From Chamaelirium japonicum (taxonomy: Eukaryota > Streptophyta > Magnoliopsida > Liliales > Melanthiaceae): a DNA stretch of 64,000 nucleotides. The first letter of the stretch is position 1. Every line of letters begins with the position of its first letter. Location: the NCBI GenBank assembly GCA_947650365.1, contig CANTAL010000003.1, forward strand, positions 2,852,001 to 2,916,000, in the 5' to 3' direction. The notes under the pieces are model-generated. The model was not told the origin of the DNA and did not search any database. It saw nothing but the letters and a program-made list of their open reading frames with translations. Below, in pieces: positions 1 to 64,000 of the stretch. The position numbers were made by a program, and so were the translations under genes.

Positions 1-883
1 CGAAGAAATCTTAATTCCAAAACTCTACTTCTCAATAGTATCATCTCAACGTTATTATGATTATTATATTAATATTACTATAAATAAATTTTTAGTAAAA
101 TAATTAATTTATTTAATTATTTAATAATATATTTATTTTATTAAATATATTAATTTTTTTATTTATTAATATTATTTTATTAAATATTTAAATTAGTTAA
201 ATATTAAATTATTTAAATTTTTAAATAAAGAAAAAATGATTTAATTATATAATTAATTTATTAATTCATTTTATTAGTCTTTTTTAATTTATTTTTTTAT
301 TTATTCAATAATAAAATAAATAATTAATTATTTAAATATTTAAAAACATTTTTAATAAATAAATATATGAAATAGATTATTTACTTAGATAAATAAATAA
401 TTTAATTATTAAAAAATTTCATAACCAAAATAAATAATAATTTAAATAAATAATTATATATTGAAATAATTCAAAAATAATTTTCTTAGATTAATATATT
501 TTAATTAAAATAAATAATAAAATTAATTATTTAATTAAATAATAAAATAAAACAATAATTTAATAACAATTTACTTATTAGTTATAAAATTAGTTAATTA
601 TTTGAATATATAAATATTAAAAAAAACTTAAAAAAACTTATTATTTTTTAAATAATAAAATTAATATTTATTTATTTAATATTGAAATAATAAATAAATT
701 ATTTAAAGATATAAATTATTTAATTATATAGATAATTAAATATTAATTTAATTTTTAAATTATTTAACTATTTAATTTGTTGCACTAATTAAATTATTTA
801 ACTATTTAATTATTTAAATTTCAATAAAAAAGTTATGATTTAATTATATACTTAATTTATAAATTAAGTATATAACTATGAAG
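1..883 (+). repeat. Array unit at left edge: tail fragment plus AT body
   Basis: Positions 1-65 hold the end of a unit tail (AATCTTAATTCCAAAACTC, then TATCATCTCAACGTTATTATG). The rest is AT body made of TTAAT, AAATA and TTTAAAT words. No gene is visible. Positions 1-840 are near-identical to 31257-32097, and 1-285 recur at 886-1171, so this stretch is a recent copy. The unit's head and LTR-like box lie outside the window or were never included. Confidence 0.8.
844..875. repeat. Perfect 32-bp AT palindrome
   Basis: The sequence is its own reverse complement over 32 bp, centred between 859 and 860 (core CTTAATTTATAAATTAAG). It sits where the AT body of the first unit stops and the next tail copy starts. 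It could extrude as a cruciform and marks a probable rearrangement junction. The sister copy near 32090 follows the same sequence up to the left arm and then continues without the right arm. Confidence 0.9.
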
Positions 884-1700
884 TACGAAGAAATCTTAAT
901 TCCAAAACTCTACTTCTCAATAGTATCATCTCAACGTTATTATGATTATTATATTAATATTACTATAAATAAATTTTTAGTAAAATAATTAATTTATTTA
1001 ATTATTTAATAATATATTTATTTTATTAAATATATTAATTTTTTTATTTATTAATATTATTTTATTAAATATTTAAATTAGTTAAATATTAAATTATTTA
1101 AATTTTTAAATAAAGAAAAAATGATTTAATTATATAATTAATTTATTAATTCATTTTATTAGTCTTTTTTTATTTTATTATTTTATTTTTTTAATCTATT
1201 TTTTTTCTAAATAATAATTTTTTTAAATAGTTAAATGATTTGTCAATTATTGATATATTTAAAAACTTAATTAGTGAATAAATATACCAAATAGATTATT
1301 TACTTGAAAAAATAAATATTATAATTATTAAATAATATTATTGTTAAATAAATAATAATTGATATAAAATATTATATAATAATATAAATAAATGTTTTTA
1401 TTAAATTATGAGATATTAATTAAAATAACTAATAATAATAATTATTTAGTTAAGTAATAAAATAAAATAATAATTTAATAACTATTTAATTCTTATGTAA
1501 ATAATTAGTTAATTATTTGAATATATGAATAATAAAATATTTTTTTTAAATAGCTTAATATTTTTTTAATAATCAAAGAAATATTTATTGATTTTAAAAT
1601 TTAAATAATAAATAATTAGTTAAATAAGATAATTATAAAGATAATTAAATATTTTATTAATTATTTAATTTATTAAACTAATTAAATTAAATAAATAATA
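884..1700 (+). repeat. Array unit: tail fragment plus AT body (subfamily I)
   Basis: Tail at 884-965 (GAAGTACGAAGAAATC, then ATCTCAACGTTATTATG), then AT body. Positions 886-1171 repeat 1-285. From about 1203 the sequence switches to that found at 39745, so the unit is a mosaic joined at about 1171-1203. Body landmark: an AAATAGATTATTTACTTG word near 1290. No gene is seen. Confidence 0.8.
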
Positions 1701-2484
1701 GGAAGTAAAGAAGGAAGATGAGGCAGACCCGAATTTTTTGCTTTAAAAATTATGGTTTCCCATATAATACTTAGGCCCTAAGTAAGCTTATCTCATAATA
1801 TGTTATCAACATGAACATATCGAGCCCAGCCGACCCGTCGCAAGTAAACGGAGAAAGAAACGAAGACAAAAAAGATAGTAGAAGAGAGATAGGAATAGAA
1901 GAATAAATAAAGAGAGAAGAAGTCCTGCTCTAGTTCATTTGCCACGGATATAGATAATTAAATAAAAAATTATATAAATAATGTTTTTTTTACATAATTA
2001 AAAAATTAGTCAATTATTGAAATATTTAAAAACTTAATTAGTGAAAAAATATATATAATAGATTATTTACTTAAAAAAATAAATATTTTTATTATGAAAT
2101 AATTTTATAATTAAATAAATAATAAATTAAATAAAATATTATATAATTAAATAAATAAAAAAATTATTAAATTATGAGATATTAATTGAAATAACTAAAA
2201 ATAATAATTATTTAAATAAGTAATAAAATATAACATTAATTTAATAGCTATTTCCTTATTATTTATATAATTAGTTATTTATTTGAATATATGAATAATA
2301 AAATATTTTTTTAAATAGCTTAATATTTTTTTTAATAATAAAAGAAATATTTATTGATTTTATTATTTAAATAATAGATAAATAGTTTAAATAAGTTAAT
2401 TATAAAGATAAATAAATATTTCTTTAATTATTTAATTTATTTAACTAATTAATTAATTAAACTAATAAAATAAATTTAATAATA
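1701..2484 (+). repeat. Array unit, subfamily I, with an incomplete LTR-like box
   Basis: Head GGAAGTAAAG at 1701, then part of an LTR-like box (CTTAGGCCCTAAG palindrome present), the PBS-like word TGTTATCAACATGAACAT, purine leader and the start of the tail ending near 1956. AT body follows to 2484. The box is clearly shorter than the usual 168 bp. Its partner at 40242 is fuller. Confidence 0.8.
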
Positions 2485-5275
2485 GGAAGTAAAGAAGGAA
2501 GATGAGGCACAACCGATTTTTTTGCATTAAAAAAATTTATATTTTCTATTAAAAAAATTTAAAACATTACAACTGTTTTGAGATCGTATTATTTTCTACC
2601 GTCGAATCTTTCCCATAGACTAGGTTTTTTCATATTATACTTAGGCCCTAAGTAAACTTACCATATAAATAATATACGACCCCTTTAGGGTGGGGCACGA
2701 ATATATCGAGCCCAACCGACCCATCGCAAGAAAGGAGAGAAGAAGAGAGATGAGAATGGAGAAATAAATGAAGAGAGATAATAATAGTAATTATATATTT
2801 AATTATAAAATAATTTAAATAATTGAAATATTTTAATAATTAAATTTTTTTTAAAATAATTATTTTATTTATTTATTTAATTATCTAGTTTTTTAATAAA
2901 ATTTATTATTTTATTTATTTATTAATTATTATATTATTTAATAATCCAATTATGTAACAATTTAATGGTTTAAAATATTAAATAAATAAATAATAATTTA
3001 ATTATATAATTTATTTATTTAATTAGTTATTTCTTTTATTATTATTATTTTTTGAATTTATTTAATTAATTTATTATATAATGAATTGTCAAAATAATAA
3101 AATAATTAATTAATTCATCATTTTATTATGCAATAAGTAATTAATAAAAATATTTAATTAATTACCATTATTGAAATTATTATTATAATTTTTATTTAAT
3201 TATTTTATAAAATAATTTATTAATTTAATTATTTATAAAATATAGTTATAAAATAATATAAAAATATAGCAACTAATTACTTATTATTTTAGAAAAATTA
3301 TTTATTTTAAATTTTTTTTTATTTATTTTTTATTTATTATTTTTTTATTTTATTACTTAATAAAATAATTAATATTTTGATGTATTTTATGTAATTTTTT
3401 ATAATTGAATAAATAATTTTTTAATTATTCCATTACATAATAATTTATTTAAATTATTTATTTAACAATAAAATTATTTAATAATTAATTTTTTTTTTGT
3501 TTTAGTAAATAATATATTTAATATATTTTTTTACTAAAAAAAATTTTAAATATATAAATAATTTACTAATTATTTATTTATATAAAAAAATTATTTTTAA
3601 ATAATTCTTTATATAATTTTCTAAATAATAAAATTCTAATTTTATAATTATTTAAATAAATATTTATTAAATTTCTTTTTTAGATGATAATATATTAATT
3701 TTATTACATAATAATTTATTTATATGATTTCTTATTAAATTATTTTATTATTTCAAAAAATTATAATTTATTTAAATTATTAGTCTTTTAATAATGAAAT
3801 TATTTAATAATTAAATTATTTTTTTGTTTAAGTAAATAATCCTTTTAATAATTTTTTTACTAAATAAGTTTTTAAATATTTAAAGAATTTAATAATTATT
3901 TATTTAATTAAAAAAATTATTATTTATATAATTATTTATATAAATATCTAATTAATGAAATTCTAATTTTATACTTATTTCAATAAATTGTTATTTAATA
4001 ATTTACTTAAATAATAATCTAATAATTTTATTACATAATAATTTAGTTATTTAATTATTAATGAAATTATTTTACTATTTCAAAAAATTACTAATTCATA
4101 TAATTTATTTTTTAAAATATGACTTAAATATTCAAAAAATAAAATACTTAAATGTATTTTGTTTAAATATTATATTATTATATAATGGAATTATTTTATT
4201 AGAATATAAAAATAACATAAAGAAATAATGAAATTATTTAGATATTTAATAAAATAATTAAATAATTATTTGAATCATTATTCCATAAATTAGAATTAAT
4301 TAAATAGTTTTATTATTTACTTTTTAAATAACTCAATAATTATTATTGAATTATTTCATAATTAAATTATTCAATAAGTAATTAATAAAAATATTGGATT
4401 AATTATAATGTATGGAATAATGATTCCAATATTTATTTAATTATTTTATAAAATATCTAAATAATTTCATCATTTATTTATTTAATTAATATTTTTAATA
4501 AAAAATTTAATTATATACTTAGATAATATTTTAATTAAATAATTAAATTTTTTATTATTTAAATATATATTTTATAATTTAAAATATAAATTATTTTAAT
4601 TAAGAATTTTTGCAAATAAAAAATAATTTAATCAATAATTACATAACTAAATTATTATGTTATAAAATTATTAGATTATTATTTGAATAAATTATTAAAT
4701 AATTATTTATTTATATAACTAAAATATTAGAATTTAATTATTTAGATAATTAAATAAAAAATTATAAAACTAATAATTTTTTTTAATAATTAAATAATGA
4801 GTAAATTATTGAAATATTTAAAAACTTAATTACTGAAGAAATATATCAAATAGATTATTTTCTTAAAATAATAAATATTTTCATTATTAAATAATTTCAT
4901 AGTTAAAAAAAGAATAATTTAAATAAAATATTATAAAATTAAATAAAGAATAAATTTTATTAAATTATGAGATATTAATTAAAATAACTAAAAAAATAAT
5001 TATTTAATTAAGTAATAAAATAAAACAATAATTTAATAACTATTTACTTATTATTTAAATAATTAGGTAGTTATTTGATTATATGAATAATAAAACATTT
5101 TTTTAAATAGCTTAATATTTTTTTAATAATCAAAGAAATATTTATTGATTTTATTATTTAAATAATAACTAATTAGTTTAAATAATTTAATTATATAGAT
5201 AATTATATATTTCTTTAATTATTTAATTTATTTAACTATTTAATTTATTAAACTAATAAAATTAATTTAATAATA
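2485..5275 (+). repeat. Long array unit, subfamily I, with an inverted-double AT body
   Basis: Module at 2485-2780 (head, LTR-like box with TATAAATA, leader; the PBS word is not evident) followed by about 2.5 kb of AT body. The body carries the unit landmark in reverse orientation (around 3499-3540 and 3823-3870) and again in forward orientation near 4840. It is therefore a compound body with inverted parts. No gene is seen in 2781-5275. Confidence 0.75.
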
Positions 5276-7394
5276 GGAAGTAAAGAAGGAAGATGAGGCA
5301 TACCCGAATTTTTTGCATTAAAAAAATTTATATTTTTCTTTAAAAAAATTTAAAATATTACAAATATTATGAGATCGTTCGATCGGATGACTGTCCAACA
5401 TCAGATCTCTGCCATAGACTAGGTTTTTCCATATTATACTTAGGCCCTAAGTATGCTTACCATATAAATAATTTACGACCCCTTTAGGGTGGGGCACGTT
5501 TGATGTCTCTATCTTTCTCCCATCTCATAATATGTTATCAACACGAACATGTCGAGCCCAGCCGACCCATCGCAAGAAAATGGAGAGGAAAACGAAGACA
5601 GAAAAGAGAGAAGAATAGAGATGATAATGGAGAAATAAACGAAAAGTGAAGAATTCCTGCTCCAGTCCATTGGCCATGACTATAGGTTTGAAGTAAGAAG
5701 TAATCTAAATTCCAAAACTCCACGTCTCAATAGTATCATCTCAACATTATTATGAATATCATTGTAATGTTTCTATAATGTTTTTAATAATAGTAATCAT
5801 TTACTTAATTATAAAATAATTTAAATATTTTAATAATTAACTATTTATTAAAATAATTATTTTATTTAATTATTTAATTATCTAGTTATTTAATAAAATT
5901 ATTTATTTATTTATTTATTAGTTACTATATTATTAAATAATCAAATTATGTAACAATTTAATGGTTGAAAATATTAAATAAAGAAATAATAATTTAATTA
6001 TATAATTTATTTATTTTATTAGTTATTTCTTTAATTATTATTATTTTTTAAATTAATTTAATTAATTCATTAAATAAGAAATAGTTGAAATAATAAACTA
6101 AATAATTAATTAATTATTTTATTATTCAATAAGTAATTAATAAAAATATTTAATTAATTATAATTAATAAAATAATTATTATAATTTTTATTTAATTATT
6201 TTATAAAATAATTTATTAATTTAATTATTTATTTAATAAAGTAATAAAATAATATAATAATATAATAACAAGTTACTTATTATTTTAGAAAATTATATTA
6301 TTTTAGAAAATTATATTATTTAAAAAAATAATATATTATTTATATGTTTAAATAATGAACTAATTATTTAAATAATCAATAAATAGGTATTGAATTAATT
6401 TTTTATTTTATTATAGAATGAAATAATTAATTTTTTTATGTATTTAATTTAATTTTTTATTATTTATGAAAATAATTTGTTAATAATTTCATTATATAAT
6501 AATTTATTTAATTAATTATTTTTTTAAAAATTAAATTATTGCATAATTAAATAATTTTTTTGTTTAAGTAAATAATCTATTTAATATATTTCTTTACTAA
6601 ATAAGTTTTTAAATATTTAAATAATTAACTAATTATTTAATTATTTAAAAAAATTGTTATTTAAATAATTATTTATATAATTATGTAAATAATGAAATTT
6701 TAATTTTATAATTTAATTATTTTATTATTTAAATATTTACATAATAATTTAAAGTATAAATTATATTAATTAATAATATTTTGAAATAATAAAATAATTT
6801 AATCAATAATTACATGACTAAATTATTATGTAATAAAATTATTAGATTATAATTTAAATAAATTATTAAATAATTATTTATTTATATAAATTAAATATTA
6901 GATTATAATTTAAATAAATTATTAAATAATTTTGTATTTAAATAAATAATAATTTATAAAATTAAATAATAAATTATATTATTAGATAAATAAATTATAT
7001 TATTATATTAATAATTTTTTTAATAATTCTTTATTTAAATAATTATAAAATTAGAATTTCATTATTTAGAAAATTATATAAAGAATTAAATATTTAAAAA
7101 TATATTTCATAAACAAATATATTAAATAGATTATTTACTAAAACAAAAAAATAATTTAATTTTTAAATAATTTTGTAGTTAAATAAATAATAATTTAAAT
7201 AAATTATTATGTAATAAAATAATTAACAAATTATTTTATTAAATTATAAAAAATTATATATAATGTAACAAAATATTATTTATTTTATTAAGTAATAAAA
7301 AACATTAATTCAATAACTATTTATTTTTAATTTAAATAATTAGTTAATTTTTTGAATACATAAATAATAAAATGATTTTTAAAATAATAAATTA
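5276..7394 (+). repeat. Array unit, subfamily I, with a complete LTR-like box
   Basis: Head from 5276; LTR-like box 5365-5532 (168 bp, ending TCTCATAATA); PBS-like word TGTTATCAACACGAACAT just after; purine leader; tail to about 5785; then AT body. The body contains a reverse landmark at 6561-6605 and a forward one near 7110. A 58-bp tandem duplication starts at 6841 and again at 6899. No gene is seen in the body. Confidence 0.8.
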
Positions 7395-7899
7395 TTTGAA
7401 AATAATTAGTAATTAGTTATTATATTTTTATATTATTTTATAACTTTATTAAATAAATAATTCAATTAATAAATTATTTTATAAAAAAATTAAATAAAAA
7501 TTATAATAATTATTTTATTTATTATAATTAGTTAAATATTTTAATTAATTACTTATTGAATAATAAAATGATGAATTAAATAATTATTTCATTATTTGAA
7601 CAATTTATTATTTAATAAATTAATTAAATTAATTTAAAAATAATAATAATGAAAGAAATAACTAATTCAATAAAATAATTATTTAATTAAATCATTATTT
7701 ATTTATTTAATATTTTGAACCATTAAATTGTTATATAATTTGATTATTTTATAATAAATAATTAATAAATAAATAAAATAATAAATGTTATTAAATAACT
7801 TGATGATTAAGTAAATAAATAAAACTACTATTTTAATAAAAAGCTAATTATTAAAGTATTTCAATTATTTTAATTATTTTATTATTAAATAAACGATTG
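7395..7899 (-). repeat. AT body in reverse orientation, abutting the Copia LTR
   Basis: From about 7395 the words match the reverse-oriented bodies at 61345-61690 and 63120-63610 (for example AACCATTAAATTGTTATATA and the AAAAAGCTAATTATTAAAG stretch). In those other places the body continues into a reverse unit tail. Here it stops at 7899 and the 3' LTR of the Copia remnant follows. The element therefore ends inside an array body. Confidence 0.75.
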
Positions 7900-8052
7900 T
7901 GTTGCAAAAAGCGTCCTGTATTATTCATTTACCCCCCTATATATAGGCATAATTAGAGGTTGGGATAGAGACGGGGAAATCTCCTATCCCATGAATCCAG
8001 GGGTTTTTATCCGGTGGGCATCCATATCCGATGCAACCACCGTTTCATAACA
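7900..8052 (-). repeat. 3' LTR of the Copia remnant (153 bp)
   Basis: Read on the minus strand it starts TGTTATGAAACGG and ends TTTTTGCAACA, giving TGTT/AACA ends. A TATATATA box lies at 7938-7945. Its 5' part (CGGAT, then GATGCCCACCGGAT) is similar to the start of the array LTR-like box (CGGATGGCTGTCCACCGTCGGAT in two overlapping parts). This suggests that the array box and this LTR are related. Ends were chosen from the adjoining polypurine tract and the inverted TGTT/AACA termini. Confidence 0.85.
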
Positions 8053-8060
8053 CTCCCCCT
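8053..8060 (-). other. Polypurine tract of the Copia remnant
   Basis: The minus strand reads AGGGGGAG directly before the TGTTATG start of the 3' LTR. This is the expected place and composition for the plus-strand primer of an LTR retrotransposon. Confidence 0.85.
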
Positions 8061-8410
8061 TGGATGACCACCATTTATCATTGATTGCCTCATTAAAACC
8101 TTTGATGGAAAAACCCAGTGGGAAAAATCCTATCAAAGGAAAAAGAGTACAACCTTAGTTCTTCAGGAACAAGTTCTTCAGGAACTATGGTGGGTGCACA
8201 TAATGCTGCCTCGTTAAAACCTTTGATGGGAAAACCCTGTGGGAAAAACCCTACCAAAGGAAAAAGAGTAGAGCGCGCATAAATTTGCATCTTCAGGATG
8301 CCCTCCGCCTAACAATTACATTACCATTATTACATCTCTCCCCCTGATTGTATCTCCTCCTGATTACATTATTACATCTCTCGCCCTGATTATATCTCCT
8401 CCTTATTACA
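8061..8410 (-). repeat. Copia 3' non-coding region with two tandem duplications
   Basis: Two 62-bp copies lie at 8088-8149 and 8209-8270. Each reads on the minus strand as CTCTTTTTCC, then GGGTTTTTCCC, then AAAGGTTTTAA(C/T)GAGG, a sequence typical of plant Copia 3' ends. A second pair of about 42 bp (TTATTACATCTCTC and GTATCTCCTCC words) lies at 8323-8364 and 8365-8407. No separate gene is supported; short open frames here are chance. Confidence 0.8.
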
Positions 8411-8965
8411 TCAATTTGTTTGGTGATTGAGCTGTCGCAGTCCGATGCCGTACACCATCTTCTGGAAAGTAGACTTGGGCAAAGCTTTGGTGAAGAGATC
8501 CGCAAGATTGTCGCTTGACCGTACTTGCTTGACTTCAATCTCCCTTTTCTTCTGAAGTTCGTGGGTGTAGAAAAACTTTGGTGAGATGTGCTTTGTTCGA
8601 TCTCCCTTGATGAAGCCAGCTTGAATTTGAGCAATACATGCGGCATTATCTTCGTGGATAACTATCGGCTCTTTGGTAACGGATGCCAACTGGCAACTGC
8701 TTCTGATATGCTGCACAAGTGACCTCAACCATACGCATTCTCTACTTGCTTCATGCAGGGCTAATATTTCAGCATGGTTCGATGATGTAGCCACAAGTGT
8801 TTGTTTGGTCGATCTCCAAGAAATAGCTGCATTGTTATTCAAAAATACATACCCTGTTTGGGATCGACCCTTATGGGGGTCAGAGAGAAAACCTGAATCT
8901 GCATAACCAATCAAGTGAGGAGTACTATAAGAATAAAACAATCCCATATTAATGGTTCCTCGCAA
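8411..8965 (-). pseudogene. Copia polyprotein remnant: RNase H domain
   Basis: This encodes the C-terminal RNase H of a Ty1/Copia polyprotein, which in an intact element degrades RNA in the RNA:DNA hybrid. Visible hallmarks are YADSGFLSDPHKGRSQTGYV near the start, SSNHAEILAL, IHEDNAACIAQ and the C-terminal NLADLFTKALPKSTFQKM. Acidic residues occur at the expected D, E and D positions of this family. It is followed by the 3' non-coding region and LTR, as in intact elements. It is part of a broken fossil and is not expected to be made. Confidence 0.93.
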
Positions 8966-9112
8966 ATATCTAAATATTTGCTTTATTCCATTCCAATGCC
9001 TAAGAGTTGGTTCTGAACTTTATCTAGCCAATAGATTAACAGAAAAACATATATCTGGTCTAGTACATTGAGCTAAATACAATAAAGCACCAATAGCACT
9101 TAAATACGGTTT

Positions 9113-10757
9113 TTAAGAACCAAGAATAGTTTCATGTTCCTCTTTAGGTCTAAATGGATCTTTATGAATATCAAGAGGTCTAACTACCATGGGAGTGCTT
9201 AGTGGGTGACATTTATCCATATTAAATTTCTTTAACAAATTTTCAGTATATAATGATTGATGTACTAAAATCCCACTAGAGTTACGCTCGATCTGCAGGC
9301 CGAGGCAAAACTTAGTATCACCAAGTTCTTTCATTTCAAACTCCCTCTTTAGATAATCAGAAGTTTTCTTGAGCTCTTCAGGAGTCCCAATCAAGTTTAT
9401 GTCATCCACATAAACTGCAATTATTGTAAATCCATTTTCTGATTTCTTTATGAAAAGGCATGGGCATATGGGATCATTCTTATAACCTTCCCTAGACAAA
9501 TATTCACTTAGGCGATTGTACCACATCCTTCCGGATTGCTTGAGGCCGTACAATGCTCGTCTTAGTTTTATCGAGTGCGCACTCTTTGATGTTGCTTCAG
9601 GCAACTTGAATCCTTCTGGGACTTTTGATGTTGCTTCGGGCAACTTGAATCCTTCTGGGATTTTCATATAAATATCTGTGTCTAGGTTCCCGTATAGGTA
9701 TGCCGTTACGACATCCATTAGTCTCATCTCTAGTTTTTCAGAAACTATGAGACTAATGAGATATCTAAATGTAACTATATCCATAACAGGGGAATAGATT
9801 TCTTCATAATCAATCCCGGGTTTCTGCAGGAATCCCTGAGCTACAAGCCTTGCCTTATATCTAGCGATTTCATTATTTTCATTTCTTTTTCTTACAAACA
9901 CCCATTTGAAACCTACAGGGTTTACGTTATTTGGTGTTTGTACTATAGGTCCAAATACTCCACGTTTCTTGAGAGATTCAAGTTCAGCTTGAATAGCTTC
10001 TCTCCATTTTGGCCAATCAGTTTTATGTCGACATTCATATATACTACGTGGTTCATTATCTTCATCATCGCCCTTTGTTATTTCAGTAGCTACTTTGTAT
10101 GCAAATATGTCATCGATGACTATTTCCTTTCGGTCCCAAATTTCACCCCTCATATGGAATATTGAGATCTCATTATTTGGTACCGGTACCTTATCCATAA
10201 TCACTGCAGGGATCTCTTCAGGAGTTTGAGGGAAATTTGGCCGTTGGGAAATATTTTCTTCTGGAAAAATATGGTCCATAATCTCTTCTAGAGCATTATG
10301 ACCAGGTTCTTCTGGAACCTCAACTTCTTCTGGAGTTTTAGGGCATGATTTCTCATTCAACTTCCTCTTCCGGGGAACTGAATCTTTGGAACCTATAGGT
10401 CTGCCACGTTTCTGACGTGCAGCATTTTCATTAGCGGGAGTTGGAATATTAATTCTTGCAGGTACATTCTTGGCTGGAACAAACGACTTAGTTACATTAG
10501 TTGCATCATTGAAGGCATCAGGTAATTGATTTGCAATATCTTGCAAATGCAAAATCCTTTTTACTTCTACCTCACATTGGGAAGATCTAGGATCTAGATG
10601 AGACATAGGGGAAGTATTCCACGATAATTTACGCCGTTCTTCGGGAACAGGTCGTTGCCTAGAAACTTCTTTATCTCCCCCTAACGGCGGGAAGACTGTC
10701 TCATCGAAATGACAATCTGCAAATCTAGCAGTAAACAGATCACCTGTTAAGGGTTCT
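9113..10757 (-). pseudogene. Copia polyprotein remnant: end of integrase and reverse transcriptase
   Basis: The N-terminal part (EPLTGDLFTARFADCHFDE) is the region just after the integrase core of Copia polyproteins; a Lys/Arg- and Pro-rich linker follows (KKRGRPIGSK-like, RQKRGRPIGSKDSVPRKRK). The reverse transcriptase shows GFKWVFVRKRNENNEIARYK, KARLVAQGF, the GIDYEEIYSPV motif, LYGLKQSGRMWYNRL and the catalytic YVDD in IIAVYVDDINLIG. A short in-frame tandem duplication is present. The open frame runs by chance about 25 codons into the array sequence upstream. This is a non-functional fossil. Confidence 0.95.
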
Positions 10758-11020
10758 ATATACGACCCCTTTAGGGTGGGGCACATTTGACAGCTCTCTC
10801 TTTCTACCATCTCATAACACTTTATCAGCTCGAACATGTCGAGACCAGCCGATCAGTTGCAAGTAAACAGAGAGAGAAACGAAGACAGAAGAGAGAGAAG
10901 AAGAGAGAAGAGAATGAAGAGATAAATGAAGACAAAAGAGAGAAGAAGTCCAGCTCCAGTCCATTAGCCACGGGTATAGGTGTGAAGTTAGAAGAAATCT
11001 AAATTAAAAAACACTATATT
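10758..11020 (+). repeat. Short array unit: 3' half of LTR-like box, PBS-like site, leader, tail
   Basis: CCCCTTTAGGGTGGGGCACA and CATCTCATAACA close an LTR-like box, followed by CTTTATCAGCTCGAACATG (a variant PBS-like word), a purine leader of about 100 bp and a tail ending AAATCTAAATTAAAAAACAC. The 5' half of the box is replaced by the Copia remnant. Subfamily II type. Confidence 0.8.
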
Positions 11021-11240
11021 TGTCTTTGTTTCTCTCTCCTTTTTCTTGTGACTGGTCGGCTAGGCTCGACATGTTCGTACTGATAATGTGTTGGGAGAAG
11101 AGATAAGAGAATTGAGAGATAAACGAAGAGAGAATAAGTCCTGCTCTAATCCATTCGCTATGGTTATAGGTATGAAGTAAGAAGGAATCTAAATTCCAAA
11201 ACTCTACTTCTTAATAATATAATTAAATCTCTTCGTTCTC
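11021..11240 (+). repeat. Fold-back: reverse leader/PBS piece followed by forward leader and tail
   Basis: Positions 11021-11100 are the reverse complement of leader plus PBS (TCTTTGTTTCTCTC, GACTGGTCGGCTAGGCTCGA, GATAATGTGTTGG). At 11101 the sequence resumes forward with a purine leader and tail, ending in the short-unit linker CTTAATAATATAATTAAATC. The forward tail to reverse leader joint is the same kind seen at 47898, 53326 and 56067. Confidence 0.8.
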
Positions 11241-11710
11241 TTTCTCCCATCTCATAGCACATTATTAGTACGAACATGTCGAGCCTAGCCGACTAGTCAT
11301 AAGAAAACGACGAGAGAAACGAAGACAAAGGAAAGAGAAGAAGATAAAAGAGAATGGAGAAATAAACGAAGAGAGAAAAGGGAAAAATTCCTACTCCAGT
11401 CCATTGGCCTCGGGTATAGGTGTGAAGTAAAAAGGAATCTAAATTTGAAAACTCCACTTTTCAATATTTATACGATCCCTTTAGGGTGGGGCATATTTAA
11501 TGGCTCTTCCATTCTCCCATCTCACAACACGTTATCAATATGAACATGTCAAGCCCAACCGACCAGTCATAAGAAAACAGAGAGAGAAACGAAGACCGAA
11601 GAGAGAGAAGAAGAGAGAGGAGAACAGAGAGATAAACAAAGAGAGAAGAGAGAAGAAGTCCTACTCCATTCCATTGGCAAGAAAACAGAGAGAGAAATAA
11701 AGACAGAAGT
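11241..11710 (+). repeat. Two short forward array units without AT body
   Basis: Unit one, 11241-11468: end of the LTR-like box (CATCTCATAGCACATTATTAG), leader and tail. Unit two, 11469-11710: TACGATCCCTTTAGGGTGGG, CTCACAACACGTTATCAATA, leader, and a second partial leader that ends at an inversion (GACAGAAG joined to TAGAGTTTTAGAA). AT bodies are absent, so the period falls to about 230 bp. Confidence 0.8.
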
Positions 11711-12310
11711 AGAGTTTTAGAATATAGATTCCTTCTTACTTTATACCTATACCCGTGGCCAATGGACTGGGCAAGACTTCTTCTCTCTTCTCTCTTCGTT
11801 TATCTCTCTATTCCCTTCTCTCTTCTTCTATCTCTTCTGTCTTCGTTTCTCTCTCCGTTTTGTTACGACTGGTCGGCTGGGCTCGACATGTTTGTGCTGG
11901 TAACGTGTTATGAGATGGGAGAAAGAAAGAGCCGTCCAATGTGCCCCACCTAAAGGGGTCGTATATTATGTATAGGGTAGGCTAACTTAGAGCCTAAGCA
12001 ATCTATGAGAAACTTTAATCCATGGGAGAAGAGAGAAGAGAACGGATAGATTTAATTATATTATTGATAAGTAGAGTTTTGGAATTTAAATTTTTTCTTA
12101 CTTCACACCTATACCCGTGGCCAATGGACTAGAACATGACTTCTCTCTTCTCTCTTCTCTCTTCATTTATCTCTCCGTTCTCTTCTCTCTAATTCTCTCT
12201 CTTCTGTCTTCCTTTCTCTATCCGTTTTCTTGTGACTGGTCGGTTGGGCTCGACATGTTCGTGCTGATAACGTATTATAAGATGGGAGACTTGAAGAACC
12301 GTCAAATGTG
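11711..12310 (-). repeat. Two short reverse array units
   Basis: Unit one, 11711-12070, reads tail, pyrimidine-rich leader complement, GCTCGACATGTTTGTGCTGG (PBS complement), LTR-like box complement (CCCTTTAG motif, CTAAGCAATCTATG). The linker GAACGGATAGATTTAATTAT then leads to unit two, 12071-12310, which has tail, leader, PBS complement and only the start of the box. Long Leu/Ser/Phe open frames on the plus strand here are only the pyrimidine-rich leader read through. Confidence 0.8.
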
Positions 12311-12640
12311 CACCAAAACTCTACTTCTTATTATTTTCATCTCAACGTTATTATGATTATCATAATAATGTTACTAAATCATTAGGGATTAGTGTTTCCC
12401 TCCGTTCTCTTCTAGTATCATCTCAACGTGCAACATAGTAACGTTATTATGATTATCATAGTATCATCTCAACCTAAGTTTTTAAATTAAATTAATTATT
12501 AAATTAAATCTCTTCGTTCTCTTCTCTCTTCTTCCATAGATTACGTTTTCCATAGATTGCTTAGACACTAAGTAAGTTTACCCTATAAATAATATACGAC
12601 CCCTTTAGGGTGGGGCACGTTTGATGGCTCTATTCCACTT
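12311..12640 (+). repeat. Scrambled forward tail pieces and one LTR-like box part
   Basis: Three fragments of the tail end (ATCTCAACGTTATTATGATT and shorter versions) lie within 12311-12475. They are interleaved with CCGTTCTCTTCTAG linker pieces. From about 12516 the linker TCTCTTCTCTCTTC leads to a forward box part: CATAGATTGCTTAG, TATAAATAATATACG, CCCCTTTAGGGTGGGGCACG. No gene is present. Confidence 0.7.
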
Positions 12641-13095
12641 CTCAATAATATAATTAAATATCTCTGTTCTCTTCTCTCATATTCCATGGATTAGTGTTAC
12701 CTATAGATTACTTAAGACCTAAGTAAGAATACCCTATGAATAATATACGACCCCTTTAGGGCGGGGCACATTTGACAGCTCTCTCTTTCTCTTATCTCAT
12801 AACATATTATCAAAACAAACATATCGAGCCTAGTCGACCAGTCACAAGAAAACGGAGAGAAAGAAACAAAGACAGAAAAGAGAGAAGAAGAGAGAAAGGA
12901 ACATTAAGATAAATGAAGAGAGAAGACCAGTCGACCAGTCGCAAGAAAACGAAGAGAAAAATGAAGATAGAAGAGAGAAGAAATGAAAAGAGAATGGAGA
13001 GATAAACAAAAAAAGAACAGAGAAGAAGTCCTGCTCCAGTCCATTGGCCATGGGTATAGGTGTTAAGTAAGATGGAATCTAAATTCAAAAACTCC
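12641..13095 (+). repeat. Forward short array unit with duplicated leader
   Basis: Linker (CTCAATAATATAATTAAAT), box part with telo-like and TATA-like words, CTCATAACATATTATCAAAA, then a purine leader. The leader restarts once at GACCAGTCGACCAGTCGCAA, an internal duplication of the stretch just after the PBS. It ends in CCATTGGCCATGGGTATAGG and the tail. On the minus strand this pyrimidine-rich stretch gives hydrophobic open frames that I do not accept as genes. Confidence 0.8.
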
Positions 13096-13485
13096 ACAGA
13101 AGAGAGAGAAGAAGAGACAAGAGAAAGGAAAGATAAATGAAGAGAGAAGAGAGAAGAAGTCCTACTGCAGTCCATTGGCCATGGGTATAGGTGTGAAGTA
13201 AAAAGGAATCTAAATTCCAAAACTCCCCAGAAGAGAGAGATAAAGAGAGAAGAAAACGGAGAGAGAAATAAAAACAAAAAAGAGAGAAGAAGAGAGAAGA
13301 ACTTCTACTCCAGTCCATTCGTCACGGGTATAGCTGTCCATCATCGTGTTGTGAGTAAAGAGAATAAGAAAGAAGAGAACGGAGAGATAAACGAAGAGAG
13401 AAGAGAAAAGAATTCCTGCTCCAGTCCATTGGACACGGGTATAGGTATGAAGTAAGAAGGAATCTAAATTCCAAAATAAATAGTT
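13096..13485 (+). repeat. Three tandem leader/tail pieces of about 120-150 bp
   Basis: Pieces at 13096-13215, 13216-13330 and 13331-13485 each run from a purine leader (CAGAAGAGAGAGA type) to CCATTGG or CCATTCG, the GGGTATAG word and usually a tail. The third starts TAGCTGTCCATCATCGTG, a piece of LTR-like box 5' end, and is repeated 2291 bp further on at 15622. This is a third, smaller level of tandem repetition inside the array. Confidence 0.75.
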
Positions 13486-15227
13486 AATTATTTGAATATA
13501 TAAATAATAAAATATTTTTTCAATATCTTAATATTTTATTAAATAATTTAATAAAGATTTATTTATTTTTATATTTAAATCATAAATAAATTATATAAAT
13601 AATTTAATTATATACTGTAAAGTAAGAAGGAATCTATATTCCAAAACTCTACTTCTCAATATAATCATCTCAATGTTATTCTGATTATTATAGTCATATT
13701 ACTAATTTTTTTTTAATTATTATATAATTTAAAAATTTAAGTTTTAGTAAAATAATTTATTTATTTAATTATTTCATTATCGAGTTATTTATTTAAATTT
13801 GTTATTTTAGTTATTTATTATTATTATATTATTTTATAATTCAATTAGGTAACTATTTAGTAATTTAAATTATTAAATATAGAAATACTGATTTAATTAT
13901 ATAATTACTTTATTAATTCATTTTATTAGTTATTTATTTAATTTTTATTTTATTTTTCATTTATTAAATAATTAGTCATTCATCTAAATATTAAAAAACT
14001 TATTTAGAGAAGAAATATATTAAACAGATTATTTATATAATAAATAAATAATTTAATTATGAAAAGATTTTATAATTAAATAATTTAATATTTCTAAAAT
14101 AAATAATTTTTTTAAATAATTTATTTATATTATTATATATAATTTCATATTTATTTAATTATTTAATTATTTTACTATTTTTTTATTAAACTAATTAAAT
14201 TAACTAAATAATAGGAAGTAAAGAATGAAGATGAGGCACACTCGGATATTTTGCTTTAAAAATATTTTATATTTTTCAATAAAATAATTTAAAACATTAT
14301 AACTGTTATGAAATCATTCGATCGGATAGCTTTCCATCATCGAATCTCTCCCAATGATTAGGATTTTCCATAGATTGCTTAGTCCCTAAGTAAGTTTACC
14401 CTATAAATAATATACGACCTCTTGAGAGTTATACTGTAGTACATTTGCCATGGGTATAGGTGTGAACTAAGAAGGAATCTAAATTCTAAAATTTCACTTC
14501 TGAATAGTATCATCTTAATATTATTATGATTATCATAGTAATATTACTATCATTTTTTAATTAAATTAATCATTTATTTAATTATTAAATAAATTAAATA
14601 GTTTAATAATGAAGCTTTTAGTAAAATAAATAATTTATTTACTTATTAAATTATCTAGTTTTTTATTTAAATTTATTATTTTATTTATTTGTTTTTATTA
14701 TATTATTAAATAATTAACTTAGGTAACTATTTAATTATTTCAATTATTTAATTAAAAAATAATAATTTAAGTATATAATTAATTTATTAAATAATTTTCT
14801 TAGATTTTACTTTAATTATTATTTTATTTTTAAATAATTAAATATTTAATTAATTATTTAAATATTTAAACACTTATTTAGTAACAAAATATATTAAATT
14901 TATTATTTACTTAAAACAATAAATAATTTAATTATTAAAAGATTTTATAGGTAAATAAATAATAATTTAAATAAAGTATTATGTAATTAAATAATTAAAA
15001 AATTAAATTATAAAATTATGAAATATTAATTAAAATAAATAAAAAATTAATTATTTAACTAAGTAATAAAATAAAATAATAATTTAATAATATTTATTTA
15101 TTATTTAAATAATTATATTTTATTTTAATATATAAATAATAATATATTTTTTGAAATAACTTAATATCTTTATAAATAATCAAAAAAAAAATTATTTATT
15201 TAAATTTTTAAATAATAAATATTAAAA
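13331..15227 (+). repeat. 1.9-kb direct duplication, copy 1
   Basis: The near-identical partner is 15622-17530. The copy starts at TAGCTGTCCATCATCGTG and ends at an AAATAATAAATATTAAA stretch. It covers a leader piece, AT body, an isolated tail (13618-13690), another AT body and a unit module (14214-14555). The second copy differs by a duplicated AT word of about 17 bp near 16230 and scattered substitutions. About 395 bp separate the copies. Confidence 0.9.
13486..14213 (+). repeat. AT body with an isolated unit tail
   Basis: AT body interrupted at 13618-13690 by a tail (GTAAAGTAAGAAGGAATC to ATCTCAATGTTATTCTG) with no leader before it. The same arrangement is seen at 15905-15985 and 32578-32672. 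No gene is seen. Confidence 0.75.
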
Positions 15228-15621
15228 ATTTTCAATAATTTTAATAATTTAATAATTAAATTTTAGTAAAATAATTAATTTATTTAATAATTTAGATATT
15301 TAGTTATTTAATTAAATTTATTATTTTATATACTTATTATTATTATATTATTAAAAAATAAAATTTGGTAACTATTTAATTATTTAAATTATTTAATAAA
15401 GAAATTATAATTTAATTATATACTTAATTTATAAATTTATTTTATTAGTTATTTCTAAAAATATATTTTATTTTTAAATAATTAAATAATTATTCTTTTA
15501 ATTAAATATTAAAAAACGTATTTAGTAAAGAAATATATTAAATAGATTAATTACTTAAACTGTTAAAAAATTTAATTATTAAATAATTTCATAGTTAAAT
15601 AAATAATAATTAAAATAAATT
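14214..15621 (+). repeat. Array unit, subfamily II, without a leader
   Basis: Head GGAAGTAAAG at 14214; LTR-like box begins at 14304 (TGTTATGAAATC) and includes TATAAATA. After the box the sequence passes straight to the GCCATGGGTATAGGTGTG part of the tail, so no PBS-like site or purine leader is present. Tail to 14555, then AT body to 15621. No gene is seen in the body. Confidence 0.8.
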
Positions 15622-17530
15622 TAGCTGTCCATCATCGTGTTGTGAGTAAAGAGAATAAGAAAGAAGAGAACGGAGAGATAAACGAAGAGAGAAGAGAAAA
15701 GAATTCCTGCTCCAGTCCATTAGACACGGGTATAGGTATGAAGTAAGAAGGAATCTAAATTCCAAAATAAATAGTTAATTATTTGAATATATAAATAATA
15801 AAATATTTTTTCAATATCTTAATATTTTATTAAATAATTTAATAAAGATTTATTTATTTTTATATTTAAATCATAAATAAATTATATAAATAATTTAATT
15901 ATATACTGTAAAGTAAGAAGGAATCTATATTCCAAAACTCTACTTCTCAATATAATCATCTCAATGTTATTCTGATTATTATAGTCATATTACTAATTTT
16001 TTTTTAATTATTATATAATTTAAAAATTTAAGTTTTAGTAAAATAATTTATTTATTTAATTATTTCATTATCGAGTTATTTATTTAAAATTGTTATTTTA
16101 GTTATTTATTATTATTATATTATTTTATAATTCAATTAGGTAACTATTTAGTAATTTAAATTATTAAATATAGAAATACTGATTTAATTATATAATTACT
16201 TTATTAATTCATTTTATTAGTTATTTATTTAATTTTTATTTATTTAATTTTTATTTTATTTTTCATTTATTAAATAATTAGTCATTCATCTAAATATTAA
16301 AAAACTTATTTAGGGAAGAAATATATTAAACAGATTATTTATATAATAAATAAATAATTTAATTATGAAAAGATTTTATAATTAAATAATTTAATATTTC
16401 TAAAATAAATAATTTTTTTAAATAATTTATTTATATTATTATATATAATTTCATATTTATTTAAGTATTTAATTATTTTACTATTTTTTTATTAAACTAA
16501 TTAAATTAACTAAATAATAGGAAGTAAAGAACGAAGAAGAGGCACACTCGGATATTTTGCTTTAAAAATATTTTACATTTTTCAATAAAATAATTTAAAA
16601 CATTATAACTGTTATGAAATCATTCGATCGGATAGCTTTCCATCATCGAATCTCTCCCAATGATTAGGATTTTCCATAGATTGCTTAGTCCCTAAGTAAG
16701 TTTACCCTATAAATAATATACGATCTCTTGAGAGTTATACTGTAGTACATTTGCCATGGGTATAGGTGTGAACTAAAAAGGAATCTAAATTCTAAAATTT
16801 CACTTCTGAATAGTATCATCTTAATATTATTATGATTATCATAGTAATATTACTATCATTTTTTAATTAAATTAATCATTTATTTAATTATTAAATAAGT
16901 TAAATAGTTTAATAATGAAGCTTTTAGTAAAATAAATAATTTATTTATTTATTAAATTATCTAGTTATTTATTTAAATTTATTATTTTATTTATTTGTTT
17001 TTATTATATTATTTAATAATTAACTTAGGTAACTATTTAATTATTTCAATTATTTAATTAAAAAATAATAATTTAAGTATATAATTAATTTATTAAATAA
17101 TTTTCTTAGATTTTACTTTAATTATTATTTTATTTTTAAATAATTAAATATTTAATTAATTATTTAAATATTTAACCACTTATTTAGTAAAAAAATATAT
17201 TAAATTTATTATTTACTTAAAACAATAAACAATTTAATTATTAAAAGATTTTATAGGTAAATAAATAATAATTTAAATAAAGTATTATGTAATTAAATAA
17301 TTAAAAAATTAAATTATAAAATTATGAAATATTAATTAAAATAAATCAAAAATTAATTATTTAACTAAGTAATAAAATAAAATAATAATTTAATAATATT
17401 TATTTATAATTTAAATAATTATATTTTATTTGAATATATAAATAATAATATATTTTTTGAAATAACTTAATATCTTTATAAATAATCAAAAAAAAAATTA
17501 TTTATTTAAATTTTTAAATAATAAATATAT
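15622..17530 (+). repeat. 1.9-kb direct duplication, copy 2
   Basis: Repeats 13331-15227 in the same order: leader piece 15622-15765, AT body, isolated tail near 15905-15985, AT body, and a unit module starting at 16520 (box from 16610, tail to 16860, again without a leader). High similarity in the AT spacers shows the event is recent relative to the divergence of neighbouring units. Confidence 0.9.
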
Positions 17531-18770
17531 TATTTAATTAATTTAATTATATAGATAATTAAATATTTATTTATTTATTTAATTATTTAATTAATTAAAC
17601 TAATTAAATTATTTAAATAATAAGAAGTAAAGTAGTAAGATGAGGCATACCTAAATTTTTTGCTTTAAACATAATTTATATTTTTCTTTAAAAAAATTTA
17701 AACCAATATAACTGTTATGAGATCGTTCGATCGGATGGCTATCCACTGTTAAATCTTTACCATAGATTAGGGTTACCCAAAGATTGCTTAGGCTCTAAGT
17801 AAGCTTACCCTATAAAATATATAACCCCTTTAAGGTAGAACATGTTTAACGGCTCTCTCTTTCTCCCATCTCATAACACGTTATCAGCACGAATATATCG
17901 AGCCCAGCCGACCAGTCATAAAAAAATAGAAAAAAAAACAAGGACAAAAGAAAAAAGTAAACGGAGCGATAAACGAAGAGAGAATAAAGAACAAGTCCTG
18001 CTCTAGTCCACTGGCCATGGGTATAGGTGTGAAGTAAGAAGGAATCTAAATTCTAAAACTCCACTTCTCAATAGTATTATCTCAATATTATTATGATTAT
18101 CATAGTAATTTATCTAGTTATTTCATTAAATTTATTATTTTATTGTTTTTATTATTATATTATTAAATAATTAATTTAGGTAACTATTTAATTTTTAAAA
18201 TTATTAAATAAAGAAATAATGATTTAATTATATAAATAATTTTTAATTTATATTATTAGTTATTTATTTAATTATTATTTTGTTTTAAAATAATTCAATA
18301 ATTAGTCAATTATTTAAATATTTAAAAACTTATTTTGTAAAGAAATATATTAAATATATTATTTATTTAAATAAATTAAATAATTTAACTGTTAAATAAC
18401 TTTCTATTTAAATAAATAATAATTTTAAAAAATATTACATTATTAAATAATTAAAAAAATATTTTAATAAATTATGAAATTTTAAATAAAATAAATAAAA
18501 AAATTTACTATTTAATTATATAATAAAATAAAATAATAATTTAAAAATAATTTTCATATTATTTAAATAATTAGTTTATTATTTGAATATATAAATAAGA
18601 AAATATTTTATCAATAAATTAATATTAATTTAAATAATTAAATAAATATTAATTTATTTTTATATTTAACTAATAAATAAATTATTAATTATTTATTTAT
18701 ATATATTTAAATATTTTTTTATTTATTTAACTATTTAATATATTAAAGTAATAATATTAATAAAATAATA
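17531..18770 (+). repeat. Array unit, subfamily II, complete module
   Basis: A short AT body end, then head at 17622 and LTR-like box 17713-17878 (166 bp; starts TGTTATGAGATCG, ends TCTCATAACA). The PBS-like site 17879-17892 directly adjoins it, followed by a purine leader (about 17925-17990), GTCCACTGGCCATGGGTATA and a tail to 18110. AT body 18111-18770. The plus-strand region after the box is typical of where an LTR element's internal region starts. Confidence 0.85.
17879..17892 (+). promoter_or_regulatory. PBS-like site CGTTATCAGCACGA next to an LTR-like box
   Basis: It adjoins the box end AACA with no gap. It matches the complement of the anticodon arm of plant tRNA-Ile(AAU) as I recall it (GTGCTAATAACG region), except for C opposite the wobble base. 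That base is inosine in the mature tRNA and would be read as G. Equally clean copies lie at 25888-25901 and 28286-28299. Assignment of the tRNA rests on memory, not a search. Confidence 0.6.
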
Positions 18771-20072
18771 GGAAGTAAAGAACGAAAATGAGGCACACCT
18801 AAATTTTTTGCTTTAAAAATAATTTATATTTTTCTTTAAAAAATTTTAAAACATTATAACTGTTATGAGATCATTTAATTGGATGGCTGTCGATTGTCAG
18901 ATCTCTCCTATGGATTAGAGTTTTCTATAGATTACTTAGGCCCTAAGTAAGCTTAACCTATAAATAATATATGACCTTTTTAGGGTAGAGCACGTTTGAT
19001 GGCTCTCCCTTTCTCTCATCTCATAATATGTTATCAGCATGAACATGTCGAGCCCAGCCAACCAGTCCAAAGAAACCGAAGAGAGAAATGGTGGCAAAAG
19101 AGAGAAACGAAGAAATAAGTGAACAGAGAGGTAAATGAAGAGAGATAAGAGAAGAAGTTCTGCTCCAATCTATTGGCCACGGGTATAGGTGTAAAGTAAG
19201 AAGAAATCTAAATTCTAAAACTTCACTACTCAATAGTATCATCTCAATATTATTATGATTATCATAGTAATGTTGCAATAATTTTATTAACTAAATTAAT
19301 TATTTATTTAATTATTAAATAATTTAAATAATTGTATAATTTAAATAATTTATTAATTAGTTTTTTATTAAAATAATTAATTTACTTAATTAGTTATTTA
19401 TTTAATTAAATTTATTATTTTATTTGTTTTATTATTATTATATTATTAAATAAATAAATTACGTAACTATTTAATTATCTAAATTATTCAAAAAATAAAT
19501 AATTATTTCATTATATAATGAATTTAGTAATTTATTTTATTAGTTATTTATTTAATTATTATTTTATTTTGGAATAATTAAATAATTAATCAATTATTTA
19601 AATATTTAAAAAGGTAGCTAGTGAAAAAATATATTAAATGGATTATTTTATTAAACAAATATATAATTTAATTATTAAATGATTTTATATTAAAGTAAAT
19701 AATAATTTAAATTAATTATTATATAATTAAGTAATTAAAAAATATTTTCTAAAATTATGACATATTAATTAAAATAAATAAAAAAAATTAATTATTTAAT
19801 TAAGTAATAAAATAAAATAATAATTTTATAACTATTTACTTAATATTTAAATAATTAGTTTATTAATTCAATATATAAATAATAAAATAATTTTTAAAAT
19901 TTTTTTATTATTTTCTTAAATAATAAAAGAAATATTTATTTATATTAGTATTTAAATAATAAAAATTATTTAAATTATTTAATTATTTAATTATATAGAT
20001 AATAAATATTGATTTATTTTTTAATTATAAAACTATTTATTTTATTAAACTAATTAAATTAATTAAATAATA
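18771..20072 (+). repeat. Array unit, subfamily II, 168-bp LTR-like box
   Basis: Head 18771; box 18861-19028 with TATAAATA at 18959-18966; PBS-like word TGTTATCAGCATGA; purine leader; tail to 19283; AT body 19284-20072, which holds the landmark AAATATATTAAATGGATTAT. No gene is seen. Confidence 0.85.
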
Positions 20073-21556
20073 GGAAGTTAGAATGACGATGAGGCACACC
20101 CAAATTTTTTCCTTTAAAAATAATTTATATTTTTCTTTAAAGAAATTTAAAACATTACAACTATTATAAAATCGTTCGATCGGATGACTGTCTACCATCG
20201 GATCTCTTCTATGGATTAGGGTTTCCCATAGATTACTTAGGCTCTAAGTAAGCTTATCATATAAAATATATACGACCTCTTTAGGGTGGGGCATATTTGA
20301 CAGCTCTCTTTTTTTTCCATCATACAACACGTTATAAGCACGAGCATGTCGAGCCCAGCCGACCAATCACAAGAAAACAAAAAATAAAACGAATATAGAA
20401 GACAGAAAAGATGAGAGATGAAGTCATACTCTAGTGCATTAGCCACGGGTATAAGCATGAAGTAAGAAAGAATCTAAATTCCAAATCTCCATTTCTCAAT
20501 AGTTTCATCTCAACATTATTATGATTATCATAGTAATGTTACCATATATTTTCTTAATTAAAATAATTATTTATTTAATTATTGAATAAATTAAAAAATT
20601 TAATAATTTAAATAATTTAATAAATAATTTTTTAATAAACTAATTAATTTATTTAATTATCTAATTATTAAGTTATTTAATTAAATTTATTATTTTATTT
20701 ATTTATTATTAATAGTTTATTAAATAATTAAATTAGGTGATTATTTATTTTTTTCAATTATTAAATAAAAAGATAATGATTTAATTTTATAAATAATTTT
20801 TTAATTTATTATATTACTTTTTTTTTCAATTTTTTTTTATTAATAGAATAATTATGAATTATTTAAATACTTAAAAACTTATTAAGTGATGAAATAGGTT
20901 TAATAGATTATTTATTTATACAATTAAATAATTTAATTATTAAATGATTACATAGTTTAATAAATAACAATTTAAATATATTATTATATGATTAAATAAT
21001 TAAAAAATTATTTTATAAAATAATCAAATAATAATTGAAATAATTTAAAAAATAAATTATTTTATAAAAAAATAAATTAAAATAATAATTTCATTATTAT
21101 GTACTTTTTATTTAAATAATAAGTTAATTATTTGAATATATAAATAATAAAATTTTGAAAAATTTTTTTGGTATTTTTCAAATAATCAAATAAATATTTA
21201 TCTAATTTAATATCTAAATAATAAATAAATTGTTTAAATAATTTAATTAATTAATTATATAGATAATTCAATATTTATTTAATTATTTAACTATTTACTT
21301 AACTTAATTCATTAAATTTAATTATTTACTTATTATTTAAATAATTAGTTAGTTATTTAAATACAGAAATAATAAAATATTTTTTTAAATAACTTATTAT
21401 TTTTTTAAATAATAAAATAAAATTTTTATTATTTTAATATTTAAATAATAAATATATTATATAAAAATTTAATAATTAAATTATTTAGATAATTATATAT
21501 ATTTTTAATTATTTAACTATTTAATTTATTAAACTAATGAAATTAATTAAATAATA
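20073..21556 (+). repeat. Array unit, subfamily II, AT body with internal duplication
   Basis: Head 20073; box 20162-20329 (168 bp); PBS-like CGTTATAAGCACGA; a short leader; tail to 20545. The AT body contains the end segment twice (TTTATTTAAATAATAAGTTA near 21105 and TTATTTAAATAATTAGTTAG near 21325), a duplication of about 220 bp that lengthens the unit. No gene is seen. Confidence 0.8.
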
Positions 21557-22717
21557 GGAAGTAAAGTAGGAAGATGAGGCACACCCAAAATTTTTGCTTC
21601 AAAAATAATTTATATTTTTTTAAAAAAAAATTAAAACATTATAAATATTATAAGATAATTCAATTGGATAGCTGTCTACCGTCGGATCTCCTCTATAGAT
21701 TAGGGTTTCACATAGATTGCTTAGGCCCTAAGTAAGTTTACCATAAAAATAATATATGACCCCTTTATGGTGGGGTATATTTGACAATTCTTTCTTTCTC
21801 TCATCACACAATACGTTATTAGCACGAACATATCGAGCCTAGCCGACCAGTCATAAAAAAACGAAGAGAGAAATAAAGATAAAAGACAGAAAAGAAGAGA
21901 GAAGAGAACAGAGAGATAAATAAAGAGAGAAGAGAAAAGAAGTCCTGCTCCAGTCCATTGGCCACTGGTATAGGTGTGAAGTAAGAAGGAATCTAAATTC
22001 CAAAACTAAACTTCTCAATAGTACCATCTCAATGTTATTATGATTATCATAGTAATGTTACTATAATTTTTTTCATTAAATTAATCATTTATTTATTTAT
22101 TAAATATTTTAATAATTAAGTTTTTAGTAAAATAACTAATTTATTTAATTATTTAATTATCTAGTTATTTAATTAAATTTATTCTTTAATTTATTTATTA
22201 TTATTATATTATTAAATAATTAAATTAGGTAACTATTTCATTATTTAAATTAATAAATAAATAAATAATGATATTATTATATAATTAATTTATTAATTTA
22301 TTTTTTTAGCTATTTATTTACCTATTATTTTATTTTTAATTAATTAAATATTTAGTCAATTATTTAAATATTTAAAAACTTATTTTGTGAAGAAATATAT
22401 TAAATAGATTATTTTCTTAAACAAATAAATTATTATGTAACTAAATAATTAAAAAATTATTTTATTAAATTATAATTTAATAACTATTTACTTATTATTT
22501 AATTATACAGTATATTATTTGAACATATAAATAATAAAATATTTTTTAAGTAACTTAATATTTTTTTAAATAATCAAATTAATATTCATTTATTTTATTA
22601 ATTAAATAATAAATAAATTATTTAAATAATTTAATTATTTAATTATATAGATAATTAAATTTTATTTAATTATTTAACTATTTAATTTATTAAACTAACT
22701 AAATTAATTAAATAATA
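21557..22717 (+). repeat. Array unit, subfamily II, complete module
   Basis: Head 21557; box 21646-21813 (168 bp, somewhat diverged ends); PBS-like CGTTATTAGCACGA; purine leader; tail to 22070; AT body to 22717. The PBS word here carries T at the wobble-opposed position, the genomic complement of tRNA-Ile(AAU), unlike most copies. Confidence 0.85.
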
Positions 22718-23946
22718 GGAAGTAAAGAAGGAAAATGAGATACACATGAATTTTTTGCTTTAAAAATAATTTATAGTTTTCTTTAAAAAAATTTAAAACA
22801 TTACAACTGTTATGAGAGATCATTCGATCGGATGGCTGTTCATCGTCAGATCTCTCCCATGGATTAGGGTTTTTGAGAGATTGCTTAAGCCCTAAGTAAG
22901 CTTATCCTATAAATAATATAAGACCTCTTTAGGGTGGAGCACGTTTGACAACTATCTCTTTCTCCCATCTCATAACACGTTATCAGCACAAACATATCTA
23001 GTCCAATCGATCAGTCCTAAAAAAATGGAGAGAGAGATAAAAACAAAAAAGAGAGAAAAGAGAAGAGAACGGGGAGATAAACGAAGAGAGAAGAGAGAAG
23101 AAGTCCTCCTCCAGTACATTGGCCACGGGTATAGGTGTGATGTAAGAAGAAATCTAAATTCAAAAATCCTAGTTCTTAATAGTATTATCTCAATGTTATT
23201 ATGATTATCATAGTAATATTACTATAATTTTTTAAATTTATTTAATTATTTATTTATTTATTAAATAATTAAAATAATTTAATAATTAGGTTTTTTATAA
23301 AATAATTAATTAATTTCATTATTTATTTATTTAATTAAATTTATTATTTTTATATAATTAAATAATTAAATTAGATAACTATTTAATTATTTAAATTATT
23401 AAGTAAAGGATTATTGATTTAATTATAAAACTAATTTATTAATTAATTTTATTAATTATTTCTTTAATTATTCTTTTATTTTTCATTAATTAAAGAATTA
23501 GATAATTATTTAAATATTTCAAAAATTAATTAGTAAAGAAATATATTTAAAAAATTATTTACTTAAATAAATAAATAACTTAATTATTAAATGATTTCAT
23601 AGTTAAATAATTTAGGGTAGGGCACATTTGACTGCTCTCTCTTTAATTATTTAATTTAATTCAAATTATAATAATTATATAATTCAATTAAATAATAATT
23701 TAATTGAAATTATTTATTAAATTAGGATGGGGCATGTTTCATGGCTCTCTTTTTCTCCCATCTCACAATACGTTATTTATTTATAAAAGTAAATAATTTA
23801 ATTATTAAATAATTTTATAGTAAAATAAATAATAATTTAAATATATTATTATATCATTAAATAATTAAAAAATTATTTGAGAAAATTATAAAATATTAAT
23901 TGAAATAAACATAAAAATTATTGATTTTATAAAGTAATAAAATATT
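22718..23946 (+). repeat. Array unit, subfamily II, with two extra box scraps in its AT body
   Basis: Head 22718; box 22808-22977 (170 bp); PBS-like CGTTATCAGCACAA; leader; tail to 23228. The AT body includes two isolated pieces of box 3' end: 23609-23645 (TTTAGGGTAGGGCACATTTG) and 23725-23778 (GGATGGGGCATG to TCTCACAATACGTTAT). Such scraps suggest gene-conversion-like patching or template switching. Confidence 0.8.
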
Positions 23947-24585
23947 AATCGATCGGATAGCTATTCATCGGCGGATCTCTCCCAAGGATTAGGGTATTGC
24001 TTAGGCCTTAAGTAAGCTTACCCTATAAATAATATATGACCCCTTTAGGGTGGAGGACGTTTGATGACTCTCTTTTTTTCTAATCTCACAACATGTTATC
24101 AGTACGAACATGTCGAGCCCAGCAGACCAGTCGTAAGAAAATAGAGAGAGAAACGAACACAAAAGAGAGAAAAGAAGGGAGAACAGAATGGAGAGATAAA
24201 CGAAGAGAGAAGAGAAAAGAAGTCATACTCCAGCCTATTCATCACGGATATAGGTGTGAAGTAAGAAGGAATCTAAATTCCAAAACTCCACTTCTCAATA
24301 GTATCATCTCGATATTATTATGATTATCATAATAAAATCACTATAATTTCTTTAATTAAATTAATTATTTATTTTATAATTAAATGATTTAAATAATTTA
24401 ATAAATTAGTTTTTAGTAAAATAATTAATTAATTTAATTTTCTAGTTATTTATTTAAATTTATTATTTTATTTATTAATTATGATTATATTATTAAATAA
24501 TTAAATTAGCTAACTATAAAATTAAATATTTATTTAATTATTTAACTATTTAATTTTTAAACTAATTCAATTAAATTAAATAATA
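23947..24585 (+). repeat. Array unit, subfamily II, entered inside the LTR-like box
   Basis: AT body joins directly to CGATCGGATAGC of the box; no head is present. The box ends at 24093 (CTCACAACA), then TGTTATCAGTACGA, leader, tail to 24340, AT body. A Lys/Arg/Glu-rich open frame over 24093-24323 is only the purine leader translated. Confidence 0.8.
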
Positions 24586-25629
24586 GGAAGTAAAGAAGGG
24601 AGATGAGGCACACCTGAATTTTTTGCTTTAAAATTAATTTATATTTTTTTTAAAAAGAAAAATTAAACTTTACAACTATTATGAGATCGTTCGATCGGAT
24701 GGCTATCCACCATTGAATCTCTCCCTTGGATTAGGGTTTCTTATAGATTGCTTAGGCCCTAAGTAAGCTCACCCTATAAATAATATACGACCCCTTTAGG
24801 GTGGTTTAACGACCCTCTCTTTCTCCTATCTCATAATACATTATCAGTACGAATATGTCGAGCACAACCGACTAGTCGCAAGAAAGCAGAGAGAGAAACG
24901 AAGATAGAAAAGAGAGAAGAAGAGAGAAGATAACAGAGAGATAAACGAAGAGAGTAGAAGTCCTACTCTAGTCCATTGACCCCGGGTATAGGTGTAAAGT
25001 AAGAAGGAATCTAAATTATTTAATTATTTAATTATTAAAATTATTAAATAAATAAATAATTATTTAATTATAAATTAATTTATTAATTTATTTTATTAGT
25101 TATTTCTTTAATTATTATTTTATTTTTAATTAATTATATAATTAGTTAATTAATTAGATATTTTAAATCTTATTTAGTAACAAAATATATTAAATAGGTT
25201 ATTTATTTTAAAAATAAATAAATTAATTATGAAATAATTTTATAATTAAATAAATAAGAATTTAAATATATTATTATATAATTAAATAACTAAAAAATTA
25301 TTTTAGAAAATTATAAAATATTAATTGAAAAAAACAAAAAAATATTGATTTTATAAAGTAATAAAATAAAATAATAATTCAATTATTATTTACTTATTAA
25401 TTAAATAATAAGTTAATTATTTGAATATATAAATAATAAAAAAGAATTTAAATAACTTACTATTTTTTTAAATAATTAAATAAAAATATATTTATTTTAA
25501 TATTTAAATAATAAATAATTTGTTTAAATATTTTAATTTTATAAATAATTAAATATTTATTTAATTATTTTATTATATAATTATTTCAATATTTAATTTA
25601 TTAAACTAATTAAATTAATTAAACAATAT
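24586..25629 (+). repeat. Array unit, subfamily II
   Basis: Head 24586; box 24677-24838 (162 bp); PBS-like CATTATCAGTACGA; purine leader; tail stopping at GGAATCTAAATT (25018), where it runs straight into AT body. The last part of the usual tail (TATCATCTCAATG) is not present. AT body to 25629; no gene. Confidence 0.8.
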
Positions 25630-26610
25630 CTAGTAAAAAAAGGAAGATGAGGTACTTCTGAATTTTTGGCTTAAAAAATAATTTATATTTTTTTTTAAGA
25701 AAATTTAAAATATTACAACTATTATTAGATCGTTCAATTGGATGGCTAACAAACGTCGGATCTCTCCTATGGATTAGGGTTTCCCATAGATTGTTTAGGT
25801 GCTAAATAAATTTACCCAATAAATATTATACGACCCCTTTTGGGTAGGGAATGTTTGATAGCTCCCTCTTTCTCTCATCTCACAATACGTTATCAGCACG
25901 AATATATCAAGCCCAGCCCCTAGTCACAAAAAAACAGAGAGTGAAACAAAGATAGAAGAGACAAAAAATCTTGATCATGTCCGTTGGCCACGGGTATAGA
26001 TATAAAGTAAGAAGGAATCTAAATTCTTAAACTCCACTTCTCAATTATACCATCTCAATGTTATTATCATTATCATAGTAATATTAATATAATTTTTTTA
26101 TTTATTATTTTATTTTTATATAATTAAATAATTAGATAATTATTTAAATATTTAAAAACTTGTTTAGCAAAGAAATATATTAAATAGATTATTTACTTAA
26201 AAAAAATAAATAATTTAATTATTAAAAAATTTTATAGTTAAAGAAATAATAATTTATATAAATTATTATATAATTAAATCATTAAAAAATTATTCTAATT
26301 AATTATAAAATATTAATTAAAATAAATAAATTAATTAACTATTTAATTATATAATAAAATAAAACAATAATTTAATAACTATTTACTAATTATTTGAATA
26401 ATTATTTATTTATTTGAATATATAAATAATAAAATATTTTTGAAATAACTTAATACTTATTTAAATAATTAAATAAATAATTATTTATTTTAATTTTCTA
26501 TGATAAATAAATTATTTAAATTATTAATTATTTAATTATATAGAAAATTAAATATTTACTTAATTATTTAACTATTTAATTTATTAATATAATTAAATTA
26601 ATTAAATAAT
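25630..26610 (+). repeat. Array unit, subfamily II, clean PBS-like site
   Basis: Head from about 25630; box 25720-25887 (168 bp) ending CTCACAATA; PBS-like site 25888-25901 (CGTTATCAGCACGA); a short leader; tail to 26095; AT body. Confidence 0.85.
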
Positions 26611-27420
26611 CAGAAGTTAAAAAGGAAGATGAAGCATACCCAAATTTTTTGCTTTAAAAATAGTTTATATTATTCTTTAAAAAACATTTAAAACATTACA
26701 ACTATTATGAGATCGTTCGATCGGATGGCTGTTTACCGTCGGATCTCTCCTATGGATTAGGGTTTAGTATAGATTGCTAAGGACTTAAGTAAGCTTACCC
26801 TTTAGATAATATACAACCCCTTTAGGGAAGGGAACGTTTGACGGCTCGCTTTTTCTCTTATCTCACAACACGTTATCAGCATGAATATATCGAGCCCAGC
26901 CGACCAGTTGTAAGAAAAAAGAAAGAGAAACGAAGACAGAAGAGAGATAAGAAGGGAGAAGTGAACATAGAGATAAACGAAGAGAGAAAAGAGAAGAAGT
27001 CCAACTCCAGACCATTCGCCACGGGTATAAGTATGAAGTAAAAAAGGAATCTAAATTCCAAAACTCTACTTCTCAACAGTATCATCTCAATGTTATTTTG
27101 ATTATCATAGTAATGTCACTATAATTTTTATAACATTATGAAATATAAATAAAAAAAAATATTTAATTAAGTAATAAAAAATAATAATAATTCAATAATT
27201 ATTTACTTATTATTTAAATAATTAGTTAATTATTTAAATATATAAATAATAAAATATTTTTTAAATATCTTAATATTTTATTAAATATTTATTTATTTTT
27301 ATATTTCCATAATAAATAAATTATTGAAATAATTTTTTTATTTAATGAAATAGTTAATGAAATATTTCTTTAATTATTTAACTATTTAAATTATTAAACT
27401 AATTAAATGAGTTAAATAAT
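26611..27420 (+). repeat. Array unit, subfamily II, 168-bp box
   Basis: Head 26611; box 26703-26870 ending TCTCACAACA; PBS-like CGTTATCAGCATGA at 26871; long purine leader (about 26910-27000); tail to 27127; short AT body (about 290 bp). Both strands of the leader give open frames (charged on plus, hydrophobic on minus), which fits compositional bias and not coding. Confidence 0.85.
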
Positions 27421-28056
27421 AGAAAGTAAAGAAGAAAGAAAAGGCCTACTCAAATTATTTATTTTTATTATTAAATAAATAAATAATAATTTAATTTATA
27501 ATTTATTTATTAATTTATTTTTTTAGTTATTTCTTTAATTACTATTTTATTTTGAATTAATTAAATAATTTTTTAATTATTTAAATATTTAAGAACTTAT
27601 TTAGTAAAGAAATATACTAAACAGATTATTTACTTAAATAAATAAATAATTTAATTATTAAATTATTTTATATTTAAATAAATGATAATTTAAAAAAATT
27701 ATTATAGAATTAAATAATTAAAATTTTAATTTTTTAAATTATGAAATAATAATTAAAATAAATAAAAAAATTATTAATCTAATTATTATTAAAATAAAAT
27801 AATAATTCAATAACTTTTTACTTATAATTGAAATAATTATTTAAGTATTTTAATATATTAATAATAAAATATTATTTTAATAAATTAATATTTTTTTAAA
27901 TAATAAAACAAATATTTATATTTTTTAATATTTCAGTAATAATTAAATTATTTAAATAAAAAAAAATATTTAATTATATAAATAATTAAATATTTACTTA
28001 ATTATTTTATTATTTAACTATTTATTTTATTATACAAAATAAATTAATAAACTAAT
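27421..28056 (+). repeat. Unit head fragment and AT body only
   Basis: Only the head (AGAAAGTAAAGAAGAAAGA, 27421-27460) is recognisable; the LTR-like box, leader and tail are absent. AT body follows directly. No gene is seen. Confidence 0.7.
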
Positions 28057-29278
28057 CAGAAGTTAAGAAGGAAGTAAAGAAGGAAGATAAGGTATACCCG
28101 AATTTTTTGGTTAAAAGTAGTTTGCATTTTTATTTAAAAAAAATTTAAAACATTACAACTGTTATTAGATCATTCAATTGTATGGCTGTTCATTAGGCCT
28201 TAAGTAAGCTTACCCTTTAAATAATATACGATCTTTTTTGGGTGGGGGACATTTGACGATGCTCTCTTTCTCCCATCTCACAACACGTTATCAGCACGAA
28301 CATATCAAGCCTAACCGACCAGTCATAAGAAAACAGAGTGAGAAACGAAGACAGAAGTGAGAGAAGAAGAGAAAAAAGAACGGAAAGATAAACAAAGAGA
28401 GAAGAGAGAAAAAGTCCTACTCTAGTCTATTCGTCACAGTTATAGGTGTGAAGTAAGAAGAAATCTAAATTCCAAAACTCCACTTCTCAATAGTATAATC
28501 TAAATGTTATTATGATTATCATAGTAATATCACTATAATTTTTTTAATTAAATTAATTCATTATATATTTATAAAGTAATATAAATAATTAAATAATTTA
28601 AATTATTGAATTATTTATTTTTTAGTAAAATAATTAATTTATTTAATTTTTTATTTATCTAGTTATTTAATTAAGATTATTATAAAATTATATTATTATA
28701 TTATATTATCTAGTTTATTTAATTAGATTATTAAATAATTAAATTATTTATCTATTTAATTTTTTAAATTATTAAATAAAGAAATAATGATTTAATTATA
28801 TAATTTATTTATTAATTTATTTTTTTTATTTATTTCTTAAAATAATATTTTAGTTTTAAATAAATAAATAATTATTTAATTATTTAAATATTTAAATTCT
28901 TATATAGTAAAGAAATATATTAAATAGATTATTTACTTAAATAAATAAATAATTGAATTATTAAATAATTTCATATTGAAATAACTAATTATTTAAATAA
29001 ATTATTAAGTAATAAATAAATAAAAAATTATTTATGAAATTATGGAATATTAATTGAAATAAATAAAAAAATTAGTTATTTAATTAAGTAATAAAATAGA
29101 ATAATAATTTAATAACTATTTATTTATTATTTAAATAATTAGCTAATTATTTGAATATATAAATAGTAAAATATTTGTTTCAATAATTTTATATTTTTTT
29201 AAATAATCAAAGAAATATTTATTTAATTAATTATTTTACTATTTAATTTATTAGACTAATTAAATTAATAAAATAATA
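28057..29278 (+). repeat. Array unit, subfamily II, short box and clean PBS-like site
   Basis: Head 28057, with the GGAAGTAAAGAAGG word doubled; box 28160-28285 (126 bp, shorter than usual); PBS-like site 28286-28299; purine leader; tail to 28540; AT body with landmark AAATATATTAAATAGATTAT near 28915. Confidence 0.8.
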
Positions 29279-30212
29279 GGAAGTAATAAAAGAAGATGAG
29301 GCACACTCGAATTTTTTACTTGAAAATTAATTTGTATTTTTTTGAAAAAAAATTTAAACCATTACAACTATTATGAGTTCGTTTGATCGGATGGATATCC
29401 ACCAAAGAATATCTCCCATGGATTAGGGTTTCTCATAAATTGCCTAGGCTCTAAGTAAGATTACCCTATAAATAATAGACGACCTCTTTAAGGTAGGGCA
29501 TGTTTGACGGCTCTCTTTTTCTCCTATCTCACAACATGTTATCAGTACGAATAGGTTGAGGCCAGTAGACCAGCATAAGAAAACAGAGAGAGAAACAAAG
29601 ACTGAAAAGAGAGAAGAAGAGAGAAGAGAACGAAGAGATAAACAAAGAGAGAAGAGAGAAGAAGACCTACTCCAATCCATTGGCCTCGGGTATAGGTGTG
29701 TAGTAAGAAGAAATCTTAATTCCAAAACTCCACTTCGCAATAGTATTATCTCAATGTTATTATGATTATCATTGTAAAGTTACTATAATTTTTTAAATTA
29801 AATTAATTATTTATTTAATTATTACATAATTTAATAGTTAAGTTTTTAATAAAATAATAAATTGATTTCATTATTTATTTATCTAGTTATTTAATTAAAT
29901 TCATTATTTTATTTATTTATTATGATTATATTATTAATTAAAGAAATTAGGTAACTATTTAATTTTTTTAAATTATTAAATAAAATAAATAATGATTTAA
30001 TTCTATAATTATTTTATTAATTTAAATAATCAAATATTTTTATAAATAAAATAATATTTTTTAAAATAATTAAAAAATATTTATTTATTTTAATATTTAA
30101 AAAATAAATAAATTATTTAAATAATTTAATAATTTAATTATTTAGATATTTCACTAATTATTTAATTATTTAATTATTTAAATATTTAATTTTTTAAATT
30201 AATTAAATAATA
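29279..30212 (+). repeat. Array unit, subfamily II, 168-bp box
   Basis: Head 29279; box 29369-29536 with telo-like TTAGGGTTT; PBS-like TGTTATCAGTACGA; purine leader; tail to 29790; AT body to 30212. No gene is seen. Confidence 0.85.
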
Positions 30213-30996
30213 GGAAGTAAATAAGGAAGATAAGGCACAATTGAATTTTTTGATATAAAAATAATTTATATTTTTCTTTAAAAAAATTTAATATATTACA
30301 ACTATTATGAGATAGTTTGATCGGATGGCTGTTCACTGTTGGATCTCTCCCATGGATTAGGGTTTCCTATAGAATACTTAGGCCCTAAGTAAGTTACCCT
30401 ATAAATAATATATAATCCCTTTAGGGTGGGGCACATTTGATGGCTCTCTTTTTCTTCCATCTCATAACACGTTATCAGTATGAACATATCCAGCCCAACC
30501 GACCAGTCACCAAAAAACACGAAGAGAAACAAAAACAGAAGAGAGAGAAGAAGAGAGAAGAGAATAGAGAGATTAACGAAGAGAAAAGAGAGAACAAGTC
30601 TTGCTCCAGTCTATAGTAATGGGTATAGATGTGAAGTAAGAAGGAATCAAAATTCCAAAACTCCACTTCTCAATAGTATCATCTCAATGTTATTATGATT
30701 ATTATAGTAATATTACTATAATTTTTTAAATTAAATTAATTATTTACTTAATAATTAAATAATTTTATAATTTAAATAATTTATTAATTATTTTTTAGTA
30801 AAATAATTAATTTATTTCATTATTTAATTATATAGTTATTTAATTAAATTAATTATTTTGTTTATTTATTATTATTGTATTATTAAATAATTAAATTAGA
30901 TAATTATTTATTATTTAAATTATTAAATAAAGAAATAATAATTTAATTAATAAATAAATTATTTATTTTTTAAACTATTTAAATTAATTAAATAAT
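30213..30996 (+). repeat. Array unit, subfamily II, 167-bp box and short AT body
   Basis: Head 30213; box 30303-30469; PBS-like CGTTATCAGTATGA; leader; tail to 30726; AT body of about 270 bp. The PBS-like site here contains an ATG that starts a charged open frame (30480-30698), which I treat as chance. Confidence 0.85.
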
Positions 30997-33249
30997 AGAA
31001 AGTAAAGAAGGAAAATGAGGCACACTCAAATTTTTTGCTTTAAAAATTATTTACAATTTTTGTTAAAAATAATTAAAACTTTACAACTGTTATGAGATCG
31101 TTTGATCGAATGACTGTCCATCGTCAGATCTCTCCCATGGACTAGGGTTTCCCATAGATTGCTCATGCCCTAAGTAAACTTTCTCTATAAATAAAGAGAG
31201 ATGAGAGAAGAATTCCTACTCCACTCTATTGGCTATGGGTATAACTATGAAGTACGAAGAAATCTTAATTCCAAAACTCTACTTCTCAATAGTATCATCT
31301 CAACGTTATTATGATTATTATATTAATATTACTATAAATAAATTTTTAGTAAAATAATTAATTTATTTAATTATTTAATAATATATTTATTTTATTAAAT
31401 ATATTAATTTTTTTATTTATTAATATTATTTTATTAAATATTTAAATTAGTTAAATATTAAATTATTTAAATTTTTAAATAAAGAAAAAATGATTTAATT
31501 ATATAATTAATTTATTAATTCATTTTATTAGTCTTTTTTAATTTATTTTTTTATTTATTCAATAATAAAATAAATAATTAATTATTTAAATATTTAAAAA
31601 CATTTTTAATAAATAAATATATGAAATAGATTATTTACTTAGATAAATAAATAATTTAATTATTAAAAAATTTCATAAAAAAATAAATAATAATTTAAAT
31701 AAATAATTATATATTGAAATAATTCAAAAATAATTTTCTTAGATTATTATATTTTAATTAAAATAAATAATAAAATTAATTCTTTAATTAAATAATAAAA
31801 TAAAACAATAATTTAATAACAATTTACTTATTAGTTATAAAATTAGTTAATTATTTGAATATATAAATATTAAAAAAGACTTAAAATAACTTATTATTTT
31901 TTAAATAATAAAATTAATATTTATTTATTTAATATTGAAATAATAAATAAATTATTTAAAGATATAAATTATTTAATTATATAGATAATTAAATATTAAT
32001 TTAATTTTTAAATTATTTAACTATTTAATTTATTGCACTAATTAAATTATTTAACTATTTAATTATTTAAATTTCAATAAAAAAATTATGATTTAATTAG
32101 ATACTTAATTTATAAATTTATTTTATTAGTTATTTAGAAAAAATATTATTTTATTTTTAAATAATGAAATAATTATTTATTTAATGAAATATTAAAAAAC
32201 TTATTTAGTGAGGAAATATATTAAATAGATTATTTACTTAAAAAATTAAATAATTTAATTATTAAATAATTTTATTGTTAAATAAAAAATAATTAAAATA
32301 AATTATTATTTTATAAAATAATTAAAGAAAGTTTTTATTATATTTTGATATATTCAAGAAAATAAATAAAAAAAATAAATTATTTAATTAAAAAATAAAA
32401 TAAAGCAATAATTCAATAAATATTTACTTATTATTTATTTAAATAGTTAATTATTTGAATATATAAACAATAAAATATTTTTTAAATATCTTAGTATTTT
32501 ATTAAATAATTTAATAAAGATTTATTTATTTTTATATTTAAATCATAAATAAATTATTTAAATAATTTAATTATATTATGTAAAGTAAGACGGAATCTAT
32601 ATTCCAAAACTCCACTTCTCAATAGAATCATCTCAATGTTATTCTGATTATTATAGTAATATTACTATTTTTTTTTAATTATTACATAATTTAATAATTT
32701 AAGTTTTAGTAAAATAATTAATTTATTTAATTATTTAATTATCAAGTTATTTATTTAAATTTATTATTTTATTTATTTAATATTATTTTATTATTTTATA
32801 ATTCAATTAGTTAACTATTTAATTATTTAAATTATTAAATACAGAAATACTGATTTAATGATATAATTAATTTATTAATTAGTTTTATTAGTTATTTCTT
32901 TAATTTTTATTTTATTTTTTATTTATTAAATAATTAGTCATTCATCTAAATATTTAAAAACTTATTTAGAGAAGAAATATATTAAATTGATTATTTACAG
33001 AATAAATAAATAATTTAATTATGAAAAGATTTCATATTTAAATAATTTAATATTTCTAAAAGAAATAAATTATTTAAATAATTTAGTTATTTAATTATAT
33101 ATATAATTACATATTTATTTAATTATTTCGTTATTTAACTATTTTTTTATTAAACTAATTATTTAATTTATTTAAATATTTAATTTATTTAAATATTTAA
33201 TTTATTTAAATATTTAATTTATTAAACTAATTAAATTAATTAAATAATT
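30997..33249 (+). repeat. Array unit with duplicated body and an isolated second tail
   Basis: Head 30997; box from 31088, without a PBS-like site; leader and tail to 31330. Positions 31257-32097 are the near-identical partner of 1-840. A second tail with no leader lies at 32578-32672, as in the 13.6-kb and 15.9-kb copies, and 32450-33249 is collinear with 13486-14213. The body ends in three tandem TTTATTTAAATATTTAA words near 33165-33215. Confidence 0.8.
31257..32097 (+). repeat. 0.84-kb duplication, partner of 1-840
   Basis: Tail end plus AT body, near-identical to the start of the window, with a third partial copy at 886-1171. Here the tail is in natural context (preceded by GGCTATGGGTATAACTATG), so this may be the source-like arrangement. 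Confidence 0.85.
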
Positions 33250-36200
33250 GGAAGTAAAGAAGGAAGATGAGGCACATCCGAATTTTTTACTTTAAAAAAT
33301 TTTAAATTTTTCTTTAAAAAAATTTAAAACATTACAACTGTTATGAAATCATTCGATCGGATGACTGTCCACCGTCGGATCTCTCCCATAGATTAGGGTT
33401 TCCCTTATTATACTTAGGCTCTAACTAAGATTACGCTATAAATAATATACGACCCATTTAGGGTAGCGCACGTTTGATGGCTCTTTTTCTTCCATCTCAC
33501 AATATATTATCAACACGAACATATCGAGCCCAGCGGACCCGTCAAAAGAAAACGAAGAGAAAAACGAAAACAGAATAGATTAATAAAAATATTTAATTAA
33601 TTACTATAAATAAAATAATTTTTATAATTTTTATTTAATTATTTTATAAAATAACATATTAATTTAATTATTTATTTAATAAAGTTATAAAATAATATAA
33701 AAATATAATAACTAATTACTTATTATTTTAAAAAAATTTATTATTTAATTTTTTTTATTATTTATATATTCAAATAATTAACTAATTATTTAAATAATAA
33801 GTAAATATTTATTGAATTAATTTTTTTTATTACTTAATAATATAATAAATATTTTGATGTATTTTATATAATTTTTAATTTTTAATAAAATAATTTATTA
33901 ATTATTCTATTAAATAATAATTTATTTAAATTATTATTTATTTAACTACGAAATTATTTGAAAATAATAATATTTTATTATTTTAGTAAATAATCTATTT
34001 AATATATTTGTTTACTAAATAAGTTTTTAAATATCTAAATAATTTACTAATTATTTAAATATTTCAAAAAATTATTTTTGAAATAATTCTTTATATAATT
34101 TTCTAAATAATTAAATTCTAATTTTATAATTATTTAAAGAAATATTTATGAAAAAAATTATTTAAATATAATATAATAATTTTATTACATAATAATTTAT
34201 TTATTTAACTATTAATTAAATTATTTTATTATTTCAAACAATTATTATTTATTTAACTACAAAACAGAAATAAGAATGGAGGAATAAACGAACAGAGACG
34301 AAGTCCTGCTTTAGTTCATTTGGCATGGGTATAGATTTGAAGTAAGAATGAATCTAAATTCCAAAACTCCACTTCTTAATAGTATCATCTCAATGTTATT
34401 TTGATTATCATTGTAATATTTCTATAATTTTTTAAATAATAGTAATCATTTATTTAATTATCAAATAAATTAAATAATTGAAATATTTTAATAATTAACT
34501 TTTTATTAAAATAATAATTTTATTTAATTATTTAATTATCTAGTTAATAAAAATTTTTATTTTATTTATTTATTTATTTATAATTATATTAATAAATAAT
34601 AAAATTATGTAACTATTTATTGGTTTAAAATATTATATAAAGAAATAATGATTTAATTATATAATTAATTTATTTTATTAGTTATTTATTTAGTTATTTT
34701 TATTTTTTAAATTAATTTAATAAATTTATTAAATAATAATTTGGTGAAATAATAAAATAATTAATTAATTCTTTATTTTATTATTTAATAAGTAATTAAC
34801 AAAAATATTTCATAAATTACCATTAATAAAATAATTATTATAATTTTTATTTAATTATTTTAAAAATTATTATTTTAATTTATTTATTTATTTAATTAAG
34901 AAATAAAATAATATAATAATATAATAACAAATTACTTATTATTTAATAAAAATTATATTATTTAAAAAAATATTTTATTATTTATATGTTCAAATAATTA
35001 ACTAAATATTTAAATAATAAGTAAATAGTTATTAAATTAATTTTTATTTAATTACATAATAAAATAATTCAATTATATAACTATATAAAATTTTAATCAA
35101 ATAATTTAAGTATTTATTACTTAAATATTTACTTATAATTTAAAGTATAAATTATATAAATTAATAATTATTTAAAATAAAAATATAAGTTAATCAATAA
35201 TTATATAACTAAATTATTATGTAATAAAATTATTAGATAATTATTTTAATAAATTATTCAATAATTATTTATTTATATAACTAAAATATTAGAATTTAAT
35301 TATTTAGATATTTAAATAAAAATTTATATATATAATATATTTTTTATATAATTAAATAATTAGTTAATTATTGAAATATTTAAAAACTTAATTAGTGAAG
35401 AAATATATAAAATAGATTATTTAATTAAAAAATAAATATTTTCATTATTAAATAATTTATTCATTAAATAAATAAAAATTGAAAATAAATATTATATAAT
35501 TTAATAATTAGAAAAATTTATTAAATTATGAGATATTAATTGAAATACCTAAAAAAAATAATTATTTAATTAAGTAATAAAATAAAATTTTAATTTAATA
35601 GCTAATTACTTATTATTTAATAGCTAATTACTTATTATTTAATTAATAGCTAATTACTAATTATTTAAATAATTAGTATTTATTTAAATATATGAATACT
35701 AAAATATTTTTTAAATAGCTTAATATTTTTTTTAATAATCAAAGAAATATATATTGATTTTATTATTTAAATTATTTAGATAATTATTTATTTATACAAC
35801 TAAAATATTAGAATTTAATTATTGAGTTAAATAAATAAATAATTATTTAAATAATTTAAAAATTATTCAATTATTGAAATATTTAAAAACTTAATTTGTG
35901 AAGAAATATATCAAATAGATTATTTACTTAAAAAATAAATATTTTCTTTATTAAATAATTTTGTAGTTAAATAAATAATAATAATTTAAATAAAATATTA
36001 TATAATTAAATAAATATATAATTTTATTAAATTATGAGATATTAACTGAAATAACTAAAAAAATAATTATTTAATTAAGTAATAAGATAAAAAAATAATT
36101 TAATAAATATTTACTTATTATTTAAATAATTAGTTAATTATTTTACTATATGAATAATAAAATATTTTTTTAAATAGCTTAGTATTTTTTTTAATAATCA

Positions 36201-36351
36201 AATAATTATTTATTTATATTAATATTTAAATAATAAATAATTAATTTAAATAATTTAATTATATAGATTATTAAATATTTCTTTAATTATTTAATTATTA
36301 AATTTATTTAACTATTTAATTTATTAAAATAATTAAATTAATTAAATAAAA
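33250..36351 (+). repeat. Array unit, subfamily I, leader split by an AT-body segment
   Basis: Head 33250; box 33339-33504 (166 bp); PBS-like TATTATCAACACGA; the leader is interrupted by 33576-34260 and resumes at 34261, with tail to 34435. The rest is AT body in which about 500 bp appears twice (landmarks near 35395 and 35905), plus three tandem copies of a 22-25-bp word (AATAGCTAATTACTTATT type) at about 35597-35665. No gene is seen. Confidence 0.8.
33567..34269 (+). repeat. 685-bp AT segment flanked by 9-bp direct repeats
   Basis: AAAACAGAA occurs at 33567-33575 and 34261-34269 on either side of an AT segment resembling 3140-3790 of another unit body. The flanks are the two halves of one purine leader. 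The direct repeats look like a target-site duplication, but the inserted sequence is array body with no terminal structure that I recognise, so copy-and-paste repair is as likely. Confidence 0.7.
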
Positions 36352-37645
36352 GGAAGTAAAGAAGGAAGAGGCATACCCGAATTTTTTATTTTAAAAAAAT
36401 TTATATTTTTCTTTAAAAAAATTTAAATAATTTCAATTTTTATGAGATCGTTCAATCGGATGACTATCCATCGTCAGATCTCACCCATAGATTAGGGTTT
36501 TCCATATTATACTTAGGCCCTAAGTAAGCTTACCTAATAAATAATATACGACACCTTCAGGATGGGGCACGTTTATGGACTCTCTTTTTCTCCAATCTCA
36601 TAATATATTATCAACACGAACATATCGAGCCCAATCGACCCGTCGTAAGAAAACGGAGAGAGAAACGAAGACAAAAGAGAGAGAAGAAGAGAAATGAGAA
36701 TGGACAAATAAACGAAGCGAGAAAATGTCCTGCTCTAGTCCATTGGCCACGGGTATAGGTTTGAAGTAAGAAGTAATCTAAATTCCAAAACTCCACTTCA
36801 AAATAGTATTATCTCAACGTAATTATGATAATTATTGTAATGTTTCTATAATTTTTAAACAATAGTAAACATTTATTTTATTATAAAATAATTTAAATAA
36901 TTTAAAAATTAACTTTTTATTAAAATAATAATTTTATTTAATTATTTAATTATCTAGTAATTTAATGAAATTTATTATTTTATTTAATAATGAATTATTA
37001 TATTATTTACTAATAAAATTATAGAACTATTTAATGGTTTAGAATATTAAATTAATAAATAATGATTTAATTATTATGTAATAAAATTATTAGATTATCA
37101 TTTAAACAAATTATTAAATAATTATTTATTTATATAACTTAAATATTAGAATTTAATTATTTAGATAATAAATTAAAGTATTATTTAAATAATAATTTTT
37201 TTAAATAATTAAATAATTATTCAAATATTGAAATATTTAAAAACTTAATTAGTGAAGAAATATATCAAACAGATAAATAAATAATAATTTAAAAATAATA
37301 TGTTATAAATAAATAAATATAAAATTTTATTTAATTAGGAGATATTAATTGAAATAAATAAAAAAATAATTATTTAATGAAATTATAAAATAATTTAATA
37401 ACTATTTATTTATTATTTCAATAGTTAGTTAATTATTAGAATATATGAATAATAAAATATTTTTTTAAATAGCTTAATATTTTTTTAATAATCAAAGATA
37501 TATTTATTCATTTTAATATTTCAATAATAAATAATTTGTTTAAGTTATTTAATTATATAGATAATTAAATATTTTATTAATTATTTAATTATTTAATTTA
37601 TTTAACTATTTAATTTATTAAACTAATTAAATTAATTAAATAATA
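36352..37645 (+). repeat. Array unit, subfamily I, 168-bp box
   Basis: Head 36352; box 36438-36605; PBS-like TATTATCAACACGA; purine leader; tail to 36857; AT body with forward landmark near 37255. Subfamily I markers: CATATTATACTTAGG in the box and GACCCGTCG after the PBS. Confidence 0.85.
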
Positions 37646-40241
37646 GGAAATAAAGAAGTAAGATGAGGCACATCCGAATTTTTTGCTTTAAGAAAATTTA
37701 TATTTTTCTTTAAAAAAATTTAAAACATTGCAACTGTTATGAGATCGTTCGATCGAATGACTGTCCACCATCGGATCTCTCCCATAGATTAGGGTTTCTC
37801 ATATTATACTTAGGCCCTAAGTAAACTTATCCTATAAATAATATATGACCCCTTTAGGGTGGGGCATGTTTGACGGCCCCATCTCATAATATGTTATCAA
37901 TACAAACATATCGAGCCCAGCTGACCCTTCGCAAGAAAACGGAAAAAGAAATGAAGATAGAAGAGAGAGAAAAAGAGATATTAGTATCATCTAAATTAAG
38001 AAGTAATCTAAATTCCAAAACTCTACTTCTCAATAGTATCATCTTAACGTTATTATGATTATTATTATAATATTTCTATAATTTTTTTTAATAATATAAT
38101 CATTTCTTTAATTATAAAATAATTTAAATAATTAAAATACTTTAATAATTAGCTTTTTATTAAAATATAATTTTATTTAATTATTTAATTATCTAGTTAT
38201 TTAATGATATTTTATTATTTTATTTATTTATTAATTATTAGTATTATTAAATAATCTAATTATGTAATAATTAAATGGTTTAAAATATTAAATAAAGAAA
38301 TAATGATTTAATTATATAAATATTTAAAATTTATTTAATTAATTAACTAAATAATAAATTATTGAAATGATAAAATAATTATTTAATTTATTTTATTATT
38401 AGTTTAAAAAAAAATTATTATTGAAAAAAATATTTTATTATTTATATGTTCAAATAATTAACTAATTATTTAAATAATAAGTAAATAATTATTGAATTAA
38501 TTTTTTTTTATTACGTAATGAATTTATTAATATTTTAATCCATTTTATTTAATTATTTATAATTTTATAAAATAATTTGTTAATGATTCCATTATATAAT
38601 AATTTATTTAAATTATTATTAACTTAACTATGAAATTATTTTAAAATGAAATTATTTTTTGTTTTTGTAAATAATTTATTTAATATATAATAATTTTATT
38701 ACATAATAATTTAGTTATTTAATTATTAACAAAATTATTTTATTATTTCAAAAAATAATTACTTATTTAAATTATTATTTATTTAATAATGAAATTATAT
38801 TTTTCTTTAAGTAAATAATCAATTTAATATATTTCTGTACAAAATAAGTTTTGAAATATATAAATAATTTAAAAATTATTTATTTATTTAAAAAAATATT
38901 ATTTAAATATTTCTTTATATAATTATCTAATTAACAAAATTCTAATTTTATAATTATTTCAATAAATAATTATTTCATAATTTATTTAAATAGTAATCTA
39001 ATAATTTTATTACATAATAATTTAGCTACGTAATTATTTATGTAATTATATTATTATTTCAAAATATTAATAATAAATATAATTTATTTTTGAAATTATT
39101 GCTTAAATATATAAAAAATAAAATACTTAAATTTATTATGTTAAAATATTATATAATTATATAATAGAATTATTTAATTAGAATATAATAATAAAAGAAA
39201 TAAATAATTAAATTATTTCAATATTTTATAAAATAATAAAATAATTATTTGAATTATTAATCCATAAAAGATAATTATTCCAATATTTTTATTATTTAAT
39301 TATTGAAAAATTCAATAATTATTATTGAATTATTTCATTATTGAATTATTTAATAAATAAAAAATAAAAAAATTTAATTAATTATAATTTATGGAATAAT
39401 GATTCCAATAATTATTTAATTAGTTTATAAAATATCTTAATAATTTCATTATTTTTTTATATAATTTATATTTTTTAATATAATAATTCAATTATATAAT
39501 TATATAATATTTCAATAAAATAATTTAAGTATTTTATTATTTCCGTATTTACATAATAATTTAAACTATAAATTATATTAATTAATAACTGTTTAAAATA
39601 ATAAAATAATTTAATTGATAATTACATAACAAAATTTTTATGTAATAAAATTATTAGATTATTATTTAAATAAATTATTAAATAATTATTTATTTAAATA
39701 GCTAAAATATTAGAATTTAATTATTCAGATAATTAAATAAAGAATTTTCTAAATAATAATTTTTTTAAATAGTTAAATGATTTGTCAATTATTGATATAT
39801 TTAAAAACTTAATTAGTGAATAAATACACCAAATAGATATTTACTTGAAAAAATAAATATTATAATTATTAAATAATATTATTGTTAAATAAATAATAAT
39901 TGATATAAAATATTATATAATTAAATAAATAAATGTTTTTATTAAATTATGAGATATTAATTAAAATAACTAATAATAATAATTATTTAGTTAAGTAATG
40001 AAATAAAATAATAATTTAATAACTATTTAATTCTTATGTAAATAATTAGTTAATTATTTGAATATATGAATAATAAAATATTTTTTTTAAATAGCTTAAT
40101 ATTTTTTTAATAATCAAAGAAATATTTATTGATTTTAATATTTAAATAATAAATAATTAGTTAAATAAGGTAATTATATAGATAATTAAATATTTTATTA
40201 ATTATTTAATTTATTAAACTAATTAAATTAAATAAATAATA
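37646..40241 (+). repeat. Long array unit, subfamily I
   Basis: Head 37646; box 37735-37891 (157 bp); PBS-like TGTTATCAATACAA; leader and shortened tail to 38088; then about 2.1 kb of AT body containing a reverse landmark (38800-38850) and a forward one near 39825. From 39745 it is the duplicated block shared with 1203 onward. Confidence 0.8.
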
Positions 40242-41081
40242 GGAAGTAAAGAAGGAAGATGAGGCAGACCTGAATTTTTTGCTTTAAAAAAATTTAAAAT
40301 ATTAAAACTGTTTTGAGATCGTTCGATAGGATTACTGTCCACCATCGGATCTCACCCATAGATTATGGTTTCCCATATAATACTTAGGCCCTAAGTAAGC
40401 TTATCTCATAATATGTTATCAACATGAACATATCGAGCCCAACCGACCCGTCGCAAGTAAACGGAGAGAGAAACGAAGACAGAAAAGAGAGTAGAAGAGA
40501 GATAGGAATGGAAGAATAAATAAAGAGAGAAGAAGTCCTGCTCTAGTTCATTTGCCACGGATATAGATAATTAAATAAAGAATTATAAAAATAATGTTTT
40601 TTTTATATAATTAAAAAATTAGTCAATTATTGAAATATTTAAAAACTTAATTAGTGAAAAAATATATATAATAGATTATTTACTTAAAAAAATAAATATT
40701 TTAATTATTAAATAATTTAATAATTAAATAAAATATTATATAATTAAATAAATAAAAAAAATTATTAAATTATGAGATATTAATTGAAATACTAAAAATA
40801 ATAATTATTTAAATAAATAATAAAATAAAACATTAATTTAATAGCTATTTCCTTATTATTTATATAATTAGTTATTTATTTGAATATATGAATAATAAAA
40901 TATTTTTTTAAATAGCTTAATATTTTTTTTAATAATCAAAGAAATATTTATTGATTTTATTATTTAAATAATAAATAAATAGTTTAAATAAGTTAATTAC
41001 AAAGATAAATAAATATTTCTTTAATTATTTAATTTATTTAACTAATTAATTTATTAAACTAATAAAATAAATTTAATAATA
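40242..41081 (+). repeat. Array unit, subfamily I
   Basis: Head 40242; box from 40309 (TGTTTTGAGATC) to about 40413, without the TATA part; PBS-like TGTTATCAACATGA; purine leader; short tail to 40572; AT body. Confidence 0.8.
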
Positions 41082-43905
41082 GGAAGTAAAGAAGGAAGAT
41101 GAGGCACAACCGAATTTTTTGTATTAAAAAAATTTATATTTTCTATTAAAAAAATTTAAAACATTACAACTGTTTTGAGATCGTTCAATCGGATGACTGT
41201 CCACCGTCGAATCTCTCCCATAGACTAGGTTTTTTCATATTATACTTAGGCCCTAAGTAAGCTTACCATATAAATAATATACTACCCCTTTAGAGTGGGG
41301 CACGAATATATCGAGCCCAACCGACCCATCGCAAGAAAACGAAGAGAGAAATAAAGACAGAAAGGAGAGAAGAAGAGAGATGAGAATGGAGAAATAAATA
41401 AAGAGAGATAATAATAGTAATTATATATTTAATTATAAAATAATTTAAATAATTGAAATATTTTAATAATTAACATTTTTTTAAAATAATTATTTTATTT
41501 ATTTATTTAATTATCTAGTTTTTTAATAAAATTTATTATTTTATTTATTTATTAATTATTATATTATTTAATAATCCAATTATGTAACAATTTAATGGTT
41601 TAAAATATTAAATAAATAAATAATAATTTAATTATATAATTTATTTATTTAATTAGTTATTTCTTTAATTATTATTATTTTTTGAATTTATTTAATAAAT
41701 TTATTATATAATAAATTGTCAAAATAATAAAATAATTAATGAATTCATCATTTTATTATGCAATAAGTAATTAATAAAAATATTTAATTAATTACCATTA
41801 TAGAAATATTTATTATAATTTTTATTTAATTATTTTATAAAATAATTTATTAATTTAATTATTTATAAAATAGAGTTATAAAATAATATAAAAATATAGC
41901 AACTAATTACTTATTATTTTCAAAAAATTATTTATTTTAATTTTTTTTCTTTTTTTTATTATTTATTAATTTTTTATTTTATTACTTAATAAAATAATTA
42001 ATAATTTGATGTATTTTATGTAATTTTTTATAATTGAATAAATAATTTGTTAATTATTCCATTATATAATAATTTATTTAAATTATTTATTTAACAATAA
42101 AATTATTTAATAATTAATTTTTTTTTTGTTTTAGTAAATAATATATTTAATATATTTTTTTACTAAAAAAGATTTTCAATATATAAATAATTTACTAATT
42201 ATTTATTTATACAAAAAAATTATTTTTAAATAATTTTTATATAATTTTATAAATAATAAAATTCTAATTTTATAATTATTTAAATAAATATTTATTAAAT
42301 TTTTTTTTTAGATGATAATATATTAATTTTATTACATAATAATTTATTTATATAATTTCTTATTAAATTATTTTATTATTTCAAAAAATTATAATTTATT
42401 TAAATTATTAGTTTTTGAACAATGAAATTATTTAATAATTAAATTATTTTTTTGTTTAAGTAAATAATCCTTTTAATATATTTATTTACTAAATAAGTTT
42501 TTAAATATTTAAAGAATTGAATAATTATTTATTTAATTAAAAAAATTATTATTTATATAATTATTTATATAAATATCTAATTAATGAAATTCTAATTTTA
42601 TACTTATATCAATAATTAATTATTTAATAATTTACTTAAATAATAATCTAATAATTTTATTACATAATAATTTAGTTATTTAATTATTAATGAAATTATT
42701 TTACTATTTCAAAAAATTACTAATTAATATAATTTTTTTTTTAAAATATGACTTAAATATTCAAAAAATAAAATACTTAAATGTATTTTGTTTAAATATT
42801 ATATTATTATATAATGGAATTATTTTATTAGAATATAAAAATAACTTAAAGAAATAATGAAATTATTTAAATATTTAATAAAATAATTAAATAATTATTT
42901 GAATCATTATTCCATAAATTAGAATTAATTCAATATTTTTATTATTTATTTTTCAATAACTCAATAATTATTATTGAATTATTTCATTATTAAATTATTC
43001 AATAAGTAATTAATAAAAATATTGGATTAATTATAATTTATGGAATAATTGATTCCAATATTTATTTAATTATTTTATAAAATATCTAAATAATTTCATC
43101 ATTTATTTATATAATTAATATTTTTAATAAAAAAATTTAATTATATAATTAGATAATATTTTAAATAAATAATTAAATTTTTTTTTATTTAAATATATAT
43201 TTTATAATTTAAAGTATAAATTATTTTAATTAAGAATTTTTGCAAATAAAAAAATAATTTAATCAATAATTACATAACTAAATTATTATGTTATAAAATT
43301 ATTAGATTATTATTTGAATAAATTATTAAATAATTATTTATTTATATCACTAAAATATTAGAATATAATTATTTAGATAATTAAATATAAAATTATATAA
43401 CTAATAATTTTTTTAATAATTAAATAATGAGTAAATTATTGAAATATTTAAAAACTTAATTACTGAAGAAATATATCAAATAGATTATTTTCTTAAAAAA
43501 ATAAATATTTTCATTATTAAATAATTTCATAGTTAAAAAAAGAATAATTTAAATAAAATATTGTAAAATTAGATAAAGAATAAATTTTATTAAATTATGA
43601 GATATTAATTAAAATAACTAAATAAATAATTATTTAATTAAGTAATAAAATAAAACAATAATTTAATAACTATTTACTTATTATTTAAATAATTAGTTAA
43701 TTATTTGATTATATGAATAATAAAACATTTTTTTAAATAGCTTAATATTTTTTTAATAATCAAAGAAATATTTATTGATTTTATTATTTAAATAATAACT
43801 AATTAGTTTAAACAATTTAATTATAGAGATAATTATATATTTCTTTAATTTTTTAATTTATTTAACTATTTAATTTATTAAACGAATAAAATTAATTTAA
43901 TAATA
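41082..43905 (+). repeat. Long array unit, subfamily I, inverted-double AT body
   Basis: Module 41082-41420 (box from 41171; no clear PBS word), then about 2.5 kb AT body with reverse landmarks near 42135 and 42460 and a forward one near 43480. Partner of 2485-5275. No gene is seen. Confidence 0.8.
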
Positions 43906-46051
43906 GGAAGTAAAGAAGGAAGATGAGGCATACCCGAATTTTTTGCATTAAAAAAATTTATATTTTTCTTTAAAAAAATTTAAAATATTATAAATGTTAT
44001 GAGATCGTTCGATCGGATGACGGTCCACCATCAGATCTCTGCCATAGACTAGGTTTTTCCATATTATACTTAGGCCCTAAGTATGCTTACCATATAAATA
44101 ATTTACGACCCCTTTAGGGTGGGGCACGTTTGATGTCTCTCTCTTTCTCCCATCTCATAATATGTTATCAACACGAACATATCGAGCCCAGCCGACCCGT
44201 CGCAAGAAAATGGAGAGGAAAATGAAGACAGAAAAGAGATGATAGTGGAGAAATAAACGAAAAGAGAAGAATTCCTGCTCCAGTCCATTGGCCATGACTA
44301 TAGGTTTGAAGTAAGAAGTAATCTAAATTCCAAAACTCCACGTCTTAATAGTATCATCTCAACGTTATTATGATTATCATTGTAATGTTTCTATAATTTT
44401 TTTAATAATAGTAATCATTTACTTAATTATAAAATAATTTAAATATTTTAATAATTAACTATTTATTAAAATAATTATTTTATTTAATTATTTAATTATC
44501 TAGTTATTTAATAAAATTATTTATTTATTTATTTATTAGTTACTATATTATTAAATAATCAAATTATGTAACAATTTAATGGTTGAAAATATTAAATAAA
44601 GAAATAATAATTTAATTATATAATTTATTTATTTTATTAGTTATTTCTTTAATTATTATTTTTTTTTAAATTAATTTAATTAATTCATTAAATAATAATT
44701 GCTTAAAATAATAAACTAAATAATTAATTAATTATTTTATTATTCAATAAGTAATTAATAAAAATATTTAATTAATTATAATTAATAAAATTATTATTAT
44801 AATTATTATTTAATTATTTTATAAAATAATTTATTAATTTAATTATTTATTTAATAAAGTAATAAAATAATATATTAATATAATAACAAGTTAATTATTA
44901 TTTTAGAAAATTATATTATTTTAGAAAATTATATTATTTAAAAAAATATTTTATTATTTATATGTTTAAATAATGAACTAATTATTTAAATAATCAATAA
45001 ATAGGTATTGAATTAATTTTTTATTTTATTACATAATGAAATAATAATTTAATTTTTTATTATTTATGAAAATAATTTGTTAATTATTTTATTATATAAT
45101 AATTTATTTAATTAATTATTTTTTTAAAATGGAATTATTGCATAATTAAATAATTTTTTTGTTTAAGTAAATAATCTCTTTAATATATTTCTTTACTAAA
45201 TAAGTTTTTAAATATTTAAATAATTAAATAATTATTTAATTATTTAAAAAAATTGTTATTTAAATAATTATTTATATAATTATGTAAATAATGAAATTTT
45301 AATTTTATAATTTAATTTTTTTATTATTTAAATATTTACATAATAATTTAAAGTATAAATTATATTAATTAATAATATTTTGAAAGAATAAAATAATTTA
45401 ATCAATAATTACATGACTAAATTATTTGTAATAAAATTATTAGATTATAATTTAAATAAATTATTAAATAATTATTTATTTATATAAATAAAATATTAGA
45501 ATTTAATTATTTAGATAATGAATTAAAAAATTTTTTAAATAATAAATTTTTTAAATAATAAAATAATTAGTCAATTATTGAAATATTTAAAAACTTAATT
45601 AGAGAAGAAATATATCAAATAGATTATTTACTTAAAAAAATAAATATTGTTATTATCAAATAATTTTATAGATAAATAAATAATAATTTAAAAAAAATAT
45701 TGTATAATAAATAAATATAAAATTTTATTAAATTATGAGATATTAATTGAAATAACTAAAAAAAAAATAATTTATTTAAGTAATAAAATAAAAAAAAAAT
45801 TTAATAACTATTTTCTTATTATTTAAATAATTAGTTAATTATTTAAATATATGAATAATAAAATATTTTTTTAAATAGCTTAGTATTTTTTTAATAATCA
45901 AATAAATATTTATTGATTTTAATATTTCAATAATAAATAATTAGTTTACATAATTTAAAAATAAAGATAATTAAATATTTCTTTAATTATTTAATTATTT
46001 AATTTATTTAACTATTTAATTTATTAAACTAATTAAATTAATTAAATAATA
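43906..46051 (+). repeat. Array unit, subfamily I, 168-bp box
   Basis: Head 43906; box 43995-44162; PBS-like TGTTATCAACACGA; leader; tail to 44402; AT body with a reverse landmark at 45155-45203 and a forward one near 45615. The duplicated block ends near 45487, so the last 560 bp are specific to this copy. Confidence 0.85.
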
Positions 46052-46924
46052 GGAAGTAAAGAAGGAAGATAAGACACACCCGAATTTTTTACTTTAAAAA
46101 AATTTATATTTTTCTTTAAAAAAATTTAAAATATTACAACTTTTATGAGATCGTTCGATCGGATGACTGTCCACCGTCGGATCTCCACCATAGATTAGGG
46201 TTTCCCATATTATACTTAGGCCCTAACTAAGCTTACCCTATAAATAATATACTACCCCTTTAGGGTGGGGCATGTTTGACGGCTCTCTCTTTCTACCATC
46301 TCACAATATATTATCAATACGAACATATCGAGTCTAGCCGACCCGTCGCAAGAAAACGGAGAGAGAAACGAATACAGAAGAGAGAGAAGAAGAGATATTA
46401 GAATGGAGAAATAAACGAAGAGAGAAGAAGTCCTACTCCAGTTCATTGGCCACGGGTATAGGTTTGAAGTAAGAAATAATCTAAATTCCAAAACTGCATT
46501 TCTCAATAGTATCATCTTAACGTTATTATGATTATATTAAAATATTTCTATAATTTTTTTAATAATATTAATCATTTATTTAATTATAAAATAATTTAAA
46601 TAATTGAAATACTTTAATAATTAGCTTTTTATTAAAATAGTACTTTTATTTAATTATTTAATCATCTAGTTATTTAATAATATTTATTATTTTATTTATT
46701 TATTAATTATTATATTATTAAATAATCAAATTATATAATAATTTAATGGTTTAAAATATTAAATAATTATTTAATTATATAATTATTTTATTTAATTAGT
46801 TATTTATTTAATTATTATTATTTTTTAAATTAATTAAATAAATTTATTAATTAATAAATTATTGAAATAATAAAATAATTATTTAATTCATTATTTTATT
46901 ATTCAATAATTAATTAATGAAAAT
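46052..46924 (+). repeat. Last forward long unit, subfamily I
   Basis: Head 46052; box 46141-46308 (168 bp); PBS-like TATTATCAATACGA; leader; tail to 46560; AT body cut at about 46924, where the short-unit linker CTCCATTCTCTTCTTTCTTC begins. Confidence 0.85.
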
Positions 46925-47897
46925 ATCTCCATTCTCTTCTTTCTTCTCCTATGGATTAGGGTTTCCCATAGATTACTTAGGCCCTAATTAAGCTGACCCT
47001 ATAAATAATATATGACTCCTTTACGGTGGGGCACGTTTGATGGCTCTCCCTTTCTCACATCTCACAACATATTATCAGCACAAACACAACGAGCCCAGCC
47101 GACCAGTCGTAAGAAAACGGAGAGAGTAACGAAGTTAGAAAAGAGAGAAGAAGAGAGAAGATAACGAAGAGATAAACAAAGATAGAAAAGAGAAGAAGTC
47201 CTGCTCTAGTCCATTGGCCACAGCTATAGGTTTGAAGTAAGAAGGAATCTAAATTCAAAATCTCCACTTCTCAATATTTATACAACCCCTTTAGGGTGGG
47301 GCATGTTTAATAGCTCTCTTTCTTCCATATTATAACACGTTATCAGCATGAACATGTCGAGCCCAACCGACCAGTCATAAGAAAATAGAGAAATAAACGA
47401 AGACAGAAGAGAGAGAAGAAGAGAGAAGAGAACAGAGAGATAAACGAAGAGAGAAGAGAGAAGAAGTCCTGCTCAAGTCCATTAGCCACAGGTATAGGTA
47501 TGAAGTGAGAAGGAATATAAATTATAAAACTCAACTTCTCAATAATATAATTAAATCTCCCTATTCTCTTCTCTCTTCTCCCATAGATTAGGGTTTCCCT
47601 TAGATTGCTTAGGCCCTTAGTAAGCTTAACCTATAAATAATATACGACCCTTTAGGGTGGGGCACATTTGACGGCTCTCTCTTTCTCCCAAATCACAATA
47701 CGTTATCAGTACGAATATGTCAAGCCCAACTGACCAGTCGCAATAAAATAAAGAAAAAAATGAAGATAGAATAGAGAGAAGAAAAGAGAAGAGAATGGAG
47801 AAATAAATAAAGAGAGAAGAAAGAAGAAGACCTGCTCTAGTCCATTGGCTACGGGTATTGGTGTTAAGTAAGAGGAATCTAAATTCAGAACCTTCAC
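46925..47897 (+). repeat. Three short forward units, subfamily II type
   Basis: Units at 46925-47275, 47276-47545 and 47546-47897. Each has box part, PBS-like word (for example CGTTATCAGCATGA), purine leader and tail. Units are joined either by a pyrimidine linker (AATCTCCCTATTCTCTTCTC type) or directly by ATTTATACAACCCCTTTAGG. AT bodies are absent, giving a period of about 270-350 bp. Confidence 0.8.
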
Positions 47898-48329
47898 TTC
47901 TGTCTTCATTTCTCTTTCTATTTTCTTATGACTGGTCGACTGGGCTCGATATGTTCGTACTGATAACATGTCTTGTTTAGTTATGAAGAAATCTAAATTC
48001 CAAAACTCCACTTCTCAATAATATAATATAATCTCTCTATTATTTTCTCTCTTTTCCTATGGATTAGGGTTTCCCATAGATTGCTTAGGCCCTAAGTAAG
48101 CTTATCCTATAAATAATATATGACCCTTTTAGGGTGGGGCACGTTTGACAGCTCTCTCTTTCTCCTATCTCACAACACTTACCCTATAAATAATATACGA
48201 CCCCTTTAGGGAGGAGCACGTTTGACATGTTTTTCTTTCTCCCATCTCACAATACGTTATCAGCATGAACATGTCGAGCCTAGCTGACCAGTCATAAGAA
48301 AACAGATAGAGAAATAAAGACAAAAGTGG
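47898..48329 (+). repeat. Fold-back piece, then forward tail and doubled LTR-like box
   Basis: 47898-47970 is a reverse leader/PBS piece (CTTCTGTCTTCATTTCTC to CTGATAACATG). It is followed by a forward tail, linker, and a box that reaches CTCACAACAC. At about 48178 a second box part (CTTACCCTATAAATAATATA) starts again and continues into PBS and leader. The leader ends at the inversion GACAAAAG joined to TGGAGTTTTGG (48329). Confidence 0.75.
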
Positions 48330-48700
48330 AGTTTTGGAATTTAGATTCCTTCTTACTTCACACCTATACCCGTGGATAATGGACTGGAGCAGGTATTCTT
48401 CTCTCTTTTCTCTTTATTTATTTCTTCATTCTCTTTTCTCTTCTTATCTCTCTTCTGTGGAGTTTTGGAATTAAAACGGAGATAAGTGTGAAACATGCCC
48501 TCTTTCGTGCTGATAATGTGTTGTGAGATGGGAGAAAGAGATAGTCATCAAACGTGCGCCACCCTAAAGTGGTCGTCTATTATTTATAGGGTAAGTTTAC
48601 TTAGGACCTAAGCAATCAATAGGAAACCCTAATCTATAGGAGAGATCTGATCTCTTTCTCCCATAGTATAAATTAAAATAAATAAGTATTGATAGAAGAG
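48330..48700 (-). repeat. Short reverse unit with scrambled leader
   Basis: Reverse tail and pyrimidine stretch to about 48465, a second tail start (TGGAGTTTTGGAATTA), then PBS complement (GTGCTGATAATGTG) and a reverse LTR-like box with CTATTATTTATAGGGTAAG and CCTAATCTATAGGAGAGATC. Part of the leader is missing between these pieces. Confidence 0.7.
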
Positions 48701-48870
48701 AGATAAAATATTGTTTTAAACTAGAGAGAGCAGGACTTCTTCCCTTTTCTCTCTTCGTTTAACTCTCCATTCTCTTCTCTCTTTCTCCCATCTTATAACA
48801 CATTATCAACACGAACATATTGAGCCCAGCAGACCAGTCACAAGAAAATGGAGACAGAAACGAAGACAGA
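48701..48870 (+). repeat. Mixed reverse leader and forward PBS/leader junction
   Basis: GAGCAGGACTTCTTCCC (reverse leader) runs into CTCTCTTTCTCCCATCTTAT AACA, CATTATCAACACGAACATA and a forward leader. The two orientations meet within a pyrimidine tract common to both. It ends at another CGAAGACAGAAG to TGAAGTTTTTGAA inversion. Confidence 0.7.
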
Positions 48871-49361
48871 AGTGAAGTTTTTGAATTTAGATTCCTTTTT
48901 ACTTCAAACCTATACCCATGGCCAATGGATTAGAGCAGGACTTCTTCTCTCTTCTATTTTCATTTATCTCTTCATTCTTTTCTCTCTTTTTCTCTCTTCT
49001 GTCTTCGTTTCTCTTTCTATTTTCTTATGACTGGTCGGCTGGGCTCGATATATTTGTGCTGATAATGTGTTGTAAGATGGGAGAAAGGGAGAGCTGTCAA
49101 ACGTGCCCCACCCTAAAGGGGTCGTATATTATTTATAGGTTAAGCTTACTTAGGGCCTAAGCAATTTATAGAAAACCCCAATCCATTGGAGAGATCCGAT
49201 GGTGGATAGCTATCTGATCGAACGATCTTATAACAGTTGTAATGTTTTAAATTTTTTTTTAAAAAAATATAAATTATTTTTAAAACAAAAAATTTGTTTA
49301 TTTAAATTAATTATTTTGCTAAAAACCTAATTATTAAATTATTTAAATTATTAAATAATTT
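48871..49361 (-). repeat. Reverse unit: tail, leader, PBS, LTR-like box, head start
   Basis: Tail from 48871, pyrimidine-rich leader complement, GGCTCGATATATTTGTGCTG, then the box complement 49078-49235 (TGTTGTAAGATGG to TCTTATAACA), then GTTGTAATGTTTTAAA of the head and some AT sequence. The box is 158 bp. Hydrophobic plus-strand open frames here are translations of the leader complement. Confidence 0.8.
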
Positions 49362-50257
49362 AAACGAAGACAGAAATTGGATGGTTGTCCACCCTAATCC
49401 ATGGGAGAGATCTGACGGTGGACAGCCATCCGATCGAATGATTTCATAACATATGTAATGTTTTAATTTTTTTTTAAAAAAATTATAAATTATTTTAAAA
49501 GCAAAAAATTTGGGTATGCCTCATCTTCCTTCTTTACTTCCTATTTTTTAATTAATTTAATTAGTTTAATAAATAAAATAATTAAATTATTATAATCATA
49601 ATAAATAAATAAAATAATAAATTTAATTAAATAACTAGATAATTAAATAATTAAATAAATTAATTATTTTACTCAAACCTTAATTATTTAAATAATTAAA
49701 TTATTTAATAATTAAATAAATAAATAATTAATTAAAAAAATTATAATTAAAAAAATAATAATTAAATAATTAAAAATTATAATTAAATAATTAAAAAATA
49801 ATTGATTAATTATTTTATTAAAAACTTAATTATTAAATTATTTAATAATTAAATAAATTATTAATTTAATTAAAAAATTTAAACGAAGACAGAAATTGGA
49901 TGGCTGTCCACCCTAATCCATGGGAGAGATCTGACGGTGGACAGCCATCCGATCGAATGATTTCATAACATATGTAATATTTTAATTTTTTTTAAAAAAA
50001 ATTATAAATTATTTTAAAAGCAAAAAATTTGGGTGTACCTCATCTTCCTTCTTTACTTCCTATTATTTAATTAATTTAATTAGTTTAATAAATGAAATAA
50101 TTAAATTATTATAATCATAATAAATAAATAAAATAATAAATTTAATTAAATAACTAGATGATTAAATAATTAAATAAATTAATTATTTTACTCAAACCTT
50201 AATTATTTAAATAATTAAATTATTTAATAATTAAATAAATAATTGATTAATTAAAAA
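49362..50257 (-). repeat. 519-bp tandem duplication of reverse box end, head and AT body
   Basis: AAACGAAGACAGAAATTGGA occurs at 49362 and 49881. Each copy holds a leader scrap, a box 5' end in reverse (GATCTGACGGTGGACAGCC, ATCCGATCGAATGATTTCAT), the reverse head (CCTCATCTTCCTTCTTTAC) and a reverse AT body. The second copy is shorter. Similarity is high, so the event is recent. Confidence 0.88.
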
Positions 50258-50865
50258 AATTATAGTAACATTACTATGATAATTATAATAATGTTGAGAT
50301 GATTCTATTTAGAAGTGGAGTTTTGGAATTTAGATTCCTTCTTACTTTACACCTATACCTGTGGCTAATGGATTGGAGGAGAACTTCTTCTCTCTTTAAT
50401 CTTCATTTATCTCTTTATTCTCTTCTCTCTTCTATCTTCGTTTCTCTTTCTGTTTTCTTGTGACTGGTCGGCGGGGATCGACATGTTCGTGCTGATAACG
50501 TGTTGTGAGAAGCGAGAAGAAAAGAGAAGGGAACAAAAAGATTAGAGATAAGAAGGTTTAAAAATTATAGTAACATTACTATGATAATTATAATAATGTT
50601 GAGATGATTCTACTTAGAAGTAGAGTTTTGGAATTTAGATTCCTTCTTACTTTACACCTATACCCGTGGCTAATGAATTGGAGGAGAACTTCTTCTCTCT
50701 TCAATTTTCATTTATCTCTTTATTCTCTTCTCTCTTCTATCTTCATTTCTCTTTCTATTTTCTTATGACTGGTCGGCGGGGATCGACATGTTCATGCTGA
50801 TAACGTGTTGTGAGAAGCGAGAAGAAAAGAGAAGGGAACAAAAAGATTAGAGATAAGAAGTCCTA
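50258..50865 (-). repeat. 307-bp tandem duplication of a reverse tail/leader/PBS piece
   Basis: The word ATTATAGTAACATTACTATG starts copies at about 50259 and 50566. Each runs reverse tail, leader complement, GGCGGGGATCGACATGTTC and GATAACGTGTTGTGAG, then folds into a forward purine leader (GAGAAGCGAGAAGAAAAG). Each copy therefore has its own inverted junction. The pair is near-identical. Confidence 0.88.
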
Positions 50866-51545
50866 CACCAGTTCATTCGCCACGGGTATAGGTGTGAAGT
50901 AAGAAAGAATCTAAATTCTAAAACTCCACTTCTTAATAATATAATTAAATCTCTCCGTCCTCTTCTCTCTTCTCCCGTGGATTAGGGTTTCCTATAGATT
51001 GCTTAGGCCCTAACTAAACTTACCCTATAAATAATATACGACCCCTTTAGGGTGGGGCATAAATAAAGAGTGAAGAGAGAAGAAGTCCTGCTCTAGTCCA
51101 TTGGCCACGGGTATAGGTGTGAAGTGCTCCAGTCCATTCACCATGGGTATAGGTGTAAAGTAAGAATGATCTAAATTCCAAAACTCCACTTCTCAATAAT
51201 ATAATTAAATCTCTTAGTTCTCTTCTCTATTCTCTCATGGATTAGGGTTTCCCATAGATTGCTTAGGCCCTACGTAACCTTACCTTATAAATAATATATG
51301 ACCCCTTTAGGGTGGGGGATGTTTGACAGTTCTCTCTTTCTCCCATCTCACAATACGTTATCAGCACGAACATATCGAGCCCAGCCAACCAATAACAAAA
51401 AAATGGAGAAAGAAACGAAGACACAAGAGAGAAAAGAAGAGAGAAGAAAATTGAGAGATAAATAAAGAGAGAAGAAGTCCTGCTTCAGTCCATTGGCCAC
51501 GGGTATTGGTGTATAGTAAGAAAGAATCTAAATTCCAAAACTCTA
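50866..51545 (+). repeat. Short forward units, subfamily II type
   Basis: Tail 50866-50945, linker, box with TATAAATA up to GGGTGGGGCAT (about 51060), then leader and tail pieces at 51063-51130, where the CCATTGGCCACGGG and CCATTCACCATGGG words are doubled. A fuller unit follows to 51545 with box, PBS-like CGTTATCAGCACGAACATAT and leader. Confidence 0.8.
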
Positions 51546-52120
51546 CTTCTTAATATTTATATGACCACTTTAGGGTGGGGCACGTTTGACGACTCTCTCT
51601 TTGCCCAGCCGATCAGTCACAAGAAAACAGAGAGAGAAACGAAGGCAGAAGAGAGAGAAGATGAGAGAAGAGAACGGAGAGATAAACGAAAAGAGAAGAA
51701 GTCCAGCTCCAATCCATTGGCCACGGGTATAGATATGAAGTAAGAAGGAATCTAAATTCCAAAACTCCACTTCTCAATAATATAATTAAATCTCTCTGTT
51801 CTCTTCTCTTTTCTCCCATGGATAAGGGTTTACTATAGTAATAGTTTATCTCAATGTTATTATGATTATCATAGTAATGTTACTTTAATTTTTTTAATTA
51901 AATTAATCCTTTATTTAATTATTAAATAATTTATTAATTAAGTTTTTAGTAAAATAATAAATTTATTTAATTATTTAATTATCTAGTTATTTTATTAAAT
52001 TTATTTATTTAATATTATATTATTTAATAATTAAATTAGGTAACTATTTAATTATTTAAATTATTAAATAAAGAAATAATTATTTAATTATATAATTAAT
52101 TTATTAATTCATTTTATTAG
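51546..52120 (+). repeat. Short forward unit ending in an AT body piece
   Basis: TATATGACCACTTTAGGG, box 3' end, leader, tail (51546-51780), linker and a trace of box to about 51830. Then comes a tail end (TCTCAATGTTATTATGATTA) and about 270 bp of forward AT body. This is one of the few AT bodies kept in the short-unit cluster. Confidence 0.75.
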
Positions 52121-52690
52121 TGCTCCTATCCATTAGAAACATGTATAAGTGTGAAGTAAAAAGGAATCTAAATTCTAAAACTCCACTTCTTAATAATTTA
52201 ATTAAATATCCCCGTTCTCTTCTCTTTGTCTCCCATGGATTAGGGTTTCCCACAGATTTCTTAGGCCCTATGTAAGCTTACCCTATAAATAATATACGAC
52301 CCCTTTAGGGTGGGGCACGTTTGATGGATTTTTCTTTCTCCCATCTCATAACACGTTATCAGCACAAACATGTCGAGTCTGACCGACTAGTCACAAAAAA
52401 ACAGCGAGAGAATCGAAGACAAAAAAGAGTGAAGATGAGAGAAGAGAACAGATATATAAATGAAGAGAGAAGATAGAAGAAGTCTTGCTCCAGTCCATTG
52501 GCCACGGGTATAGGTGTGAAGTAAGAAGAAATCTAAATTCCAAAACTCCACTTCTTAATAGTATCATCTTAATATTATTATGATTATTATAGTAATATTA
52601 CTATAATTTTTTTAAACTAAAATAATCATTTATTTAATTATTAAATAAAATAAATAATTTAATTTAGTAATCATTTAATTATCTAGTTAT
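52121..52690 (+). repeat. Short forward unit with complete order
   Basis: Tail fragment, linker, box with TTAGGGTTT and TATAAATA and end CTCATAACA, CGTTATCAGCACAAACATG, leader, tail to about 52600, then a short AT body. It represents the linker-type unit well. Confidence 0.8.
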
Positions 52691-52945
52691 TTAACGTATT
52701 GTGAGATAGGAGAAAAAGAGAATCATCAAACATGCCCGACCCTAAAGGGTCGTATATTATTTATAGGGTAAGTTTACTTAGGGCCTAAGCAATCTATGGA
52801 AAACCCAAATCCATGGGAGAAGATATAAGAGAACGGAGAGATAAACGAAGAGGAAGAGAGAAAAAGTCCTTCTCTAGCCCATTGGCTATGGGTATAGGTG
52901 TGAAGTAAGAATGAATCTAAATTCTAAAACTGTATTTCTTAAAAT
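52691..52945. repeat. Reverse LTR-like box folded onto a forward leader
   Basis: Reverse: ACGTATTGTGAGATAGG through CTAAGCAATCTATGG and ATCCATGGGAGAAG (about 52691-52815). Forward: GAGAACGGAGAGATAAACGA leader and tail to 52945. The switch happens in the purine word GAGAAGA shared by both. Confidence 0.75.
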
Positions 52946-53325
52946 TTATACAACCCTTTTAGGGTGGGGCACGTTTGACAGCTCTCTCTTTCTCCCATCT
53001 AACAATACGTTATCAGCACAAACATGTCGAGCCCAGTCAGAAGAAAATGGAAAGAGAAACGAAGACAAAAGAGAGTGAAGAAGAGAGAAGAGAACGAAGA
53101 GATAAACAAAGAGAGAAGAGAAAAGAAGTCGTGCTTCAGTCCATTGGCCACGGGTATAAGTATGAAGTAAGAAGGAGTCTAAATTCCAAAACTCCACAGA
53201 AGAGAGATAAGAAGAGAGAAGTGAAAAGGGAGATAAATGAAGTGAGAAGAGAGAACAAGTTCTGCTTGTGTCCATTGGCCATGGGTATAGGTGTAAAGTA
53301 AGAAGGAATGAAAATTCCAAAACTC
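52946..53325 (+). repeat. Short forward unit plus an extra leader/tail piece
   Basis: Box 3' end (CCCTTTTAGGGTGGGGCACG), CTAACAATACGTTATCAGCA, leader, tail to about 53200, then a second leader/tail piece (ACAGAAGAGAGATAAGAAGA to CCATTGGCCATGGGTATAGG). It ends at the fold-back ACTCCATTTTTGTCTTCG. Confidence 0.8.
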
Positions 53326-54242
53326 CATTTTTGTCTTCGTTTCTCTCCGTTTTCTTGCGACTGGTCGACTGCGCTCGACATATTCATGTTGATAACGTAT
53401 TATGAGATGGGAGAAAGAGAGAGCCGTCAAACATTCCTTATACTAAAGATGTCATATATTATTTATCAGGTAAGCTTATTTAGGGCCTAAGGAATTTATA
53501 GGAAACCCTAATCCATGGGAGAAGAGAGAAGAGACTGGTGAGATTTAATTATATTATTGAGAAGTTGAGTTTTGGAATTTATATTCCTTCTTACTTCACA
53601 CCTATACCTGTGACCATGGACTGGAGTAGGACTTCATCACCCTTCTATCTTCTTTTATCTCTCAGCTCTCTTATCTCTTCTTCTTTCTTCTCTGTCTTCG
53701 TTTCTCTCTCCGTCTTCTTATGACTGGTCGGCTGGACTCGACATATTTGTACTGATAATGTGTTGTGAGATAGGAGAAAGAGAGAGCCATCAAACATGTC
53801 CCTCCCTAAAGGGGTCGTATATTATTTATAGGGTAAGCTTACTTAGATCCTAAGCAATCTATGGCAAACCCTAATCTATGGGAGAAGAGAGAAGAGAATG
53901 AAGATATTTAATTATATTATTGAGAAATGGAGTTTTGGAATTTAAATCCTATCTTACTTCACACTTATATCCATGGCGAATGGACTGGAACAGGAATTTT
54001 TCTCTCTTCTATCTTTGTTTATCTCTCCGTTCTCTTCTCTCTTTTTCTCTCTCTTTTGTTTTCATTTCTCTCTCTGTTTTCTTGCGACTGGTTGGCTGGG
54101 CTTGACATGTTCGTGCTGATAATATATTATAAGATAGAAGAAAGAGAGAATTATCAAACATGCCCCACCCTAAAGGGGTCGTATATTATTTATCTGGTAA
54201 GCTTACTAAGGTCCAAAGTAATCTATGGAAAACCCTAATCTA
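53326..54242 (-). repeat. Three short reverse units in tandem
   Basis: Units begin at 53326 (leader complement, PBS and box), 53561 and 53926 (tail first). Each ends in the reverse linker (GAAGAGAGAAGAGA then TTTAATTATATTATTGAGAA). This is the linker-type short unit in the opposite orientation with a period of about 365 bp. Leucine-rich plus-strand open frames here are compositional. Confidence 0.82.
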
Positions 54243-54838
54243 TACAACTGTTATAAGATCGTTCGATCGAATGGCAATCGACTCGAGCAGGACTTCTTCT
54301 CTATTATGTCTTTGTTTATCTCTTCGTTATCTTCTCTTTCTTCTATGGCACGATATATTCGTGCTGATAACGTGTTGCGAGATGGAAGAAAGAGAGAGCC
54401 GTCAAATGTGCACCACCCTAAAGGGCTCGTATATTATTTATAGGGTAAGCTTACTTTGGGGCTAAGTAATCTATGGGATACCCTAATCCATTACAACTAC
54501 TATAAGATCGTTCGATCGGATGGCAATCGACTCGAGCATGACTTCTTCTCTATTCTATCTTCATTTATCTCTCTGTTCTCTTCTCTTTTCTTCTCTCTCT
54601 TCTGTCTTTGTTTCTCTCTCCGTTTTCTTGTGACTGGTCAGCTGGGCTCGACATGTTCATACTGATAACGTGTTGTAAGAATGGAGAAAAAAAGAGCCAT
54701 TAAACATGTCCCACCATAAAGGGGTCGTATATTTTTTATAGGGTAAGCTTACTTAGGGCTTAAGCAATCTATGGGAAACACTAATCTATAGGAGAAGAGA
54801 AAAGAGAACAGAGAGATTTAAATAAATATTTAAAAGAA
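54243..54838 (-). repeat. Two reverse units with a chimeric box start
   Basis: At 54243 and again about 250 bp later, a forward box start (ACAACTGTTATAAGATCGTT, CGATCGAATGGC) is joined to ATCGACTCGAGCAGGACTTC, the reverse leader. The first copy then has a short leader and reverse box; the second a full reverse leader, PBS and box. The shared TCGACTCGAGCA joint shows they derive from one event followed by duplication. Confidence 0.8.
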
Positions 54839-55039
54839 GAGAGAAGAAGTCCTGCTCCACTCCATTGGCCACGGGATGTGAGATTGCTTATTTATTTTAT
54901 TTTAACTAATTATAAAATAATAGACTGGTGTAGGACTTCTTTTCTCTAAATAACCAAAGATAGAAGAGGGTGAATAAAGAGAGAAGAAGTCCTGCTCTCA
55001 ATATATTAAAATAATTAAATATTTATTTAAATATTAATA
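54839..55039. repeat. Mixed leader scraps and AT sequence
   Basis: Forward leader/tail start to CCATTGGCCACGGGATG, then GTGAGATTGCTTATTTATTT (a joint also present at 56153), a reverse leader scrap, a forward leader scrap and AT sequence. Too scrambled for a clear unit. Confidence 0.6.
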
Positions 55040-55640
55040 AATTTTATGCAACCCCATTAGGGTGGGGCATGTTTGATGGCTCTCTCTTTCTCCCATCTCA
55101 TAATATGTTATCAGCACGAACATGTCAAGCCCAACCGACCAATCACAAGAAAACGGAGAAAGAAACGAAGAGAAAAGAAGAGAGAAGAGAGAAAAGAAGA
55201 AAGAAAAGAACGTAGAGATAAACAAAGAGAGAAGAGAAATGAAGTCCTGCTTCAGTCCATTGGCCACGGGTATAGATGTGAAGTAAGAAGGAATCTAAAT
55301 TCTAAAACTCTACTTCTTAATATTTATACGACCCCTTTAGGGTGGGGCACGTTTGATGGTTCTCCCTTTCTTCTATCTCACAACACATTATCAGCACAAA
55401 CATATCGAGCCCAGCCCACCAGTCATAAGAAAACGGAGAGAGAAACGAAGATATAAGAGAGAGAAGAGAACGGAAAGATAAACGAAGAGAGAAGAAAGAA
55501 GAAGTCCTACTCCAGTACATTGGCCACGGGTATAGGGGTGAAGTAAGAAGGAATCTTAATTCCAAAACTCCATTTCTCAAAAATATAATTAAATCTCTCT
55601 GTTCTCTTCTTTCTTCTCCCTTGGATTAGGGTTTCCCATA
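55040..55640 (+). repeat. Two short forward units
   Basis: Units at 55040-55320 and 55321-55640. Each has box 3' end (CCCCATTAGGGTGGGGCATG; CCCCTTTAGGGTGGGGCACG), PBS-like TGTTATCAGCACGAACATG or CATTATCAGCACAAACATA, a long purine leader (55148-55250 is nearly all A and G) and tail. They are followed by linker and the start of a third box. Confidence 0.8.
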
Positions 55641-55850
55641 GATTACTTAGACCCTAAGTAAGCTTACCCTATAAATAATATAGATAATCAAAGAGAGAGA
55701 AACTATTGAGTGAAGAACTCAACTTTAACTTATTAAATAATATACGGGACTGGAAAAGGACTTCTTCTCTGTTCTCTCTTCTCTCTTAATTTATCTCTCG
55801 GTTGATCTTCTTTCTTCTTCTCTTTTCTTAACTATTTAATATTTAATTTG
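55641..55850 (+). repeat. Left arm of a 2.9-kb-spaced inverted repeat
   Basis: Box part to TATAAATAATATAGATAATC, then GAGTGAAGAACTCAACTTTA and a pyrimidine stretch ending TTAACTATTTAATATTTAAT. The reverse complement of this order is found at 58746-58925. These words are not part of the standard unit, so the arms mark one specific inversion. Confidence 0.75.
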
Positions 55851-56160
55851 ACGGCTCTCTCTTTCTCCCATTTCATAATACATTATCAGCACGAACATGT
55901 CAAGCCCTGCCGATCATTCATAAGAAAAGGGAAAGAGAAATGAGAACAGAAGAGAGAAAAGAGAACAGAGGGATAAACGAAGAGAGAAAAGAGAAGAAGT
56001 CTTGCTCTAGTCTATTGGCCACAAGTATAGGTATTAAGTAAGAAGGAATTTAAATTCCAAAACTCCACTTATGTCTTCATTGCTTTCTCTGTTTTCTTGT
56101 GACTGGTCGACTGGGCTCGACATGTTCATGATGATAACGTGTTATGAGATGGGAGATTGC
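55851..56160. repeat. Short forward unit folding into a reverse leader/PBS
   Basis: Forward box end, CATTATCAGCACGAACATG, leader, tail to 56066. At ACTCCACTTATGTCTTC it turns into a reverse leader and PBS (GCTCGACATGTTCATGATG, GATAACGTGTTATGAGATGG), then GAGATTGCTTATTTG. Confidence 0.78.
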
Positions 56161-57035
56161 TTATTTGTTTTATTTATTTCAATTAATATTTCTTTAAATA
56201 TTATAAAGTATATTGTTTCTTTAAATATTTAAATAGTATCATCCCAACGTTATTATTTAAATATTTAATTATAAAACATTTCAATTGTTATGAGATCGTT
56301 TGATCGGATAGCTGACCATCGTCGGACCTTATCTACTATCGGATCTCTCCCATGGATTAGGGTTTCCCATAGATTGCTTAAGCCCTAAGTAAGGTTACCC
56401 AATAAATAATATATGACCCCATTAAGGAGGGCCACATTTGACGGTTAAACAATTAGATAGTTATCTAATTTAATTATTTAATAACATAATAATAATAAAT
56501 AAATAAAATACTTAATTTAATTAAATAACTAGATAATTAAATAATTAAATAAATTAATTATTTTACTAAAAGCTTAATTATTAAATTATTGAAATTATAG
56601 TAAAAATTATATGATAATTATTATTTATTTATTTATTTAAATATTTATTCAATTTTTTAACTAATTAGTTATTTAAGTCATCTCAACGTTATAATGATTA
56701 TAAATAAATATTTTTTAATTAAATTATTTATTTGTTTAATTAAATAAACTATTTAATATATTTATTCACTAAAAAAGTTTTTAAATATTTAAGTAATTTA
56801 TTAATTATTCATTTAATTAAAAATAAAATAATAATTAAAGAAATAACTAATAAAATATATTAAAAATATAATTATATAATTAAATTATTATTTTTTTATT
56901 TAATAATTTAAACAATGAAATAGTTACCTAATTTAAAAATTTACTAAAAACTTAATTATTAAATTATTTAAATTATTAAATTATTTAATAATTAAATAAA
57001 TAATTAATTTAATTAAAAAATTATAGTAATATTAT
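56161..57035. repeat. AT bodies in both orientations around one LTR-like box
   Basis: AT sequence, then a forward box at about 56286-56447 (TGTTATGAGATCGTTTGATC to CCACATTTGACGG, with the central GTCGGA/ATCGGA part doubled). AT body in reverse orientation follows, with a scrap of tail end (CATCTCAACGTTATAATG) near 56690 and a reverse landmark at 56730-56776. No gene is seen. Confidence 0.7.
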
Positions 57036-57633
57036 TATGATTTTTATAATAATGTTGAGATGATTCTATTAAGAAGTGGAGTTTTGGAATTTAGATTCCT
57101 TCTTACTTCACACTTATACCCATGGCCAATGGACTGGAGTAAGATTTCTTCTCTCTTTTCTCTTTATTTACCCCCCTGTTCTCTTCTTCTCTCTTTATTC
57201 TATCTTCGTTTCTTTCTCTGTTTTCTTGTGACTAGTCGATTGGGCTCAATATGTTTGTGCTGATAACGTGTTGTGAGAAGAGAGAAGAAGAGAGAAGAGA
57301 ACAGAGAGATAAACAAAGAGAGAAGAAGTCCTACTCCAATCCATTCGCCATGGGTATAAGTGTGAAGTAAGAAGGAATCTAAATTCCAAAATTCTACTTC
57401 TCAATAATATAATTAAATCTCTCCATTCTCTTCCCTTTTCTCCCATAGATTAGGGTTTCCCATAGATTGCTTAGGCCCTAAGTAAGCTTACCTTATAAAT
57501 AAGATACGACCCCCTTAGGGTGGGGCATGTTTAATGGCTCTCCCTTTTTCCCATCTTAAAACACGTTATCAGTACGAACATATCGAGCCCAAGCAACCAG
57601 TCACAAGAAAACGGAAAGAGAAACAAAGAGAAA
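57036..57633. repeat. Reverse tail/leader/PBS folded into a forward short unit
   Basis: Reverse part 57036-57275 (tail to GATAACGTGTTGTGAGAAG), then forward leader, tail, linker, box, and CGTTATCAGTACGAACATAT with the start of a leader. It ends at the AGAGAAAAG to TGGAATTTTTGAA inversion. Confidence 0.8.
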
Positions 57634-57895
57634 AGTGGAATTTTTGAATTTAGTTTCCTTCTTACTTCGTACCTATACCCGTGGCCAATGGACTGAAGCA
57701 GGACTTCTTTTCTCTTCTCTCTTCGTTTATCTCTCCGTTCTCTAATCTCTTATTCTCTCTCTTTTGTCTTCATTTCTCTCTCTATTATTTTGTGACTGGT
57801 CGGTTGGGCTCGACATGTTCGTTCTGATAACATGTTGTGAGAAGGGAGAAAGAGAGAGCCATCAAACATGCCCCATTCTAAAGGGGTCGTACAAA
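57634..57895 (-). repeat. Short reverse unit
   Basis: Tail, leader complement, GGGCTCGACATGTTCGTTC, GATAACATGTTGTGAG and the box up to CCTAAAGGGGTCGTAC, then AT sequence. Confidence 0.8.
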
Positions 57896-57987
57896 TATTA
57901 ATTAAAATAGTTATAAATTTAAAACATTACAACTGTTATAAGATCGTTCGATCATATGGCTGTCCACCGTCGGATCTCTCCTATGGA

Positions 57988-57996
57988 TTAGGGTTT
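57988..57996 (-). promoter_or_regulatory. Telo-box (AAACCCTAA on the minus strand) in an LTR-like box
   Basis: The plus strand reads TTAGGGTTT. The same word is kept at this place in most boxes. Telo-boxes are known in plant promoters and as binding sites of telomere-repeat-binding factors. A second telomere-type word, TTTAGGG, lies at 58052-58058. Function here is inference. Confidence 0.6.
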
Positions 57997-58007
57997 CCCA
58001 GAGATTG

Positions 58008-58020
58008 CTTAGGCCCTAAG
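58008..58020. promoter_or_regulatory. Conserved palindrome CTTAGGCCCTAAG
   Basis: A 13-bp inverted repeat about one unpaired centre base, found in nearly every box of both subfamilies 10-15 bp upstream of the TATA-like word. Its conservation against a diverging background suggests a binding site or a structural role. Confidence 0.55.
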
Positions 58021-58031
58021 TAAGCTTACAC

Positions 58032-58039
58032 TATAAATA
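58032..58039 (+). promoter_or_regulatory. TATA box (TATAAATA) of the LTR-like box
   Basis: The word CCTATAAATAATATACGACC is the most constant part of the array. It lies about 60 bp before the box end, a reasonable place for an LTR core promoter with a short R-U5 region. Confidence 0.6.
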
Positions 58040-58270
58040 ATATACGACCCCTTTAGGGTGGGGGATGTTTGACGGCTCTCTTTTTCTTCTATCTCACAAC
58101 ACGTTATTAACAGGAACATATCGAGCCCTGCTGACCAATCATAAGAAAACAAAGAGAGAAAGAAAGACAGAAGAGAGAGAAGAAGATAGAAGAGAACGGA
58201 GAGATAAACGAAGATATAAAAGAGAAGAAGTCCTGCTCCAGTCCATTGGCCAAGGGTATAGGAGTGAAAT

Positions 58271-58745
58271 AGAATAATTAAATTAAAATAACTAATTAAT
58301 TATTTAATTACTAATTAGGGCCGACCATTTATTTGATCGGATGGCGTTCTACCGTCGTATCTCTCCTATGGATTTTGATTTCCCATATATTGCTTAGGAC
58401 CTAAGTAAGCTTACCCTATAAATAATATACGACTACTTTAGGGTGGTGCACATTTGTCGGCTCTCTCTTTCTCCCATCTCACAACACGTTATCAAAATGA
58501 ACATATCGAGCCCAGCCGACCAGTCACAAGAAAACGGAGAGAGAAATAAAGATAAAAGAGAGAGAAGAAGAGAGAAGAGAACAGAGAGATAAACAAAGAT
58601 ATAAGAGAGAAGAAGTCCTGCTTCAGTCCATTGGCCACAGTTATAGATATAAAGTAAAATAATTAAATTAAAATAACTAATTAATTATTTAATAACTAGT
58701 TAGGGCCGACCAGTTATTCGATTGGATAGATGTCCACCGTCGAAT
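58271..58745 (+). repeat. Forward unit flanked by copies of an unusual AT linker
   Basis: The linker AATAATTAAATTAAAATAAC through AGGGCCGACCA starts at 58273 and 58658, 385 bp apart. Between them lie a box (GATCGGATGGCG to CTCACAACA), CGTTATCAAAATGAACATAT, leader and tail start. It is a tandem duplication with the linker as joint. Confidence 0.8.
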
Positions 58746-58925
58746 TATATATTAAATAGTTAAGAATAGAGAAGAAGAAAGAAGAAAACGAAGTGAGAAA
58801 AGAGAACAGAGAAGAATTCCTCCTCTAGTCTCATAGATTATTTAATAAGTTAGAAGTTGAGTTCTTCTTTTAATTGTTTCTCTCTCTTCGATTATCTATA
58901 TTATTTATAGGGTAAGCTTACTTAG
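58746..58925 (-). repeat. Right arm of the 2.9-kb-spaced inverted repeat
   Basis: ATATTAAATAGTTAAGAATA, a purine stretch, TAATAAGTTAGAAGTTGAGT and GATTATCTATATTATTTATA form the reverse complement of 55641-55850 in the same order. Confidence 0.75.
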
Positions 58926-59280
58926 GGCCTAAGCAACTATAGGAAATTCTAATCTATGGGAGAAGAGAGAAGGGAACAGATAGATTTAATTATATTTTTG
59001 AGAAGTGGAGTTTTGGAATTTAGATTCCTTCTTACTTCACACCTATATCGGAGAGATTTAATTATATTTTTGAGAAGTGGAGTTTTGGAATTTAGATTCC
59101 TTCTTACTTCACACCTATACCCGTGACCAATATACTGGAGTAGGACTTCTTCTCTCTTCTCTCTTCGTTTATCTCTCCGTTCTCTTCTCTTTTCTTCTCT
59201 CTCTTATGTCTTTGTTTCTCTCTCTGTTTCCTTGTGACTGGTGGGCTGGTCTCAACATGTTTTGCTGATAACGATCTCAT
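58926..59280 (-). repeat. Short reverse unit with a 71-bp tail duplication
   Basis: End of a reverse box and linker. The segment GAGATTTAATTATATTTTTG through TTCACACCTATA is present twice (near 58978 and 59050). Leader complement and a shortened PBS region (ACATGTTTTGCTGATAACG) follow and join directly to GATCTCATAACAGTTGTAAT, the outer end of a box. Confidence 0.8.
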
Positions 59281-61689
59281 AACAGTTGTAATGTTTTAAA
59301 TTTTTTTAATGAAAAATATAAATTACTTTAAAGCAAAAAATTCGGGTGTGCCTCATCTTCCTTCTTTACTTCCTATTATTAAATTAATTTTATTAGTTTA
59401 ATAAATTAAATAGTTAAACAAATTAAATAATTAAGGAAATATTTAATTATCTATATAATAAAATTATTTAAACTAATTATTTATTATTTAAATAATAAAA
59501 TCAATAAATATTTCTTTGATTATTAAAAAAAATATTAAGCTATTTAAAAAAATATTTTATTATTCATATATTCAAATAATTAACTAATTATTTAAATAAT
59601 AAGTAAATAGTTATTAAATATTGATTTATTTTATTACTTAATTAAATAATTATTATTTTTAGTTATTTCAATTAATATCTTATAATTTCATAAATTTTTT
59701 TATTTATTTATTTATATAATATTTTATTTCAATTATTTTTTATTTAACTATGAAATTATTTAATAATTAAAATATTTCAATTATTTTTTATTTAACTATG
59801 AAATTATTTAATTTTAAAAAAAATTATTATTTATTTAATTATTTATTTAATTATCTAAATAATTAAATTCTAATATTTTAGTTATATATATTAATAATTA
59901 TTTAATAATTTATTCAAATGATAATCTAATAATTTTCTTAAATAATATTTTAGTTATGTAATTATTGATTAAATTATTTTTTTATTTGAAAAAATTATTA
60001 ATTAATATAATTTATACTTTAAATTATAAAAGAAATATTTAAATAATAATATAAATAATTTATTGGATTAAAATATTATATAATTATATAATTGAATTAT
60101 TTTATTAAAAAATAATATTAAAATCAATAAATAATTAATTTATTTAGATATTTGATAAAATAATTAAATAAATATTTAAATCATTATTCAATAAATTATG
60201 ATTAATTAAATATTTTTATTATTTACTTATTGAATAATTCAATAATAAAATAATTCAATAATAATTATTGTATTATTCAAAAATGAAATGATAAAAATAT
60301 TGGATTAATAATAATTTATGGAATAATGATTCAAATAATAATTTAATTATTTTATAAAATATCTAAATAATATAATTATTATTTATGTTATTTTTGTATT
60401 CTAATAAAATAATTCTATTATATAATAATATAATATATTAACAAAATAAAGTTAAGTATTTTATTTTTTCAATATTCAAGTAATATTTTTAAAAATAAAT
60501 TATATTAATTAATAATTTTTAGAATTAATAAAATAATTTAATCAATAATTACATAACTAAATTATTATGTAATAAAATTATTAGATTATTATTTAAGTAA
60601 ATTATGAAATAATTACTTATCGAAATAATTATAAAATTAGAATTTCATTAATTAGATATTTACATAAATAATTATTTAAATAATAATTTTTTAAAATAAA
60701 TAAATATTTATTCAATTATTTAAATATTTGAAAATTTATTTAGTAAAGAAATGTATTAAAAGGATTATTTACTTAAACAAAAATATAATTTAATTATAAA
60801 ATAATTTTATAGTTAAATAAATAATTATTTAAATAAATTAAAATTTTTTGAAATAATAAAATATTTGAATAAATAATTATATAACTAAATTATTTTGTAA
60901 TAAAATTATTATAATATCGTTTAAATAAATTTTTTAATAATATTTACTGAAATAATTATAAATTTAGAATTTTATTACTTAGATAATTATAAAAAAATTA
61001 TTGAAATAAAATTTTTTTAAAATAATTAAATAATTAGTCAATTATTGAAATATTTGAAAACTTATTTATTAAAGAAATATATTAAATAGATTATTTATAT
61101 ATAAAAAAAAAATTTTATTAAATAATTTCATTATAAAATAAATAATAATTTAAATAAATTATTAAGTAATGAAATAATTAATATATTTTTTTATGAAATT
61201 ATCACAAATTAAATAAAATACATCAAAAAATAAATTATTTTATTATTTATTAAAATAAAAAAGTAATTTAGTAATAATTTCTTATTATTTAAATAATTAG
61301 TTAATTATTTAAACATATAAACAATAAAATATTTTTTTCAATAATATAATTTTTTTAAAAAAATAAGTAATTAGTAATTATATTATTATATTATTTTATT
61401 ACTTAATTAAATAAAAAAATATATTAATAAATTATTTTATAAATAATTAAATAAAAATTATAATAATTATTTTATTAATGTTAATTAATTTCATATTTTT
61501 ATTAATTACTTATTGAATAATAAAATAAATAAAATAATTAAAATAAAATTATAAAATTAAAATAAAATAAAAATTTTCATTAAAAAATAGATAATTAAAT
61601 AATTAAATAAAATTATTATTTTAATAAAAAGTTTTTTATTATAATATTTCAATTATTTAATTTATTTGATAATTAAATAAATGATTACT
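59281..61689 (-). repeat. Reverse long unit: head and inverted-double AT body (subfamily I)
   Basis: The reverse head (CAAAAAATTCGGGTGTGCCT, CATCTTCCTTCTTTACTTCC) ends near 59375, then about 2.3 kb of AT body. The middle is in forward orientation (landmarks near 60750 and 61075, about 340 bp apart) and the last part in reverse (from about 61345). The end matches 7395-7895. No gene is seen. Confidence 0.75.
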
Positions 61690-63615
61690 ATTATTTCAAA
61701 AATTATAGAAATATTACAATGATAACCATAATAACGTTGAGATGATACTATTGAGAAGTGGAGTTTTGGAATTTTGATTACTTCTTACTTCAAACCTATA
61801 CCCGTGGCAAATGAACTGGAGTAGGACTTCTTCTCTCTTCGTTTATTCCTCCATTCTTATCTCTCTTCTTCTCTCTTTTCTGTCTTCGTTTCTCTCTCCG
61901 TTTACTTGCAATGGGTCGGCTGGGCTCGATATGTTCATGTTGATAACATATTGTGAGATGGAAGAAAGAGAGAGCTGTCAAACTTACCCCACCCTAAAGG
62001 GGTTGTATATTATTTATAGGGTAAGCTTACTTAGGGCCTAAGTATTCTATAGGAAACCCTAATCTATGGGGGAGATCCAACGGTGGACAGTCATCCGATC
62101 GAATGATCTCATAACAGTTATAATGTTTTAAATTTTTTAAAAAATATATATAAATTTTTTTAAAGCAAAAAATTCAGGTGTGCCTCATCTTCCTTCTTTA
62201 CTTCCTATTATTTATTTAATTTAATTAGTTTAATAAATTAAATAATGAAATAAATTAAATAATTAAATAATTAAAGAAATATTTAATTATCTATATAATT
62301 AAATTATTTAAACTAATTATTTAAATATTAAAATAAATAAATATTTCTTTGATTATTAAAAAAATATTAAGTTATTTAAAAAAATATTTTATTATTCATA
62401 TATTCAAATAATTATCTAATTATTTAAATAAGAAGAAAATAGTTATTAAATTATTATTTTATTTTATTACTTAACTAAATAATTATTATTTTTAGTTATT
62501 TCAATTAATATCTCATCATTTAATAAAAACTTTTATTTATTTAATTATACAATATGTTATTTAAATTATTATTTATTTAACAATAAAATTTTTTAATAAT
62601 TATAATATTTATTTTTTTTAGTAAATAATATATTTGATATATTTATTCACTAATTAAGTTTTTAAATATATCAATAATTAACTAATTATTTAATTATGTA
62701 AAAAAAATATTATTTAAATAATTATTTATATAATTATCTAAATAATTAAATTCTAATATTTTATTTATATAAATAAATACTTATTTATTAATTTATTTAA
62801 ATGATTATCTAATAATTTTATTACATAATAATTTAGTTATGTAATTATTGATTAACTTATATTTTAATTTTAAAAAAATTTTAATTAATATAATTTATAC
62901 TTTAAATTATAAAGTAAATATTTAAATAATAAAATAATTAAATTATTTGATTAAAATATTATATAATTATATAATTGAATTATTTTATTATATAATTAAA
63001 TAAAAAATTAATTCAATAACTATTTACTTATTTTTTAAATAATTAGTTAATTATTTGAATATATAAACAATAAAATTATTTTTTTAATAATATAATTTTT
63101 TTAAAATAATAAGCAATTAGTTATTATATTATTATATTATTTTATTTCTTAATTAACTCAAAAATTAGATTAATAAATTATTTTAGAAAATAATTAAATA
63201 AAAATTATAATAATTATTTCATTAATGGTAATTAATTTAATATTTTTATTAATTAATTATTGAATAAAAATATAATGAATTAATTAATTATTTTATTATT
63301 TCAATTATTTATTATTGAATTAATTAATTAAATTAATTTTAAAAAAATAGTAAATAAAGAAATAACTAATAAAATTTATTAGTTATATAATTTAATTATT
63401 ATTTATTTATTTAATATTTTAAACCATTAAATAGTAACATAATTTGATTATTTAATTATATAGTAATTAATAAATTAATAAAATAAAAATTTTTATTAAA
63501 TAACTAGATAATTATATAATTAAAAAAAATTATTATTTTAATAAAAAGTTAATTATTAGGATATTTCAATTATTTAATTTATTTGATAATTAAATAAATG
63601 ATTACTATTAATTAT
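61690..63615 (-). repeat. Complete reverse long unit, subfamily I, 168-bp box
   Basis: Reverse tail from 61690, leader complement, GGGTCGGCTGGGCTCGATAT, PBS complement TGTTGATAACATA, box 61949-62116, head to about 62212, then AT body with a reverse landmark at 62613-62660. This is the best reverse copy: every part is in order with normal spacing. Subfamily I markers are present. Confidence 0.87.
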
Positions 63616-64000
63616 TTAAAAAATTATAGAAATATTACAATGATAATCATAATAACATTGAGATGATACTATTGAGAAGTGAAGTTTTAGAATTTAGATT
63701 CATTCTTACATCAAACCTGTACCTGTGGCAAATGAACTGGAGCAGGACTTCTTCTCTCTTCGTTTATTCTTCCATTCTTATCTCTCTTCTACTCTCTTTT
63801 CTATCTTCGTTTCTCTCTCCGTTTACTTGCGACGGGTCGGTTGGGCTCGATATGTTCATGTTGATAGCATATTGTGAACTGGGAAAAAGAGAGAGCTGTC
63901 AAACATGCCCCACCCTAAAGGGGTCGTATATTATTTAAAGGGTAAGTTTATATAGGGCCTCATCTTCTTTCTTTACTTCCTACTATTTATTTAATTTAAT
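63616..64000 (-). repeat. Reverse unit at right edge, subfamily I
   Basis: Tail, leader complement, PBS complement (TGTTGATAGCATATTGTG) and the inner part of the box to GGTAAGTTTATATAGGGCCT, which joins directly to the reverse head CATCTTCTTTCTTTACTTCC. The window ends in AT body. Confidence 0.8.

Follow-up and report, generated by a model that had tools for sequence, protein, structure and literature searches.

What is the repeating unit of this locus, and how did a short box with the anatomy of a long terminal repeat (LTR) become part of it? Here, we analysed the whole 64-kb stretch of Chamaelirium japonicum DNA (hereafter, the window), in which profile searches returned 66 matches to the box and 88 matches to the leader that follows it. 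The window is a satellite array, the unit of which very probably combines the front end of a known kind of retrotransposon (a promoter-bearing LTR and a tRNA-primer site) with very AT-rich filler. The following blocks were distinguished:

1 to 7894, boxes on the plus strand: AT-type array block (profile matches, block duplication)
10757 to 13485, both orientations: compact array of box and leader pieces (recurring junctions)
13486 to 46924, plus strand: main AT-type array of AT body, box, primer site and leader (profile matches, unit homology)
46925 to 59270, both orientations: compact array, mostly AT-poor, of box and leader pieces (recurring junctions)
59271 to 64000, minus strand: inverted AT-type array block (profile matches, block duplication)

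In the AT-type arrangement, successive boxes are separated by the leader and a long AT body, and the starts of successive long box copies in the main array lie approximately 0.7-3.1 kb apart. In the compact derivative, which occupies most of 10.76-13.5 and 46.9-59.3 kb, a rearranged leader lies between the boxes; its start junction was matched five times in the window, and residual AT stretches persist within the second compact block (for example, at 49.3-50.3 and 56.4-57.0 kb). By eye, the final ~0.4 kb of the first block resembles an inverted unit. Neither tRNA genes (ARAGORN) nor Rfam families at gathering thresholds were detected in the window.

The box itself was defined from profile matches, those starting at model position 2 being lengthened by one base. 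An earlier note on this DNA had described a box of nearly constant length with inverted ends, a TATA box and an adjacent primer-binding-like site, and all 12 boxes that it named proved to be exactly 168 bp long:

5365 to 5532, plus strand: 168-bp box
18861 to 19028, plus strand: 168-bp box
20162 to 20329, plus strand: 168-bp box
21646 to 21813, plus strand: 168-bp box
25720 to 25887, plus strand: 168-bp box
26703 to 26870, plus strand: 168-bp box
29369 to 29536, plus strand: 168-bp box
36438 to 36605, plus strand: 168-bp box
43995 to 44162, plus strand: 168-bp box
46141 to 46308, plus strand: 168-bp box
57934 to 58101, plus strand: 168-bp box
61949 to 62116, minus strand: 168-bp box, inverted

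E-values for the box reached 1e-55 in the window, which excludes chance for the box family. The box begins with TG, ends with CA and carries 10-bp inverted ends, TGTTATGAGA and TCTCATAACA, in which many boxes have a C-to-T or G-to-A change. On the plus strand of the window, the former occurs 9 times exactly and 31 times with at most one mismatch, and the latter 8 and 35 times, respectively. A TATA box is also present inside it (CCTATAAATAATATA in most copies). The box is very probably an LTR.

What follows the box points in the same direction. The 14-mer CGTTATCAGCACGA, with up to four mismatches, stands directly after 44 of the 48 complete right box ends as compared with 0.67% of 20,000 random positions, which bears out the primer-binding-like site of the earlier description. 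Representative features are:

17879 to 17892, plus strand: exact primer-binding site CGTTATCAGCACGA, adjoining a complete box end
starts at 25888, 28286 and 51356 (plus strand) and 54372 (minus strand): further exact copies of CGTTATCAGCACGA after complete box ends
5533 to 5726, plus strand: leader of one unit, comprising the primer site and purine-rich untranslated-like sequence (profile match)

We take CGTTATCAGCACGA to be the complement of a half tRNA-Ile, with a C opposite inosine-34. This C is present in 43 of the 48 copies, and the other C positions checked are retained in 31-34 of 48; TGG was not found in the 8 bases after any of the 48 complete right ends. Mean column identity at the primer site (0.86, 0.91) is similar to that of adjacent columns, and because the copies are not independent we make no claim of selection on the site. 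As described in the available part of a plant survey, the Ty1/copia lineage Bianca is primed by a half tRNA-Ile with an edited A34, a feature exclusive to Bianca within that survey only (Neumann et al. 2019, PMC6317226); a copia element of a rust fungus is also primed at the tRNA-Ile anticodon loop, according to the accessible text of PMC10886601. Literature searches with the letters of the primer site gave, among the matches listed, no title on retrotransposons, and none when combined with the word 'retrotransposon'; those with the tRNA arm gave unrelated papers only.

Coding relatives of such an element were observed both inside and outside the window. Between the first AT-type block and the first compact block lies a copia fragment (7898-10756, minus strand), which ends inside a box at ~10756 and contains:

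7898 to 8052, minus strand: 155-bp LTR (TGTTATGAAACGG...GCAACACA) of a Bianca-like Ty1/copia element, single copy, with the AT body of an array unit next to it
8053 to 8061, minus strand: polypurine tract AAGGGGGAG, directly before the 155-bp LTR
8411 to 9019, minus strand: 202-aa frame, similar to copia pol at its RNase H end (likeness to the C-terminus of L002, see below, by eye)
9113 to 10750, minus strand: copia frame with integrase C-terminus and reverse transcriptase (RVT_2, E 1e-57; domain search)

No Pfam family was found in the 202-aa frame at E 0.001. The earlier claim that no coding sequence lies between boxes thus holds for 13.5-46.9 kb, where no stop-to-stop frame of at least 120 aa was found between boxes, but not for the window as a whole, which holds a copia pol at 8.4-10.75 kb. 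Outside the window, contig L002 contains a pol frame (63% protein identity to the window pol at 9113-10750), a zinc-knuckle frame, a GGGGGAG tract and one LTR-like end, CACAATA, followed by the same 14-mer CGTTATCAGCACGA. After the GGGGGAG tract, the LTRs of the window fragment and L002 start with TGTTATGAAACGG (155 bp) and TGTAAATATGG (184 bp), respectively; their limits are inferred, since each has one LTR and no pair to compare, and the 3' end of the window LTR was placed where homology to the AT body resumes. L002 was the only copia element among matches to the pattern of LTR end plus primer site in viral and genome contigs. The other stretches with this pattern (one from viral contigs and three of the four from genome contigs) appeared by eye, in 120-base flanks, unrelated to an LTR. 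Nothing was found when viral contigs were searched for pol or when the box-core pattern was scanned for; plasmids contained nothing that matched the compact unit and three records with distant reverse transcriptase similarity (26-33%).

In global alignment, the window LTR (160 bases used) scored above all 300 shuffles for 8 of the 12 boxes, and for the remaining four its score was reached by 1 to 7 of 300 shuffles; in local alignment with four boxes the score fell inside the shuffle range. The L002 LTR resembles the boxes weakly, its score being reached by 1 to 38 of 300 shuffles. This weak similarity, together with the satellite behaviour of the array, would suit an unrelated satellite that merely resembles an LTR. 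We consider the chance of this very slim, given that 44 of 48 copies have the primer-site match precisely where it belongs, and given the TG...CA ends, the TATA box and the L002 contig, whose copia frames accompany the same LTR-end/primer-site junction. The box is tied to a real LTR lineage because of this outside element and the copia fragment in the same window. Judged by its sequence features, the lineage is probably Bianca.

Is each unit then a complete short element, as the earlier note suggested? A TRIM requires a pair of LTRs, a polypurine tract and duplications of the target site. Among 29 complete left box ends listed, of which 21 were measured, an AT-rich flank stands in place of the polypurine tract. 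By eye, this flank can be made out before 27 of the 29 (54250 and 54500 retain only its last bases), and 20 of the 21 measured flanks lack G altogether in their last 15 bases, the remaining one having a single G, in agreement with the absence of an adjoining purine tract noticed earlier. The purine word reported about 90 bp further out was located 73-89 bp left of the box at 5365:

5276 to 5292, plus strand: purine-rich word GGAAGTAAAGAAGGAAG (one T), then ATGAGGC (sequence match)

An array of TRIMs or other non-autonomous elements (LTR, primer site, leader, AT body, LTR) sharing LTRs in tandem, like Cassandra or Wukong, would account for the order of LTR, primer site, leader and next LTR, and tandem TRIM arrays are on record, as far as the available portions of PMC7215508 and PMC4528315 describe them. 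However, purine runs in the 25 bases to the left of the box reach at most 4-11 bases, are A-rich and do not adjoin it, and the spacer of ~0.3-2.7 kb (box spacing less 368 bp) is not miniature. Two LTRs around a short internal region were not found in the window, where boxes are separated by leader and AT body or by rearranged leader, and no target-site duplications were seen in the window, which has no dispersed copy. With the AT body homologous between units as well, we regard this reading as unlikely; the LTR anatomy survives from the earlier proposal and is now tied to a real copia lineage, and the complete short element is not supported.

Very unlikely, in our opinion, is an LTR of ~240 bp that starts with TGAGGCAC after a polypurine tract GGAAGTAAAGAAGGAAGA, so that AT-type units could be mobilised in trans. 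Each AT-type unit would then run correctly from tract through LTR and primer site to internal region, and the 18-base purine-rich word (one T), immediately followed by TG, has a mean column identity of 0.87-0.91. Yet the adjacent AT columns are equally conserved (0.90-0.95), the 10-bp inverted ends belong to the 168-bp box, and the two related LTRs (155 and 184 bp) are close to 168 bp. It is also very doubtful that units are still mobilisable in this way, through the shifted tract, the LTR TGAGGCAC...ACA and copia enzymes copying array transcripts; if true, the satellite could seed new arrays by reverse transcription, with a cleaved tRNA-Ile as primer.

Duplication of DNA, and not transposition, appears to have spread the array. 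In each of the two 100-bp bins to the left of the box and in the first bin to its right, all 136 unit pairs scored above nine shuffles, and at 600-700 bp the numbers that did so were still 88 and 91 of 136, against a chance level of 10%. Homology thus spans whole units, AT body included, as would fit a truncated 5' end duplicated at the DNA level. Moreover, blocks 52-7456 and 38723-46049 form a 7,549-bp duplication at 86%, and the tandem, homologous units with such block duplications confirm the claim of a satellite unit. Two subfamilies arranged in blocks, also proposed earlier, were recovered: three diagnostic positions among 47 primer-site copies gave 25 A-type, 8 B-type and 14 uncallable copies, and the 33 called copies form 5 runs (p = 0.0002, shuffling). 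Box distance did not correlate with physical distance (Mantel r -0.18, p 0.90), nor leader distance with box (r 0.18, p 0.16) or upstream distance (r 0.19, p 0.16), and upstream versus box distance was the only significant pair (r 0.39, p 0.006); the units have therefore been mixed, not merely copied to a neighbouring place. Substitutions among 17 units were C to T and G to A at 16% each and other changes at about 1-6%; methylation may be the cause of this decay.

It is quite probable that the box derives from the LTR of a Bianca-type Ty1/copia element, one truncated 5' end of which fused to AT-rich DNA and became a satellite unit by DNA duplication. The sequence after the box would be the half-tRNA-Ile primer site and the untranslated leader. 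One copy would have been truncated on its 3' side in very AT-rich DNA, with loss of gag-pol, the polypurine tract and the second LTR, presumably in a single founding event. The composite of AT flank, LTR, primer site, leader and AT body would then have been amplified by some form of duplication at the DNA level, perhaps unequal exchange, in blocks of a few hundred bases up to 7.5 kb, and the satellite units would have diverged into two block-wise subfamilies, decaying mainly by C-to-T changes. A rearrangement in the purine-rich leader may have produced the compact unit, which lacks the AT body and went on to spread in both orientations. An AT-body unit without LTR and leader would show ...ATTACAAC at the break. 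Among 34 left-flank matches, seven had no box directly after them, and no uninterrupted site was found in the window among the four of these inspected: 27342 stops short within the flank, 1639 and 63934-64000 continue into mid-box sequence, and at 59456 the primer site has been joined to the start of a box. The remaining three of the seven, at 723, 21245 and 31977, are partial AT matches.

The array belongs to the known class of LTR-derived satellites, and satellites can arise from LTR segments by duplication, as stated in the accessible part of a review (PMC12628747); the composite unit here is specific, and no Bianca case is named in that part. With Bianca (available text of PMC6317226) it shares the primer site for edited half tRNA-Ile and the copia-type reverse transcriptase in the window and L002; its units differ in lacking gag-pol, polypurine tract and LTR pair, and its placement in the lineage is putative. 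Fungal copia elements and Helenus TRIMs, in the portion available of PMC10886601, likewise have anticodon-loop primer sites, including tRNA-Ile (Copia-18_PHord), but Helenus LTRs contain tRNA-like sequence, and ARAGORN found no tRNA in the window. In Cassandra tandem arrays, the LTR is also the repeating unit and the internal sequence the spacer; as described in part in PMC7215508, Cassandra has the primer site TGGTATCAGAGC and a 5S-derived LTR, whereas the array here has a half-tRNA-Ile site, no polypurine tract, a long AT body and block duplications. Maize Wukong tandems also contain several LTRs, ascribed to unequal crossing over, but these are 532-bp elements with a polypurine tract and up to seven LTRs (PMC4528315, available part), as compared with 66 box matches and truncated units here. 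Searches with phrases for LTR-derived satellites matched nothing, and those combining Bianca with satellite or TRIM terms showed such a satellite in no title or abstract start among the matches listed, by which absence from print is not established.

The locus illustrates how a retrotransposon's promoter and primer-site end can turn into a satellite unit once severed from its genes, with intermediate states kept in one window: AT-type units, compact units, recurring junctions and a nearby coding relative. To judge from the TATA box, each full unit may still carry a pol II promoter, and transcripts and small RNAs could thus arise from the array. It is an instructive, not a revolutionary, case of a transposon turned satellite DNA.

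All 12 boxes (the LTR-like segments of the array units) named in the earlier note were exactly 168 bp long, which bears out its claim of a constant box length. Profiles built from them (E at most 1e-3) yielded 66 matches of the box and 88 of the leader, the purine-rich sequence following it, on both strands of the window. As the window contains 80% A+T, with G+C under 10% in several kilobases, alignments were judged against shuffles preserving neighbouring-base frequencies. The box starts with TGTTATGAGA, carries CCTATAAATAATATA and ends with TCTCACAACA or TCTCATAACA. Directly after its end lies the consensus 14-mer CGTTATCAGCACGA, found with at most 4 mismatches in 44 of the 48 copies having a complete right end, compared with 0.67% of 20,000 random places; the remaining four (12682, 23722, 48055 and 52820) had 5 to 8 mismatches. 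This 14-mer is the reverse complement of about nucleotides 27-40 of tRNA-Ile(AAU), in the anticodon arm, and has a C opposite A34, where editing produces inosine. Priming by a whole tRNA would require TGG just after the LTR end, and none of the 48 copies had TGG within 8 bases of it. According to a plant survey (Neumann et al. 2019, PMC6317226), Bianca primer sites are complementary to the edited half tRNA-Ile, and half-tRNA primers are restricted to some of the copia lineages surveyed. Outside plants, the tRNA-Ile arm is not exclusive as a primer: its anticodon loop also primes a Puccinia hordei copia element and some fungal Helenus TRIMs, according to PMC10886601.

Two copia sequences were compared with the boxes:
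7898-10756, minus strand: copia fragment in the window (RVT_2, E 1e-57)
NZ_QPKJ02000023.1, 1-5601: L002, a 5.6-kb contig with copia frames, filed under a Solirubrobacter assembly

L002 was one of four stretches retrieved by a single scan of GTDB contigs with an LTR-end-plus-primer-site pattern; the contexts of the other three were unrelated by eye. Since copia frames occur in a contig filed as Solirubrobacter, L002 is probably contamination in a bacterial assembly. Its contents are a pol frame, a gag-like frame (by eye) with a zinc knuckle, CCAAGGGGGAG, and a 184-bp segment ending CACAATA that is followed by exactly CGTTATCAGCACGA. Because the contig has a single LTR copy, the LTR limits were inferred from the tract and the primer site. 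The leader runs to one end of the contig and gag-pol to the other, as though a repeat had been collapsed into it.

The window pol was 63% identical to that of L002 over 557 aligned columns. The window fragment ends with AAGGGGGAG, followed by a 155-bp LTR (start TGTTATGAAACGG, end GCAACACA) and then by AT body, the very AT-rich remainder of the array unit. At 10750-10760 the fragment is joined, by eye, to a box interior at a short TATAT-like stretch, which suggests a microhomology junction. RT similarity to the window pol was also seen in three small actinomycete plasmid records (NZ_CP115454.1, 33% identity; NZ_CP115302.1, 33%; NC_015657.1, 26%).

In global alignments, the window LTR (160 bases used) beat all 300 shuffles for 8 of 12 boxes, and for the remaining four between 1 and 7 of the 300 shuffles scored as high; for the L002 LTR, 1 to 38 of 300 shuffles reached the score. 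Local alignment of the window LTR to four boxes was not above shuffles. The box's own similarity to related LTRs thus lends modest support. The LTR reading of the earlier note is upheld by the primer site, the TG...CA-type ends, the length and the company of copia elements, and the box is therefore taken as very probably an LTR of Bianca type.

The unit as a whole had been read as a TRIM, with the weak point that no purine tract touches the box. That weak point was real: none of the 21 flanks measured had an adjoining polypurine tract, and G was absent from the last 15 bases in 20 of them. Of the 29 complete left ends, 27 are preceded by a flank that can be identified by eye as ATTTAAAACATTACAAC. 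When 17 units (136 pairs) were compared in 100-bp steps outward from the box, homology was found in all pairs for 200 bp to the left and 100 bp to the right, and at 600-700 bp still in 88 pairs on the left and 91 on the right (chance, 10%). Larger blocks were also duplicated, among them:
52-7456 and 38723-46049: block duplication, 7,549 bp, 86%
inverted block duplication, 3,583 bp, 81.5%
13331-15315 and 15622-17620: block duplication, 2,004 bp, 97%

Given the missing tract, the flank and unit homology and these duplications, the units are not acceptable as LTR pairs, and the TRIM reading is left unsupported. We consider it likely that a truncated 5' end of a Bianca-type element, joined to AT-rich DNA, makes up the unit, and that this composite was amplified as a satellite. 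The copies of the longest duplication lie 38.7 kb apart with several units each, resembling a higher-order repeat.

Boxes lying farther apart were no more divergent (r -0.18, p 0.90), and the correlation between box and leader distances fell short of significance (r 0.18, p 0.16). This disfavours a simple model of neighbour duplication and points to units mixed by exchange or conversion.

Most units at 10.76-13.5 and 46.9-59.3 kb (the compact arrays) lack the AT body, and 16 of 37 box matches there begin at box position 44-46. The start junction, where a leader piece lies in reverse orientation (TAATTAAATCTCTCCGTTCTCTTCTCTCTTCTCCCATGG), gave five matches with up to 7 errors allowed. The leader-to-reversed-leader pattern gave seven, comprising true junctions by eye in four (11690, 48853, 53321 and 56061) and ordinary leader in three. 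Inverted arms of at least 80 nt within 1.5 kb formed 65 pairs. All typeable primer-site copies in both compact arrays belong to the A-type subfamily, as in 17.7-30.5 kb. At 59270, one unit has lost most of its box: the box start runs directly into the primer site, the two sharing CGTT at the junction.

In an alignment of 17 units, C to T and G to A changes reached 16% each and 22% at CpG, with other changes at about 1-6%, as would be expected if the DNA is methylated. Primer-site columns were kept no better than neighbouring ones, so their conservation gave no sign of present retrotransposition. Since tandem LTR arrays (PMC7215508, PMC4528315) and LTR-derived satellites (PMC12628747) are already known, the array is a further example of a known phenomenon.
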